Source of the DNA: a virus
Strand: one strand, 5' to 3'
Virus record (IMG/VR): IMGVR_UViG_3300030019_000054
Location: 1-48,397 of that record
DNA: 48,397 nt
The notes beneath the pieces are model-generated. The model searched no databases, was not told where the DNA came from, and saw only the letters and a program-made list of their open reading frames with translations. Positions 1-48,397 of the stretch are shown piece by piece (the first letter of the stretch is position 1; every line of letters begins with the position of its first letter). A program made the position numbers and the translations under genes.

Positions 1-25
1 ATTTTTGTTAAATCTCAGTTTAAAA

Positions 26-57
26 TTTGGAAGCTAACTATATCATTACTATATTTG
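26..57 (+). promoter_or_regulatory. Bacteroidota-type promoter for the left-end genes
   Basis: TTTG at 26-29 and TATATTTG at 50-57 are separated by 20 bp. This fits the Bacteroidota primary sigma consensus (TTTG, about 19 bp, TAnnTTTG). The first ATG is at 77, giving a short AT-rich leader without Shine-Dalgarno. Confidence 0.65.
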
Positions 58-76
58 TAGAAAACAAATTAAACCC

Positions 77-439
77 ATGCCAACCATCTCATTTGATACT
101 ATCGAGCATTCCGAAGTGACGGGGATGGAGACGACGCATCACGAATATCACATCTCAGAAGAATTTGCATGTAGTGGAGTTTATTATTGGCGTGACGGTA
201 TATTTATCAGATCATATTATAAAGAAGAAGCGCAACAATTAATCGACACCCTTATCCATGACAAGACGAAAAGCCCCACCTCCTCCAAAGCCAAAAGCGC
301 TCCCGAATTCGCTCACGATGGGCCGACCGATAAACGACAAGGATATTTGGTGGGTACAAGTGACGGGGCACAAGGGGTCATCCCAGATGATGCCATGTCG
401 GGAGTCTACGCTACGGCGCAGTTACGATGCTTCGAATGA
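77..439 (+). CDS. hypothetical protein
   Basis: A 120-aa protein of unrecognised family, first gene after the 26-57 promoter. The first 60 residues, with aromatic runs such as GVYYWRDGIF, look coding. The tail from about residue 61 overlaps another open frame (258-497) for 182 bp, so either the genes truly overlap or one reading is wrong. The start ATG lies 20 nt past the -7 box. No motif suggests a function. Confidence 0.55.
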   Translation: MPTISFDTIEHSEVTGMETTHHEYHISEEFACSGVYYWRDGIFIRSYYKEEAQQLIDTLIHDKTKSPTSSKAKSAPEFAHDGPTDKRQGYLVGTSDGAQGVIPDDAMSGVYATAQLRCFE

Positions 440-497
440 CGCTTGGGATGTTGTGGTTAAGGGTAGATGGATTGACGGAGGATGCGATGAGGTTTGA
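258..497 (+). CDS. hypothetical protein overlapping the preceding gene
   Basis: A 79-aa frame with a proline/lysine-rich N-terminus and a tryptophan-containing C-terminal half (WWVQVTGHKG, WDVVVKGRWID). It shares 182 bp with the 77-439 gene in another frame. Its C-terminal 20 codons extend beyond that gene and look coding. A frameshift joining the two frames is an alternative. No family recognised. Confidence 0.45.
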   Translation: MTRRKAPPPPKPKALPNSLTMGRPINDKDIWWVQVTGHKGSSQMMPCRESTLRRSYDASNDAWDVVVKGRWIDGGCDEV

Positions 498-546
498 GAA
501 ATTTTGAAGAATAGGACAACAACTTAATTTAACACAATAAAAACAA

Positions 547-1014
547 ATGAGTAAAAAGCAACAAGTAAAAGTCGGAACCTTCCTTTTAGAGCAGGAGGAC
601 GCAACGAGTAAGATTAAGGTCACGCACGAATCCGACCATTTCAGTTTCCGCATCTGGATTCCGCAGGTGAAGGAATTCTTTAAGGTCTGGACTGAAAAGG
701 AACACGAGAAAGCTTACGAAATGATTTTCGGGTGCATCATGCTATTCGCCAACTTCTCGCTCACCAACGCCATCTATTTCTCGGCTTGGGTTAAATGGCA
801 CAATGAGTTCCTTGAACAGATGAGGCAAGAAGTGAAGGAAGCTACCGATGAGGAGCATGACGCAGCATTGGCGGAGGTAAAGGATGAGTACGAAATGGCG
901 GAAAAGGCCAGCACCACTCTTACCCCTACAGAATCGGTCGAACCAGTCTTAGACAGCGAAGGCTTCATCGTGGACAACGTAACCTATAAAACCGCACGAA
1001 ACACTATTGATTGA
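547..1014 (+). CDS. hypothetical protein with one hydrophobic segment
   Basis: 155 aa. The middle (about residues 58-82) is hydrophobic and could be a membrane or buried helix. The remainder is charged and helical, with many Glu and Lys. A leader rich in A precedes the ATG. A one-mismatch copy of the genome-wide repeat lies at 915-924. The 3' end overlaps the next gene by 8 nt, suggesting translational coupling. Family and function unknown. Confidence 0.75.
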   Translation: MSKKQQVKVGTFLLEQEDATSKIKVTHESDHFSFRIWIPQVKEFFKVWTEKEHEKAYEMIFGCIMLFANFSLTNAIYFSAWVKWHNEFLEQMRQEVKEATDEEHDAALAEVKDEYEMAEKASTTLTPTESVEPVLDSEGFIVDNVTYKTARNTID

Positions 1015-1240
1015 CCTCGCCTCTATCACACCCGAGCTTAACATTCCAGAATTCGAGCGTGCGCTTAAAATCGTATCGGACGAATCTGGGATGAGCAAGG
1101 AGGGATTAATAAGACTGTGTATCCTTAATGCGGGAATGGACGGACTGGTAATTGGCGGGTGTAAGGAAAACGGAACGGACTCGATTGAGTTTTTAAGGAA
1201 TGTATATCGGAAATTAGTATTAACAAATAAACAAAAGTAA
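1007..1240 (+). CDS. hypothetical protein, TTG start
   Basis: 77 aa if translation starts at the TTG at 1007, which overlaps the upstream stop as TTGATTGA. The first in-frame ATG is at 1091 and would give a 49-aa product. I prefer TTG because the upstream residues look coding and the overlap is typical of coupled phage genes. The sequence is helical and resembles a small DNA-binding or regulatory protein only in size. Confidence 0.6.
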   Translation: MIDLASITPELNIPEFERALKIVSDESGMSKEGLIRLCILNAGMDGLVIGGCKENGTDSIEFLRNVYRKLVLTNKQK

Positions 1241-1244
1241 AACA

Positions 1245-1649
1245 ATGAATTACGAATTTCAAGGAAAGGTAACAGTGTCCATTAATAAGGACAAGGAAAA
1301 AGATGGCAAGAGTTATACGTCTTGGCAGGCAGTGTTGGAAGAAGTTGGCGAGGAATATCCTCAGTCGATTGTCTTAGACTATTTCACCAGCAAGGACAAA
1401 ACCGTGCCTCAGCCGAAAGTAGGCGACATCATCAACGCTGGATATAACATCCGCGCAAAAGAATGGAATGGCAAATATTTCGGCGAGAACTCTGCATGGA
1501 AAACCGAAGTGATTACGGCTGGAGTCGCTCCCGAAGAAGCTGACGAAATGCCGCCAGCTGATGAACCGGAGGCTCCGGCTACCCCCGCTCTAAAGAAGAC
1601 TGGCAAAATTGACCCGAAAGCTGATACTTCAGACGATCTCCCTTTTTAA
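1245..1649 (+). CDS. DUF3127-like single-stranded DNA-binding protein
   Basis: 134 aa. The N-terminal 85 residues match the DUF3127 pattern: a short beta-rich OB-like fold with GKSYTSWQ, YPQSIVLDYF, VGDIINAGYNIRAKEWNGKYF and a trailing W. A Pro/Glu/Ala linker follows, then the acidic tip DTSDDLPF, which resembles the SSB tail (DDIPF) that recruits repair and replication partners. It probably coats ssDNA during replication and YqaJ-type recombination. It lies 5 bp after the previous gene, in the same operon. Confidence 0.7.
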   Translation: MNYEFQGKVTVSINKDKEKDGKSYTSWQAVLEEVGEEYPQSIVLDYFTSKDKTVPQPKVGDIINAGYNIRAKEWNGKYFGENSAWKTEVITAGVAPEEADEMPPADEPEAPATPALKKTGKIDPKADTSDDLPF

Positions 1650-1750
1650 TAATTAATTAACATAGCTAACACATGAAACGAGTATTAGACTAAATAGGCA
1701 TCCCCGCCTTAGGGGAGCCTATCTTACCCCCGTTCGAAAAGTTCGACGGA

Positions 1751-2140
1751 ATGATGGCCGCGAAAATCAAGCGTGCAGGCTTCTCCACGGGCTACGTTGC
1801 TGTCAGATGGAATCCACTCACTCTTGCCCCTGATTCTGTATTCAATCCAGACGTATGCTTGGGTGGAATAAGCGAGATTCTGGAGTTGTACAAGAATCCG
1901 GTAGTTGCCGAGAAGGTGGATTCCGATGACGTTAAGAAATCCGACGCCCCTGAACCTTCCGCTTACGACTTAATCACGATTGCCGTAATCAAGAAGGAGC
2001 TTATCGACAAGTTCGAAGTGGTCGCCACTAAGCTGAACGGAAAGAACAAGGCCGAGCTTTACGAGCTTCTGATGGGTTTCCGTGCTGAGGCTTCCGGGGA
2101 GTTAGTGGACGAAGATGGCAAGAGCTTGGAGGAATCCTAA
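1751..2140 (+). CDS. hypothetical protein; possible 5' extension interrupted by TAA
   Basis: 129 aa from ATG 1751. An in-frame ATG at 1673 reads MKRVLD, then TAA (1691-1693), then 19 coding-looking codons that include IGIPALGEPILPPFEKFDG and run straight into this frame. The gene may have lost its original start by a nonsense mutation, or 1673-1693 is a leader peptide. The C-terminal region (KKELIDKF, NGKNKAELYELLM) resembles a helical SAP/HeH-like DNA-binding motif. An exact CACTCTTGCC copy is at 1819. Confidence 0.65.
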   Translation: MMAAKIKRAGFSTGYVAVRWNPLTLAPDSVFNPDVCLGGISEILELYKNPVVAEKVDSDDVKKSDAPEPSAYDLITIAVIKKELIDKFEVVATKLNGKNKAELYELLMGFRAEASGELVDEDGKSLEES

Positions 2141-2158
2141 AACTTCTTGGCAAAAAGT

Positions 2159-2189
2159 TTTACAGTATAGGTTTGGTTTGTTATATTTG
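2159..2189 (+). promoter_or_regulatory. promoter of the tRNA/ncRNA island
   Basis: TATATTTG (2182-2189) is preceded, 19 bp upstream, by TTTA at 2159-2162 inside AAAAGTTTTACAG. That matches the extended phage promoter family (AAAGTTTTGCA...) with A for G in the -33 box. It would start a transcript near 2195 that contains no protein gene before 2897. Confidence 0.5.
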
Positions 2190-2213
2190 TGGACTTCTTT
2201 CATTTTTAGATCT

Positions 2214-2310
2214 GCTGTGGTTTTTTCATTTCCCCACAGCTATACTCGAAAGGCGCTTGTGAAAGCGTGACGTAGATAGGCCAGTGTCGAGGAGGGCTGA
2301 AGCAAAAACT
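2214..2310 (+). ncRNA. structured RNA leader upstream of tRNA genes
   Basis: The predicted transcript start is followed by a 7-bp hairpin (GCTGTGG 2214-2220 with CCACAGC 2234-2240). Next come a CTCGA/TCGAG pairing (about 2245-2249 with 2288-2292) and an enclosed CGCTT-GTGA-AAGCG hairpin (2254-2267) with a GNRA tetraloop. These are seen by eye; covariation is untested. It could be a tRNA precursor leader or part of a larger structured RNA. Confidence 0.4.
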
Positions 2311-2322
2311 CCTTGACAAAAT

Positions 2323-2393
2323 AGCGAATTGGTGTAATGGTAGCATGTGGGCCTCATAAGCCTTCGATTCTGATTCGACTTCGGAATTCGCAA
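2323..2393 (+). tRNA. tRNA with CAU anticodon (Met/fMet or Ile2)
   Basis: The fold has acceptor 2324-2329 with 2386-2391, a 4-bp D stem, anticodon CAT at 2355-2357 in a 7-nt loop, and a good T arm with loop TTCGACT. The outermost pair is A-A, a mismatch at position 1-72 as in initiator tRNAs, although the boundary is uncertain. The anticodon stem has one T-T mismatch. No CCA is encoded. Confidence 0.7.
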
Positions 2394-2403
2394 CTAATAA
2401 ACC

Positions 2404-2573
2404 CTGATGAAGAGCGCTCCGTCATGTTGATATTGAATCATTAAAAGTACAAATAAATACTCAAGGTAGAGACCGACGACAACTTTTTATTGCCTACCTA
2501 CGAATACACGGCTATGACCGAAATTAGAGTTGAATGGTGTAATGGGATTCAGTGGAGTGACGGAGCTTAGTTA
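2404..2573 (+). ncRNA. candidate structured RNA between tRNAs
   Basis: GCTCCGTCA (2416-2424) pairs perfectly with TGACGGAGC (2558-2566). Just inside, ATTGAATC (2432-2439) pairs with GATTCAGT (2546-2553). An inner hairpin AGGTAG/CTACCT (2464-2469, 2494-2499) follows. Nested helices over 150 nt in a gap without open frames point to a functional RNA. No known family is recognised from these features. Confidence 0.5.
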
Positions 2574-2664
2574 TTAGCAGTCTGGACGCAGGCGACGTAA
2601 TCCAAGAAGCGCTTTCGTTAATAGCGAGGTAATCCTTTTTCCGAACCGTAGTTGGCGGGTCGTT

Positions 2665-2692
2665 TTCCGATTTGGATGGGAATAAATCGGAA
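2665..2692 (+). other. 9-bp perfect hairpin before tRNA-Ser
   Basis: TTCCGATTT (2665-2673) pairs with AAATCGGAA (2684-2692) around a 10-nt loop, ending 3 nt before the tRNA-Ser acceptor. It has no U tract, so it is more likely a processing signal or part of the island RNA structure than a terminator. Confidence 0.45.
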
Positions 2693-2695
2693 TAT

Positions 2696-2782
2696 GGAGA
2701 GGTGGCAGAGTGGCTGAATGCACATGTTTGCTAAACATGGGGACGACATACTGTTCCGTAGGTTCGAATCCTACTTTCTCCG
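2696..2782 (+). tRNA. tRNA-Ser (GCU)
   Basis: Class II tRNA with a long variable arm. Acceptor GGAGAGG pairs with TTTCTCC (two G-U pairs), anticodon GCT is at 2730-2732, the T loop is TTCGAAT, and the discriminator is G as in serine tRNAs. It would read AGC/AGU codons. No CCA encoded. Confidence 0.93.
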
Positions 2783-2786
2783 CAAT

Positions 2787-2871
2787 GGACGGGTGTCAGA
2801 GTGGTCTAATGAGGCGGTCTTGAAAACCGTTGGGTGTAAAAGCTCCGTGGGTTCGAATCCTACTCCTTCCG
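2787..2871 (+). tRNA. tRNA-Ser (UGA)
   Basis: Second class II tRNA, 4 nt after the first. Anticodon TGA is at 2821-2823, it has a long variable arm, a T loop TTCGAAT and discriminator G. The acceptor GGACGGG/TCCTTCC has one C-T mismatch at pair 4, a possible sign of decay. It would read UCA (and wobble) codons. It is not a stop-codon suppressor. Confidence 0.88.
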
Positions 2872-2896
2872 CTAATTTACTTAACAATATAGAATT

Positions 2897-3007
2897 ATGG
2901 CAAAATCGAAATCATCCCCAAGCAAAAAGACTGAAGTTAAGTCAAAGAATGACAAGTCGAAAACCCACAAGGAAACTAAAGAGGTTAAACATAAGTCGAA
3001 GAAATAG
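2897..3007 (+). CDS. lysine-rich 36-aa basic protein (histone H1-like)
   Basis: ATG 2897 to TAG 3005-3007. Starts MAKSKSSPSKKTEVK and consists almost entirely of Lys, Ser, Thr, Glu and His. This composition resembles the short lysine-rich histone-H1-like proteins of Bacteroidota and phages, which can bind nucleic acid. It is the only plausible protein gene in the island, 25 nt after tRNA-Ser(UGA) and probably co-transcribed. Confidence 0.6.
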   Translation: MAKSKSSPSKKTEVKSKNDKSKTHKETKEVKHKSKK

Positions 3008-3014
3008 CACAAAA

Positions 3015-3040
3015 CCGCCAAAGTTGCCACAGTTAGGCGG
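3015..3040 (+). terminator. weak hairpin after the lysine-rich gene
   Basis: CCGCC (3015-3019) and GGCGG (3036-3040) form a 5-bp stem right after the TAG. There is no T run, so termination is doubtful. It may be the first helix of the structured stretch that follows. Confidence 0.3.
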
Positions 3041-3066
3041 ACTGATTTAGCTTACAAAACGATATT

Positions 3067-3400
3067 TCAGTTTACTTGTCGGGAACAACCAGTGCGCACT
3101 GCCGACATGAATCATAACGGACGGATAGGCCAAGGCAGGAAAGTAGGCAATAGCGTGGGGATGGATTGGTAGTATATCCCCGATAGTAGGCAGAGTGAGT
3201 TCTATTATAGCACCTCTCGAAATTAGTCAAGCCGAGTCCGTCCGAAACCTATTGACCAGAATACCTCTCCTTAGAAGTATCCCAGTCTGCCGCCAATAAT
3301 CTAGTAAAAAGCGGAATCTAATCATGCGGATATGTCGGTCTAAAACTCAGCGATCGGAGCCAAGCATGATGGCGCTCGCAAATAAACAGCCAACCATCAA
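3067..3400 (+). ncRNA. candidate structured RNA, otherwise gene-free stretch
   Basis: No convincing open frame lies between 3008 and 3439. Helices seen: GTCGG/CCGAC (3078-3082, 3102-3106) enclosing the palindrome CAGTGCGCACTG (3090-3101); CGGACGGA (3118-3125) with TCCGTCCG (3237-3244); GGGGAT/ATCCCC (3157-3162, 3176-3181); a GAGCC/GGCgCTC hairpin near 3356-3376. The long-range 8-bp helix with nested hairpins suggests an RNA. Its strand is inferred from the flanking + genes. Confidence 0.4.
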
Positions 3401-3439
3401 CGCTGTGAGTTTGGTGGATATACATAAATTTATACAGAT

Positions 3440-3727
3440 ATGTTTACATTGAGAATTATTGAAGAGGTTCGGGAAAACGAGAGTTTGCCGTTTGAACAGG
3501 TTCTTGAGAATTTTGAATTGGGTATATCCTATTCGAAAGTGAAACGCGGATGGACGAAGGAGTTTGAGGCTACGATTAAAGATTGGCCCCACGAGGACTC
3601 CAGCTCTGTTGAGTGTATCGTTTGTGGAGAAAACGGAACCAATTTCTTTATTTGTGCAAATAATCCCCTTCGCCATTATCAGTATTTTATTATGACCGAC
3701 AGCGGAAAAACTTTTGAGCGTTTATAG
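3440..3727 (+). CDS. hypothetical protein
   Basis: 95 aa, mixed alpha/beta by composition, with one CIVCGENG cysteine pair that could bind a metal. The gene is followed after 1 nt by the ATG of the metallopeptidase-like gene, so the two are likely coupled. No family recognised. Confidence 0.7.
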   Translation: MFTLRIIEEVRENESLPFEQVLENFELGISYSKVKRGWTKEFEATIKDWPHEDSSSVECIVCGENGTNFFICANNPLRHYQYFIMTDSGKTFERL

Positions 3728-3728
3728 C

Positions 3729-4118
3729 ATGAAGGGCGATATTAAGCTTTATAAGTTTGATCCACAGATATACCCGCGACTCTTGTGGGTATGTTTAAAC
3801 GCTAAATCGGAAGCTATTTGTAATGTTTTTGAATTCGAGGGTAGTAATTATACTGAATATCTGAATAAATGCTACATGATGGTTTCTCGTGCTACGCATA
3901 AAGAAACTGGGCTTCATGGATTTCTCGTTTCTTCTACACGATCAACGGATGCTACCGTCAAAAACATAGCCCACGAATCCATCCATGTTGTTGATGGCAT
4001 ATACGAGGATTGTGACGTCATTAGCCAATCTTTTAGCCAAGGGAACGAAGCTTACGCATATCTTGTTGGTTGGGTTGCAGACTGTATCAGCAAGGCCAAA
4101 TCAGGAAAGATAGATTAG
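3729..4118 (+). CDS. putative zinc metallopeptidase (HExxH)
   Basis: 129 aa from ATG 3729, 1 nt after the previous TAG. A TTG at 3714 would add five residues but is less likely. The zinc-site motif HESIH (residues 82-86) is followed by NEAYAYLVGW (106-115). The second Glu is spaced as in gluzincin-type sites and as seen in small phage HExxH proteins. Substrate unknown. It lies next to the portal gene and converges with it at a shared terminator, so a role in head maturation or host interaction is possible but inferred. Confidence 0.6.
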   Translation: MKGDIKLYKFDPQIYPRLLWVCLNAKSEAICNVFEFEGSNYTEYLNKCYMMVSRATHKETGLHGFLVSSTRSTDATVKNIAHESIHVVDGIYEDCDVISQSFSQGNEAYAYLVGWVADCISKAKSGKID

Positions 4119-4159
4119 TTTGTATCATTAGTCATGGTTTTTCACAATTTTCCCATGAC

Positions 4160-4206
4160 AAAAAAGAACCCCGATGTACTCGTACTATATCGGGGTTCGC
4201 TCTTTT
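4160..4206. terminator. bidirectional terminator
   Basis: GAACCCCGAT (4166-4175) and ATCGGGGTTC (4189-4198) form a perfect 10-bp stem, flanked by an A run on the left and TCTTTTATTT on the right. It serves both the + metallopeptidase gene and the - portal gene, which meet here. Confidence 0.85.
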
Positions 4207-5755
4207 ATTTCGCAGCCGCCTCTCGTACCGCATTAGTCGGATTGTCGCCGCCGCCGTCACTCTTGCCATTTCCCGATGCGGGTTCTGGCTTATTCGCTCC
4301 AGCTACCTTGGCCTCATCTTCCATCTTCTTATCCTGCTCCTCAACATATTTGGCATTCTCGGTATTCGTACCCAGTGGATTCCGTTCCCGGGCCGTCTGA
4401 CCTGAAAGCGAACCAGCCACGATGGATGTATTAATCTGATTGATAAGTTCCGTAACATTCTGATGCACGTATGGCTCAATTTGTCCGCGAACGTCCAACG
4501 CCTCGAATTCGGCAGTACGTGACGCTTCCATTCCGTAGCCCCACTTGAATATTCCAACCAAGTCGTCGACAAACATATTCCACTCCTTACTTTCTTCCAT
4601 AGCCTTTTCGACCGCAGGGGAATAGAGCAGTTTGATTGCAACTCCGGGCAAATCCCCTGATTTTACCTCTGGGGGCAGGACGGTGAAAGATCCGGTAAAG
4701 ATATTCTGCAACAGTATCTTGAGTTGGAGTTCAAAGCTCGCGCTTGCGTCCGCCCGTTCCAAAAACTTGGCCTCCGAATCCTTATCCCCTGTAATCACGG
4801 TAGGAGTACCAGTTGAATCATGCTCCAGTCCAACCTCATCGCCCTTGACAAACAGGATTCTGAAAGCGTAAGCCTTGTTATTTTCGGAAAGGTTCGAAAC
4901 GGCGAGTTCGTATTTGTCAATGCAGTCTTGAACGAGCGACCATGCCGCCCCTATTTTGCTGCGCTTATACGCCACGGGAACGCCATTTGGGCAGTTATGG
5001 CGATTACGTGAGATAAGCTCCCATCCATCAGAACCAATTATGCGTTTCACCTTTGTTCCGAACGAGTTTGTCCGCTCGTAAGTGGAAAGAAAAGTATCGT
5101 CCCATACGTCCAGATATTCGGCTATTGTCTGCTCTTTTCCGTTCTCAACCTTATAGGTACGATAAGAGCGACCGAACTCTTTCAACTTGCCTGTCAAATT
5201 GTCATAGTGCGGATACAGAACTTCTCCGTTCATGTAGCCCATAGTCTTTACGCCGAACTTACCATTGCTGACATATCCCGCAATGGCGCAGTCGCCCGTA
5301 ATCTTTTCAGACTTGGCGCATTCAAAGAATGCTTCCTCCATGTTCTTTTTCAGCCATCCCTGCTTGAACTCTGACATAATATCCTCCTGCTCACGCGTAG
5401 GTTTGGGGGAGGAGTTAAGGAAGTTGATCGGATTGCCGCAAAGGTGAGTCAGTTGCTTCGTTACGATGACCGCTTGGAATGGGAAGGCGCAACGCTCAAC
5501 ATAATGGATATAGGTGCGTTTCTTTTCGTCAGTCTTTAAACGGTCGGCAAGATAATGTCTGTCCCAAATCTTGTGTCCATTCGGGTCATACTCCTGCATG
5601 AAATTGGCCTGCGTGACGACTTGGTACATCAAATTCGGAGACTGAACGGTAGTCATGGAACCGTCCGTTGTGTAGAAGCCTCCCCAGTTAGTGAAGACCG
5701 TATCGGGCATGATGCGCTTGAACGGCTCTTTAAGTAAAATTGATTTCGGTTCCAT
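4205..5755 (-). CDS. portal protein (SPP1 gp6-like)
   Basis: 516 aa, the usual length for an SPP1 gp6-type portal, the dodecameric ring through which DNA enters the head. The N-terminal half (YVERCAFPFQAVIVTKQLTHLCGNP, a run abbreviated by its key residues Y-C-P-P) and the central region with DKYELAVSNLSENN fit the portal clip and stem. The C-terminus is a disordered Gly/Asn/Asp/Glu tail. It sits downstream of the large terminase on the same strand, 95 bp away. An exact CACTCTTGCC copy (4258-4267) lies antisense in the C-terminal codons. Confidence 0.88.
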   Translation of the reverse strand: MEPKSILLKEPFKRIMPDTVFTNWGGFYTTDGSMTTVQSPNLMYQVVTQANFMQEYDPNGHKIWDRHYLADRLKTDEKKRTYIHYVERCAFPFQAVIVTKQLTHLCGNPINFLNSSPKPTREQEDIMSEFKQGWLKKNMEEAFFECAKSEKITGDCAIAGYVSNGKFGVKTMGYMNGEVLYPHYDNLTGKLKEFGRSYRTYKVENGKEQTIAEYLDVWDDTFLSTYERTNSFGTKVKRIIGSDGWELISRNRHNCPNGVPVAYKRSKIGAAWSLVQDCIDKYELAVSNLSENNKAYAFRILFVKGDEVGLEHDSTGTPTVITGDKDSEAKFLERADASASFELQLKILLQNIFTGSFTVLPPEVKSGDLPGVAIKLLYSPAVEKAMEESKEWNMFVDDLVGIFKWGYGMEASRTAEFEALDVRGQIEPYVHQNVTELINQINTSIVAGSLSGQTARERNPLGTNTENAKYVEEQDKKMEDEAKVAGANKPEPASGNGKSDGGGDNPTNAVREAAAK

Positions 5756-5850
5756 ATATTGTTTTGGTTAAATTGGTTATATCGTTTAGTTAAAACTTGT
5801 CCACAGATTTTTGCGCTTTACCCACCCATTCTTGCCCTCTTTTCTTCGCA

Positions 5851-7494
5851 TCATCTTCCAGCGAACATCCCGAAGCCACTGAAGTTTCGGGCTTTTTCCG
5901 AGAACGCTTCACGCATGAACAGCGCTTCTAAAAAGTCAGGGGAGTGGCCGACTAAAATTTTCATCATCATTTTCGTGATTATCTCGAATCTTTGGTCGCT
6001 CCCAACCTTTCGACAGAGTGCGCGTGATTCTGCCAAAATTCTATCTTCCCAAGTTAAGGTGTACTCATCCATTCCTTTCGAGCGAGACCATTTGGCTTGG
6101 GTGTTGATGATGATTTTCTTTTCCAGTACAGAGGGTTCTACGCTGTACTTTCCGCCCTTTACCGCCGTCGCGAATTTCTCAGCACATTCGGATTTTAGGT
6201 TATCCCATAGTTTAGAATTGGAGGACGTGGCCTTATTATTAAACATCAGCGATTTACGGAAGTGACCTTCAAGGTATCGACCGATACCGTTACCGTCATA
6301 CGTCATATTCTCCTCGCGTATGTTGTATTTTTCCAGAAGCTTTCTGACTAATATAGCCGCATCATCCGATAGGACTCCGCAAAAATACTCGACATCTTGC
6401 AGGTGCTTTCCGTCAAAAATGTACACTACGAAATAGTCACGCTGAAGGGCTACGTCGATGGTGGCGTACATTGTACCAGAGCGCTGCGGGGTGTTCTCGA
6501 ATATGTGGTGGCGTATTTCCTCTTCGGTAAGTTCGGCGGCCTGCTCTTCTCCACCCATGCCCCACAGTCCAAGAATATCAGCCTTTGAGTCATCGTCGCC
6601 CTTCGAGGCAAGATTACCCATATACTTCTTATCCTTGTATTGAAGTATCTTATTGTCGGCGTATTTACCCTCTATGAAACAGAACGAGTTGATTAGTGAC
6701 TTGTATGTTATGCCTGAACTTGGGTCAATGAATGGATCTATCTTCGATTTGGCTTTTTTATAGACCTCCTCTTTCGAGTCGCCCCAAACCATGTCGTCAA
6801 TAGTCTTACCATATTTGAAGAAATATCTTATCTTCCCGTCCCTATCTTCCCGTATTTCGCCCGTATCCTCGTTTATGTACCATTTGACGATTTTATAACC
6901 CCATTTCTTTCTGTCTTTTTCGGGATTACATGACATCGTAAAGGTATTCTTGACTCCGATAGTATTACGGTTAGAGGCAAGAAGGGTGAAAATTGTCTTT
7001 TCCTGAAGCTGCGTCACCTCATCAATTTCGATGCACGGCAACTCTTGACCACGAAAACGCCTGTCAATTTCATTCTCATTCTGAAGGTGATTGAAAAGAA
7101 CGGTAGCCCCAGATTTGAATTCCCATTTAAAGTCATTTCCTGTTGACTTGGCTATTGCGCTGTAAAACAATCTGGCGGTATTAGCTAGTCCTTGCCTTAC
7201 GTCGTTTTCTTCTTTACGAAATCCGTAACTTCTGAATAACGGGTTGTCGATGTAATACATCGGCTCTAAGGTCATTACGCCAGATTTTCCGGATCCTCTT
7301 CTTCCTCCAACCATCTTAACATCAGCCTCGCAGGTCAACACATCCTCCTGAAATCCAGACTGAGGTAGGAAGCTGAATATGGGCATCATCTGTTTTGCTC
7401 GGACGACATTATCATCACGAACCATTTGTGCATACTCATTTGAATATACCTCCTGTCCGTTGATATGCTTTATTCCTTTTACAATATCGCCCAT
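5851..7494 (-). CDS. terL: terminase large subunit
   Basis: 547 aa. ATPase domain with Walker A GRRGSGKS (64-71), Walker B CIEIDE (154-159) and coupling motif SCNP (188-191). The nuclease domain has the acidic strands ATID (344-347) and TYDGNG (398-403). It packages DNA into the prohead using the portal as its channel. It is the first gene after the 7518-7548 promoter. No small terminase gene is seen beside it. A one-mismatch repeat copy is in the gap that follows (5827). Confidence 0.95.
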   Translation of the reverse strand: MGDIVKGIKHINGQEVYSNEYAQMVRDDNVVRAKQMMPIFSFLPQSGFQEDVLTCEADVKMVGGRRGSGKSGVMTLEPMYYIDNPLFRSYGFRKEENDVRQGLANTARLFYSAIAKSTGNDFKWEFKSGATVLFNHLQNENEIDRRFRGQELPCIEIDEVTQLQEKTIFTLLASNRNTIGVKNTFTMSCNPEKDRKKWGYKIVKWYINEDTGEIREDRDGKIRYFFKYGKTIDDMVWGDSKEEVYKKAKSKIDPFIDPSSGITYKSLINSFCFIEGKYADNKILQYKDKKYMGNLASKGDDDSKADILGLWGMGGEEQAAELTEEEIRHHIFENTPQRSGTMYATIDVALQRDYFVVYIFDGKHLQDVEYFCGVLSDDAAILVRKLLEKYNIREENMTYDGNGIGRYLEGHFRKSLMFNNKATSSNSKLWDNLKSECAEKFATAVKGGKYSVEPSVLEKKIIINTQAKWSRSKGMDEYTLTWEDRILAESRALCRKVGSDQRFEIITKMMMKILVGHSPDFLEALFMREAFSEKARNFSGFGMFAGR

Positions 7495-7517
7495 GTCATA
7501 ATTTAATCCTTAAACGC

Positions 7518-7548
7518 CAAAGATAAATCATTTTAACATTCTTTCAAA
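7518..7548 (-). promoter_or_regulatory. promoter for terminase-portal operon
   Basis: Read on the - strand, TTTG (7548-7545) is followed, 19 bp on, by TATCTTTG (7525-7518). The -33 box sits in AAAGTTTTGAAAG, as in the other promoters of this phage. It is divergent from the 7566-7596 promoter, with 17 bp between the -33 boxes. Confidence 0.75.
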
Positions 7549-7565
7549 ACTTTGCCTTTGATTGT

Positions 7566-7596
7566 TTTGCAACTGTTAAAATATATGTTATTTTTG
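7566..7596 (+). promoter_or_regulatory. promoter for head genes
   Basis: TTTG (7566-7569), 19 bp, TATTTTTG (7589-7596). It drives the scaffold and capsid genes from 7667. The pair of back-to-back promoters in 7518-7596 would let one regulator control packaging and capsid genes together. Confidence 0.75.
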
Positions 7597-7666
7597 CCAA
7601 GTACGTTAAAAAGCGTCAACGAATCCGCATCGGTGGAATCGTTTTAAACCAACAAACAGAAATATT

Positions 7667-8362
7667 ATGCCGTTACAAGAAAAAATCTTTACCGCATTAA
7701 AAGCTCAGATGACGGAAAACGGAAAGAAGGTAACTTCAATCTCAGACCGTACACTGAATGCAGAAGCGCTTCGATTAAGTAAACAAATTACCGAGGAAGC
7801 CAACATCGAATCGGGCATTGTTGATGCCGTAGTCGTATTAAAAGAGTTCGAAGGAAACATGGGTGCAGTTGCCGCAGAAGCCGCAAGGCTGGCTAAGGTA
7901 GCTCCTACCGTAGTAGTTCCACCCGTAGCTCCCCCAGTAACACCGCCCGTAACCCCCCCCGCTGATGTGGAGCCGGAATGGGCAAAGAAAATCAGGGAAC
8001 GGTTCGAAGCTCAGGAAGCAAAGGAATCTCAGGAAAAGAAAGCGGCTGACGGAAAGGTAAAACTCACCGAAGTGGCAAAAATCCTGAAAGAAAAAGGTGC
8101 AGTCCATGAAAAGGTACTTGCCAACACTCTTGCCCTTCACCAATTCGACGAAGCCATGACCGCCACTCAAATCGCAGATCAAGCCCTACCCTTATATAAT
8201 AAGGAGTACAAGGAAATCTTCGGAGACGGTTCCGCCCCAAAATTCCCATCCACGATGAGCGGAGAAGGAAAAAAAGAACAACAGGCTGCTGCACAAAAAC
8301 AGCTTGACAAGACCAGAGAAAAACTCGGGCTACCCAAGCCGAAAGAAACGGCAACGACTTAA
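7667..8362 (+). CDS. putative head scaffolding protein
   Basis: 231 aa, highly charged and helical, with a Pro/Val-rich hinge (VAPPVTPPVTPP, about residues 86-98). The C-terminus is rich in Lys, Gln and Glu. It lies just upstream of the head-fibre-like and major capsid genes, the usual place of a scaffold that guides prohead assembly. Assignment rests on position and composition, not on a family match. An exact repeat copy is at 8125. Confidence 0.6.
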   Translation: MPLQEKIFTALKAQMTENGKKVTSISDRTLNAEALRLSKQITEEANIESGIVDAVVVLKEFEGNMGAVAAEAARLAKVAPTVVVPPVAPPVTPPVTPPADVEPEWAKKIRERFEAQEAKESQEKKAADGKVKLTEVAKILKEKGAVHEKVLANTLALHQFDEAMTATQIADQALPLYNKEYKEIFGDGSAPKFPSTMSGEGKKEQQAAAQKQLDKTREKLGLPKPKETATT

Positions 8363-8395
8363 CTTAAAATTATTAATTAAACACAATCAAACATT

Positions 8396-9397
8396 ATGAG
8401 AAATTGGAATCAATATTCCCAAGACTCTGACTCCTTTGGAGGCATGTTGCCTATTTGGGTAGAACAGCCCAAACGTGCGGAAAGTGGTGGTTTGCTTACG
8501 TCGGTGAATCTGGTGGCTGGGGAAGTTCTCTCCGCTGGCAGCCCTGTCGAATTCAACACCCTGACCCATGCGGCTAAAATTTTGCGAGCGTGGAAAGTGA
8601 AGGCCGTAACGCCCGACTCTACCAACTCTATTATCACCGTTCACTCCATGGGTAATCTTCCCGCACTTCACGCAGGGGACATCGTTCAAGTTTTGGGCGC
8701 AACTATGACTACGCCTGCTTTGGCTGTCGCGGTTCCCGCCGTTGACAATTCCGTTGCTCGCGCCACCACCTTCACTGTTGCCACCGCCGCTATTGACGCC
8801 GCCGTTGCCGCCGTTAAGGGAAAATACACGTTGACTATCGGAACCGTCCCGGGCGTAGCTGATACGATGACCGTCAATTCGGTTGTCTATACTTTTGCTG
8901 CCGCTGCTGCTGCTGGTGTTATCGAAATTGGCTCGACCAAGGTTGATACCGCAAAAAATCTTCAAGACGTTCTTGAAGCTGACAATCAGAACTTTGTAGT
9001 GAAGGCTGATGGCGCAACTTTGGTATTTACCCAAAAGGTTGCAGGCGTAGGCACAATTCCTACCGTAGCTGTTGCTCAGGTTGGTGGTTCTATCGCCGCC
9101 TCCATCGCTACCACTCTTGCTGGCTCTGTTGCCGTTGGTGGTCTTATCGTTGGTGCATACTTGGTACAATCCGCTTCCGCTACGGCTGGCTCTGGCAAAC
9201 TGCCTTATTGCGTTCCGAATTCCCTGACTATCGACGACACTATCGTTGGTGACCAGAATTCAGTAGGCATCGCAATCGGCCCGAAATATGTGTATGAAAA
9301 TACCATCCCCTATCTTCCGGCTATTGTCGCCGCTGGTATCCCTATGCTTGAGTACCATAAGTTTGCAGAAATGCAGAACAGCGGGTATGTAGCCTAA
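8396..9397 (+). CDS. putative head fibre / decoration protein
   Basis: 333 aa. The N-terminal 95 residues (LPIWVEQPKRAESGG, GEVLSAGSPVEF) and the C-terminal 70 (DDTIVGDQNSVGIAIGPKYV) resemble capsid-bound head decoration or fibre proteins. Between them is an Ala/Val/Thr-rich beta insert (about residues 105-260) with low-complexity stretches, probably a surface-exposed domain. It is immediately upstream of the major capsid gene. A one-mismatch repeat (CACTCTTGCT) is at 9112. Confidence 0.6.
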   Translation: MRNWNQYSQDSDSFGGMLPIWVEQPKRAESGGLLTSVNLVAGEVLSAGSPVEFNTLTHAAKILRAWKVKAVTPDSTNSIITVHSMGNLPALHAGDIVQVLGATMTTPALAVAVPAVDNSVARATTFTVATAAIDAAVAAVKGKYTLTIGTVPGVADTMTVNSVVYTFAAAAAAGVIEIGSTKVDTAKNLQDVLEADNQNFVVKADGATLVFTQKVAGVGTIPTVAVAQVGGSIAASIATTLAGSVAVGGLIVGAYLVQSASATAGSGKLPYCVPNSLTIDDTIVGDQNSVGIAIGPKYVYENTIPYLPAIVAAGIPMLEYHKFAEMQNSGYVA

Positions 9398-9434
9398 TCT
9401 ATTATTATTAATTAACACTAAAACATAATATATT

Positions 9435-10619
9435 ATGGCATTCCCTACTGGTTCTTATGACGCTACTACCTATGCGCTTATCAACGGCGCACTGTCCGCA
9501 TACGGTTATGATAACATGCAGACATTCCTTAACACTGCCTATTTCGATTGGTTTAGTCAGGTTAAGTGGACTGAATTCTACGATGAGGCCGCGCCCAGCT
9601 TAGCTGGCGAGTACAAGCAGCTTCGTGGCAATAAATCTATTCCCGTGATGGCATCCATCGTCGCTTATGACGGTGAGGCTCCTAAAATCACGACCGACCA
9701 AATCACGATTTCTTCCGGTAATCTTCCTCGCATGAAATTGGGCTTCGACGCAAACGAAAAGTCCATGCTCGAAATGAAGAAGATGATGGTCAACTTCCAA
9801 GCCGTTCCCAACTTCGAGTTGCTGTTCAATCAGTTCTCGCTGAACGTTGGTAAATTGCTTAGCGGCATCCATGCCCTGATTACGTTTGCTGGTTTGCAGA
9901 TCCTTTCTACTGGCGCATACACGACTACCGTTCTGAATAACGGAGGTGGACTGCAAGGTTTGGCTTTTGACTTCGGGGTTCCCGCTGCCAACAAGCTAAA
10001 ATGCGGTTCTGGCGCCTACGGTACGAAATCTGACTGGAGTTCCGCTTCCGCCAATCCTATCGGCGACTTGCTTGACATGCAGGCATTTGCAAGGTTGCAT
10101 TTTATAACCATCGGCGAGTTCTGTATGAACGACGCTACATGGATCATCTTCAAGAACCACGCTACAGTTCGCGCCGCCATTGCTATCAAGATGACTGGCG
10201 GAACAGTCCTTGCAGCCAATTACGGTTTGTATCCTGTTACCGAATCCGATGTCCGCATCTATCTTGAAGGTCTTGATTTGCCTCCCATCAATGTCATCAA
10301 AGACGTTGCCACTGTTGGCGTATTCGACACCGCTACCCGTACCATTCAGAAGAAGGCCCTCCGCGGCTTCGTTGATGGCGTAGTGGTTGCCCGTCCTTCT
10401 GGCTCTTTTGGTGAATTGCAATGGACGTATCCTGACTTGAGTTTCGCAACCGTCGCCAACCCCGCCTACACGGCAGAAGGCGGCAAGTTCGCAGTCTTTC
10501 AGGAAACGGATTCCAAAAAGAAATCTACTGAATTCATCGCCGAGTGTACTTGTATTCCAGTTCCTACTCAGATTGACTTCACGATTTATTTGGATACCAC
10601 GACCGCAACGACTCCTTAA
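9435..10619 (+). CDS. major capsid protein
   Basis: 394 aa, no signal sequence, moderate codon bias. Position after scaffold-like and fibre-like genes, and features such as NKSIPVMASIVAYDGEAP and NLPRMKLGFDANEKS, match the capsid proteins of the HK97-fold group found in Bacteroidota phages. It builds the icosahedral shell. The AT-rich leader contains ATTAATTAACAC 25 nt before the ATG. Confidence 0.82.
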   Translation: MAFPTGSYDATTYALINGALSAYGYDNMQTFLNTAYFDWFSQVKWTEFYDEAAPSLAGEYKQLRGNKSIPVMASIVAYDGEAPKITTDQITISSGNLPRMKLGFDANEKSMLEMKKMMVNFQAVPNFELLFNQFSLNVGKLLSGIHALITFAGLQILSTGAYTTTVLNNGGGLQGLAFDFGVPAANKLKCGSGAYGTKSDWSSASANPIGDLLDMQAFARLHFITIGEFCMNDATWIIFKNHATVRAAIAIKMTGGTVLAANYGLYPVTESDVRIYLEGLDLPPINVIKDVATVGVFDTATRTIQKKALRGFVDGVVVARPSGSFGELQWTYPDLSFATVANPAYTAEGGKFAVFQETDSKKKSTEFIAECTCIPVPTQIDFTIYLDTTTATTP

Positions 10620-10672
10620 TCGGGGCGTTGAAATGGGTTTAACTACTATTAATTAAGGTAATTTTTTAAGCG

Positions 10673-11293
10673 ATGACGATAATCAGACTTGTAGACGGGG
10701 TTATATTCTTAGCCGAAAGTAACACTACGGTTACGGTCGAAGTTGTCGGCGCTGGCACAGTTGATGGCTCGGGGGTGTATACTGACACCCCCACCATCAC
10801 ACTGACCGCAACGCCCGCATCGAGCAATGTCTTTCAAAGGTGGACTGTAAACGGGGTTGAATATTTAGCCAATCCTGTCACATTCGATTCGCCCGCGGGA
10901 GATGCTGCCGTTGTCGCTTATTTCATTACTACTATTGAATCGTATCTTTCAGGCATGGTTCCATGGTCTCTATCGGAGGCTATGCTTAACACAATCAGAA
11001 TAAAAAGGGGTATTGCGTATAACGCATCGGTAACGTCGCTTTCCTTGGAAACATTGGAATTGGCAACAGCGGATGCTTACATGATGGCTATTTCCATGCC
11101 GTCATCCTATACTGGCGCAAAAGACTCTGATGGCGGATGGTCGCACACGGAAGGGAATTATTCCATCTCCGCTGGCGACAAGGGATTATTTAAATCCTTG
11201 GCAAACGCCATTTACAAGAAGTATTCTGATTTGTCATACCTTGCCACGGTTAAGATAACCTCCCTTAACGGGACTCCCTATTATGGTTCTTAA
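10673..11293 (+). CDS. head-tail connector fused to InlB-like repeat
   Basis: 206 aa. Residues about 20-85 match a divergent InlB-type B-repeat: GAGTVDGSGVYTDTPTITL, FQRWTVNGVEY, then VAYF. The C-terminal part (MVPWSLSEAMLNTIRIKRG onward, helical, ending GTPYYGS) has the size and position of a head-tail adaptor. The repeat, usual on cell-surface proteins, is probably a capsid-neck decoration. It overlaps the next gene by 11 nt. Confidence 0.55.
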   Translation: MTIIRLVDGVIFLAESNTTVTVEVVGAGTVDGSGVYTDTPTITLTATPASSNVFQRWTVNGVEYLANPVTFDSPAGDAAVVAYFITTIESYLSGMVPWSLSEAMLNTIRIKRGIAYNASVTSLSLETLELATADAYMMAISMPSSYTGAKDSDGGWSHTEGNYSISAGDKGLFKSLANAIYKKYSDLSYLATVKITSLNGTPYYGS

Positions 11294-11600
11294 TCCACGT
11301 TGGCCGCATAGTGTTGTGGTCAGTCGGGTTTCGAATACAGGAACAGAGGCTACCCCTGCAATGACGACTGAAGTAATTCTTTCGTCCGTGTGCAGGAATT
11401 ATGTCTCAGGCAAGGGGATGAACAGACAAAGCATATTGGAATCCGAATTTACGGTATCCCTTCCTTTCTCGGAAGTTGCTGTTTATGCTGGAGATTCAAT
11501 CACGGTCGTCGATAGGGTAAGAATCATCACGGGTACGGTAGTTGAGGCTCAAGTGAATAACTTTGGAAATAATATTTACTACATAGAAGTTAAAAACTAA
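11283..11600 (+). CDS. putative head closure protein
   Basis: 105 aa, beta-rich, with AVYAGDSITVVDRVRIITG, a pattern seen in head closure and minor neck proteins. Its ATG overlaps the connector gene and its stop overlaps the next ATG (ATGA-type junction at 11600), so it sits in a tightly coupled cluster between capsid and tail genes. The function is inferred from position. Confidence 0.5.
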   Translation: MVLNPRWPHSVVVSRVSNTGTEATPAMTTEVILSSVCRNYVSGKGMNRQSILESEFTVSLPFSEVAVYAGDSITVVDRVRIITGTVVEAQVNNFGNNIYYIEVKN

Positions 11601-11881
11601 TGAGCGCAAATGATAACACAAAAGGATTTTCCAAGGCTGAAAAGGTTGGACTGGTACTGACGATGGCTATTGCTATTGGAGGTATTTACGGAAATTTCAG
11701 TGACAGGATTAATGCCGTTGAATCCGAAGCTGCGGTTACAAGGCTTTTCCGAACTGACTTAACCGAAGATGTATGCGAACAGGGTAAAAAACTTGATGCT
11801 ATACTTCTCAATACAAATGACATCAAATCGGACGTACAGCTACTGAAGGCCACGAAGGCCGACAAGAAACTGACGGACTAA
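11600..11881 (+). CDS. small membrane protein with coiled coil
   Basis: 93 aa: one hydrophobic segment at about residues 15-31 (VGLVLTMAIAIGGIYG) followed by a heptad-rich helix. An unusual membrane protein inside the neck cluster; it could be a holin-like or host-interaction protein. No family recognised. It is followed by a 37-bp gap that holds a one-mismatch repeat copy at 11885. Confidence 0.6.
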   Translation: MSANDNTKGFSKAEKVGLVLTMAIAIGGIYGNFSDRINAVESEAAVTRLFRTDLTEDVCEQGKKLDAILLNTNDIKSDVQLLKATKADKKLTD

Positions 11882-11918
11882 CACCACTCTTACCCCTAAC
11901 CTTACTGGAGAAGCTGCA

Positions 11919-12371
11919 ATGAAAACGGACAACACCAAAGTCTTTAACGAAGCGTTCAAGGTCGCCAAAAACATCGAAGCAAAGATGATGTTGGAGATAT
12001 TTGAATCAATCTGCCAAAGAGCGATAAATGTAGCCGTTGAAAAGCATAGTTTTGACAATCAGACTTTCAATCTGGAAAACTCATTCTCTTATGCCATTTA
12101 CAATAACGGCAGGATGGTGAAGTTCAAGGCTGAGGGTTCTGGCGAGGGGTCTGCCGAGGCTCGAAGTTTTTGCGAATCTTTCAAATCTGCTTTTTCTTGG
12201 TCTGCCGTCATTGTGGCGGGGGCTGACTACGGAGCAGCGATTGAGGGATACGTTCGCAGGACTGAAGGCGAAAGGTCAAAGGCTGGCGACATGCTGACCG
12301 TCCTATCCGACTCTTTCAATTTTGTATCGTTAGAATGGATTAGAGACATAAAAAGACACGCAACTACATAA
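11919..12371 (+). CDS. HK97 gp10-like neck / tail completion protein
   Basis: 150 aa. The helical N-terminus and the segment VIVAGADYGAAIEGY match the conserved part of HK97 gp10-type proteins, which join head and tail. It lies between the closure and tail terminator genes, as in that family's usual order. Confidence 0.65.
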   Translation: MKTDNTKVFNEAFKVAKNIEAKMMLEIFESICQRAINVAVEKHSFDNQTFNLENSFSYAIYNNGRMVKFKAEGSGEGSAEARSFCESFKSAFSWSAVIVAGADYGAAIEGYVRRTEGERSKAGDMLTVLSDSFNFVSLEWIRDIKRHATT

Positions 12372-12374
12372 CCG

Positions 12375-12767
12375 ATGAACGCAAACCTGAACATAACACT
12401 ACTTCAACGTGAACTCTACAATAAGATAGTTGCGCTCAATTTGAGCAACAACGTCTTTCTAAAGAGGCCACGGGTATTGTCGGATGGTTTGAGCGATTAT
12501 ATTGTTTCCCGCGTATCTACCAATATTTATGATTGGACTGCCTATGGTGAGGCAATCGTAAGTTTGGATATTTATGTCAAGGATTTGAAGGAGGGGGTTA
12601 CGATGAACGTGGGCAAGTTTGAGTCCATCAACTCGACCCTACTGAACAATCTTCCATTTGCAACGGCCAATTACCAATTTTCATATCTGAATGCAACCCC
12701 TACTGTCGATGATGGTAGTGGATTTACATACCAAATCATCAACATAAAAGTAATAATTAACAACTAA
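12375..12767 (+). CDS. putative tail terminator protein
   Basis: 130 aa, alpha/beta, 3 bp after the gp10-like gene and 4 bp before the major tail protein. That place and size fit the ring protein that ends tail polymerisation. Sequence support is weak, so the assignment is mostly by gene order. Confidence 0.55.
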   Translation: MNANLNITLLQRELYNKIVALNLSNNVFLKRPRVLSDGLSDYIVSRVSTNIYDWTAYGEAIVSLDIYVKDLKEGVTMNVGKFESINSTLLNNLPFATANYQFSYLNATPTVDDGSGFTYQIINIKVIINN

Positions 12768-12771
12768 CATT

Positions 12772-13464
12772 ATGGCATTAGGACACACTATCACACCGAA
12801 AATGGGGATCTCGAAAATCTCCATCGCCCCAGTAGCCCTCATCTCTGGCGCTACTGCTTGGGAAGAAATTTTCTATACCCTGAAGGATTCCCTTAAAATT
12901 AATCAGGCCGAACCAACCAAAACCGAAGTAAAGGTAGACCAAGTTGGCGCACCCATTTATACCAAGTTTGAACCGAACGAATTTACGGTAACTGCTCAAA
13001 TCCCAGATACCAACGCCGCCGTTCTGACTGAACTATTTAACACGAGTATTGTTCCGTCTTACACTCCCGCAGGTATGACCGTAACAGGCATCTCTTTGGA
13101 TACGTTCGTTCTGAACACGATGGTCAAAATTGACTATGAAAATAATGGTGGCTCTGTCATCATCACCAACGGTCAAATGGTTGCTTACGTGTCTCAGGAT
13201 ACGCCTTCCACCAATCCTTTATCTATCAATATCTCGATTGTCGCCCTGAATTCCTTCTTGGCCGACCAACCCGACGTTATCTTCTACACCCCGACTACAT
13301 CCGCTCCGACTTTGTACACTTGGCTTAAGTACGGTTCCAACAGCTCCGGGGCTGGAATGTCCGACACCCAAGGTGCTCTGACCTATATCGGTATGGCTTA
13401 CAATAAGCTGACCGCCGTAGAAAGTACCAATCCTTCCGACTACCGTTGGACTTTGCTGCCGTAA
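12772..13464 (+). CDS. major tail protein with C-terminal accessory domain
   Basis: 230 aa. The first 170 residues form the tail-tube type domain. The last 53 residues (LYTWLKYG, GMSDTQG, TYIGMAYNK, SDYRWTLL) are a separate domain that recurs twice in the 1671-aa tail tip protein (about residues 1090 and 1156). The accessory domain would be displayed along the tail shaft. A strong terminator follows. Confidence 0.8.
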   Translation: MALGHTITPKMGISKISIAPVALISGATAWEEIFYTLKDSLKINQAEPTKTEVKVDQVGAPIYTKFEPNEFTVTAQIPDTNAAVLTELFNTSIVPSYTPAGMTVTGISLDTFVLNTMVKIDYENNGGSVIITNGQMVAYVSQDTPSTNPLSINISIVALNSFLADQPDVIFYTPTTSAPTLYTWLKYGSNSSGAGMSDTQGALTYIGMAYNKLTAVESTNPSDYRWTLLP

Positions 13465-13486
13465 ACTTACGGGTCTTGGTCTTATT

Positions 13487-13524
13487 AAAAAAGCCTCGGG
13501 GGAAATCCTCGGGGCTTTTGTGTT
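13487..13524. terminator. bidirectional terminator after the major tail gene
   Basis: A 13-bp stem (13489-13501 with 13507-13519, two G-U pairs) with loop GAAAT, flanked by A and T runs. It separates the convergent major tail gene (+) and the small membrane gene (-). Confidence 0.88.
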
Positions 13525-13542
13525 TAGGGGCAAGAATGGGTG

Positions 13543-13725
13543 TTACGCTACGTTCACTTCTATGTCGATAGGTAGGTTTGCCCATGCGTAAATAGCCCCA
13601 AATCCCCATCCAAGCATAGCGCTCCACTCGTGCTTAAATCCGAAGGAGACTGAAAGAATCGTAGCGCCCAATGCTAATACTACGGACGCGATTACATAAA
13701 TTTTTCTCTTTTTGTCTTTTGTCAT
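13543..13725 (-). CDS. small two-helix membrane protein
   Basis: 60 aa with a Lys/Arg-rich N-terminus and two hydrophobic segments (about 9-30 and 35-53). It could be a holin-like or superinfection protein. It is last in a three-gene - operon that interrupts the tail genes. A CATTCTTGCC variant sits just past its stop (13529-13538). Confidence 0.6.
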   Translation of the reverse strand: MTKDKKRKIYVIASVVLALGATILSVSFGFKHEWSAMLGWGFGAIYAWANLPIDIEVNVA

Positions 13726-13751
13726 TCTTTTAAATGTTTTAATGGTTAAAT

Positions 13752-13943
13752 TTAGTATTCCATAAAGTCGATCTTCTTCTTATCGCCGTTAAGCGCAGCA
13801 TATTCAAGCTCAATCTTAATGGTGGTAAGCATTTTACCTGCCGTGTTTGCAAGCTGTTTTCCTAAAGCCAAGTCCATTTCTTTGGCTTTCATCAGTTCGT
13901 AATTCTTTGATAAGTCTTGTCTTAGTTCTTTAATGTTCTGCAT
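13752..13943 (-). CDS. small phage helical protein
   Basis: 63 aa. The pattern IKELRQDLSKNYELMK, then LANTAGKMLTTIKIELEYAAL, resembles a small helical protein common in tailed phages and prophages whose function is unknown. It overlaps the upstream 142-aa gene by 22 nt. Confidence 0.7.
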   Translation of the reverse strand: MQNIKELRQDLSKNYELMKAKEMDLALGKQLANTAGKMLTTIKIELEYAALNGDKKKIDFMEY

Positions 13944-14350
13944 AATCTTTTGGTTTTAATTATTATTCGTTCTAATTCAATGAGTTCGGGGGTGATGGGC
14001 TCTTTTGGTATTCCAAGAATCGCAAGCCTATGTTTTATATATTTATCACTCAGTATTGACACGTTATATTTTTGATCCTCGCTGGCTTTCAATCGAATGG
14101 AGTCCCTGTTTGTATTATAATATTTAATCTTTTTGTCTTTTATTTTGTCTATATTTTTTATCCTGTATATTTTCATCAATTCTGTTCTTTTACACTTATC
14201 TCCGCTATGGTAACGTTTTCTATCTTTTACCAATATTGACTCAATATTAGACTCCCTATATGCCTTATCCGCAGCTTTTATTCTGTCTATGTTTTTAGCC
14301 CTGTATAGTTTGCAATATTCCCTTCGTTTTTGTAAATCCTTTATCGGCAT
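13922..14350 (-). CDS. charged repetitive protein of HNH-associated type
   Basis: 142 aa with repeats of the form Y-x-x-K/N-x-D-x-I-K. The C-terminus ITPELIELERIIIKTKRL occurs in many small phage proteins, some of which carry an HNH domain. No HNH residues are present here, so any nuclease activity is absent or lost. First gene of a - operon. Confidence 0.65.
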   Translation of the reverse strand: MPIKDLQKRREYCKLYRAKNIDRIKAADKAYRESNIESILVKDRKRYHSGDKCKRTELMKIYRIKNIDKIKDKKIKYYNTNRDSIRLKASEDQKYNVSILSDKYIKHRLAILGIPKEPITPELIELERIIIKTKRLCRTLKN

Positions 14351-14376
14351 AGCTACTTTTCATTTATTATTTCCCA

Positions 14377-14384
14377 CAAATATA
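14377..14384 (-). promoter_or_regulatory. candidate -7 box for the 13.5-14.35 kb operon
   Basis: TATATTTG on the - strand, 27 nt before the ATG at 14350. The -33 position holds CTTG rather than TTTG, so strength is uncertain. Confidence 0.4.
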
Positions 14385-14465
14385 ACCCCTTCTCTTTACC
14401 CCCGCAAGCATTTCCCCGAAAAAGATTCCAGAATTAACATACTTTAAAACAAACCCACCCAAAGT

Positions 14466-14496
14466 TTTGCATCTATTAACACTTTGACTATATTTG
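14466..14496 (+). promoter_or_regulatory. promoter for chaperone-tape measure genes
   Basis: TTTG (14466-14469), 19 bp, TATATTTG (14489-14496), with the shared extension AAAGTTTTGCAT and TTAACAC in the spacer. Nearly the same sequence is at 24839-24875. Confidence 0.8.
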
Positions 14497-14540
14497 CCCG
14501 TTAAGGTAGAATAAATCCACCCGTAAAAATCCTCAAACCC

Positions 14541-15068
14541 ATGACCACCCCAAGAAAGCAACCATCGGCAAAAGACGAGCAGGAACTTTTAGACATCAAC
14601 GAAGACAGATCCACTCTTGCCAAGATCCTGAACAAATCCTACAAGATTAAATACCTGAAACCTTACACGACCGAAAAGGTCACACGCATTCTGGTCGAAG
14701 CAAGGGTCGCCATATCGGACGACATGACCGAAATGGAGGCGCTTAAAGCCATGGAGGAACGGTCAAGGTCTATTCATAAGTGCGTGTCCTACATAATCCT
14801 CAACAGCGCCTTTAAAATATGGTTGTTGCACGGCATATTGTGGCGATACTTCTACTTCATCAAGGAATATGATTACAAGGATTTGATGGAAGTGGTCGAA
14901 ACAGGTAAAAAAAAAATTCCGCTGCTGGAGTTCTTGGCAGTTACGGTATCCTTGGAGACGATGAAGGAGACGAAGATGATGATGACCAGAAGGGAAGCCA
15001 AGCCATTCCTTCAAGAACTTTTCAAGGAATACGGGCAAGCTTCGGAGAAAAGAACGGATGGGCTTTAA
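14541..15068 (+). CDS. tail assembly chaperone, short form (G-like)
   Basis: 175 aa in frame 0. It lies between the major tail and tape measure genes, where the G/GT chaperone pair is found in siphoviruses. At 14907-14916 an A10 run (codons AAA AAA AAA ATT) offers a slip site. A -1 shift leads into a frame that stays open to 15400. The short form alone ends at TAA 15066-15068. An exact repeat copy is at 14612. Confidence 0.75.
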   Translation: MTTPRKQPSAKDEQELLDINEDRSTLAKILNKSYKIKYLKPYTTEKVTRILVEARVAISDDMTEMEALKAMEERSRSIHKCVSYIILNSAFKIWLLHGILWRYFYFIKEYDYKDLMEVVETGKKKIPLLEFLAVTVSLETMKETKMMMTRREAKPFLQELFKEYGQASEKRTDGL

Positions 15069-15400
15069 AGCCACGCTCGTTCCTATTCGGCCTGATATGG
15101 ATTGACGCATACATTTACCGATGCGTCCTTACGAATGCCAAGATTGACCTGATGTGCAGGGATTTGCCGAGGATTAAATACGGCAAATCGGCGGACACGA
15201 CCACTACGGGCGATAAGGTCGTCAAGCGTGACGAGGAATACTACAAGGTTGAGCAGATGAATAACGAGATATTGACACGCATAAGAAAGTCCAAGGCTGA
15301 CAAAATCGCCCAAGCTAAGGGGGTATCATCGGGTTCGGAAGAAATAAATTTAAACGCATTATTACAAACAGGGGAAGTCTCGGCTATCACCCCTAAATAA
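14915..15400 (+). CDS. C-terminal part of tail assembly chaperone, made by -1 frameshift
   Basis: After the A10 run the -1 frame reads NSAAGVLGSYG, an acidic stretch (DDEGDEDDDD), then GEKNGWALKPRSFLFGLIW and on to a stop at 15400, with no stop codon for 160 codons. The frame is closed just before the A run (TAA at 14906-14908). That is what programmed slippage would leave. An internal ATG at 15152 could also start the last 82 residues. The fusion would match the lambda GT product that loads the tape measure. Confidence 0.72.
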   Translation, partial: NSAAGVLGSYGILGDDEGDEDDDDQKGSQAIPSRTFQGIRASFGEKNGWALKPRSFLFGLIWIDAYIYRCVLTNAKIDLMCRDLPRIKYGKSADTTTTGDKVVKRDEEYYKVEQMNNEILTRIRKSKADKIAQAKGVSSGSEEINLNALLQTGEVSAITPK

Positions 15401-15408
15401 TTACCAAC

Positions 15409-18400
15409 ATGGCAAAAGGAGCGGGACAAAAACTGGGCACACTGTATTTCGACTTAGGGCTTAACGACGACCAATTCGCTAAGGATTGGGCAAAGACAAA
15501 AGCCAAATACGGCAAAGAGGTTAAGATGGATTTAGGCATAAACTCATCGGGTTTTGTCAAGGGAACCAATACCGCCAATTCCGCACAGAGGAACCTCGAC
15601 TCCCAGATGCGCCTTACCAATAAGACCATGATGTCCCAGCGAATGCTCGGGATGCAACTTTCAAACCAATTCGGAACCTTATTCTCAATCTATGCCGTAG
15701 AGCGGTTTATCGGAAAATTAGCCGAAGTGACTGGTATGTTCGAACTGCAACATGCGTCCATGAATGCCATCTTGCAGGACAAGGTTGCTGGCGACAAGAT
15801 TTTCGGTCAGATTAAATCCTTATCCGTAGAATCCCCATTCCGCTTCAAAGACCTTATATCATATACCAAACAGTTGGCGGCCTTTTCGATTCCGACCAAC
15901 GAGCTTTACGTTACCATGAAGAACTTGGCCGACGTATCTGCTGGACTTGGCGTAGACATGGGACGCATCACTCTTGCCTTTGGACAGGTTAAGGCTGCGT
16001 CGGTTCTTAGAGGGCAAGAATTGAGACAATTCACGGAGGCGGGCATCCCGTTGGTCGCCGAACTTGCCAAGAAATTTACCGAACTCGAAGGCCGAACCGT
16101 ATCCGCAGGTGAGGTATTTACTAAGATTTCCAAGCGTATGGTATCCTTCGGTATGGTTAAGGATATTTTTGATGACATGACATCGGCTGGCGGGAAGTTC
16201 TATAAGATGCAGGAAGTTCAGGCAGCCACGCTCGCAGGTAAGATTTCCAATTTGGCGGATGCTTTCGATATTGCGCTAGCTAAGATTGGTGGAAATGACG
16301 GTGGGCTGCTGAAAGGCGGAGTGGACATGCTGACTAATCTGACTTATCATTGGGAGGGCGTTGTAAAGGCAGTTGTAGCTTCCATTGCTGTTATCGGAAC
16401 ATATAAAACCGCAATGATATTTGCCACCGCTGCTACAAAAGGTTGGACGGCGGCGGAACTAATACAGTTTAATGTCACAAAAGCACTAACGGCAGCACAG
16501 ATATTTTTAAATAAAGTCATCGTAAAAAATCCATACGTGGCTATATCTGTGATACTCGTAGCCTTAGTAGGAGCTATGTGGGCGTTCCATGATGCGACCA
16601 CCGCTCAAGAAAAGGCTCAGATCAAATTAAACGAGCTAAATAAAAAAGCCGCAGAGCAAAAGGAGGCTTTATCTGGGAAAATAAACAAACTTGTAACTGT
16701 AATTAATTCTGAAACGTCCGCCGTATGGGAGCAGGTAAAAGCCTATAACGAACTACAGAAGGTGGCTCCGAAAATCACTGGCGGAAAGACGTTAGGGCAG
16801 TTTAAGGCGCAGGGTTCTGACTCTCAGCAGTACGCCATTTCTATATTCGAATCAGAGGCGGATGTGGCCTCGAAGGTTCAAGTGTATAAAGATGCAATAT
16901 CCAAACTGTCAAGTTTGAAGATGCCGCCTATATTTCAGGTAGATTGGAAAACATTTTCCGTAGTCAATAGCCAAGAGGTTGAAAAAAGGTATAAGAGCCA
17001 GCTCTTATTGGTTGGGCTTATGAAGCAAGAGCTTGATTCTATTAAACAAGCTAAAGATGAAGCGAACTTCTTATTACTGCCTGAAAAAACACGTTTAGAT
17101 ATATTGCACGGGCGTCAGAAGCTACTATTAGCAGAAAAGGAAAGGCTCACGGAAAATAGGAACTTGGTAATGGAAACTACCGATGGGTTAAGCGGGTGGG
17201 GACTCAATGCCGATCCATTTGAATTCAGACTTAAATCCATCAATCTCGAACTTGAAAAGACTGGGTTGATGCTCCGTGACGTAAAGCCCCCTGATTCTGA
17301 GCTTACGGCCAAGGAAAAGATTGAAAAGCAAATCAAAGCCTATCAGGAATTAATAGATGCCATGTCCGTAGCTGACGCCAAGAAATCCCCGTTAAAAGAC
17401 AAGATACGCGACTTGCAGGAATTACTGAAGGCTTATGACATACCAAATATCGCCAAGCAACAGAAATCAGCAGACGACAAAGCTGCCGATTCCTTAAAAG
17501 CCCGAATCAAACTTATCGAGGAAGCCTACGCGTGGTATGTCAAATTAATTGAGGCGCAAGGGTTTACGGTTGACAATGCGCCAACTTCGGTTAAAAGCAT
17601 GGCTAAATCTACGGTCAAGGCTGACAGTAGATATTCCAATGTTAATGTAAATGATAACGGAGTCCAATCCAACCTGCTCGGGTTACTTAATTCCAAATCG
17701 GCCAAAAGTAACGGGGCGCAAGTTTTGGCGGTGGTAGATGAAATAAATCAGAAGGTTTCAGATGCCAATATGCAAAAGGTTGTCGATAATAAGGTTATGC
17801 TTCAAAAGATTTACGACGACAATGAGGGGTTCTTGAAAAAGATGGCTGACGAAAATGCCAAGTATTCTAAGGAAATTGGTATTTTAGGAATGGGTTCAGA
17901 AGCTGGAAAAGAGGCTACTTTTAAACACAGCGAGGCGGTTAACGCCATCGAGGAAGAATATGCCAAGAGGTCTCAGGAATACAAGGATTTGATGTTGTGG
18001 ATTGCCGACATGTCGATAGCCGAGGTTCAGTCCGAAATGCAATCCCTTATGGCTACCTTAAAATCGGGTCACGCATCGTCTCCCGAACAACAGGCGGCTT
18101 GGCATCAAATGTATTTGGAGCTTGAAAAGAAATATAACGAACTCGTAGCCAACAAGGCCAAGGCGGACAAGGACACCTCTTACAAGGATTTCAAGAAAAC
18201 CGTAACCGCCCTGAATAATGTGCAGTCGGCGGTGGACGATTTGATTGGTGCGTTTGATAATATGGATGCTGGGGTTAAGGCAACACTTACTGCAATATCC
18301 GCTACGGCCACGGGGACTATAAAAATATTGGAAGGCATATCGGCTGCTTCCGCCGCTGGAATTGGGGCTGCCGAAAAGGCGTCGGTGATATTGACGGTAA

Positions 18401-19605
18401 TATCGGCTGCGATACAAATATTGGCCGCAATAACAAAAGCATTTTCCGATGCCGAGAAGGATAGGCAGGCTGAAATCCAGAAATCGACAGAGGAGTATCT
18501 GACTATGCTTAATGTCCTACGTGATATAAATGCGGAACTTCGGGACAGCTCCACCATGAATATATTCGGGGATGATAAGTGGGCGAAGGGAAAAACAGCA
18601 GTTATAGACATGGGCGCATCCCTAAAGGATTTTGGGGATATTATGGACTCCATAATTACGAAGTCCGTTAACTTATGGTCTAAGGGTGGAGGCCCAGACT
18701 TGATGAGCATAATGCCACTATTTGATAAGGCGGGGGCTGCAATGCTTAATATGAATAAAGCTGATTTTGAAAAGACGGCCAATACTTATTTTTCAGATTT
18801 AACGAGGGTTTTTAAGGACTTCGACTATGCGGCGGCCAAGGCGTTGTCAGCCAGCGGAGAACTTAGCAAGGAGAGTCAGGTTTATGTGGATGGATTGATT
18901 TCCGCATACGAGGATTATAAAACCGCAATAACCGAAATGTCCGACTATCTTTCCGGCGTATTCGGTTCCGTAGGTTCTTCCATCATGGACTCCATTACCG
19001 AGAACATGGGCAGCGTCAAGGACGCGGTAGACGACATGACGGGGTATGTTTCGGACGCGCTGTGGCAAATGGTTGAGGATATTGCGTACAGTAAATATTT
19101 CGCTACAATCTTCGGGTCAATACAAAATGAGATATTGGCGGCAATGGGAGACGCTAATCCAGATGATGCAACCCAGTCTGCTGACATCTTCGCCAAATAT
19201 ATGGCAAGCTTGGGAACGGCAACAGAGGATGCTAACGCCTATATGACCACGCTAAAGGATTATCTGGCAGCCGCAGGTTTTGACGTGACCGCCTTTGACA
19301 AGACTTCTTCACCCACTTCCCTCAAATCCAATATCGAAAACATCAAGGAGGACACCGCCACCAAGCTTGCAGGGTACATTGCAGGAATCGCACAGAATTC
19401 CGTAGCCGGACGTTACCAAATGGCTATGATTACCTCGGCCTTGACCGAGGACGGCATAATGATTAAGTCGGAAGGGCTGATGCAGGAGGTTCGGGAAAAT
19501 ATCGGGGCGATGCGAGCCAACTCTGACCTCATGACAAGAGTGATGGGGAGGTTTGATTCCTGCATTTTCTCAGCCCCCAACGGAACCGCTATCAGGGTGG
19601 GTTAA
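15409..19605 (+). CDS. tail tape measure protein
   Basis: 1398 aa, largest of the tail-shaft genes. The N-terminal region has the tape-measure pattern (FRFKDLISYTKQLAAF, LGVDMGRITLAFGQV, GQELRQFTEAGIPLV). Hydrophobic segments lie at about 322-345, 376-394 and 960-1010, with long helical stretches between. It sets tail length and probably helps DNA cross the envelope. It starts 8 nt after the chaperone fusion. An exact repeat copy is at 15969, in the conserved TMP segment. Confidence 0.92.
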   Translation: MAKGAGQKLGTLYFDLGLNDDQFAKDWAKTKAKYGKEVKMDLGINSSGFVKGTNTANSAQRNLDSQMRLTNKTMMSQRMLGMQLSNQFGTLFSIYAVERFIGKLAEVTGMFELQHASMNAILQDKVAGDKIFGQIKSLSVESPFRFKDLISYTKQLAAFSIPTNELYVTMKNLADVSAGLGVDMGRITLAFGQVKAASVLRGQELRQFTEAGIPLVAELAKKFTELEGRTVSAGEVFTKISKRMVSFGMVKDIFDDMTSAGGKFYKMQEVQAATLAGKISNLADAFDIALAKIGGNDGGLLKGGVDMLTNLTYHWEGVVKAVVASIAVIGTYKTAMIFATAATKGWTAAELIQFNVTKALTAAQIFLNKVIVKNPYVAISVILVALVGAMWAFHDATTAQEKAQIKLNELNKKAAEQKEALSGKINKLVTVINSETSAVWEQVKAYNELQKVAPKITGGKTLGQFKAQGSDSQQYAISIFESEADVASKVQVYKDAISKLSSLKMPPIFQVDWKTFSVVNSQEVEKRYKSQLLLVGLMKQELDSIKQAKDEANFLLLPEKTRLDILHGRQKLLLAEKERLTENRNLVMETTDGLSGWGLNADPFEFRLKSINLELEKTGLMLRDVKPPDSELTAKEKIEKQIKAYQELIDAMSVADAKKSPLKDKIRDLQELLKAYDIPNIAKQQKSADDKAADSLKARIKLIEEAYAWYVKLIEAQGFTVDNAPTSVKSMAKSTVKADSRYSNVNVNDNGVQSNLLGLLNSKSAKSNGAQVLAVVDEINQKVSDANMQKVVDNKVMLQKIYDDNEGFLKKMADENAKYSKEIGILGMGSEAGKEATFKHSEAVNAIEEEYAKRSQEYKDLMLWIADMSIAEVQSEMQSLMATLKSGHASSPEQQAAWHQMYLELEKKYNELVANKAKADKDTSYKDFKKTVTALNNVQSAVDDLIGAFDNMDAGVKATLTAISATATGTIKILEGISAASAAGIGAAEKASVILTVISAAIQILAAITKAFSDAEKDRQAEIQKSTEEYLTMLNVLRDINAELRDSSTMNIFGDDKWAKGKTAVIDMGASLKDFGDIMDSIITKSVNLWSKGGGPDLMSIMPLFDKAGAAMLNMNKADFEKTANTYFSDLTRVFKDFDYAAAKALSASGELSKESQVYVDGLISAYEDYKTAITEMSDYLSGVFGSVGSSIMDSITENMGSVKDAVDDMTGYVSDALWQMVEDIAYSKYFATIFGSIQNEILAAMGDANPDDATQSADIFAKYMASLGTATEDANAYMTTLKDYLAAAGFDVTAFDKTSSPTSLKSNIENIKEDTATKLAGYIAGIAQNSVAGRYQMAMITSALTEDGIMIKSEGLMQEVRENIGAMRANSDLMTRVMGRFDSCIFSAPNGTAIRVG

Positions 19606-19623
19606 AACTCCCCCTTTCAAAGT

Positions 19624-19654
19624 TTTGAAATTATTAACATTTCGCTTACCTTCA
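19624..19654 (+). promoter_or_regulatory. weaker promoter before the distal tail gene
   Basis: TTTG (19624-19627), 19 bp, TACCTTCA (19647-19654). The -33 side (AAAGTTTTGAAATTATTAACA) matches the phage promoter family, but the -7 box has two mismatches. Confidence 0.4.
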
Positions 19655-19673
19655 CGCTTTAACCAACCATAAC

Positions 19674-20363
19674 ATGTCAGCACTCTTGCCATCATATATT
19701 CAAAAAGGTACAGACGCACGGAAGGATCTGGACGTTACTTACGGCATCCTCTTAAAGAGCATCCCATTCAAGCCGTTCTCAGAGCTGAAGGATTTGCCCG
19801 TGCGCGACTGGCCTGATGAGCAGGGCGACGACGAGTACATTCCCGCAAATCCTGTATTTAAGGCTTACGAGACTTCGGTAGAACTTATCTATACAGGTCT
19901 GACAAATACTGCCCGTCAAATGATATACTCCATGTTGCAGTATATTCAAGGAGCGGAATTCAATATTTTCGATACATTCAAACGCACGGGAATTCGCTGC
20001 CGATACGTGGGCTACGAGGACTCGGCCTATTATAACAAGGAGAGGCAGTCAGTTGAATTTTCCGTAAAGGTAAAAGTAAACAATCCGCTTAGCTACGGCA
20101 TTCCACTCGACCTCGGCTCATTCTCGGCATATTGCGAGTGTAACATGACGCTATATTGGGCTGACGGAACTTCGGACGTTAAGACTCAAGGGGATATAGT
20201 CTCGGAGACTATCATAGCAGGGAATGAATTCCTTATTGTAGTTCCGAGCAAACTTGCAACAATCAACTCGCTCAACTGGGCTGACTCCTTAGTTCGCCTA
20301 ACCACGACAGGATACGACAGGATACTTTCATATACGGGCGTCAGATACGTGCCGTCAGCCTAA
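19674..20363 (+). CDS. putative distal tail protein
   Basis: 229 aa directly after the tape measure, the place of Dit-type proteins that cap the tail tube and anchor fibres. It is beta-rich with many aromatic residues. The family is not recognised by motif, so the call rests on order. The exact repeat CACTCTTGCC begins 4 nt after the ATG (19681), encoding SALLPSY. Confidence 0.55.
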   Translation: MSALLPSYIQKGTDARKDLDVTYGILLKSIPFKPFSELKDLPVRDWPDEQGDDEYIPANPVFKAYETSVELIYTGLTNTARQMIYSMLQYIQGAEFNIFDTFKRTGIRCRYVGYEDSAYYNKERQSVEFSVKVKVNNPLSYGIPLDLGSFSAYCECNMTLYWADGTSDVKTQGDIVSETIIAGNEFLIVVPSKLATINSLNWADSLVRLTTTGYDRILSYTGVRYVPSA

Positions 20364-20364
20364 T

Positions 20365-20374
20365 CACTCTTGCC
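20365..20374 (+). repeat. intergenic copy of CACTCTTGCC
   Basis: Exact copy between the distal tail gene stop and the tail fibre ATG. Being noncoding, it shows that the motif is kept as DNA or RNA and not for a peptide. Confidence 0.9.
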
Positions 20375-20432
20375 ACTCCACAAGAGGAGCGCCCCAATCA
20401 AATCAAACCAAACAAACTAACACCATACGACC

Positions 20433-23400
20433 ATGCCTCAATTACCATTATCAGACCTCGAACTAACTCAGGTAAGGTTAATCATACCAGCCTTCGAGAA
20501 CGGAAAGACAATCACCGCATTAACTCCTGCCACCGTCATTGACGAAACTGAAACTATCGAAATAAGTCAGGCGGGGAACAGCAAGAAAGTGGCGCTGGCT
20601 TTGGCGCTAAGTAAAAGGGCGCAACTGGTGGGAGGAAAGGTTCCAATGGCACAATTGCCGAATATGGTAGATGTGGCGGATGCGGTAGTTGCTGCACGAT
20701 TAGCTGAAACCAATGCCGAAATTGCGCAAGGGATCACGGTTGCCGCCGAAGCACAAACATTGATTTACCGGGATGCAGCCGCCTCTATGGTTACGTTCGG
20801 CCCAGCCATGCCACCGTATGCAGATTTAGCCGCATTGATAGCCGCAAACCCTGACCATGCACGTACGCACCTGACAATTGCAGACGGTAATTGGAACTAT
20901 TGGAACGGGGCTACTTTCGTGGCGGGTGGGGCATATCAGACGGCTTTGGGAGTTTCGCAGACAGTTGGGACGAGTACGGTTAATGTGCCGAGTGAATATG
21001 CGGTAAAGACCGAATTAAACTTAAAACTGGATGCCTATATAGGTAATATAAATAATCATGCCCTGTTCGTGAACTCGACAAATTTATTTGATTGCACGAA
21101 AATATACGCAGGTAAAAATTCGACCACGGACGATGCGAACATAGGAAAATCATACCTCTCTTTATTAGAAGATAATGCGGGGCGTTGGGATTCAGGGCTT
21201 GTTCGGGTTAAAGTAGGAAAAACTTATTATCTGTATTTTAATACAGCCGCCACAACACCATATATATCCGTATGGGATAAAAATGGCCTTCTTTTAAGGA
21301 TAATCCCTGGATCAGCCAATGTCACAATAGCGGAGGGTGAAGAATATATATCATGGTGGTCTATCAACGGATTTTCGGCCTCTAATATAATGTGCATTGA
21401 GGGATCGGAAGCTCCAGCTATTTATATTCCATACAGTGCATTTGCAGAGGTTGGCGATAATAGAATGATGTTTGGTTCGGATATTATAACATCAGAAGCA
21501 AAAACAAATATCTCAAAAATTTCAAAAAACGTTGGAAAAAATAAATTTAATAAGGCTACCATTACAACGGGATATGAGTTTAATTATCTTGGGGTCAAAA
21601 GCGTAAATGCCGGTTCTGCAATTACTGACTATATGAAGGTTGAGGCCGGATCAACCAGAATACAAAATAGCGCATTCCCCTACGTTTATAACGTATTCTA
21701 TGATAAGGATTTAGAAATAGTATCTATTTTTGAGTCTTTAGATACCCCACAAGTCGTTCCCGCAAAAGCAGAGTATGAAAGACGTGCATTTTATTGGGGT
21801 ATAGGGCAAGGGCGGGAAGATAGATTGCAGGTCGAGATAGGAAGTGTATCTACCGTATATGAAGATTATACCGAATTAAACGGATTACTAAACCCCGTCG
21901 TAACGACATTAACGTGCAAGCGAACAGGAACAAGCGGTATTGATGCAGATTTTTGCGGCTTGAATGCTATTTGGGATGCAAGAGAATATATCGTTTCCGT
22001 AGGCGACAACAGCCCAAGCAAGAGGTATCGTGTTGTTTTTGAGGGGCATTTTTTATTTACAGACCCCTCGGAATTTGAAGCAGAATGGCTGCATGAGCCA
22101 AGTATAATCGTAGGACTTGATTATGTCGAATATATCGGACTTGGTTCTGATAAATCCATTGTTGAAATCAGGTTGCCATCCGGATGCGTCTTTCCGCATA
22201 GTTCATACTTCGGAAGAGATTTAACTTATACAGATTATCAACCGATTGCTACAAACGCATTCAGTTCGGTATTTAATATGCAGGCAATTGGTGGAGGCAC
22301 TCGCTATGTATTTCACATCGAATATTCAGATATACCCGCAAAACAAATCCATGTCAAAGACTGCGTCCTTTCGAGTAATTTTGAAGGTCGTGGATATGAT
22401 ACCATCTTTGGAACAGGTGGAGGCCCGCAGTTTGATTGGCTAATTGAACGCTGCAAATTAAGAAGCAAAAACAATACGGCCACTACCGCCTTTGCGTATC
22501 ACACGAAATTGGACAATGTTGATATTGCAGCTTCAAGATCAACTATTAAAATTGTGGATTGCGATTTTGATATTCCTTCTGGAAACTCAGTTTCCATTTC
22601 AGTATATGAATACAATCGAAGGGATTTGCTTATCATTGAAAATTGCAGATGGAGCAGCCCATTGACATCAATCTATGTCCACGCCAATAACGGAAGCAAA
22701 AGAGCCATTGGGACAATTCCCGAAGTGCGTTCTGGTGGCCCATCAAGATTGGCATATATTGAACCAACAACTATTTTCGGACTCAGAGTAACAACAAATA
22801 CTGGCGCAAATACGTCTGTGCGATTTGATGAAACCTGTTCAGCCTTCGCCATAGTAGGAAATGCAGGTCAATCTGCGGAGGAGCGTCTTGATTGGGATGC
22901 AATAAAAGTGAATGGATACGAATATAAAGATGATACTGTTGGGGCAAATGCGTATGCTTGCGGATGGGTTAATATTGACCCAACATCAGGCAGCAGTTTG
23001 GGGGTTATCCTTGGCGATTGCTCTGGAACTTCCAAAACTCTGACAATAATAATTAATGGCACAAGCCATGATGTTGTGTTTGATTCCGACCTAACAGCAG
23101 AAACAAATACCAATATTATAACCGCTATAAATACCGTGATTAGTAGTGTTGCAACTTGTGACACATTTAATCCTGAATTTAATATGTTCCCTACATTCTC
23201 GTCTTATAAAAATGGCTTTTTGAACGTGGATACAGAAACGATTTTCAAAGGGATGGGCATTATTAAAACAGGCATATCTTCAATTCGTAGAGCTAAGCAG
23301 TCTGACGGTCATATCGATGGTATTTCACTTGATACCATTTTTAGAGGTCAAAAAGGAAGGATAAACGAAGATGGAATAATGTACAATAAGGATGATACTA

Positions 23401-23558
23401 CCGAAATCCATTATAACAATATTTACCCGACACTTACCAGTCTTTTGTATGGTAATTTGTTGAGTATTCACCCCACTAATGACGGAGAATTTGTCGAGGA
23501 TGCTTCCGCCCCTGTGCTGACATCTCTTTCAAGCGATGTCGTGAAATTTGTAAAATAA
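20433..23558 (+). CDS. tail fibre / tailspike with beta-helix domain
   Basis: 1041 aa. The N-terminal 200 residues look like a virion anchor with an Ala-rich helical stretch (about 75-120) and a WNYWNGATFVAGG segment. The rest has the short-strand repetitive pattern of a right-handed beta-helix (IVDCDFDIPSG, LLIIENCRW). From about codon 205 base composition turns distinctly more AT-rich than neighbouring genes, suggesting that the host-range part was swapped in. It probably binds or cleaves a surface polysaccharide. Confidence 0.75.
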   Translation: MPQLPLSDLELTQVRLIIPAFENGKTITALTPATVIDETETIEISQAGNSKKVALALALSKRAQLVGGKVPMAQLPNMVDVADAVVAARLAETNAEIAQGITVAAEAQTLIYRDAAASMVTFGPAMPPYADLAALIAANPDHARTHLTIADGNWNYWNGATFVAGGAYQTALGVSQTVGTSTVNVPSEYAVKTELNLKLDAYIGNINNHALFVNSTNLFDCTKIYAGKNSTTDDANIGKSYLSLLEDNAGRWDSGLVRVKVGKTYYLYFNTAATTPYISVWDKNGLLLRIIPGSANVTIAEGEEYISWWSINGFSASNIMCIEGSEAPAIYIPYSAFAEVGDNRMMFGSDIITSEAKTNISKISKNVGKNKFNKATITTGYEFNYLGVKSVNAGSAITDYMKVEAGSTRIQNSAFPYVYNVFYDKDLEIVSIFESLDTPQVVPAKAEYERRAFYWGIGQGREDRLQVEIGSVSTVYEDYTELNGLLNPVVTTLTCKRTGTSGIDADFCGLNAIWDAREYIVSVGDNSPSKRYRVVFEGHFLFTDPSEFEAEWLHEPSIIVGLDYVEYIGLGSDKSIVEIRLPSGCVFPHSSYFGRDLTYTDYQPIATNAFSSVFNMQAIGGGTRYVFHIEYSDIPAKQIHVKDCVLSSNFEGRGYDTIFGTGGGPQFDWLIERCKLRSKNNTATTAFAYHTKLDNVDIAASRSTIKIVDCDFDIPSGNSVSISVYEYNRRDLLIIENCRWSSPLTSIYVHANNGSKRAIGTIPEVRSGGPSRLAYIEPTTIFGLRVTTNTGANTSVRFDETCSAFAIVGNAGQSAEERLDWDAIKVNGYEYKDDTVGANAYACGWVNIDPTSGSSLGVILGDCSGTSKTLTIIINGTSHDVVFDSDLTAETNTNIITAINTVISSVATCDTFNPEFNMFPTFSSYKNGFLNVDTETIFKGMGIIKTGISSIRRAKQSDGHIDGISLDTIFRGQKGRINEDGIMYNKDDTTEIHYNNIYPTLTSLLYGNLLSIHPTNDGEFVEDASAPVLTSLSSDVVKFVK

Positions 23559-23661
23559 TATTTAAACGAATCCATTAAAGCACGCAATCCCTTCCTGCTT
23601 TGATTCATCCAATACCTATAAAAATTATGAGGTACACAAAGATTCTCGTTTCTTAAAAAAT

Positions 23662-23686
23662 GACCAGGAGTAGTAAGCTCCTGGTC
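23662..23686. terminator. hairpin in the 23.56-23.80 kb gap
   Basis: GACCAGGAG (23662-23670) pairs with CTCCTGGTC (23678-23686). The T run (TTTTTT) follows only when read on the - strand. It may block antisense transcription or end the fibre mRNA less efficiently. The remaining gap (23559-23796) holds no convincing gene. Confidence 0.5.
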
Positions 23687-23796
23687 GCTGATGGCTCTCT
23701 GACCTTCCATCAACCCTGACGATGGAGGCGAATTGCAAAACTTTATTTAAACGCTCAAACCAATTAACCCGACTATAAACTTCAAACAACAAAACA

Positions 23797-23883
23797 ATGA
23801 AAACATTCATGCCCACTCCTGACGATGGAAGTCCAATACTTCCACCCGACGTTCCTCCGACCGTACCACCGTTGAAAAACTAA
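23797..23883 (+). CDS. proline-rich 28-aa peptide
   Basis: ATG 23797 to TAA 23881-23883: MKTFMPTPDDGSPILPP and a second PP-rich stretch. It lies 6 nt before the DUF4402 gene and could be a leader peptide or a small lipobox-less secreted product. CCTGACGATGGA occurs in it (23818-23829) and also 103 bp upstream (23715-23726), a sign of local duplication. Confidence 0.4.
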   Translation: MKTFMPTPDDGSPILPPDVPPTVPPLKN

Positions 23884-23886
23884 ATC

Positions 23887-24273
23887 ATGCACATAAGATA
23901 CCTACTGCTTGCAATATTGCTATGTCCGTTCACTATAACGGCTCAGACTTTCGGGCACATTAGTTCAACTGGAGAGTTGACCTCTACTGGATCCATATCT
24001 TTCTCTGGTGGAACTCAAGGTGGCGGGCATTTTACATTACAAGGGCAGCCGTCGGCGAATATCTTAATGATACTTCCGACGGCTGCTACTATATCCAACG
24101 GGAAGACTACCGTTCAATGCTCATTCTTCACCTCCAATCTATTAGGAGGAAGGGGTACGCTTGGCACAACTGGCTTACTTTTAGTCAAAATTGGATGCAC
24201 TTTAACAATTGGGACGCTCGTTACGGCTGGCGTCTACGTTGGAACTTATAATATATCGTGCAATTATCAATAG
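23887..24273 (+). CDS. secreted DUF4402-like protein, short
   Basis: 128 aa with a clear signal peptide (hydrophobic core residues 5-16, cleavage near TAQ). The mature part is a shortened DUF4402-type beta domain: GGTQGGGHFTLQGQPSAN, then SNLLGGRGTLG, CTLTIGTLVTAG and the closing GVYVGTYNISCNYQ. It is homologous to the facing gene at 24283-24765. The product would be exported by the host, which suggests lysogenic conversion rather than a virion role. Confidence 0.7.
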   Translation: MHIRYLLLAILLCPFTITAQTFGHISSTGELTSTGSISFSGGTQGGGHFTLQGQPSANILMILPTAATISNGKTTVQCSFFTSNLLGGRGTLGTTGLLLVKIGCTLTIGTLVTAGVYVGTYNISCNYQ

Positions 24274-24294
24274 TCAACTCGGCTATTGATAATT
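24262..24294. repeat. 12-bp perfect inverted repeat joining two convergent genes
   Basis: AATTATCAATAG (24262-24273) and CTATTGATAATT (24283-24294) are the 3' ends of the two DUF4402 genes, each encoding NYQ then stop, with 9 bp between. It may act as a terminator, be a trace of inverted duplication, or be a recombination site. Confidence 0.9.
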
Positions 24295-24765
24295 AGCTAC
24301 CACCTCAAAACCTCCGGAATACGAGCCAAAAACAAAGTTCGCAGGGATGGTGAGTTTGCCAGCTATTGACACCGAGGCGGTTCCGTTGGCGTCCGCCAAG
24401 CCCACGCTATTTGTTAAATTTGATGTGAAGTCGGTTATGTAAAGCTGATTAGTTCCACTACTGAGCATGCAACTCAGCGGAAGACTAACTACGAACGAAC
24501 TATTCGGCATTGCCACGACCGAGAATATCGAAGGTGAAACAGCTCCTTTGGAAACTACCCCGCCAGATGTAGTGATGGTGGCGTTAGGCGACAGCGTAAC
24601 GGTTCCCCCCGCGGTCGCTGTGATGGTTCCGAAGTCAAGCCAGTTAAGCTCGAACATAGAGAACCCCTTTGTCACTGTCACTTTCGCATGACCGAAATAA
24701 GACTGGGATGATACGGAGAATACCATGGTTAAAATGGCAAGAGTGATGAGCATTTGTTTCTTCAT
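24283..24765 (-). CDS. secreted DUF4402 protein
   Basis: 160 aa from ATG 24765 (MKKQMLITLAIL), preferred over an upstream ATG at 24801 because it gives a standard signal peptide. DUF4402 signature: WLDFGTITATAGGTVTLSP, NLTNSVGLADANGTASVSI, AGKLTIPANFVFGSYSGGF and final VANYQ. DUF4402 proteins are exported beta-sandwich proteins of Bacteroidota and Proteobacteria. It is a lone - gene among + tail genes, with its own -7 box at 24799-24806. An exact repeat copy lies in the signal peptide, sense strand (24736-24745). Confidence 0.8.
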   Translation of the reverse strand: MKKQMLITLAILTMVFSVSSQSYFGHAKVTVTKGFSMFELNWLDFGTITATAGGTVTLSPNATITTSGGVVSKGAVSPSIFSVVAMPNSSFVVSLPLSCMLSSGTNQLYITDFTSNLTNSVGLADANGTASVSIAGKLTIPANFVFGSYSGGFEVVANYQ

Positions 24766-24798
24766 AATTTTATAGTTTAGTTGGTTAATAATTTTCCC

Positions 24799-24806
24799 CA
24801 AAGATA
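24799..24806 (-). promoter_or_regulatory. -7 box for the DUF4402 gene
   Basis: TATCTTTG on the - strand, 34 nt before the ATG at 24765. No good -33 TTTG at the standard distance. It is back to back with the + promoter at 24845-24875. Confidence 0.4.
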
Positions 24807-24844
24807 CTCATTTCCTTCCCAACTAAAACATTCTTGTCCAAAGT

Positions 24845-24875
24845 TTTGCATACTTTAACACTTTAGCTATATTTG
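24845..24875 (+). promoter_or_regulatory. promoter for tail tip and lysis genes
   Basis: TTTG (24845-24848), 19 bp, TATATTTG (24868-24875), within AAAGTTTTGCATACTTTAAC, almost the same as the 14466 promoter. Confidence 0.8.
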
Positions 24876-24898
24876 GGGGTTAAAATTAGCCCACGCTT

Positions 24899-27800
24899 AT
24901 GTCCACGACAATATACACTCCCCTCGCAGCACCACTTCTTGACGCGACTTCCCAAGCTGTCCGCATTCCCCGTCTGACCTATACTGGCGTGTTTATGTCC
25001 GAGCGCAAGGTCACGGCTACCATAACCTCGCCCACCACTCTTGCCCTCGTCTCGGGATGCTACATCACTTTTCGAAATGAGACGTTTCGGCTTTACGATA
25101 CGCCATCAGCCAAGAAGGTAGCCTCCGCCAGTACCTCCCAGTCGGCCTTCGAATACACCCTCGTATTCTACTCAAGCCAGCACGAACTCGCCACGACCGA
25201 TTTTATCGACATAGTATCGGACGACAGCCATACTTATTTCAACGGAGGGCCAGTGGTTGAATTTACGGGAACTATAGAAATGATGGCCGAGCGTATTCAG
25301 GCCAACATGGATAGGATTTACACGGGAGCAAACAGCTGGACTGTAACGATTGACCCAAGCGTGACAGGGTTGGATTCCGCTGACATTTCCCTAACCGATT
25401 CGACCGTATGGGATGCGCTGATGCTTGTTAGTACCACCCCTGCTTGGGCTTTGAAGTTCAGGATAGTTGGGCGGACTATAACTATCGGGGTTTCCGGTAC
25501 GGTGCAGGACGACGTTACCTTCAAATACGGGAAGGGTAAAGGTCTTTACGAAATTACCCGAACCAACATCGACTCCTCAAAAATAATTACGCGCCTTCGT
25601 GCTTACGGCGCTGCGACCAATATTCCTGCGGATTATAAGCGGAGTGGTTCGGGTTATGTGGCTCCGACTTATCAGTATATAAAAGAACTTGCAATACCCA
25701 ATTATTGCTATGTGGTGGGAACTACGGTAAATGCTACTGGTAAGGGTAATTGGTCTGTGTCAGTCCAATATGCGATAGGGGATTTGGTAAGGTATACGGA
25801 CGGAAAAAGGTATTACTGCAAGTCCATTCCTGCAATCGGCATAGTCCCGACCAATGTAACTTATTGGACATTATGGAACGAAGGCTACATAGAAGATCCA
25901 GCAGCCATAGCCGAATTTGGAGTACGGGAAGGCATCCTACGTGATGAAACGATATTCCCGACACTCAAGGGAATGCTTGGAACTGGCGGGGTCGAACTCG
26001 ACTCCATTCTTGCCGTTGAGCCAATTACGGACGAAGCCCAGACGTCATTTAGGGTTTGGATACGGGACATCGGGTTTAATATAAAAGACTACCTAAATAC
26101 CGAAAAGCCCACATTATCTATAACAAGAGGAGCGCTGACTGGATATGATTTTGAAATTACCAACGTGGCTACATCGGTCGTTACATTCCCATCTGGAGGC
26201 ACGTCCGCTTACGCCATCACGCTTACAAGAAATTCGGAAGATAATTTTATCGTTCCAAGCATAAACAATAATATTTATCAAAGTCAGGAAACCGTATCGG
26301 GTACGGTCTACTTACTGCCAAATTCCTCAACAGAATCCGACAAGGCCAAATACGTCCTTACTGGAATATCCATGCCAAACGTCTACGTCCGTGCAGCGGA
26401 GGAAAGGCTGCTCATCGTTGCTCAGGCTTATTTAGACAAATATTCAGTTCAGCAAGTCACTTATGCTGTGGGAATTGACGAAATAGCAGCAGCTACAAAT
26501 ACGGTCACTTGGGTTAGTAGCGGACTAATCGAAGGAGATTTGATGCCTGTTTTAGACGTAGACATGGGGGTATATGGGGCAACAGTGAGTGATGCTAAGT
26601 TGATTGTAGTCCAAACCCTAACAATTGCAGTCGGGGACGGCATGGTCAATAAGTACGAGGTTGTCTTATCTGACGAACCCGTAGCCGGAACATTGGACGC
26701 TATTAAGTCACAGATAAAAGAAACAGGAAAAACGGTCGTATTAGGCGAGCGGGCATCAGACGCCAGCGCAAGAAAAAACGCCGTTAGCCTAAATAACCTG
26801 AAGGATGTCATTTTTGATACGGACGGGTATTTCGACGGGACACATATTAAACCTAATTCAATCGAAACGCTCTACTTATCAGTAGGTGCTAAAAGTTGGG
26901 ATTTTATGCTGTATGCGGATATTAAGCCGAACGCTGTAGTTTCAGGCCATACGCCTAATTTTGACAACATCTATTTGAGTGCAGGAACATTAGTTCATCA
27001 CGAGATAAGATGGGGGGCGGATACAGACGAGGGGCATGCTTGGACAATAGAAACCGAACTTGTCACTACAGGGTTAGCTCGGAATTCCATTTTCTATATT
27101 TACGTCAAATGCTACAGCGATGGGACTGCCGAATGGATAGTAGATAATTATAGCCATACAGTAAATTCAGAAGCTAACTGTTATTATTTCCTTGTTGGAG
27201 TTCTTTACGAATCACTTTTGTCAGGCGAAACCATCCCCCACGAACGCGGCGACAGCATAACCTACGGAAAGACTTGGATTAACGGAAGGTTCATTACCAC
27301 TGGCATAATCAAATCTCTCGGCGGAAAGAGCTTCTTCGATTTGGATAACGGACATTTTTACATAGGCGACAATGCCAATATAGCTTCGGCAACCAAATAT
27401 CTTGACATGAACGTGGATGGCACGTTCAGGATGAAAAATATTACCATAGTGTCAGGTTCTGGCTCCTCTATTCTTGGAGCTTTTATGGGTGCATATTCTG
27501 CAGCCACCCCTTACTACGAGGGGGATACGGTGACGTATCAAGGTGGATTATGGAGATATATTTACGCTTCTTCAACGAGCGGACATGCGCCAACGAATAC
27601 GACCTATTGGGCAGTTCAGGCATCTAAGGGTACAGACGGGACGAGCGTGAGCATTAAAGGGGCGTGTGGAACTACCACTGATTTACCCCTGCCTTACCAG
27701 CCTGAAAGCGAATATATGTTGGGAATGCTTGTTTTACACGAAGGACATCACTATTATTGTTATTCCTTAACATACGGGCATTTACCAACCGATACGAGCT

Positions 27801-29914
27801 ATTGGAATGATCTGGGATTATTTGCTATTGGTGATGGATATATCACCGAAGATAATGGGCATTTATGGATATGGAGTGGAACCACGTGGTCTGATGCAGG
27901 ACAGATTAAAGGAGATACGGGCGTCGGAATTTCTTCCGTTGCCGCATTTTACTTAGTATCCTCATCTGCTACTGGCATTACCGTCTTAGGGAATACTTGG
28001 TACAGTGGCGCTCCATCCATGACCCCTACGACTAAATACCTTTGGAGCTACCAAACTATAACTTATACCGACGCCTCTTCCCAAAATTCAACTCCCGCCA
28101 TTATCGGCGTTTACGGGGACAAAGGTCTTACTGGCGACACCGGAGCCGCCGGAGGGTCCCTATATACTTGGATAAAGTATGCCGATACGGCAATAGGCGG
28201 AGGGTTATCGGATAGCCCTGACGGAAAACTATACATCGGACTCGCTTACAACAAAACGACAGGAACCGAATCAACTACCGCTTCCGATTACGCATGGTCT
28301 CTAATAAAAGGGGATACTGGCAATACGGGCGTAAAAGGTGACACTGGCGATAATGGACTGACTTATTACACTTGGATTAAATATGCCGACGTAGCGGATG
28401 GAACTGGACTGTACGATACCCCGACATCAGCCACTTTGTATATTGGAATTGCTGTAAATAAACTCTCACCAATCGAAAGTACTACTAAAACAGACTATAC
28501 ATGGTCTAAATTTAGGGGTGACGCTGGCGTTCAAGGGGCAACCGGAAATTATTACGAACATAGATATGCGGTGAACGGAAGTCCGACAGTAGCTCCATCA
28601 ATAGTCCTTACCGACCCCGAGCCGACCGGATGGACAACAGTTCCACCAGCTCTTGCCATTCTTCAATATATGTGGATTACCACAGCCAGAAAGACAGCGG
28701 CTGGAGTAGTGATGAGTCCTTATTGGTCAACACCGCAGAGGCTCTCTGGAGCTGTCGGAAATGTCGGCCCTGCTTCAACCTATAATGGAGTATGGAATGC
28801 TGACACAGCTTACTCTGGCAGCGAATTCGCAGTTCAGGCGGTTTATTACGAGTCGTCTTATTTCATTACCCGCTCGGATGCTGGCATAATAGCCCCAAAT
28901 ACCCTACCTACCGACACCTCGAAATGGAATCCATACGGGGCAAGTTTTGAATCTATAGCTACGGGGATGCTTCTTGCGCAAGGAGCGAACGTGGCTGGGT
29001 TTATTTTTATGAATGGAAAATTAGTGTCGCAAACTGGAACTATATCAGGCGTGGCCTCTACGGACTACTCCAATCCCGCCTTCATTCCAAACATTACCCT
29101 TGACGGCACTTCAGGCTACGGCAAGTTCGGGCTGCTTGAGCTTGTAGGCGGTAACGTAATCAGCGACCACTTCAAGATTACGGATGACGACATCGAATCC
29201 ATCGCTACGGCAATAGCAGACCATACCTACACTATTCCGTTCAAGACTGAACAGCAGAATTTATCGGTCGGATTGACGGAGGATGTCATGGAAAGCGATG
29301 AGATTGCGATTGAGGCAAATTCGACCATTTCGGCGTTTCTAAGAAACTATTCAGCATTCAGTCTTCCATCGGTTTATACCGACAATACCTATTCGACGGT
29401 AAGTTGCAACTTGGCATATAAATTGGAGTTGATAAATAACGGAGTAGTCATCGCAACGAATACATCTGGGTGGTATGCGGTCGGCGGATTATATACCAGA
29501 GCTTATACGGACGGAGCGGCATTGTCGGCTATCCCAATATTCAAAGGATCGGTCAAATTCCGCTCAACCATCTATATGGATAATCCATTAGGATGGGATC
29601 CTGAAGACTATCTGATAGTGCATCCGCTTATCACAGCAAGCAGCGTTGGGGCTGCCACAAATGTGACCTGTACTGCTACCATCCATCGTGCCATGATTGG
29701 GGCAGACGGACTATTCTCCTTTACTGGAACCGACCGATATATGTACTGGAGAGGTAAGGACGACGCTAATGACATCTTTAAAGTAAGAATTGGAAATGTA
29801 ATATTATCACAAACCGCCACGACTATTTCGATGTCGGGATTGCCGACATCATCATCGGGTCTCGCTTCCGGCAGCCTATGGAGAAACGGGGCAGTAATAA
29901 ATATCGTACCGTAA
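24899..29914 (+). CDS. tail tip / receptor-binding protein
   Basis: 1671 aa, largest gene. The N-terminal about 560 residues resemble the Tal-type tail-associated baseplate hub. A first carbohydrate-binding (CBM5/12-like) unit is embedded at about 281-326 (YAIGDLVRYTDGKRYYC, P-T-N-V-T-Y-W). Similar units lie near 865, 935 and 1300. Collagen-like G-x-x runs (about 1073, 1137) flank two copies of the YTWIKYAD...SDY.W domain (about 1090, 1156), which is shared with the major tail protein. It probably recognises host surface glycan. Exact repeat copy at 25036. Confidence 0.8.
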   Translation: MSTTIYTPLAAPLLDATSQAVRIPRLTYTGVFMSERKVTATITSPTTLALVSGCYITFRNETFRLYDTPSAKKVASASTSQSAFEYTLVFYSSQHELATTDFIDIVSDDSHTYFNGGPVVEFTGTIEMMAERIQANMDRIYTGANSWTVTIDPSVTGLDSADISLTDSTVWDALMLVSTTPAWALKFRIVGRTITIGVSGTVQDDVTFKYGKGKGLYEITRTNIDSSKIITRLRAYGAATNIPADYKRSGSGYVAPTYQYIKELAIPNYCYVVGTTVNATGKGNWSVSVQYAIGDLVRYTDGKRYYCKSIPAIGIVPTNVTYWTLWNEGYIEDPAAIAEFGVREGILRDETIFPTLKGMLGTGGVELDSILAVEPITDEAQTSFRVWIRDIGFNIKDYLNTEKPTLSITRGALTGYDFEITNVATSVVTFPSGGTSAYAITLTRNSEDNFIVPSINNNIYQSQETVSGTVYLLPNSSTESDKAKYVLTGISMPNVYVRAAEERLLIVAQAYLDKYSVQQVTYAVGIDEIAAATNTVTWVSSGLIEGDLMPVLDVDMGVYGATVSDAKLIVVQTLTIAVGDGMVNKYEVVLSDEPVAGTLDAIKSQIKETGKTVVLGERASDASARKNAVSLNNLKDVIFDTDGYFDGTHIKPNSIETLYLSVGAKSWDFMLYADIKPNAVVSGHTPNFDNIYLSAGTLVHHEIRWGADTDEGHAWTIETELVTTGLARNSIFYIYVKCYSDGTAEWIVDNYSHTVNSEANCYYFLVGVLYESLLSGETIPHERGDSITYGKTWINGRFITTGIIKSLGGKSFFDLDNGHFYIGDNANIASATKYLDMNVDGTFRMKNITIVSGSGSSILGAFMGAYSAATPYYEGDTVTYQGGLWRYIYASSTSGHAPTNTTYWAVQASKGTDGTSVSIKGACGTTTDLPLPYQPESEYMLGMLVLHEGHHYYCYSLTYGHLPTDTSYWNDLGLFAIGDGYITEDNGHLWIWSGTTWSDAGQIKGDTGVGISSVAAFYLVSSSATGITVLGNTWYSGAPSMTPTTKYLWSYQTITYTDASSQNSTPAIIGVYGDKGLTGDTGAAGGSLYTWIKYADTAIGGGLSDSPDGKLYIGLAYNKTTGTESTTASDYAWSLIKGDTGNTGVKGDTGDNGLTYYTWIKYADVADGTGLYDTPTSATLYIGIAVNKLSPIESTTKTDYTWSKFRGDAGVQGATGNYYEHRYAVNGSPTVAPSIVLTDPEPTGWTTVPPALAILQYMWITTARKTAAGVVMSPYWSTPQRLSGAVGNVGPASTYNGVWNADTAYSGSEFAVQAVYYESSYFITRSDAGIIAPNTLPTDTSKWNPYGASFESIATGMLLAQGANVAGFIFMNGKLVSQTGTISGVASTDYSNPAFIPNITLDGTSGYGKFGLLELVGGNVISDHFKITDDDIESIATAIADHTYTIPFKTEQQNLSVGLTEDVMESDEIAIEANSTISAFLRNYSAFSLPSVYTDNTYSTVSCNLAYKLELINNGVVIATNTSGWYAVGGLYTRAYTDGAALSAIPIFKGSVKFRSTIYMDNPLGWDPEDYLIVHPLITASSVGAATNVTCTATIHRAMIGADGLFSFTGTDRYMYWRGKDDANDIFKVRIGNVILSQTATTISMSGLPTSSSGLASGSLWRNGAVINIVP

Positions 29915-29940
29915 TTCGCATTTCGCGAATCGCGAATCCG
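29912..29940. other. palindrome-rich gap before the endolysin
   Basis: ATTCGC, TTCGCGAA and TCGCGA overlap within 29912-29937, just after the tail tip stop. It could be an operator or a weak terminator that modulates lysis gene expression. Confidence 0.35.
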
Positions 29941-29982
29941 CTCAAAAACACGCAACAAATAACCTCAAAAACACTTAACAGT

Positions 29983-30462
29983 ATGACAGACGAGCAACTT
30001 TCAAAAAACTTCACCTTGGACGAACTGATTCAGTCCGACTTGGCGGATGCGGTAAATTCCGACAAAAACCCGAATAACGATATTGACAACACACCCACCC
30101 CAGAGCAGGAAAAGGAATTGGACGAATTGGCCGACAATATCCTACAACCCCTACGTGACTACTTAGGCTATGAGATAGACGTAAGCAGCGGATTTCGTGG
30201 GGCACAACTAAACAAGGCGGCCAAAGGCGCAAAAACTTCACAGCACACAAAAGGTCAAGCTGCCGACATTCAGTGCAGGGAAATGCGTAAGGCATTTCTG
30301 TTTATTCAGGACAATCTTCCTTTTGACCAGCTTTTATGGGAGGAAGGTAACGACAGTAAGCCCAAATGGATTCATGTAAGCTACTCCCCCCGTAACCGCA
30401 GGGAAGTGCTAAGAAAGAGGGTCGGATCCAATATTTACGAGAAATTTCATTTAAACGCATAA
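29983..30462 (+). CDS. M15 family peptidase, endolysin
   Basis: 159 aa from ATG 29983; an earlier in-frame start at 29878 would overlap the tail gene and is unlikely. The M15 zinc site is visible: SSGFR (68-72), SQHTKGQAAD (86-95, with H88 and D95) and WIHVSY (129-134, with H131). Such enzymes cut peptide crosslinks of peptidoglycan. It is followed by a holin-type gene 4 bp on, a lysis cassette. Confidence 0.88.
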   Translation: MTDEQLSKNFTLDELIQSDLADAVNSDKNPNNDIDNTPTPEQEKELDELADNILQPLRDYLGYEIDVSSGFRGAQLNKAAKGAKTSQHTKGQAADIQCREMRKAFLFIQDNLPFDQLLWEEGNDSKPKWIHVSYSPRNRREVLRKRVGSNIYEKFHLNA

Positions 30463-30466
30463 AGCC

Positions 30467-30721
30467 ATGAAAAATCCATTCACCTATCTCAAGCAGCTAA
30501 TAACAGAAGAGCGGGCACTAATGCTCGGACTACTTTCCAATAACACCGACGAAAGTTCAAAGCGTTACATAATGATAGGCTCGTTCTATATGCTGGTATG
30601 TCAGGCCGTTTTGAATCAAGTATTCGCTCTGAAATTCGATATACGACTATCGCTTATATTTGCCTGCATTGCGACTGGAACCGCCATAATGACGGTAATA
30701 GAGAATTTAAAAAAGCCGTAA
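30467..30721 (+). CDS. putative holin
   Basis: 84 aa with two hydrophobic segments (about 33-50 and 58-77) and a Lys-rich tail (ENLKKP). Its place right behind the endolysin gene and the two-helix layout suit a class II holin. It is the last + gene before the convergence gap. Confidence 0.65.
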   Translation: MKNPFTYLKQLITEERALMLGLLSNNTDESSKRYIMIGSFYMLVCQAVLNQVFALKFDIRLSLIFACIATGTAIMTVIENLKKP

Positions 30722-30722
30722 C

Positions 30723-30782
30723 TGATACGATTATACCCGATATGATATAATAGTGATACGATTGGGCGAAATTATACCCGAT
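30723..30782. repeat. paired direct repeats in the convergence gap
   Basis: TGATACGATT at 30723-30732 and 30754-30763, and ATTATACCCGAT at 30730-30741 and 30771-30782. They interleave as a duplicated unit of about 31-41 bp in AT-rich DNA, reminiscent of iterons or operator repeats. Confidence 0.7.
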
Positions 30783-30798
30783 TGCATATAAAGTAATA

Positions 30799-30840
30799 AT
30801 TTGCGATAAATACCGTTTAGTGGCGCTTATCGCAAATCTT
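30799..30840. terminator. 11-bp inverted repeat, probable convergent terminator
   Basis: ATTTGCGATAA (30799-30809) and TTATCGCAAAT (30827-30837) are perfect inverse copies, followed by CTTTTATTT. It could stop transcripts from both arms. The same TTTGCG core recurs in the next inverted repeat, so a protein-binding role is also possible. Confidence 0.6.
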
Positions 30841-30848
30841 TTATTTAG

Positions 30849-30858
30849 GGCAAGAGTG
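30849..30858 (-). repeat. intergenic copy of CACTCTTGCC at the polarity switch
   Basis: Exact copy, - orientation, in the convergence gap. It is the first of the mainly - oriented right-arm copies. Confidence 0.9.
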
Positions 30859-30929
30859 ATGTGAATTCCGTGTTTTGGCGCTATTTCATTCCGTAATTTG
30901 GCGGATTTCTACTTGGGAATTTGGCTTAA

Positions 30930-30962
30930 TTTTTCGCAAAAGTAGCAAACATTTGCGAAAAA
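30930..30962. repeat. second TTTGCG inverted repeat
   Basis: TTTTTCGCAAA (30930-30940) and TTTGCGAAAAA (30952-30962), spacer 11 bp. Together with 30799-30837 this gives four half-sites with a TTTGCGA core, a layout typical of recombinase, initiator or repressor binding. Confidence 0.7.
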
Positions 30963-31012
30963 ATTTAACAAAAGTAGGTAATATTTGTTACAAAAATCCC
31001 GTTATATTGTTC

Positions 31013-31048
31013 TTTTGTCGATTATACACGACAAAAACTGTACTTTTG
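31013..31048 (+). promoter_or_regulatory. dyad with possible + promoter
   Basis: TTTTGTCG (31013-31020) and CGACAAAA (31029-31036) form a perfect 8-bp dyad. TACTTTTG (31041-31048) fits a -7 box, but the nearest TTTG is 23 bp upstream, longer than usual. If active it would produce an RNA antisense to the 3' end of the - gene at 31110. Confidence 0.35.
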
Positions 31049-31109
31049 GGGGAAATAAACAACTATATTGGTATTCTGGCTAAAACTACCGGGCGCCAAG
31101 CCCTCTCCG

Positions 31110-31784
31110 CTAAAAGAATATAGTCAGCACCTTGATTATACCAACCATCACAATAGCGCCCAAGGCTGCCGTCTCTCCAATTATCACCCTTTTCTGTTTC
31201 TCGATTTTCATATCCTGCTCGATTACAGTTTCAGTCAGCGCTCCGTTATCCAGGGCGCAGGAGTCGCGCTGAAGAGAAATATCTTGAGCCAGCGTAGTGT
31301 AGTCGGACACTTTCGCTTGCAACAACCTCACCTCTTGTCCCTGTTTGTCAGTAATGCTCCATAGATGCCCGTTCTCGTCGTTGGATGCCGTCAGTTTGAC
31401 GAAAGTCAGGTTGGCTGAGCGAATGGACGGTATTGGGATAGGAGGGCTTAGAAGGGCTGTATTTGCGTCTGCTGGTGTCGTGTCAGGGTAGTTCGTAAGA
31501 AATAGCTTAACCTGAGACGAATCAGGTAGGGCTGCGACTTTGGCTTCTTCTTTAACGTACCTTGTCCGGGTTATATAAATCGTGTCTAACTCCGAGGCTA
31601 TGTCGGAGGCAAGAGTGTTGATTTGTAGGTCTCGTGCGAAAATGACGGCACGGAGGGAATCCTCAACTGGAGTATGGTAGCTTCGGATCTGAAGATTAAC
31701 GTACCTTCTGGAAGCGGGGATAAGAAAGATAAGACCTATCACGAGGGGTAGGGCTATGAGAATGTACTTTAGATAGGTTTTCAT
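31110..31784 (-). CDS. putative spanin-like membrane protein
   Basis: 224 aa, N-terminal transmembrane helix (about 7-23) and a second hydrophobic helix at the C-terminus (about 205-222), with a helical, coiled-coil-prone periplasmic middle. It lies opposite the lysis cassette. A role in outer membrane disruption is inferred from topology and place. Exact repeat copy, sense, at 31608. Confidence 0.55.
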   Translation of the reverse strand: MKTYLKYILIALPLVIGLIFLIPASRRYVNLQIRSYHTPVEDSLRAVIFARDLQINTLASDIASELDTIYITRTRYVKEEAKVAALPDSSQVKLFLTNYPDTTPADANTALLSPPIPIPSIRSANLTFVKLTASNDENGHLWSITDKQGQEVRLLQAKVSDYTTLAQDISLQRDSCALDNGALTETVIEQDMKIEKQKRVIIGETAALGAIVMVGIIKVLTIFF

Positions 31785-31821
31785 AATTAGTTTTGTTAAG
31801 TTCGGTTTAGTAAGTTATCAA

Positions 31822-31917
31822 TTTTCGCACACTAACAACTGATAAAACATGATTTCTGTGCGAGTTTAGCTATATTATCATTACATTATGCCCCATTATC
31901 GCCACCTGTGATAACGA
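31822..31917. other. inverted repeats in gap before 31929
   Basis: TCGCACA (about 31825) with TGTGCGA (about 31856), and a GCCAC/GTGGC pair further right, near 31901-31929. Possible terminators of the - transcript coming from the right. No gene seen. Confidence 0.35.
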
Positions 31918-31928
31918 TGCGAATGTGG

Positions 31929-32141
31929 CTATTCTTTAATCTTATATCCAATACTTCTCAAATAGGCGCACACAATATCCGTGCTGAGCAGTAACCCACG
32001 ACCGTCGCTTACCCTGACCTGTGCATGGTTCTGTTTCGCCCATTCGAGAAATGATTTGTTCTTTTCAACCGCCAGACAATATGTGTAAAACTGGGCATGG
32101 GTGAAGGATTTTGTTTGATTCGAGGGATTAGTGAGAACCAT
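31929..32141 (-). CDS. hypothetical protein
   Basis: 70 aa, alpha-helical by composition, 3 bp after the metallophosphoesterase gene and likely co-transcribed with it. The C-terminal region (LLSTDIVCAYLRSIGYKI) could be a small winged-helix element, but no family is recognised. Confidence 0.65.
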   Translation of the reverse strand: MVLTNPSNQTKSFTHAQFYTYCLAVEKNKSFLEWAKQNHAQVRVSDGRGLLLSTDIVCAYLRSIGYKIKE

Positions 32142-32144
32142 AAT

Positions 32145-33419
32145 TTAGTCCAAAAATATCGGAGTATAGCTGGTTATTCCTCGCTTCTCGTTTAGTATTA
32201 ATTTAGTCTGCTGTGGGGGTTCAAAATCAAGCCCTTTGCCGATAGCATAAGAATCATAGCCTTTCAAACTTCCATTGCAAGTGAATTTTTTCGTGTAGAT
32301 AGATTGATGGAAGTGTCCAACGAAAGCCATATCTATCTTTAATACAGCGGAAAGCCTCAAAAACCAACGCATTAAGGGAACAACTAATCCACCTATGCCA
32401 CCCATGAATTTAACACTTGTACCATGATAAAATAAGAATCTCTTATCAAATATTTTAACTACGGCCATCTCAGCCTTTGGTATAACGAACTCAAATTTCG
32501 TAAGACCTAATATTTTAGCCATTTCTTCGATGTCCTTATACATGAAATATTCCATGCTGACATCGGTGGCATTTGCGAATTGAGATTTCTTAGTGGTTCT
32601 TCCGTGGTTCCCGACTACACCAACGAATGTAATCTTGTCAACCTTAAGGTTATCCTGCCAGTATTTCATGCCAGATAACAGCATAGATTTCGCAAATGTA
32701 ATAGCTTCGAGGGGCGACATTGCATTAGTCTGCATAAGTTCATCGTGTATCCAGTTACCTATCATATCTCCAAGGCAACCCAATACCACATGATTAATGG
32801 TGTATGATCTCTGGTCGTGGCTAATAAGCTTGGCCGAATTCACAAAAAACGCATCCATTCTTGCCTTCGCTATGGCGGGATTGTACTCGTTACATCCAAG
32901 GACGGACTCCAGCTCCACAACCTCTTCTACGTGCGCATCCGAAAGGAGGACGATAGCGACAGATTGACTCTGCCCGCATCCATCACGCTCAATGGGTTTA
33001 ATTTCGTAGACTTCAGCTTTGGATGCCTTTCGTAACTCAAGAGCGGCCTCTAAGTCCCGAATGTATTCCTCGGCTGATTTATCACCCTTGGCGTGAGTAG
33101 GGGAGGGCAAGAGTGGTGTATTCTTTTCCTTCACCCCTCTTGGAACCCTATTCGGATTAACCTTCTCGGCCACCACATTCCAACTCTTGCCATCATATAG
33201 GCTCAATCCTTGCGCCTCGTTTTGACAGAACTCAAGCTTTCCGACCTTGCAAATATCGCCAGCCCTGAACGCCTTGACCGTTCCAGCCTCGTCATCCGTC
33301 AGCCTTAATAAGAATGTAGTTCTTTGCACATCCTCCCTGAATCCGTCGGACAAGATGTTCCGCATCGCACAAATCAAATTCAATTCAGCCCACGTAATTC
33401 TAACCTGCTTTTTAATCAT
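32145..33419 (-). CDS. calcineurin-like metallophosphoesterase
   Basis: 424 aa. A variable N-terminal extension of about 150 residues precedes the phosphoesterase core: SDAH (160-163), GD (217-218), GNHGR (270-274), YHG (331-333) and GHFH (368-371). All metal-binding motifs of the family are present, so it should be active. Nuclease (Mre11/SbcD-like) activity is possible, given the Rad50/SbcC-like gene at 39632, but the two are not adjacent. Exact repeat copy, sense, at 33106 in the linker. Confidence 0.85.
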   Translation of the reverse strand: MIKKQVRITWAELNLICAMRNILSDGFREDVQRTTFLLRLTDDEAGTVKAFRAGDICKVGKLEFCQNEAQGLSLYDGKSWNVVAEKVNPNRVPRGVKEKNTPLLPSPTHAKGDKSAEEYIRDLEAALELRKASKAEVYEIKPIERDGCGQSQSVAIVLLSDAHVEEVVELESVLGCNEYNPAIAKARMDAFFVNSAKLISHDQRSYTINHVVLGCLGDMIGNWIHDELMQTNAMSPLEAITFAKSMLLSGMKYWQDNLKVDKITFVGVVGNHGRTTKKSQFANATDVSMEYFMYKDIEEMAKILGLTKFEFVIPKAEMAVVKIFDKRFLFYHGTSVKFMGGIGGLVVPLMRWFLRLSAVLKIDMAFVGHFHQSIYTKKFTCNGSLKGYDSYAIGKGLDFEPPQQTKLILNEKRGITSYTPIFLD

Positions 33420-33484
33420 TTATTTTAGTATTGGTTATAAACTCTAAGTCTGTAAATATAAGTAAGTTAAACGATATGGCAAAA

Positions 33485-33757
33485 CTAATTACGCTTAGAT
33501 TTAGGAGAACATCCCAGATATATCATAGTTTTAAATCCACCTCGATAAAATTTCGGTATCTTAAACATCTTTATGGTCTCCGATATAATTTCATCCATTT
33601 TAGAATCGGATATCTCATACGCCATACAGTCAATATTCTTATGACCGTTCTCATCAATAAAGGCGTTATCCATCAATATTTGGAAGTCTGCGCTTGGTTC
33701 TGCATTTTTATACAATTCCGTATAGCAATACATTAAAGCATTATCAATATTTTTCAT
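33485..33757 (-). CDS. hypothetical protein
   Basis: 90 aa, acidic N-terminal half and a basic end (SPKSKRN). It starts 3 bp after the preceding - gene. A 65-bp gap separates it from the metallophosphoesterase gene. No family recognised. Confidence 0.65.
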   Translation of the reverse strand: MKNIDNALMYCYTELYKNAEPSADFQILMDNAFIDENGHKNIDCMAYEISDSKMDEIISETIKMFKIPKFYRGGFKTMIYLGCSPKSKRN

Positions 33758-33760
33758 ATT

Positions 33761-33943
33761 TTATCCCTCCTTTTCGTTATACGTCATTAAAATTGATTTG
33801 CAATCAGGGTATTTCACCCGAAGTTCCCGCTCGTAAGCCATTCTTGACTTAACCTCGATATTCGGGGTCAGGACAATTGACGGGCGGTCGTGGAATTTAA
33901 TTTGGACGCGGGTGATTAGTTTGGGGCGTTTCATTTGAACCAA
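33761..33943 (-). CDS. hypothetical protein
   Basis: Up to 60 aa; a start at the fourth codon (MKRPKLITRV) is equally likely. Basic, beta-strand-rich. The 5' end overlaps the 3' end of the nucleotide-pool fusion gene by 13 nt or less, so translation is probably coupled. Confidence 0.6.
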   Translation of the reverse strand: MVQMKRPKLITRVQIKFHDRPSIVLTPNIEVKSRMAYERELRVKYPDCKSILMTYNEKEG

Positions 33944-34743
33944 GGTAAATCTTTTAATTCCTTAATTCTGCGAGTCCCTACATCGTACCTGCGATTATGA
34001 GAGCAATCGAATAGGTAGGTGCATATTCCGGCATTATTAAGTTCGATGAAGTTTTCGTAGCGATCATCTACGAAAATTTCGATACCAGACTGTTTCGCCA
34101 CATCTATCTTGGATTGGTCGTGGCCAACCGTATAGACTGGGGCGCATGGAAACCCGTTCATCTCAAGCCATCTTTCGGTGACTGATGTGGGGACATTTCT
34201 TGATGTGATATAAGCGTGAGGCTCGAAAGGTATATCCTCGGGTTTTGTTCTGACTGGAAGTGATAGTAGGAATTCCTCCAACTTCTTGCCCTCTATCTTC
34301 TTAAAGCACTCGTTCTTATTGTAAGACCAAGCCCAAGCGGAAGGTTCTGGTAGGTTGAATTTCTTGGCAAAAGTCGGTATGAAGTCGGCCAGAACATCGT
34401 CAATATCCAATCCTATCTTCGGATAGGAAAGATATGATTTGGGTCGATCATCTCCTTGCGGGTAAATCTTATAATACTCGGTAAGGAATGCAGCATTTGT
34501 CATAACTTTAGCCATGAGTAACTGCCCGTCATCTGGGTCAATATCCATGCCTTTCTCAAAGTCGGATAGGTGACGCTTCAATGAGGCCAACGCCTTTGAC
34601 CAAGCCATACCTTTTTCCCAATTTCGCTCAGCGTACTTTTTAGCACCAACCGTTAAAACTTCAGCCATCTTTTCGATAGCGAACGAGGGGAGAAGGTCTA
34701 CCCTGCTCTTACCATCGTTGAATCTCAATCCACCTCCGCTCAT
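33931..34743 (-). CDS. dATP/dGTP diphosphohydrolase-like domain fused to 5'-deoxyribonucleotidase-like domain
   Basis: 270 aa, two domains. Residues 1-95 match the phage dGTP diphosphohydrolase N-terminal family: GLRFNDGKSRVDLLP, GAKKYAERNWEKG, and a helical end. Residues 108-270 match NT5C-like HAD nucleotidases: GLDIDDVLADF (111-121, D113 and D115), then a conserved TSR and FVDDRYEN (D-D pair). Together they could convert dNTP to nucleoside in two steps on one chain, reshaping the host pool during infection. No purZ gene is present in the window. Confidence 0.78.
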   Translation of the reverse strand: MSGGGLRFNDGKSRVDLLPSFAIEKMAEVLTVGAKKYAERNWEKGMAWSKALASLKRHLSDFEKGMDIDPDDGQLLMAKVMTNAAFLTEYYKIYPQGDDRPKSYLSYPKIGLDIDDVLADFIPTFAKKFNLPEPSAWAWSYNKNECFKKIEGKKLEEFLLSLPVRTKPEDIPFEPHAYITSRNVPTSVTERWLEMNGFPCAPVYTVGHDQSKIDVAKQSGIEIFVDDRYENFIELNNAGICTYLFDCSHNRRYDVGTRRIKELKDLPWFK

Positions 34744-35009
34744 AATACCACGACTTTATGGTTCGCAACATTCAACGGGCGCTTACTCGTAAGACTCGCC
34801 CATTCCTTCTTTCTCCCAACCTTTCCGACAATAGGCTTCGGTGATGTCAGGATTACGTTCTTTTCTTCTTCGAGCATTTGGTTCTTCTTATTTGACTTCC
34901 AGAACTTAACCGAAGTTCCGCGCTTAGGAATGCGCTCGATTCTTTTGAACACTGAGTCGAAAATAATCATTGCGTTTCCGCGTTTCAATTGGCGTGATAG
35001 TGATTGCAT
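34740..35009 (-). CDS. basic hypothetical protein
   Basis: 89 aa, strongly basic. Starts QSLSRQLKRGNAMI, a pattern frequent in small proteins of Bacteroidota phages. It overlaps the fusion gene by 4 nt (ATGA). Function unknown. Confidence 0.7.
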   Translation of the reverse strand: MQSLSRQLKRGNAMIIFDSVFKRIERIPKRGTSVKFWKSNKKNQMLEEEKNVILTSPKPIVGKVGRKKEWASLTSKRPLNVANHKVVVL

Positions 35010-35028
35010 AAATATAGGGGGTTAGTTA

Positions 35029-35229
35029 TTAAATTGATTCAAATATTTTAGAATGGCAGTCCGAACAGTATGACTCTTCATATCTGTCTGGTAGGCTCCC
35101 GCCGACAAGCGTAGTGTGTTCATGTTTGCAATGGTCGGCCAATATCCTCCAAGCTTTATTTATCCTCCTGAAGTTCTTCCGTTGAGAATACGACTGGATG
35201 GGAAACGACATCGGTGTTACTGTGCGCAT
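35029..35229 (-). CDS. small putative zinc-ribbon protein
   Basis: 66 aa with Cys/His residues H-C-x-H-E-H and CSDCHSK near the end, which could hold one zinc ion. Basic N-terminal half with arginine and lysine. No family recognised. Confidence 0.6.
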   Translation of the reverse strand: MRTVTPMSFPIQSYSQRKNFRRINKAWRILADHCKHEHTTLVGGSLPDRYEESYCSDCHSKIFESI

Positions 35230-35252
35230 TTTTAGTTAGTTTTAGTTTGTTA

Positions 35253-35474
35253 TTAATTAATACAGTTTCCGTCAGGCAGCTCGATGGTGTAATACGTAGA
35301 AATGTACCATTCTGAGGCGTCAAATCCAACTCCGCCAGCTTCTACCTTATACATTCCATCGGTTAGATGAGCAATAATGCGTCCATCGTGAAAGGGTTCC
35401 CACTGCGAGGACGCAATCAATTTACAGCCCTTCGGATACTTATGGGCAAGAGTGGTGAATGATTTGTCGTTCAT
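35253..35474 (-). CDS. hypothetical protein
   Basis: 73 aa, beta-rich, ending ELPDGNCIN. The first gene after the 35524-35555 promoter. The exact repeat copy (35445-35454) encodes TTLAH near the start. Function unknown. Confidence 0.7.
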   Translation of the reverse strand: MNDKSFTTLAHKYPKGCKLIASSQWEPFHDGRIIAHLTDGMYKVEAGGVGFDASEWYISTYYTIELPDGNCIN

Positions 35475-35523
35475 AGTTGCGGTTTTGTTTCTATAGTCAA
35501 TGGTTTAGCAATCTTATTGGAAA

Positions 35524-35555
35524 CAAAGATACCTACTCGTTTCCGTATTTCCAAA
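35524..35555 (-). promoter_or_regulatory. promoter for the 35.47 kb leftward genes
   Basis: On the - strand, TTTG (35555-35552), 20 bp, TATCTTTG (35531-35524). It lies in the 91-bp gap after the DnaA-like gene. Confidence 0.65.
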
Positions 35556-35565
35556 TCCTTTCGAA

Positions 35566-35832
35566 TCATTTAACATAATTTAGCATCACTCCGTCCTTCC
35601 CGAGCCGTAGCGTCATGTCCGGTCTTTCCCTTATCATCGCATCCACTCCAGTCGCAAGCCATCGGAATGACTCGTTGCATGAGATTTCCTTGTCAAAATT
35701 GCGCATATACATGCAAACGGTAGAGCGGTCACGGTTAAGAACGAACGCCACGTCCCGAATAGTCCGTCCGCTATCGAAGAGAATGGCAGCGTAGACGAGG
35801 CGGTAATAGTAAGAGAGGGGAGTTCGGGGCAT
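35566..35832 (-). CDS. orphan DnaA domain IV-like protein 1
   Basis: 88 aa from ATG 35832, 1 nt after the integrase TAG. A longer frame starting at 35934 would overlap the integrase by 101 nt and is less likely. The segment TIRDVAFVLNRDRSTVCMYM matches the DnaA domain IV helix-turn-helix with its signature R-D-H-S-T-V (here R-D-R-S-T-V). ATPase domains are absent. It may bind DnaA-box-like sites to modulate replication or excision. Confidence 0.7.
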   Translation of the reverse strand: MPRTPLSYYYRLVYAAILFDSGRTIRDVAFVLNRDRSTVCMYMRNFDKEISCNESFRWLATGVDAMIRERPDMTLRLGKDGVMLNYVK

Positions 35833-35833
35833 A

Positions 35834-36958
35834 CTACAGGAACCAGCTAACAATATTCGAAGTTCTTCTGACTGCCGGACAAGATATATATCCCATGGTC
35901 GTTTCAATATTTTTATGCCCAAGAAACTTTGCAATCGAGCGAATGTCGTATTCGAAGCTCAAATATACGTTAACCGCGAATGTGTGACGACACGAATGGC
36001 TTCTTACAAACTTCCAGCGTGGGCCACTTTCTGTAACGCCTCCATGTACGACCGTAGATTCGGCTACGATTCCAGCACGCTCAGCCAAAATAGGCAGAAT
36101 CCGATTCATTTGCTGGTGAGTGGGAGATATAATTTTCTTCTCCAATAGTCCAATAACGCAGGGCTTAAGCGGAATTTGCGAAAGTGTGTCAGTTTTTTTC
36201 GACACGTATTGGATATGTTTAACCTCGTCACGGCTCCCGTCAGCATTCTCGTATTCAACCGAAACGATATTGGCAGACTTTAGCTGCGAATAATCCGAGA
36301 AACGTGCGCCAACGAAAAATCCTATAAGCGCTAACGTTTTAACCGCTTCTTCTAAATCGTTTTCCGTCTTAACCGATACAAACGCCTCCACTTCCGACTT
36401 AGTTAAGTAAACACCGACTGATGTGCCTACTTTTCCTCGAAGGATCTTCTCGTATTCCAAAGCTGGAAATGTAAATCCGTCACGCCTTGCCTTGTCGAGT
36501 GCAACCTTTAGACCAGTCATGTACGCCCTGATGGTATTATCCGAATATTCTTCTGCGATCAAGATTTCCTTGTACTCCTCAATAAACAAATCGGTCAGAT
36601 CATCCCAGTCGGTTGATTTGTCGATATACGCCGCAAAATTGCGTAGTTTAGCGTCCCTTTTCGCCGCACCCGTAAAGTGAGCCAAAGGGGAGGGCAAGAG
36701 TTGTGATTCCACTTCGTCTGGAAATACGATTTGAAACGGGTCAATTCCGTCAAGCTCTGCCAAGTATAGTGCCTTCGTTATGTCAGCGTTAAACTTTGCC
36801 AATGTAGCATTAAGCAATGCAGACGGGTTTGCCAAGTCTTCCGTAGTTGCGGGAATCTTGGTAAGTTTCGTGCGGTACTCCTTAGAGTTGCGGAAAAACT
36901 TTATTTGCAGTCGGCCTTTGACCGAACAGAAAGAGGTTGAATATGCTTTGGTTTTCAT
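35834..36958 (-). CDS. int: tyrosine recombinase (integrase)
   Basis: 374 aa. Core-binding SAM-like domain at about 100-175, then the catalytic domain with R219 (GARFSD), K254/255 (SKKT), H321-R324 (HSCRH), H348 (LGHKN) and Y357 (MGYI). All active residues are kept. It would integrate or excise the genome, or resolve multimers. An attP could be the repeat cluster at 30.7-31.05 kb or the flanks here. The one-mismatch repeat is at 36693. Confidence 0.92.
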   Translation of the reverse strand: MKTKAYSTSFCSVKGRLQIKFFRNSKEYRTKLTKIPATTEDLANPSALLNATLAKFNADITKALYLAELDGIDPFQIVFPDEVESQLLPSPLAHFTGAAKRDAKLRNFAAYIDKSTDWDDLTDLFIEEYKEILIAEEYSDNTIRAYMTGLKVALDKARRDGFTFPALEYEKILRGKVGTSVGVYLTKSEVEAFVSVKTENDLEEAVKTLALIGFFVGARFSDYSQLKSANIVSVEYENADGSRDEVKHIQYVSKKTDTLSQIPLKPCVIGLLEKKIISPTHQQMNRILPILAERAGIVAESTVVHGGVTESGPRWKFVRSHSCRHTFAVNVYLSFEYDIRSIAKFLGHKNIETTMGYISCPAVRRTSNIVSWFL

Positions 36959-36987
36959 TTTAATGCACTTTTCGTTACTTAATGGGA

Positions 36988-36995
36988 CAAATATA
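36988..36995 (-). promoter_or_regulatory. -7 box for integrase
   Basis: TATATTTG on the - strand, 30 nt before the ATG at 36958. No TTTG at the -33 distance, so the promoter may need an activator. Confidence 0.45.
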
Positions 36996-37040
36996 CAACA
37001 CTTTTCCGAGATATATTCCCCAGTTATGAAACTTTAACAA

Positions 37041-37337
37041 TTAATCCTCCCAATTATTAGAACCAGCCATCCACGCAGGTTTAAGTAGAGCGAGCAATCT
37101 GTTGTAGTTATCCGAAACATATTCCGCCAAAACGCAATCGCCCCAATCCTCTCCATTCGGCGTGGCCAACCAATACGTTACCTCTAACGCTAAGGTGTCC
37201 TTGTTACGGTCAATATTGACAGAGCGAACTACGGCTTCACGGATTGCGAGATATGGGCTTTGCTTTTCTTTAATGTGGTAATGGTCGGCGGCGAAAACTA
37301 CGGAGCCGAGAGGGTAATGTTTTGTACTTGTTTTCAT
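37041..37337 (-). CDS. hypothetical protein
   Basis: 98 aa, beta-rich with a YWLATPNGEDWGD motif, 4 bp after the VRR-NUC gene on the - strand, so in the same transcription unit. No family recognised. Confidence 0.7.
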   Translation of the reverse strand: MKTSTKHYPLGSVVFAADHYHIKEKQSPYLAIREAVVRSVNIDRNKDTLALEVTYWLATPNGEDWGDCVLAEYVSDNYNRLLALLKPAWMAGSNNWED

Positions 37338-37341
37338 AATT

Positions 37342-37809
37342 TTAATTTCTTATTTTTTCCCAACTCACCGATTGGGTGGTTATGCCTTTGAGATTATTTA
37401 GGACGAGTTGGGGCGAGATACCGCCAGTTCCGGTGTTAATAATCGACTTAAAATCTTCAAAATCGTCACAAAAAAACCCGCGCTTAGGAACTGAAAGGAG
37501 CCATTTAGCCTGCCCTGAAATATGTGACGTAACGTGGTCAGTACCAGCGTGTTTCATTTCGATTCCCCATAATTCTCCGCCATTTACTAACAGTAAATCA
37601 CTGATATTGGGCTGTAATCCTAACGCAGTCTTAATACCTCCGTCACGCTCATTCATAGTTTCGGCAAAATATGCGACGAGTTGACCTCTGCGTTCTGGAA
37701 ACTGTTGTCCAAACCACGTCACGCACTTTGCCTGAAGCTTATGCTCAAGGTTGGCCGATTTGGCACGGAGCTTGGGACGCTCCTCAATCTGTATGTTCGG
37801 ATTTTTCAT
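37342..37809 (-). CDS. VRR-NUC domain nuclease
   Basis: 155 aa. Nuclease motifs: E22 (LEHKLQ), PNISDLLLV (D71), GIEMKH (E84, K86), and SGQAKWL (Q100). VRR-NUC enzymes in phages are stand-alone Holliday junction or flap nucleases. It overlaps the helicase gene by 26 nt, so both likely act together in recombination or replication. Confidence 0.88.
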   Translation of the reverse strand: MKNPNIQIEERPKLRAKSANLEHKLQAKCVTWFGQQFPERRGQLVAYFAETMNERDGGIKTALGLQPNISDLLLVNGGELWGIEMKHAGTDHVTSHISGQAKWLLSVPKRGFFCDDFEDFKSIINTGTGGISPQLVLNNLKGITTQSVSWEKIRN

Positions 37810-39370
37810 CTTTTATGTTTATCCAGCGTTTTGCCTTCTGTGACTTATACTGATCGCATAATTTTTGTGCGAAGAACCATTTGTAGCCAAGTCCACGCAT
37901 TATTTTTCTAAACTCAGAATCGTCTCTTGTACCTAAATAGACCATACGGAAAAACCAGTACTTATTAAATCCGTGCAACTCCTGATATGCCGAAAGTTGC
38001 TCGACCGTCATGTTCTTGAATTGGAACTTTCCATCAATGATTTCGGTCAACTCAATCTCTCGTAATTCCTTCTCTTTCAAGAAGATGAAACCACAATCAT
38101 CGAATGGACATATTTGGCTCATGTTCGGGATCGGGCGACCACAGCCGCTCTTGCCCTCTTTATCCTTTTTATCGTCGGGGCATATCTTCATCGGAACTAT
38201 TCCGCTTGAAATTCTGTCGTCGTGCCACAGTGAAAACCTTCGCCACTCCTCATACCTGCCAAAGCCATCGCGTCCAAAATTGGAGCCCATATCCAGAACC
38301 CGAAAGCATTCCTTTCCTTCTGAAACCCTTGAACCGCGCCCCATCATTTGAAGGTACTTGGTCAAGGATAGCGTCGCCAAGTTCAAGATAATCGTCTCTA
38401 TTTGAGGACAATCATATCCCGCCACAAGTATGCCAGCGTTGACCAATACCAAGAATTTACGACGGGCAAATTGGGCAAGAATATCAGTGCGCTTTCCCGT
38501 CAAGTGCTTATGCTCTTCAAGCAGGTCATAATTATCATCATCCTTGCTGTAACCGCTTACTAAGAACTTAGCGGATATTCCGGCAGCATTCAGCTCGGCG
38601 CAAGTAATTATTGCATGAGCTTGATTCGAACAGAAACATAAGGATAGGGTATTTGGGCAAATCTTATTATATTCATTTATCAATCCCTCGTATCTTTGCG
38701 GAGAGTTGAATGCTTTGAATAGCTGACCTGATTTATAATCACCTTCCTTTGCGTCTATTTCAACCTTGCTTAGGTCTGGAGCATCCAATGTAAAATATCT
38801 GGCAGGAACCAAATATCCCTGTTTTATAAGATTTTCAGTCCGTTCTCCCAGTACTATCGCTTCGTAATCCAGCCCTAACTGCCTCGACTTACCATTTCGT
38901 TTAGGGGTGGCCGTGAATGAAATACAGTACTTGTCCTTAAAAATACCGCTCTCATGTATAAAATCAAAGTCAGCGAAGTGCGCCTCGTCAATAATAAGCA
39001 GGTCAACCGATTTCAGGTATTCGAGAACCTCCGGCTTATCCATCCTTCTCCGCAACGTTTGAGCCATTGCGATAACGACTGGAGCGGTAGGGATTTTGCG
39101 ATATTTCGGACTTATATATTCCGCATGGATTCCTATTCTTGAAAGTGAACCCCCAGATTGAATTAAAAGTTCCGAACGGTTGGATAGGATTAGGATGCGT
39201 GAACCTTTAGCAGATGCTCGTCTAGCAATCTCAGAAAACACTACGGTCTTCCCAAATCCCGTCACGGCCTGTACAAGAACGTGTTTGTAGGAAAGTAAGG
39301 CTTCCGATATGTCATCGAGAAGCCTCACTTGGTAATCCCTTAGCGTCAATGTTACTATTCTATCAGCCAC
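37784..39370 (-). CDS. SF2 DEAD/DEAH helicase
   Basis: 528 aa. Motif I TGFGKT (37-42), II DEAH (128-131), III SFTATP (151-156), VI QMMGRGSR (341-348). A Cys-rich cluster near 399-430 (C-x-D-D, C-G-R-P, C-P-F-D-D-C) probably binds zinc. The helicase is of the type often paired with VRR-NUC in phages and may substitute for a replicative or recombination helicase. It overlaps the downstream nuclease gene and the upstream DnaA-like gene. Confidence 0.92.
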   Translation of the reverse strand: MADRIVTLTLRDYQVRLLDDISEALLSYKHVLVQAVTGFGKTVVFSEIARRASAKGSRILILSNRSELLIQSGGSLSRIGIHAEYISPKYRKIPTAPVVIAMAQTLRRRMDKPEVLEYLKSVDLLIIDEAHFADFDFIHESGIFKDKYCISFTATPKRNGKSRQLGLDYEAIVLGERTENLIKQGYLVPARYFTLDAPDLSKVEIDAKEGDYKSGQLFKAFNSPQRYEGLINEYNKICPNTLSLCFCSNQAHAIITCAELNAAGISAKFLVSGYSKDDDNYDLLEEHKHLTGKRTDILAQFARRKFLVLVNAGILVAGYDCPQIETIILNLATLSLTKYLQMMGRGSRVSEGKECFRVLDMGSNFGRDGFGRYEEWRRFSLWHDDRISSGIVPMKICPDDKKDKEGKSGCGRPIPNMSQICPFDDCGFIFLKEKELREIELTEIIDGKFQFKNMTVEQLSAYQELHGFNKYWFFRMVYLGTRDDSEFRKIMRGLGYKWFFAQKLCDQYKSQKAKRWINIKDEKSEHTD

Positions 39371-39639
39371 ACTCTTTGATAAATTTCCGCATCACGCGAA
39401 TACCGTTTAATCTTACTTCTCCCTTCCTCCGCCAGATACATTACAGTAGTTCGCCCTCCTATCAGCGCAGATATTTCCTTTATAGACACATCCAACTTTA
39501 CCAGTAAAATGTAACACAGCATCTGTCTTGCCTGCGAAATTTCCGATTTCCTTGTCGGAGAGGCCAAATCCTCTGGCGTCAGGCCATATTCGGCACAGAC
39601 GCGCAGGAGGATTTCATTGGGGGTTAGGTGGTTATTCAT
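39355..39639 (-). CDS. orphan DnaA domain IV-like protein 2
   Basis: 94 aa. VCAEYGLTPEDLASPTRKSE followed by QARQMLCYIL and VSIKEISALIGGRTTVMYL reproduces the DnaA domain IV order (R-K-x-E-I-x-x-A-R-x, then I-x-x-x-x-G-R-x-x-x-V). Domains I-III are absent. It overlaps the helicase by 16 nt and the Rad50-like gene by 8 nt, so it is made with the replication genes and could target host origin machinery. Confidence 0.8.
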   Translation of the reverse strand: MNNHLTPNEILLRVCAEYGLTPEDLASPTRKSEISQARQMLCYILLVKLDVSIKEISALIGGRTTVMYLAEEGRSKIKRYSRDAEIYQRVWLIE

Positions 39640-41491
39640 TGGACGGAGCGGCTTTAGTTTTCTTGGTCGCTTTTACTTTCGGCTCTACCACCACATCTTC
39701 ACGGGCAATAGGTTTAACCATGCCACGAAATAGCAGTTCGCCATTTTCCACGACTACGGTATGGTCGTCAAGGTCATCAAGCTCCACCTTGTTCCAAGTT
39801 TGGTCAGTTATGAGTTGGATGTTCTTTTCCTCGCAAATACGTGACAGAATTCCTATACCCAAATCGGTCATCGGAACAGCGTCCAAGATAACCAGACGAA
39901 GCGCCTTCTTTTTAAGGTCAAGACGGGCGGCCTGTAAAAGTACGGCAACAACGCCACGTTGGGCGCCACTCAGTTCGAATAGGCGGATTGATTTGCCGAA
40001 AGTTTCCTTGAACAGATTCTTGTCGTAACTACCGTCGTACTCCATCCAAATATTTACGCGACCCGACTCTTCGACTGGAACCAATTTAAGCCCATCTACG
40101 CCCGTTTTAATGTTGGCGTATAGTCTGCGCAGTTCATCCACTTTCGACTCGTAGGCGTTCTTCAGTTCAATCCACGCACACCATTTGACGTAGCGTTCAT
40201 AGACGGAGTTCGTTTTGGTCGCCTTATTTATGATAAGGGCAAGAGTGGCGAGTTTTTCGTCAAGCTCCGCGGTGTCGTCGGGGGTGAAGGTTTTAAATCT
40301 CAGCGGCATGTCATTTAGGGCATGGTAAGATTCCAACAACTCAGCCCTGCTTTGAACGAGCGTGTCGTAATCTTTCGAGTAAACTTCAGGTACTTCAGGT
40401 ACGCCAACTTCGTTGATTTCAATTACGTTTGGCATTTGGGGAGCGACGGGATGCTTGAATGAAGCCTTATATTTATCAAAAAGAGAAATAACCTCATCAC
40501 ACATCTTGCCAATCTTTTCGGGGGCGATAAATAAATTACATTCTCCGATTGCGTTCGTGGCCTTATCTAAATAGTATTCTGCGTCTATTAGCTTTTGCGA
40601 GTCCGCATCAAACTGAGCCTTTGCCTTCCGGTATTCAGCCTTCTTATTCTCCGTAATCACCCGAATCTTCTCAACTACTTTACGCGCGGAATCTTTTATT
40701 TCCTGTAGCGCAGCCGTTCTTGCCGTTTGAGCTTTTTCCTTTTCGAGTTCAGTCTTGGATTCTGCGGTTTTAGCAAGGGAGCCGCGTTCTACTTCAAGGG
40801 CGGTGGATTGCGTTCGAAGGGCTTCAACGTCTACAAATTCCAAGGCGGCAATGTCCTCTTCGTTCCATCCCTCGGCCTCGAAATTTTCCCAGAAAGCACC
40901 TACCCCATCGCATAAAGCACGGGCAGCATCTCTCTGATTCTTACATTCCAGAATTTCCAATACACGGGCAGCAGCGCCAAGTTTGGCTAACTCTTCGGAA
41001 AATAGTTTTTCGATTAACTTGCGATGCTCGGTTGCGTTTTCCGTAAATAGGGATTTCGTATCGAAAATCAGATTGGTATTAATTTCCTTTACAAATTTAT
41101 CCGCAGTCCATTTCATGCCATCTGAGATATAATCGGTTGGCTTTCCGTTTTCATCCTTTGTATAAAGGAATGTTTCTACGGAGTTTTCGCCTTTACTAAC
41201 CCCTCTGGAAAATTCGCGCACCTTTACCCCCATCCAGATATTCACGTCTCCATCCATTAACTGAACTTCGGTAAGATACCCGCTTGCTAAGATGGATTTC
41301 GATTTGATAGCGTCGGTTCCAGCGATAGCGGTTTGGATAAGCTCAAGTGCGGTAGACTTTCCCTGCGACTCGGCTCCGATTACCTTAATCAATTTCTTGC
41401 TTAAAATATCAGGCGTCAATTCGACTACCTTAATATTCCTGTGATTCTCGGCATGGAAGCCGAGCAAACGTAGTTCTTTTTGTTCTTGCAT
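39632..41491 (-). CDS. Rad50/SbcC-like ATPase
   Basis: 619 aa. Walker A GAESQGKST (39-47), a long central helical region with coiled coil (about 190-400), signature LSGAQRG (about 502-508) and Walker B LVILDAVPM (about 529-537). The Glu that normally follows the Walker B Asp is Ala, which would reduce hydrolysis. Lys-rich tail. Exact repeat copy, sense, at 40238. Possible partner: the metallophosphoesterase at 32145. Confidence 0.8.
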   Translation of the reverse strand: MQEQKELRLLGFHAENHRNIKVVELTPDILSKKLIKVIGAESQGKSTALELIQTAIAGTDAIKSKSILASGYLTEVQLMDGDVNIWMGVKVREFSRGVSKGENSVETFLYTKDENGKPTDYISDGMKWTADKFVKEINTNLIFDTKSLFTENATEHRKLIEKLFSEELAKLGAAARVLEILECKNQRDAARALCDGVGAFWENFEAEGWNEEDIAALEFVDVEALRTQSTALEVERGSLAKTAESKTELEKEKAQTARTAALQEIKDSARKVVEKIRVITENKKAEYRKAKAQFDADSQKLIDAEYYLDKATNAIGECNLFIAPEKIGKMCDEVISLFDKYKASFKHPVAPQMPNVIEINEVGVPEVPEVYSKDYDTLVQSRAELLESYHALNDMPLRFKTFTPDDTAELDEKLATLALIINKATKTNSVYERYVKWCAWIELKNAYESKVDELRRLYANIKTGVDGLKLVPVEESGRVNIWMEYDGSYDKNLFKETFGKSIRLFELSGAQRGVVAVLLQAARLDLKKKALRLVILDAVPMTDLGIGILSRICEEKNIQLITDQTWNKVELDDLDDHTVVVENGELLFRGMVKPIAREDVVVEPKVKATKKTKAAPSNE

Positions 41492-41510
41492 TTTTTAATT
41501 ATTATTAATG

Positions 41511-42107
41511 TTAAATATATCTCCATATATACCCGCTACTCTTTCTTAGAATGCCACGGCAGCATTTTGCTATTGATTGGTGCAGAATCCCAGTAACGTG
41601 TTCCGCCTCTCTTGTCGACCCAAACTCTCTAATATAATCACCTCCAAGGTTAAACATAGCCACACCCTTAGATTTATTATGTAAGGCGCCACTCTTGCCA
41701 AAAAGATAACATTTTTCACCAATTTTAGACTCTGAAGCGTGAAGTATGGTAAGCGGGTTATTATTATTCTCCTTATACGTAACCCATCTTAAATTCGAAA
41801 CCATATTCTCGGTACGAACCGTATTTACGTGGTCGACTTGGGGCTTCATATCTGGATTCTCGATAAAAGCGATAGCGACTATTCGGTGGACGCCAGTCCT
41901 ATAGGGTTTTCCGTCAGAAAGAAGCCCTATAGCCTCATACCCACCCTTGTCTATTGATATTTTTAATAAAAACTCGGATGTTATTTTCGCATACCCCTTC
42001 TTTTTAGGCATAGACTTTAATCTTCCAAGATTACTAACCATATACAGCCCCTCATACCCCACCACGTCTCTCCACTCTTCGCCCTCCAAATCTTTAATCG
42101 TATCCAT
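41511..42107 (-). CDS. HNH homing endonuclease (NUMOD4-HNH)
   Basis: 198 aa from ATG 42107; the start at 42134 is possible but less likely. NUMOD4 (EEWRDVVGYEGLYMVSNLGR), HNH (VDHVNTVRTENMVSNLRWVT) and a NUMOD1-like end (TREAEHVTGILHQSIAKC). Free-standing, between the Rad50-like and YqaJ genes, hence a mobile passenger. The exact repeat copy at 41690 is antisense to the gene, an exception in this arm. Confidence 0.88.
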   Translation of the reverse strand: MDTIKDLEGEEWRDVVGYEGLYMVSNLGRLKSMPKKKGYAKITSEFLLKISIDKGGYEAIGLLSDGKPYRTGVHRIVAIAFIENPDMKPQVDHVNTVRTENMVSNLRWVTYKENNNNPLTILHASESKIGEKCYLFGKSGALHNKSKGVAMFNLGGDYIREFGSTREAEHVTGILHQSIAKCCRGILRKSSGYIWRYI

Positions 42108-42265
42108 AATAATTTTAAATGATAAACCCCGCAAAATTCGGAGGTCGAAGGCTCCTTATAATGCGAGGTTCAGAAAAAATTAGGTTCATCCGCTTCGACT
42201 CGGATTTTTAAAGGGTGCAATATAAGTATTTGTTTTCATAATTCAAAATTATTTAGCTGTAAGTT
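42108..42265. other. gap upstream of HNH gene
   Basis: Contains GGAG/CTCC (about 42140-42156) and a TTCGACTCGGATTTTTAAA stretch that may form a leftover hairpin and terminator. No gene and no convincing tRNA found, although a decayed T-arm-like segment is present. Confidence 0.3.
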
Positions 42266-42970
42266 TTAAGAATTAAGTATTGATTCTAATTTTTCCCCAG
42301 TCTCAAGCGCCTCATTCAGCGCAGCATTAGCTTCCATAATCCTTTCCATACACTCCTCGATTAACCCGTCAAAGTCCGAGCGGTCGTAAATGAACACCAC
42401 CCCGCGATTCTCGTCCATCAAGTCACCATTGTCGAATTCATCATCCTCGTCGTTTCCGTCATAGCAGACGTAGATTAGCTTGTTGCAGTGAGGGTTCCCG
42501 ATGAAGTGGCCGACAAATTGATAGCGATACTCTTCCACGACATCCGCCTTGGTCGAGCGCCTTATCATTTCAAACTTTCCCTGAGATGCGAGGCACTTGA
42601 CCTCAACGACCATATCCTCGTCGGCATAACCATCTGGGCTGTCACCGAATCCGTCCAACACGTCATCACAAAACTTGACACCTTCAGGAAAATCATCAAC
42701 AGAAGAGCAGTGTTTGATGGTGTATGGCAGGTTCTCCCGCATCCATTCGATTGCCAAAGGTTCGTTGATATGACCGAACTCGAAGTTTCGGTTCGAACTG
42801 TTGCGGATTGGACGTCCGGAGCGTCGTTCATAAAGCTTGTCGTATAAATAACCGATTGCCGTTTTACCCCAAAGAACACCCTTCGTTCCCTTTGTCATCA
42901 AATCAGATAGGCAAGATGAGGTAATTAGCCCCCTACGCCTTTCGTGCCATCGTCTTTCGCGTGCATCCAT
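42266..42970 (-). CDS. YqaJ-like recombinase exonuclease
   Basis: 234 aa. FGHINE (65-70), GDSPDG (109-114, D113) and EVKC (123-126) are the metal-binding motifs of YqaJ/lambda-exo enzymes, which resect dsDNA ends for annealing. It lies 2 bp after the 184-aa gene, its probable partner. Confidence 0.87.
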   Translation of the reverse strand: MDARERRWHERRRGLITSSCLSDLMTKGTKGVLWGKTAIGYLYDKLYERRSGRPIRNSSNRNFEFGHINEPLAIEWMRENLPYTIKHCSSVDDFPEGVKFCDDVLDGFGDSPDGYADEDMVVEVKCLASQGKFEMIRRSTKADVVEEYRYQFVGHFIGNPHCNKLIYVCYDGNDEDDEFDNGDLMDENRGVVFIYDRSDFDGLIEECMERIMEANAALNEALETGEKLESILNS

Positions 42971-42972
42971 CC

Positions 42973-43527
42973 TTATTCCGCCTTAACCTTTTTCAACTCC
43001 TCCAAAGCGGCTTCCGTGACCGAAAACTTGTCCATAACCATGGCAAGAGTGGATGTGGGTTTTCCGAGCCATGCCTTCCACTCCTCGAAGTTGGCTGAGG
43101 TGAGGTCGAGAATTTTCTTTGCGGCGGGTTTTGCCCCGGGCTGTTTTGGAAGGATTGGTGAGATGCGAAGTCCCACGGTCTTCTGTCCAATATCGGTCGG
43201 GTCTTTGCACTCCTCGGCACAAAGCGTCACGGTCAGGTTGTTGATGTGCTTCTCGATATACTCGGCATCCTCAAGCGTGGCGCCCATTTGACGGGCGAAC
43301 TTCCGAAGGCGTTTCTTATTGGTCGAGTTGAGCCATAACGGAAGGGTAAACCCTTTTATGACAGCTTCAAATCCGTCCTGCTTCTGTCCGCCAACCGATT
43401 CTTGATTCTTAAACCTTACGCACTCGATGACAACATCAATCGGTTTCATGTTGGGTAATACCTCACAACCGATATGGGTCAATTTTCCGCCTTCTCGGAT
43501 GTGGTGATAAACTCTTTCTTCTGACAT
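42973..43527 (-). CDS. putative recombination-associated protein
   Basis: 184 aa, directly upstream of the exonuclease. The C-terminal third (LDLTSANFEEWKAWLG, MDKFSVTEAALEEL) is helical and resembles proteins placed next to YqaJ in phages, but no family is certain. An annealing or ssDNA-binding partner is inferred from position. Exact repeat copy, sense, at 43042. Confidence 0.55.
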   Translation of the reverse strand: MSEERVYHHIREGGKLTHIGCEVLPNMKPIDVVIECVRFKNQESVGGQKQDGFEAVIKGFTLPLWLNSTNKKRLRKFARQMGATLEDAEYIEKHINNLTVTLCAEECKDPTDIGQKTVGLRISPILPKQPGAKPAAKKILDLTSANFEEWKAWLGKPTSTLAMVMDKFSVTEAALEELKKVKAE

Positions 43528-43532
43528 GGTTT

Positions 43533-44300
43533 TTATTTTACTAATTTACGTTTTTCGAGATTATCCGAAAGTACTGCGTTTAGGGAGTCGCAAACAGCCT
43601 GACATTCCTCGGGTGTTTTGCTGTAATCGCCACACAGGTATTGGGCGTCATCGAACTTGGTATAAGTATCGTGTTCCATTTCGGGAAAGAAATCACCTTT
43701 GCCAGTTTCGGGGGCGCAAGATGAATACCAATAAGCTCCGCCCTTTTCGGCCCGCCATAGCTTATTCTCGATGCGTTTGAGAGATGGGTTCCATATAAGA
43801 CCTTTTTTGGAAAGAGCTTCGGTTAGGCGGACTAGACCTTCTGGGGTTACGGGTTTGAATTTATACCCACTTACGCCAGAGGTTACGACCATTTCGACGG
43901 CCTCGTTATTGTCGATATAGGCGTGAAACGAATCGAAATTAATGGTTCTTTTGCCGTTAAAAATGCAAACATATCCACTTTCGTCTTCGCCAATAGCTCC
44001 ATTAATAGGTATAAATTTCTCTTCCACCTTCTCCTTAATCGTCCCGTACTCAGCCCCGATCGCCTTAATGGCCGAGAATAACTTCATCCCTTCATTTTCA
44101 TTCGCCAACCGAACCTCGGTAACGTCTTGGTGAATGTAGAGATTAAAATTGGTAGACAGGTGCTGCTCAGACATAAGAGCCACGGATACCGCTACCATAC
44201 ATGGCTTAGCATAATCCAAGTCTTCAGCCAAAATTACGATGGTCAATCCGCGTGGAAAAGTAATGGCGAGCATATCGCCTGAGAGAAATTTTTGTTTCAT
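43533..44300 (-). CDS. hypothetical protein
   Basis: 255 aa from ATG 44300 (MKQKFLSGDMLAIT); the longer start at 44375 overlaps the upstream gene and is less likely. The C-terminal part (AEKGGAYWYSS, then DAQYLCGDYSKT) is a small beta domain seen in several phage proteins. Function unknown. Confidence 0.65.
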   Translation of the reverse strand: MKQKFLSGDMLAITFPRGLTIVILAEDLDYAKPCMVAVSVALMSEQHLSTNFNLYIHQDVTEVRLANENEGMKLFSAIKAIGAEYGTIKEKVEEKFIPINGAIGEDESGYVCIFNGKRTINFDSFHAYIDNNEAVEMVVTSGVSGYKFKPVTPEGLVRLTEALSKKGLIWNPSLKRIENKLWRAEKGGAYWYSSCAPETGKGDFFPEMEHDTYTKFDDAQYLCGDYSKTPEECQAVCDSLNAVLSDNLEKRKLVK

Positions 44301-44338
44301 TGTTTTGTTGTTATTAAGTTTTGTAAATTCAAATTGCT

Positions 44339-44698
44339 TTATCTGGTAAGCGAGGTTATATTTTCCCGTATCCATTTAGTAGAAAATGAATGGTATTTAT
44401 CCAAGCACCCAAGGAAATCGTGGATTTCCCCATCTCGACACCTCCTTTTACACACCATCTCACCGCTACCCGTCCACTTCATGTAGTCCGCCATTGAAAT
44501 CTCGTCCGATCCATATCTTTCTAAATGCCCGATGGCGTTCTCGCCGGCAATTTTAGCAGTGGTGAAAGACTCTAAGCGCGAGAGTGGAATAATTTCGTAC
44601 CTCGTTTTATCTCCAGTCAGGGGGCTTTTGTCATACGTCTTCAGCATAAGGAATGGCTGACGATTAGTGACGAGGGATTGGATGTCGTGGGTTGTCAT
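44339..44698 (-). CDS. hypothetical protein
   Basis: 119 aa, alpha/beta, with KRRCRDGEIHDF in the second half. Overlaps the upstream 54-aa gene by 4 nt. No family recognised. Confidence 0.65.
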   Translation of the reverse strand: MTTHDIQSLVTNRQPFLMLKTYDKSPLTGDKTRYEIIPLSRLESFTTAKIAGENAIGHLERYGSDEISMADYMKWTGSGEMVCKRRCRDGEIHDFLGCLDKYHSFSTKWIRENITSLTR

Positions 44699-44859
44699 GG
44701 TCGGACTATTTTGCGTTCGTCAATCTCTGAAAAGTCCGTTGTTTCCCACGCATTCTCATCGTATGGTATATGCCAACACTCCGATATATGATTATATCTT
44801 GCTATAATCCAACTACCACTTCTCATTTTTGCCCAATAATATCCATCTTCTCTTTCCAT
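44695..44859 (-). CDS. hypothetical protein
   Basis: 54 aa from ATG 44859 (MEREDGYYWAKM, W-I-I-A-R-Y-N-H). The pattern YYWAK.R.G.W..A resembles a short phage domain that occurs with DUF551-like proteins. An in-frame ATG at 44886 would extend it into the AT-rich leader and is less likely. Confidence 0.6.
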   Translation of the reverse strand: MEREDGYYWAKMRSGSWIIARYNHISECWHIPYDENAWETTDFSEIDERKIVRP

Positions 44860-44931
44860 AGTTTGCAAATTTAATAAATTAATCACTTAACTCCAAATAT
44901 TTTAATGTCTTTTAACATCTTATCGTTCACT

Positions 44932-45237
44932 TTATTCCGTAGTGGCAAGAGTTGAGGCTTCCATCCACACCCCCGGAGTTACCTTCCCCTCCACCACAAA
45001 ATCGTTCGCATCCAAGAATCGTGTCAGATAAAAAAGAGGGAAGTGGAATTGTTCGGTTACCACGGAGCCATCCTCTATAAGAAAATACTCGTCCCTTGAT
45101 AACTGGATGGGCTTGCCATTGAAGCGGATGCGACCACTGTTGCCATCACGAAACTGAACGCCTGTTATAAACAGGAATTCACTTGCACCACCACCGTCTG
45201 AGGGGATGGGGACGAGTTGGATGGAGTTAGCGGGCAT
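44932..45237 (-). CDS. hypothetical protein
   Basis: 101 aa from ATG 45237 (MPANSIQLVPIPSDG), overlapping the upstream gene by 11 nt. Beta-rich. The one-mismatch repeat (44944) encodes its last residues. Function unknown. Confidence 0.65.
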   Translation of the reverse strand: MPANSIQLVPIPSDGGGASEFLFITGVQFRDGNSGRIRFNGKPIQLSRDEYFLIEDGSVVTEQFHFPLFYLTRFLDANDFVVEGKVTPGVWMEASTLATTE

Positions 45238-45490
45238 GGTCAACCTCCCCATTTTCAGTCAGCGCAACATACATAAACCTGTCATGTTTGACCAGCCCCC
45301 AGTCAACAATGTCGGATTGAACCTGACCTTTGCCTTCGTTCATTTGCCAACCGTTCGTTTGAGAGTTTAGTATCACCACTTGCTTCTGGCTTGGGTGGGA
45401 TAGATGCCATCCGACAAGAATGCCGAACTCACCTTCGTATCCGTGCATCCGTTCGCCTCTGTGGGCGTTGAAATAATCTTTTGCTGTCAT
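45227..45490 (-). CDS. hypothetical protein
   Basis: 87 aa, starts MTAKDYFNAHRGERMHGYEG. Beta-rich with aromatic residues. Leader contains TTAATTAA 17 nt before the ATG. No family recognised. Confidence 0.65.
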   Translation of the reverse strand: MTAKDYFNAHRGERMHGYEGEFGILVGWHLSHPSQKQVVILNSQTNGWQMNEGKGQVQSDIVDWGLVKHDRFMYVALTENGEVDHAR

Positions 45491-45538
45491 GCTTTCTTTC
45501 TTAATTAATTGTTAATACTTTTAGCGAAGTTGGTAGTC

Positions 45539-45745
45539 TTACCATCCCACCCTTAGTCCAGCCTTCCGATACCCCATCTGTCCGAGCCGCTTCTTTTCCA
45601 TCGTCAGCTCCGAGAACCGTGCGGACTCCATTAAGACTCGTTCAGTCGAAGTAGGAGTGGCTCGGTAATAGAGGTGGCCGAGGGTGGGTTTTCTAACGGG
45701 TCTTACGGGGAATTGGTTACTGGTGGCGTTAGTGCTGCCCCACAT
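45539..45745 (-). CDS. hypothetical protein
   Basis: 68 aa, basic, mid-part SARFSELTMEKKRLGQMGY. Overlaps the upstream gene by 17 nt. Lower certainty because codon use is less typical. Confidence 0.5.
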   Translation of the reverse strand: MWGSTNATSNQFPVRPVRKPTLGHLYYRATPTSTERVLMESARFSELTMEKKRLGQMGYRKAGLRVGW

Positions 45746-45926
45746 ATATAAGCCCCGTTACGGGTGAGTAGTAATAAGCCCTTCTAAGTGGCAGCTTTTC
45801 GTTCGTCCTTCGCCATTCAACCGTGCGGTCGTCTCCTACGAATAGATATCCGATTGGATGGGAGGACATGAGGGATTCCATTTCGAGCTGGGCGGAATGG
45901 AGTAGGAGGTGGTGAGGAGTTTTCAT
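45729..45926 (-). CDS. hypothetical protein
   Basis: 65 aa from ATG 45926 (MKTPHHLLLHS), preferred over ATG 45938, which overlaps the upstream gene more. Contains PIGYLFVGDDR and a YYYSPVTGLIYVG end. No family recognised. Confidence 0.55.
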   Translation of the reverse strand: MKTPHHLLLHSAQLEMESLMSSHPIGYLFVGDDRTVEWRRTNEKLPLRRAYYYSPVTGLIYVGQH

Positions 45927-46240
45927 ACTATAATCCAATCTCCTCTACGTAGATGCCCGCAATTAGTCCATTTGCAAGTATCAAGCATCCCGCTGTCGCT
46001 TTTGATACGGAAGGCTAAATCCCCATAAGCCCGCTCGACTATTTCATACTTTTTACCAGCCGTGAAATAACTTTCGCATCCTTCTGGCGCAATCACATAC
46101 TTACAGGTTTTCTTAGTTGGCAAGAGTGTTGCCACTTCTTTCCCCTTTCCTACAAATCTCTTTACTAACAGATACACGGTCATCGCACAGCCCCAGATGA
46201 GGCCGAATAGGATGACGGATTCGTTGTGAGTTAATGCCAT
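45923..46240 (-). CDS. small membrane protein
   Basis: 105 aa with one transmembrane segment (about 8-27) and a basic cytoplasmic stretch after it. The C-terminal domain (YVIAPEGCESYFTAGKKYEI) is beta-rich. Preceded by the start-associated leader of this region. Exact repeat copy, sense, at 46119. Confidence 0.65.
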   Translation of the reverse strand: MALTHNESVILFGLIWGCAMTVYLLVKRFVGKGKEVATLLPTKKTCKYVIAPEGCESYFTAGKKYEIVERAYGDLAFRIKSDSGMLDTCKWTNCGHLRRGDWIIV

Positions 46241-46295
46241 AGTCGTTCGTTTATTAAATTAATGTTATTACTTACTCGTTCGTTTCAATCGCCCC

Positions 46296-46326
46296 CAAAT
46301 GTAAGGATAAAAATTGACTTCGCAAG
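46296..46326 (-). promoter_or_regulatory. candidate promoter before 46.24 kb gene
   Basis: TACATTTG (46303-46296) with CTTG at the -33 position (46326-46323), spacer 19 bp. One mismatch in the -33 box. Confidence 0.4.
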
Positions 46327-46353
46327 GGGAGTTGGGTTAAATGATGTTAAAGA

Positions 46354-46566
46354 TTAGCGGACTCTTGAGATCCACACATTATTCACATACACTCCTCCGC
46401 CCAGAACAAGTCCGGAAAGTACGGAGAAGTCAGAGTTTGTCAGGTGTGCCAGTTCCCCCTTAGCTGGGTTCTGCTCCACCATTTCGGTCAAGGTCATCAG
46501 ATACTCGCCATCCACTTTGTAGAGGAGGTGGTCGCATATATTGATGGAAGGGCGTCCGGTTTTCAT
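46354..46566 (-). CDS. hypothetical protein
   Basis: 70 aa; ATG overlaps the TGA of the DUF4177-like gene (ATGA at 46563-46566). The sequence is beta-rich with GGGVYVNNVWIS at the end. Function unknown. Confidence 0.6.
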   Translation of the reverse strand: MKTGRPSINICDHLLYKVDGEYLMTLTEMVEQNPAKGELAHLTNSDFSVLSGLVLGGGVYVNNVWISRVR

Positions 46567-46739
46567 TCCTGCTCTCTTTTATAGTAAATTCGCGTATATA
46601 GGCCGTCACTGTTTTCCCATGCTCTCGGATCTAAGATTCTGATTATCTCCCATCCCTTTGCGCCCATCGAATTCATCAACTCTATTTCGTAAGGGTCAAA
46701 CATTGCGTGGTCAATAACTCGGTATTCATATTTTTTCAT
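46563..46739 (-). CDS. DUF4177-like small protein
   Basis: 58 aa. MKKYEYRVIDH at the start, MGAKGWEIIRIL in the middle and YTRIYYKREQE at the end match the DUF4177 pattern (K-Y-E-Y-x-V, G-A-x-G-W-E, Y-Y-x-K-R). Function of the family is not established. Preceded by the start-associated leader and overlapping the next gene by 4 nt. Confidence 0.75.
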   Translation of the reverse strand: MKKYEYRVIDHAMFDPYEIELMNSMGAKGWEIIRILDPRAWENSDGLYTRIYYKREQE

Positions 46740-46750
46740 AATCGTTCATT

Positions 46751-47008
46751 TTAATCGTTAGTACTCTCGTTCAATTCATTTGCTACCACCTCAGGCCCAC
46801 CCTCCTCTTGCCCATCTTCCATTTCCCGGTAGTACCTTGCACCGCCGAAGTGTGTCCTGAAGTGCTGATCCATTCTAAGGAAGTCGCTAAGAGAAGCGAC
46901 GCCAAACTTCGACATTCCCCAAGACAGAACCACCTGCCCGCCATAGGTGGCAAGACGTTGGGCGGTCGTTCGGGAAATGCGGAGGTAGGTGCGGTCGGCT
47001 AATCGCAT
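46751..47008 (-). CDS. hypothetical protein
   Basis: 85 aa from ATG 47008 (MRLADRTYLRIS); a start at 47029 is possible. It overlaps the upstream gene by 10 nt. The C-terminal part is acidic. A short helix-turn-helix-like stretch (RTTAQRLATYGGQVV) may bind DNA. No family recognised. Confidence 0.55.
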   Translation of the reverse strand: MRLADRTYLRISRTTAQRLATYGGQVVLSWGMSKFGVASLSDFLRMDQHFRTHFGGARYYREMEDGQEEGGPEVVANELNESTND

Positions 47009-47268
47009 GACGATACCTCCTTTTCCCACTCGCTCAGCCCCGTCAGTGCGAACTGCTTGATTCCCCAGTCCACACGGATGCAGTTTTTGGCACGGGAGGG
47101 CTGGATGGTTGAGGACATGAAGAGCAAGCCCATTTGTTCAAGCGATTTTCTTACGGCAAACCAAGCTATTAAATCGGGGGCTAAAAGTAGTTGAATCTCT
47201 TCGGGGTGCGAGATAGGAAGACCTCGTAATTCTACTCCCGTGTCTGTGGTTATTGTTCTCATTTTCAT
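46999..47268 (-). CDS. hypothetical protein
   Basis: 89 aa, alpha/beta, starts MKMRTITTDTGVEL. Preceded by CGTTCGTTCGTTTTAATTG (on the + strand, 47269-47287), the start-associated leader. Function unknown. Confidence 0.6.
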   Translation of the reverse strand: MKMRTITTDTGVELRGLPISHPEEIQLLLAPDLIAWFAVRKSLEQMGLLFMSSTIQPSRAKNCIRVDWGIKQFALTGLSEWEKEVSSCD

Positions 47269-47280
47269 CGTTCGTTCGTT

Positions 47281-47706
47281 TTAATTGTTTGTTTGTACAA
47301 ATAAAGGCATAACTTCCTCAAGATCAAAACGCTTGCTCCCATCCTGATTATTTACAGCACACACGGTAATTTCGCTCCGAACTTTGGATATGATCCGTAT
47401 TACCGCGTCTTTCTCGTCGTCCCAGCTAAGCATACCAGCTCCAGCCAAAACGATTTCCTTCAAGTCTGCATCGTTCGTCCGTTCGGATCGCACTTTCATG
47501 TACAATTCAAAGAGGACATTCCAAACCACGTTTTTAAAGTCGCGGTCAAATTGGTCCGCGCTCCATCCATATACCTCCGTAAAATGCGGGCGAATGTAGT
47601 CAATAAAGTTTTTGCCCTTCGTATACTTTTTGGAACTATACTTCTTGAGAGTCCACCCCTTACAGAGCATAATCCAAATCTTTTCATTTCTTGATAGTTG
47701 TATCAT
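47281..47706 (-). CDS. hypothetical protein
   Basis: 141 aa, helical, basic N-terminus (KKYSSKKYTKGK). Contains YGWSADQFDRDFKNVVW. Preceded by the full start-associated leader. No family recognised. Confidence 0.65.
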   Translation of the reverse strand: MIQLSRNEKIWIMLCKGWTLKKYSSKKYTKGKNFIDYIRPHFTEVYGWSADQFDRDFKNVVWNVLFELYMKVRSERTNDADLKEIVLAGAGMLSWDDEKDAVIRIISKVRSEITVCAVNNQDGSKRFDLEEVMPLFVQTNN

Positions 47707-47766
47707 TGTTCGTTCGTTTATTAAGTTAGTGTTTACTCGTTCATTTCAATTTATAGTGGCAAGAGG

Positions 47767-48033
47767 TTAGTTGGTTCCGCCCTCCCAGACCACCCTATTC
47801 AGCTTCGGGCGCATCTCGTCAGGAGAATAAGTGTCAGCTCCGCAAATCGTATCCGATACGCACACGCCCTCCGAGTACTCGAATAAGGTTATATCTCCGT
47901 GCCTCGCGGCCTTTTCCAGTTCAAACGCTAGTTCCTTCGTTTCCTTGGACGCGTCGCACAACTCCTCGATAAATTTATTCAACGCTTCGATATCTAGGGC
48001 TGCGATGAAATTCTGGGCTTCGGTGGTGGTCAT
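47767..48033 (-). CDS. hypothetical acidic helical protein
   Basis: 88 aa, acidic, mostly helical: AALDIEALNKFIEEL, ETKELAFELEKAARHG. Preceded by the start-associated leader. A repeat variant with two changes is just past its stop (47758). Confidence 0.65.
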   Translation of the reverse strand: MTTTEAQNFIAALDIEALNKFIEELCDASKETKELAFELEKAARHGDITLFEYSEGVCVSDTICGADTYSPDEMRPKLNRVVWEGGTN

Positions 48034-48126
48034 GTTCGTTCATTTATTAAATTAGTATTCGTTCAATTCGTTCACTTGTAAAAGGTGTAAAAGGTGTAAA
48101 GTCGGGAAAGCGGGCAATGGTAAGCC

Positions 48127-48279
48127 TTAGTACGGCCACATCTCCACATTCCCCCGTGTCGCCTCATCTCTTGCTACATCCCCACTACTCGGAAAGGTAA
48201 GCACGGAAGCGATAAGCAGGAGGAGGGCAAACAGGAGGGACAACGCGAGGGAAAGTCGTTCAGGGGATGTTAGTTTCAT
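48127..48279 (-). CDS. 50-aa single-pass membrane protein
   Basis: MKLTSPERLSLALSLLFALL then LLIASVLTFP: a strong hydrophobic helix (about 9-28) with a short polar tail ending VEMWPY. Stop TAA 48127-48129. It starts 4 bp after the stop of the repeat protein. Possibly a small holin, antiholin or toxin. No family recognised. Confidence 0.6.
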   Translation of the reverse strand: MKLTSPERLSLALSLLFALLLLIASVLTFPSSGDVARDEATRGNVEMWPY

Positions 48280-48283
48280 GGCG

Positions 48284-48397
48284 TTAATCCTTAAAATAGG
48301 TTAATAATTGGTCTATTTGGGCTGACCATGCGGCTGACTCAGCGGCTGACCATGCGGCTGACTCAGCGGCTGACTCTGCGGCTGACCATGCGGCTGA
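48284..48397 (-). CDS. partial protein with SAAW/SAAE repeats
   Basis: C-terminal 37 codons, open at the window edge. Six tetrapeptide units S-A-A-(W/E) at 12-bp periodicity, then SAQIDQLLTYFKD and stop TAA (48284-48286). Alternating W and E units give an amphipathic repeat helix known from many hypothetical bacterial and phage proteins. Most of the protein lies beyond the window. Confidence 0.75.
   Translation of the reverse strand, partial: SAAWSAAESAAESAAWSAAESAAWSAQIDQLLTYFKD
48323..48397. repeat. 12-bp coding tandem repeat at the right end
   Basis: Units GCGGCTGACCAT, GCGGCTGACTCA and GCGGCTGACTCT in tandem to the last base. The change is confined to the fourth codon position of each unit (W/E). 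The window probably ends here because the repeat broke the assembly. Confidence 0.9.

Follow-up and report, generated by a model that had tools for sequence, protein, structure and literature searches.

A polar, genome-wide 10-bp repeat in a probable Bacteroidota phage, possibly a set of stoperator-like sites

Introduction

Chi and KOPS are 8 bp long and are read by the host. Genome-wide polar binding codes carried by phages themselves are already well documented for the stoperators of actinobacteriophages. Published stoperators comprise 20–30 asymmetric sites lying along transcription, with a motif that changes between subclusters (PMC6550527), and they lose function when reversed (PMC9283540). 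Here we analyze a 48.4-kb phage record (IMG/VR IMGVR_UViG_3300030019_000054, 48,397 nucleotides, the whole of which is called the window below), in which an earlier note had described a polar 10-bp repeat, CACTCTTGCC, and had suggested a protein-binding signal comparable to stoperators, KOPS, Chi or uptake sequences. No description of CACTCTTGCC was found in the literature searched.

Results

Motif enrichment and shape

CACTCTTGCC is the top over-represented 10-mer in the window, with 17 exact copies (9 on the + strand and 8 on the - strand; Table 1), or ~350 per Mb. Dinucleotide shuffling predicts 0.05 copies, with none of 100 shuffles approaching 17, and a third-order Markov model predicts 0.08. 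Synonymous-codon shuffling of the genes predicts 0.23 (maximum 2 in 300 shuffles) against 14 real copies, these being the ones inside the gene set used. The count of 17 first reported, with ~0.09 expected, is confirmed with 0.05–0.23 expected across the dinucleotide, Markov and codon nulls, and equal frequency in codon-preserving shuffles is not seen. The enrichment is non-random, and neither codons nor composition account for it. Near copies, put earlier at about a dozen, number 16 at one mismatch, giving 33 sites with at most one mismatch versus 2.2 expected; at a PWM threshold of ≥13 bits there are 33 sites in the window (1.8 expected) and 27 in the distant relative G412 (1.4 expected). Applied to Bxb1 and Trixie, the same k-mer over-representation statistic finds their known stoperators. 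It also picks up the E. coli Chi (GCTGGTGG) in prophage L308.

The 10-bp word stands as described, but the conserved signal reaches past it: with flanks the motif is asymmetric and spans ~13–15 bp (CAYCACTCTTGCC[C/A]T), position -3 being C in 13/17 and A in 4/17 exact sites, while G is absent at +1 and +2. Beyond ~15 bp there is little similarity among copies, as would not be expected of a recently duplicated element. The 17-bp stretch attributed to two copies is indeed shared by 19681 and 33182, although the latter is a one-mismatch rather than an exact copy. Many copies translate as T-L-A; the differing frames (TLA, LLP) from which a protein motif had been rejected, the gap copies at 20365 and 30849 and the two antisense copies (4258 and 41690) are all as first described.

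Table 1. Motif sites and related genes in the window. Exact sites are copies of CACTCTTGCC.
Feature	Position	Strand	Context
Exact site	1819..1828	+	sense, gene 1751-2140, TLA frame
Exact site	4258..4267	+	antisense, close to portal gene 3′ end
Exact site	8125..8134	+	sense, 7667-8362; kept in relative L015
Exact site	14612..14621	+	sense, 14541-15068
Exact site	15969..15978	+	sense, tape-measure gene
Exact site	19681..19690	+	codons 3-6 of 19674-20363, LLP frame
Exact site	20365..20374	+	gap between + genes
Exact site	24736..24745	-	sense, inverted secreted-protein gene 24283-24768
Exact site	25036..25045	+	sense, 24899-29914
Exact site	30849..30858	-	convergent gap separating arms
Exact site	31608..31617	-	sense, 31110-31784
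Exact site	33106..33115	-	sense, metallophosphoesterase-like gene 32145-33419
Exact site	35445..35454	-	sense, small ORF 35253-35474 (-)
Exact site	40238..40247	-	sense, SMC/AAA-like gene 39632-41491
Exact site	41690..41699	+	antisense, HNH endonuclease gene 41511-42134
Exact site	43042..43051	-	sense, 42973-43527
Exact site	46119..46128	-	sense, 45923-46240
Near-site CATTCTTGCC	5827..5836	+	portal/TerL gap; exact CACTCTTGCC in L015 despite diverged flanks
Near-site CACTCTTACC	11885..11894	+	gap after 11600-11881; CACTCTTGCC in L015
Near-site CACTCTTACC	915..924	+	PWM score 20.5, equal to several exact sites
Near-site AACTCTTGCC	36693..36702	-	PWM score 22.1; sense, integrase gene
Near-site AACTCTTGCC	44944..44953	-	PWM score 19.8; sense, 44932-45252
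Tyrosine integrase gene	35834..36958	-	temperate-like phage
Early module	37342..42970	-	common with G412; candidate readers
Phosphoesterase/exonuclease-like gene	32145..33419	-	58% identical in G412; not found in other compared relatives

Orientation and placement

The polarity claimed earlier is borne out as two opposed arms, with 8/9 exact sites on the + strand in the left arm and 7/8 on the - strand in the right. Arm polarity is followed by 20/22 strong versus 2/11 weak sites in the window (P = 7e-5). Exact sites are sense rather than antisense to genes at 13:2 in the window and 8:2 in G412, where codon nulls predict 1:1 (P = 0.005) and 1:4 (P = 5e-5), respectively. Arm polarity coincides with transcription direction, so that the two are confounded in an opposed-arm (KOPS-type) test. 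Site 24736 follows transcription against its arm; two exact sites, 4258 and the L015 counterpart of 5827, oppose local genes and follow the arm. The 4258 site lies ~50 bp beyond a terminator-like hairpin that follows + genes.

Spacing averages 2.8 kb, in keeping with the 2–3 kb first estimated, and is a little more regular than chance would give (P = 0.046 in the window and 0.094 in G412). Gene borders are ignored, with gap sites (2/17 in the window, 2/12 in G412) as frequent as coding density predicts, and no promoter was seen to carry a cluster of sites. Folding energy and accessibility of the RNA at the sites match those of control windows. The stoperators of RedRock have the same two-arm polarity, and 16/20 fall between genes or at gene edges.

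Conservation among related phages

The close relative L015 (81% DNA identity) retains the sites at 8125 and 8773 and carries full sites at near-sites of the window. In G412 (63 kb), which has at least 20 genes in common with the window at roughly 31–59% amino-acid identity, there are 12 copies of CAGTCTTGCC, one letter off CACTCTTGCC, where 0.07 are expected. L312 and L313, of the G412 clade, have 2 and 3 copies of CAGTCTTGCC, and the sites are kept at 79–94% DNA identity. The motif is thus phage-borne and evolving, with a clade-specific one-letter change. Since the same word recurs along the genome and a distant cousin has a one-letter variant, the motif is maintained by selection, and for the same reasons it probably serves as a target for a DNA-binding protein that the virus encodes. 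Less related Bacteroidota phages had no motif enrichment, and the TCTTGCC-rich loci among 80 helicase relatives yielded the full motif at no other locus. The nine TCTTGCC copies of L239 were set aside as motif copies; all are on one strand and resemble antisense Gly-Lys codons.

Host search and candidate readers

The host is probably a member of the Bacteroidota. CACTCTTGCC was not enriched in 395 Bacteroidota genomes (~1.5–7 Mb; maximum 24 copies per genome), as a host Chi or uptake sequence would be, though this sample may exclude the actual host; CAGTCTTGCC was likewise not enriched in 61. A TerL-based search found no host, since the nearest prophages in sampled Bacteroidota were just 28–33% identical. 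Most of what pair-pattern scans of genomes and viral contigs turned up was local or tandem repeats unrelated to the motif, a Planctomycetota hairpin repeat among them.

From the integrase alone we infer lysogeny. No immunity repressor was recognized in the window, no HTH protein common to the window and G412 was detectable, and no single reader candidate stood out. Early genes common to both phages encode mostly DNA-processing enzymes; products of the early module include a 155-aa nuclease-like protein (called VRR-NUC-like by eye), an SF2 helicase, an SMC/AAA-like ATPase and a YqaJ-like exonuclease. Phage PF672P1 has homologues of the genes for all four and is without the motif. Two small DnaA-like HTH proteins (39355-39639 and 35566-35832) were attractive as readers because DnaA boxes are asymmetric; they were rejected as they were not detected in G412. 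A tie between the motif and the phosphoesterase gene was also rejected, since a homologue (48%) occurs in Phocaeicola phage BV739P1, which is without the motif.

Discussion

Our leading explanation, to which we give a probability of about 0.38, is that the motif marks putative stoperator-like sites to which a protein encoded by the phage would bind. A sequence-specific DNA-binding protein encoded by the phage would recognize ~13–15 bp asymmetrically, at sites that occur once per 2–3 kb and point along each transcribed arm. Once bound, in a prophage or an early state, this protein would most likely halt elongating RNA polymerase in one orientation; the combined effect of many sites would be to shut down both arms, and relatives whose motif letters differ would be heteroimmune. 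Protein binding, the phage-encoded reader and the transcription block are all three what we infer from the pattern of sites. As for stoperators, many asymmetric 10–15 bp sites are spread over one phage genome, they are oriented along transcription (13:2 and 8:2) and their letters differ between related phages (CACTCTTGCC versus CAGTCTTGCC); a preference for short intergenic spaces or gene edges is not seen, placement being random with regard to gene borders. This placement weighs most heavily against the explanation, together with the lack of a recognizable repressor common to the two motif-bearing phages; the want of promoter clusters and the two exact sites facing against local genes also speak against it. 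The protein-binding reading proposed in the earlier note fits because the alternatives of codon usage, protein motifs, recent duplication and RNA hairpins are either ruled out or disfavored and the motif is conserved while drifting by one letter, whereas a host-wide signal, which that proposal also covered, is disfavored by the lack of enrichment in 395 genomes.

A close rival, which we regard as possible if somewhat doubtful, is a polar signal resembling Chi or KOPS and addressed to a recombination, replication or DNA-translocation machine that the phage encodes, in which the SF2 helicase, YqaJ exonuclease, SMC-like ATPase or phosphoesterase would read DNA one way and either protect the phage's own DNA or process it. 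It comes close because gene borders are ignored in both phages, no common repressor was found and most early genes common to the motif-bearing phages serve DNA processing; the slightly even spacing, the behavior of site 4258 and of the L015 counterpart of 5827, and the recovery of Chi in L308 by the k-mer method count on the same side, and two-arm polarity is also compatible with divergent replication. Against it, Chi and KOPS are host-read 8-bp words rather than ~13–15 bp motifs lacking enrichment in sampled hosts, PF672P1 has the enzymes and not the motif, 24736 goes with transcription, and the literature searched yielded no phage-encoded Chi system. The specific form of this idea, a phage-owned polar self-recognition code read by a phage helicase or nuclease, absent from the host and with letters drifting along with the reader, we consider rather unlikely.

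A signal read by an unsampled host lineage (host Chi, uptake sequence or transcription factor) is improbable: the host is not pinned down and sampled genomes hold no close prophage, but at most 24 copies per 1.5–7 Mb genome compare with ~350 per Mb in the phage, CAGTCTTGCC is not enriched either and less related Bacteroidota phages are without the motif. There is also little to recommend an RNA-level element in phage mRNAs (CACUCUUGCC), be it boxA-like or a target of an RNA-binding protein or small RNA; sense bias agrees with it, as does CTCTT, which we take to resemble boxA, but structural context is absent, exact copies also lie antisense and in the convergent gap, and the G412 form (GTCTT) spoils the boxA resemblance. 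Chance, a codon or protein-motif artefact, or recent duplication would suit the frequent T-L-A reading and is refuted by the codon shuffles (0.23), the varied frames, gap and antisense copies, the scant similarity past ~15 bp and the independent enrichment of the one-letter variant in G412.

The window and G412 would represent a second, apparently unrelated instance of a phage-carried polar code, in phages that probably infect Bacteroidota and whose clades differ by a single-letter change that can be traced. If the stoperator-like reading is true, elongation-blocking immunity would extend to another phylum; otherwise a phage-owned analogue of Chi or KOPS may be revealed. The two motif variants offer a ready-made specificity test for the reader protein, and a simple k-mer screen could uncover further cases.

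Among the analogues named earlier, stoperators match best on polarity, length, phage-specificity and clade-specific letters, though not on gene placement. DNA uptake sequences (Neisseria, Pasteurellaceae) are likewise dispersed 10–12 bp words, whereas the window motif is not enriched in sampled hosts and has strand polarity along transcription. KOPS (FtsK-orienting polar sequences) resemble it as a polar motif on opposed arms but are chromosomal and 8 bp long, and no FtsK-like reader was noticed among the phage genes. Chi (E. coli GCTGGTGG and others) is dispersed, polar and irrespective of genes, while the window motif is longer, not enriched in sampled hosts and different by phage clade. The stoperators of cluster A mycobacteriophages (L5, Bxb1, Trixie, RedRock) lie mainly in gaps or on gene edges, unlike the randomly placed sites of the window, which comes from another phage group with a probable Bacteroidota host and is without a recognized repressor; they are alike in having ~20–30 asymmetric ~13-bp sites with two-arm polarity along transcription, in being phage-specific with letters that shift between relatives, and in occurring often in integrase-bearing tailed phages.

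Enrichment and Anatomy of the Motif

The window carries 17 exact copies of the decamer CACTCTTGCC against 0.05 expected, bearing out the earlier note's claim of an excess beyond chance, and 33 copies with at most one mismatch against 2.2 expected. It is also the most over-represented 10-mer of the window (17 vs. 0.08 expected). Equal frequency in codon-preserving shuffles had been named as a possible refutation; the shuffles kept 0.23 copies compared with 14 real ones in the gene set used. When the flanks are aligned, the motif proves to be longer and asymmetric (roughly CAYCACTCTTGCC[C/A]T), with C (13/17) or A (4/17) at position -3 and no G at +1 or +2, and a PWM at ≥13 bits finds 33 sites vs. 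1.8 expected. Mismatches in near copies are limited in type (mostly A at 1, T at 3, G at 5 and A at 8), and the variant CAGTCTTGCC is absent from the window. We consider it almost certain that the signal is real and under selection.

Exact sites follow the two oppositely transcribed arms, lying on the + strand in eight of nine cases on the left and on the - strand in seven of eight on the right. This polarity is obeyed by 20 of the 22 strong sites (exact plus high-scoring) but by only 2 of 11 weak one-mismatch sites (Fisher P = 7e-5). Within genes, 13 exact sites are sense and 2 antisense, where codon composition predicts equal numbers (P = 0.005). Gene borders are neither preferred nor avoided, the frequency in gaps being that of chance. 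Spacing is slightly even (P = 0.046; 0.094 in the related phage G412).

Genome and Probable Host

The window, 48,397 bp, is an entire IMG/VR virus record and represents a tailed phage (Table). Its TerL and integrase relatives are Bacteroides phages (LoVEphage, 32% and 31%) and its helicase relatives are Parabacteroides and Cellulophaga phages, which point to Bacteroidota as the likely host phylum. The terminal repeats are possibly iterons, or what ended the assembly.

Table. Features of the window and motif sites of the L011/L015 fragment
Feature	Position	Strand	Details
Left arm, large		mostly +	Late genes: major head protein, tape measure, tail, M15 peptidase
Three phage tRNA genes	2323-2872		Met, Ser-GCT, Ser-TGA; between left-end genes and TerL/portal cassette
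Inverted portal/TerL cassette	4205-7494	-	
L011/L015 exact site	portal/TerL gap		Otherwise diverged; window has CATTCTTGCC
L011/L015 exact site	8125		Common to window
L011/L015 exact site	11885		Window has CACTCTTACC
Two neighboring genes inserted in tail region	23887-24768	opposite	Signal-peptide-like starts, DUF4402-like by eye; inverted gene contains a motif copy that reads in the gene's sense direction
Right arm		-	Early genes: phosphoesterase/exonuclease-like protein, tyrosine integrase, SF2 helicase, SMC/AAA-like ATPase, YqaJ-like exonuclease
Small orphan HTH protein	35566-35832		DnaA-like 'NRDRSTV' helix; weaker match
Small orphan HTH protein	39355-39639		Clear DnaA C-terminal (DnaA-box-binding) domain without ATPase; Bac_DnaA_C E = 1e-13
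Gene with C-terminus common to G412	42973-43527		
Tandem 12/24-bp repeats	48320-48397		GGCTGACCATGC / GGCTGACTCAGC; very end of record, where the arms diverge

Conservation and Range

A fragment of a closer relative (L011/L015, 81% DNA identity) spans window positions 4582-13038 and has three exact sites. A query with the SMC-like gene found a distant 63-kb cousin, G412 (L212, IMGVR_UViG_3300020045_004922), with at least 20 genes in common with the window (MCP 54%, portal 59%, TerL 51%, helicase 56%, YqaJ 54% and phosphoesterase 58% identity). It contains 12 copies of CAGTCTTGCC and one of CACTCTTGCC, and its top 10-mer is GGCAAGACTG (12 vs. 0.07 expected). Its sites are sense-biased too (8:2, where codons predict 1:4). 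L312 and L313, phages of the same clade, have 2 and 3 copies of the G412 form, and sites in this clade at 79-94% identity are retained or swapped for one-mismatch forms. With the window form in one clade and the variant in the other, the motif system is retained between clades with a one-letter shift.

No enrichment was found in LoVEphage, Dulem virus 40, PF672P1, a Riemerella phage, BV739P1 or phiSM, in TerL relatives at 32-46% identity (G414, G415, G416, G418, G419), or among 80 helicase relatives. Other repeated words were seen as well. The TerL relative G419 (L227-L230, IMGVR_UViG_3300028888_000122; about 62-70 kb) has AAAGTTAGTA eight times on one strand only, at promoter-like spacing. 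L300 has CATATCAATC dispersed six times over 11 kb on both strands (0.03 expected) and may be a further phage with a word of this kind. E. coli Chi GCTGGTGG, 12 times in 19 kb of the prophage contig L308, was an accidental positive control for the k-mer screen.

Mechanism and Candidate Reader

A stoperator-like mechanism is our tentative reading (probability about 0.38). Should the motif be read by a phage protein with homologues in both clades, the gene for this reader would be expected among the shared ones. Early genes common to the window and G412 encode the helicase, YqaJ, the SMC-like ATPase, a 155-aa nuclease-like protein, the integrase and the phosphoesterase; the C-terminus of 42973-43527 is shared too. 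The two DnaA-like HTH proteins were found in the window only, neither being detected in G412. By annotation, the Bxb1 repressor shares 45% identity with its L5 counterpart, and one might therefore have expected a conserved repressor to show up here. No HTH repressor shared by the window and G412 was detected, which favors a DNA-processing reader over a repressor of the classical stoperator type, although small diverged repressors could be missed. A phage-owned signal comparable to Chi or KOPS is a close rival, slightly less likely than the stoperator-like reading.

That the host reads the motif is improbable: CACTCTTGCC occurs 0-24 times per genome across 395 Bacteroidota genomes, whereas its density in the phage is about 350 per Mb, and CAGTCTTGCC is rare as well in 61 genomes. 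As far as sampled, the signal is phage-borne, though the genomes may not include the actual host. A Planctomycetota MAG, casp150-mb.69 (L035, L039, L047, L060, L074, L076, L107, L109), has many arrays with the hairpin GACGGGCACTCTTGCCCGTC; the decamer inside it is a coincidence. Action at the RNA level is slightly more improbable still, and local RNA folding around sites in the window is ordinary. Other mechanisms take the remaining probability.

Comparison With Stoperators

The k-mer statistic (corrected log10 P) reaches -27 in the window and -17 in G412, compared with -13.8, -20.9 and -5.3 in the known stoperator phages Trixie, Bxb1 and RedRock. Published stoperators comprise 20-30 asymmetric, transcription-aligned sites with letters specific to the subcluster (PMC6550527), and their function is lost on reversal (PMC9283540). 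The transcription-sense form of our motif, CTTGCCAT, is similar to the sense form of the cluster A stoperator (CTTGACAT in Trixie; L319-L321) in the same orientation, which may be coincidence. RedRock stoperators likewise point in opposite directions on the two arms; unlike the window sites, which are indifferent to gene borders, 16 of the 20 are found in gaps or at gene edges. Because of this placement and the lack of a recognized repressor, we do not assign the motif to the stoperator family; its likeness to stoperators lies in polarity, length, phage-specificity and drift.
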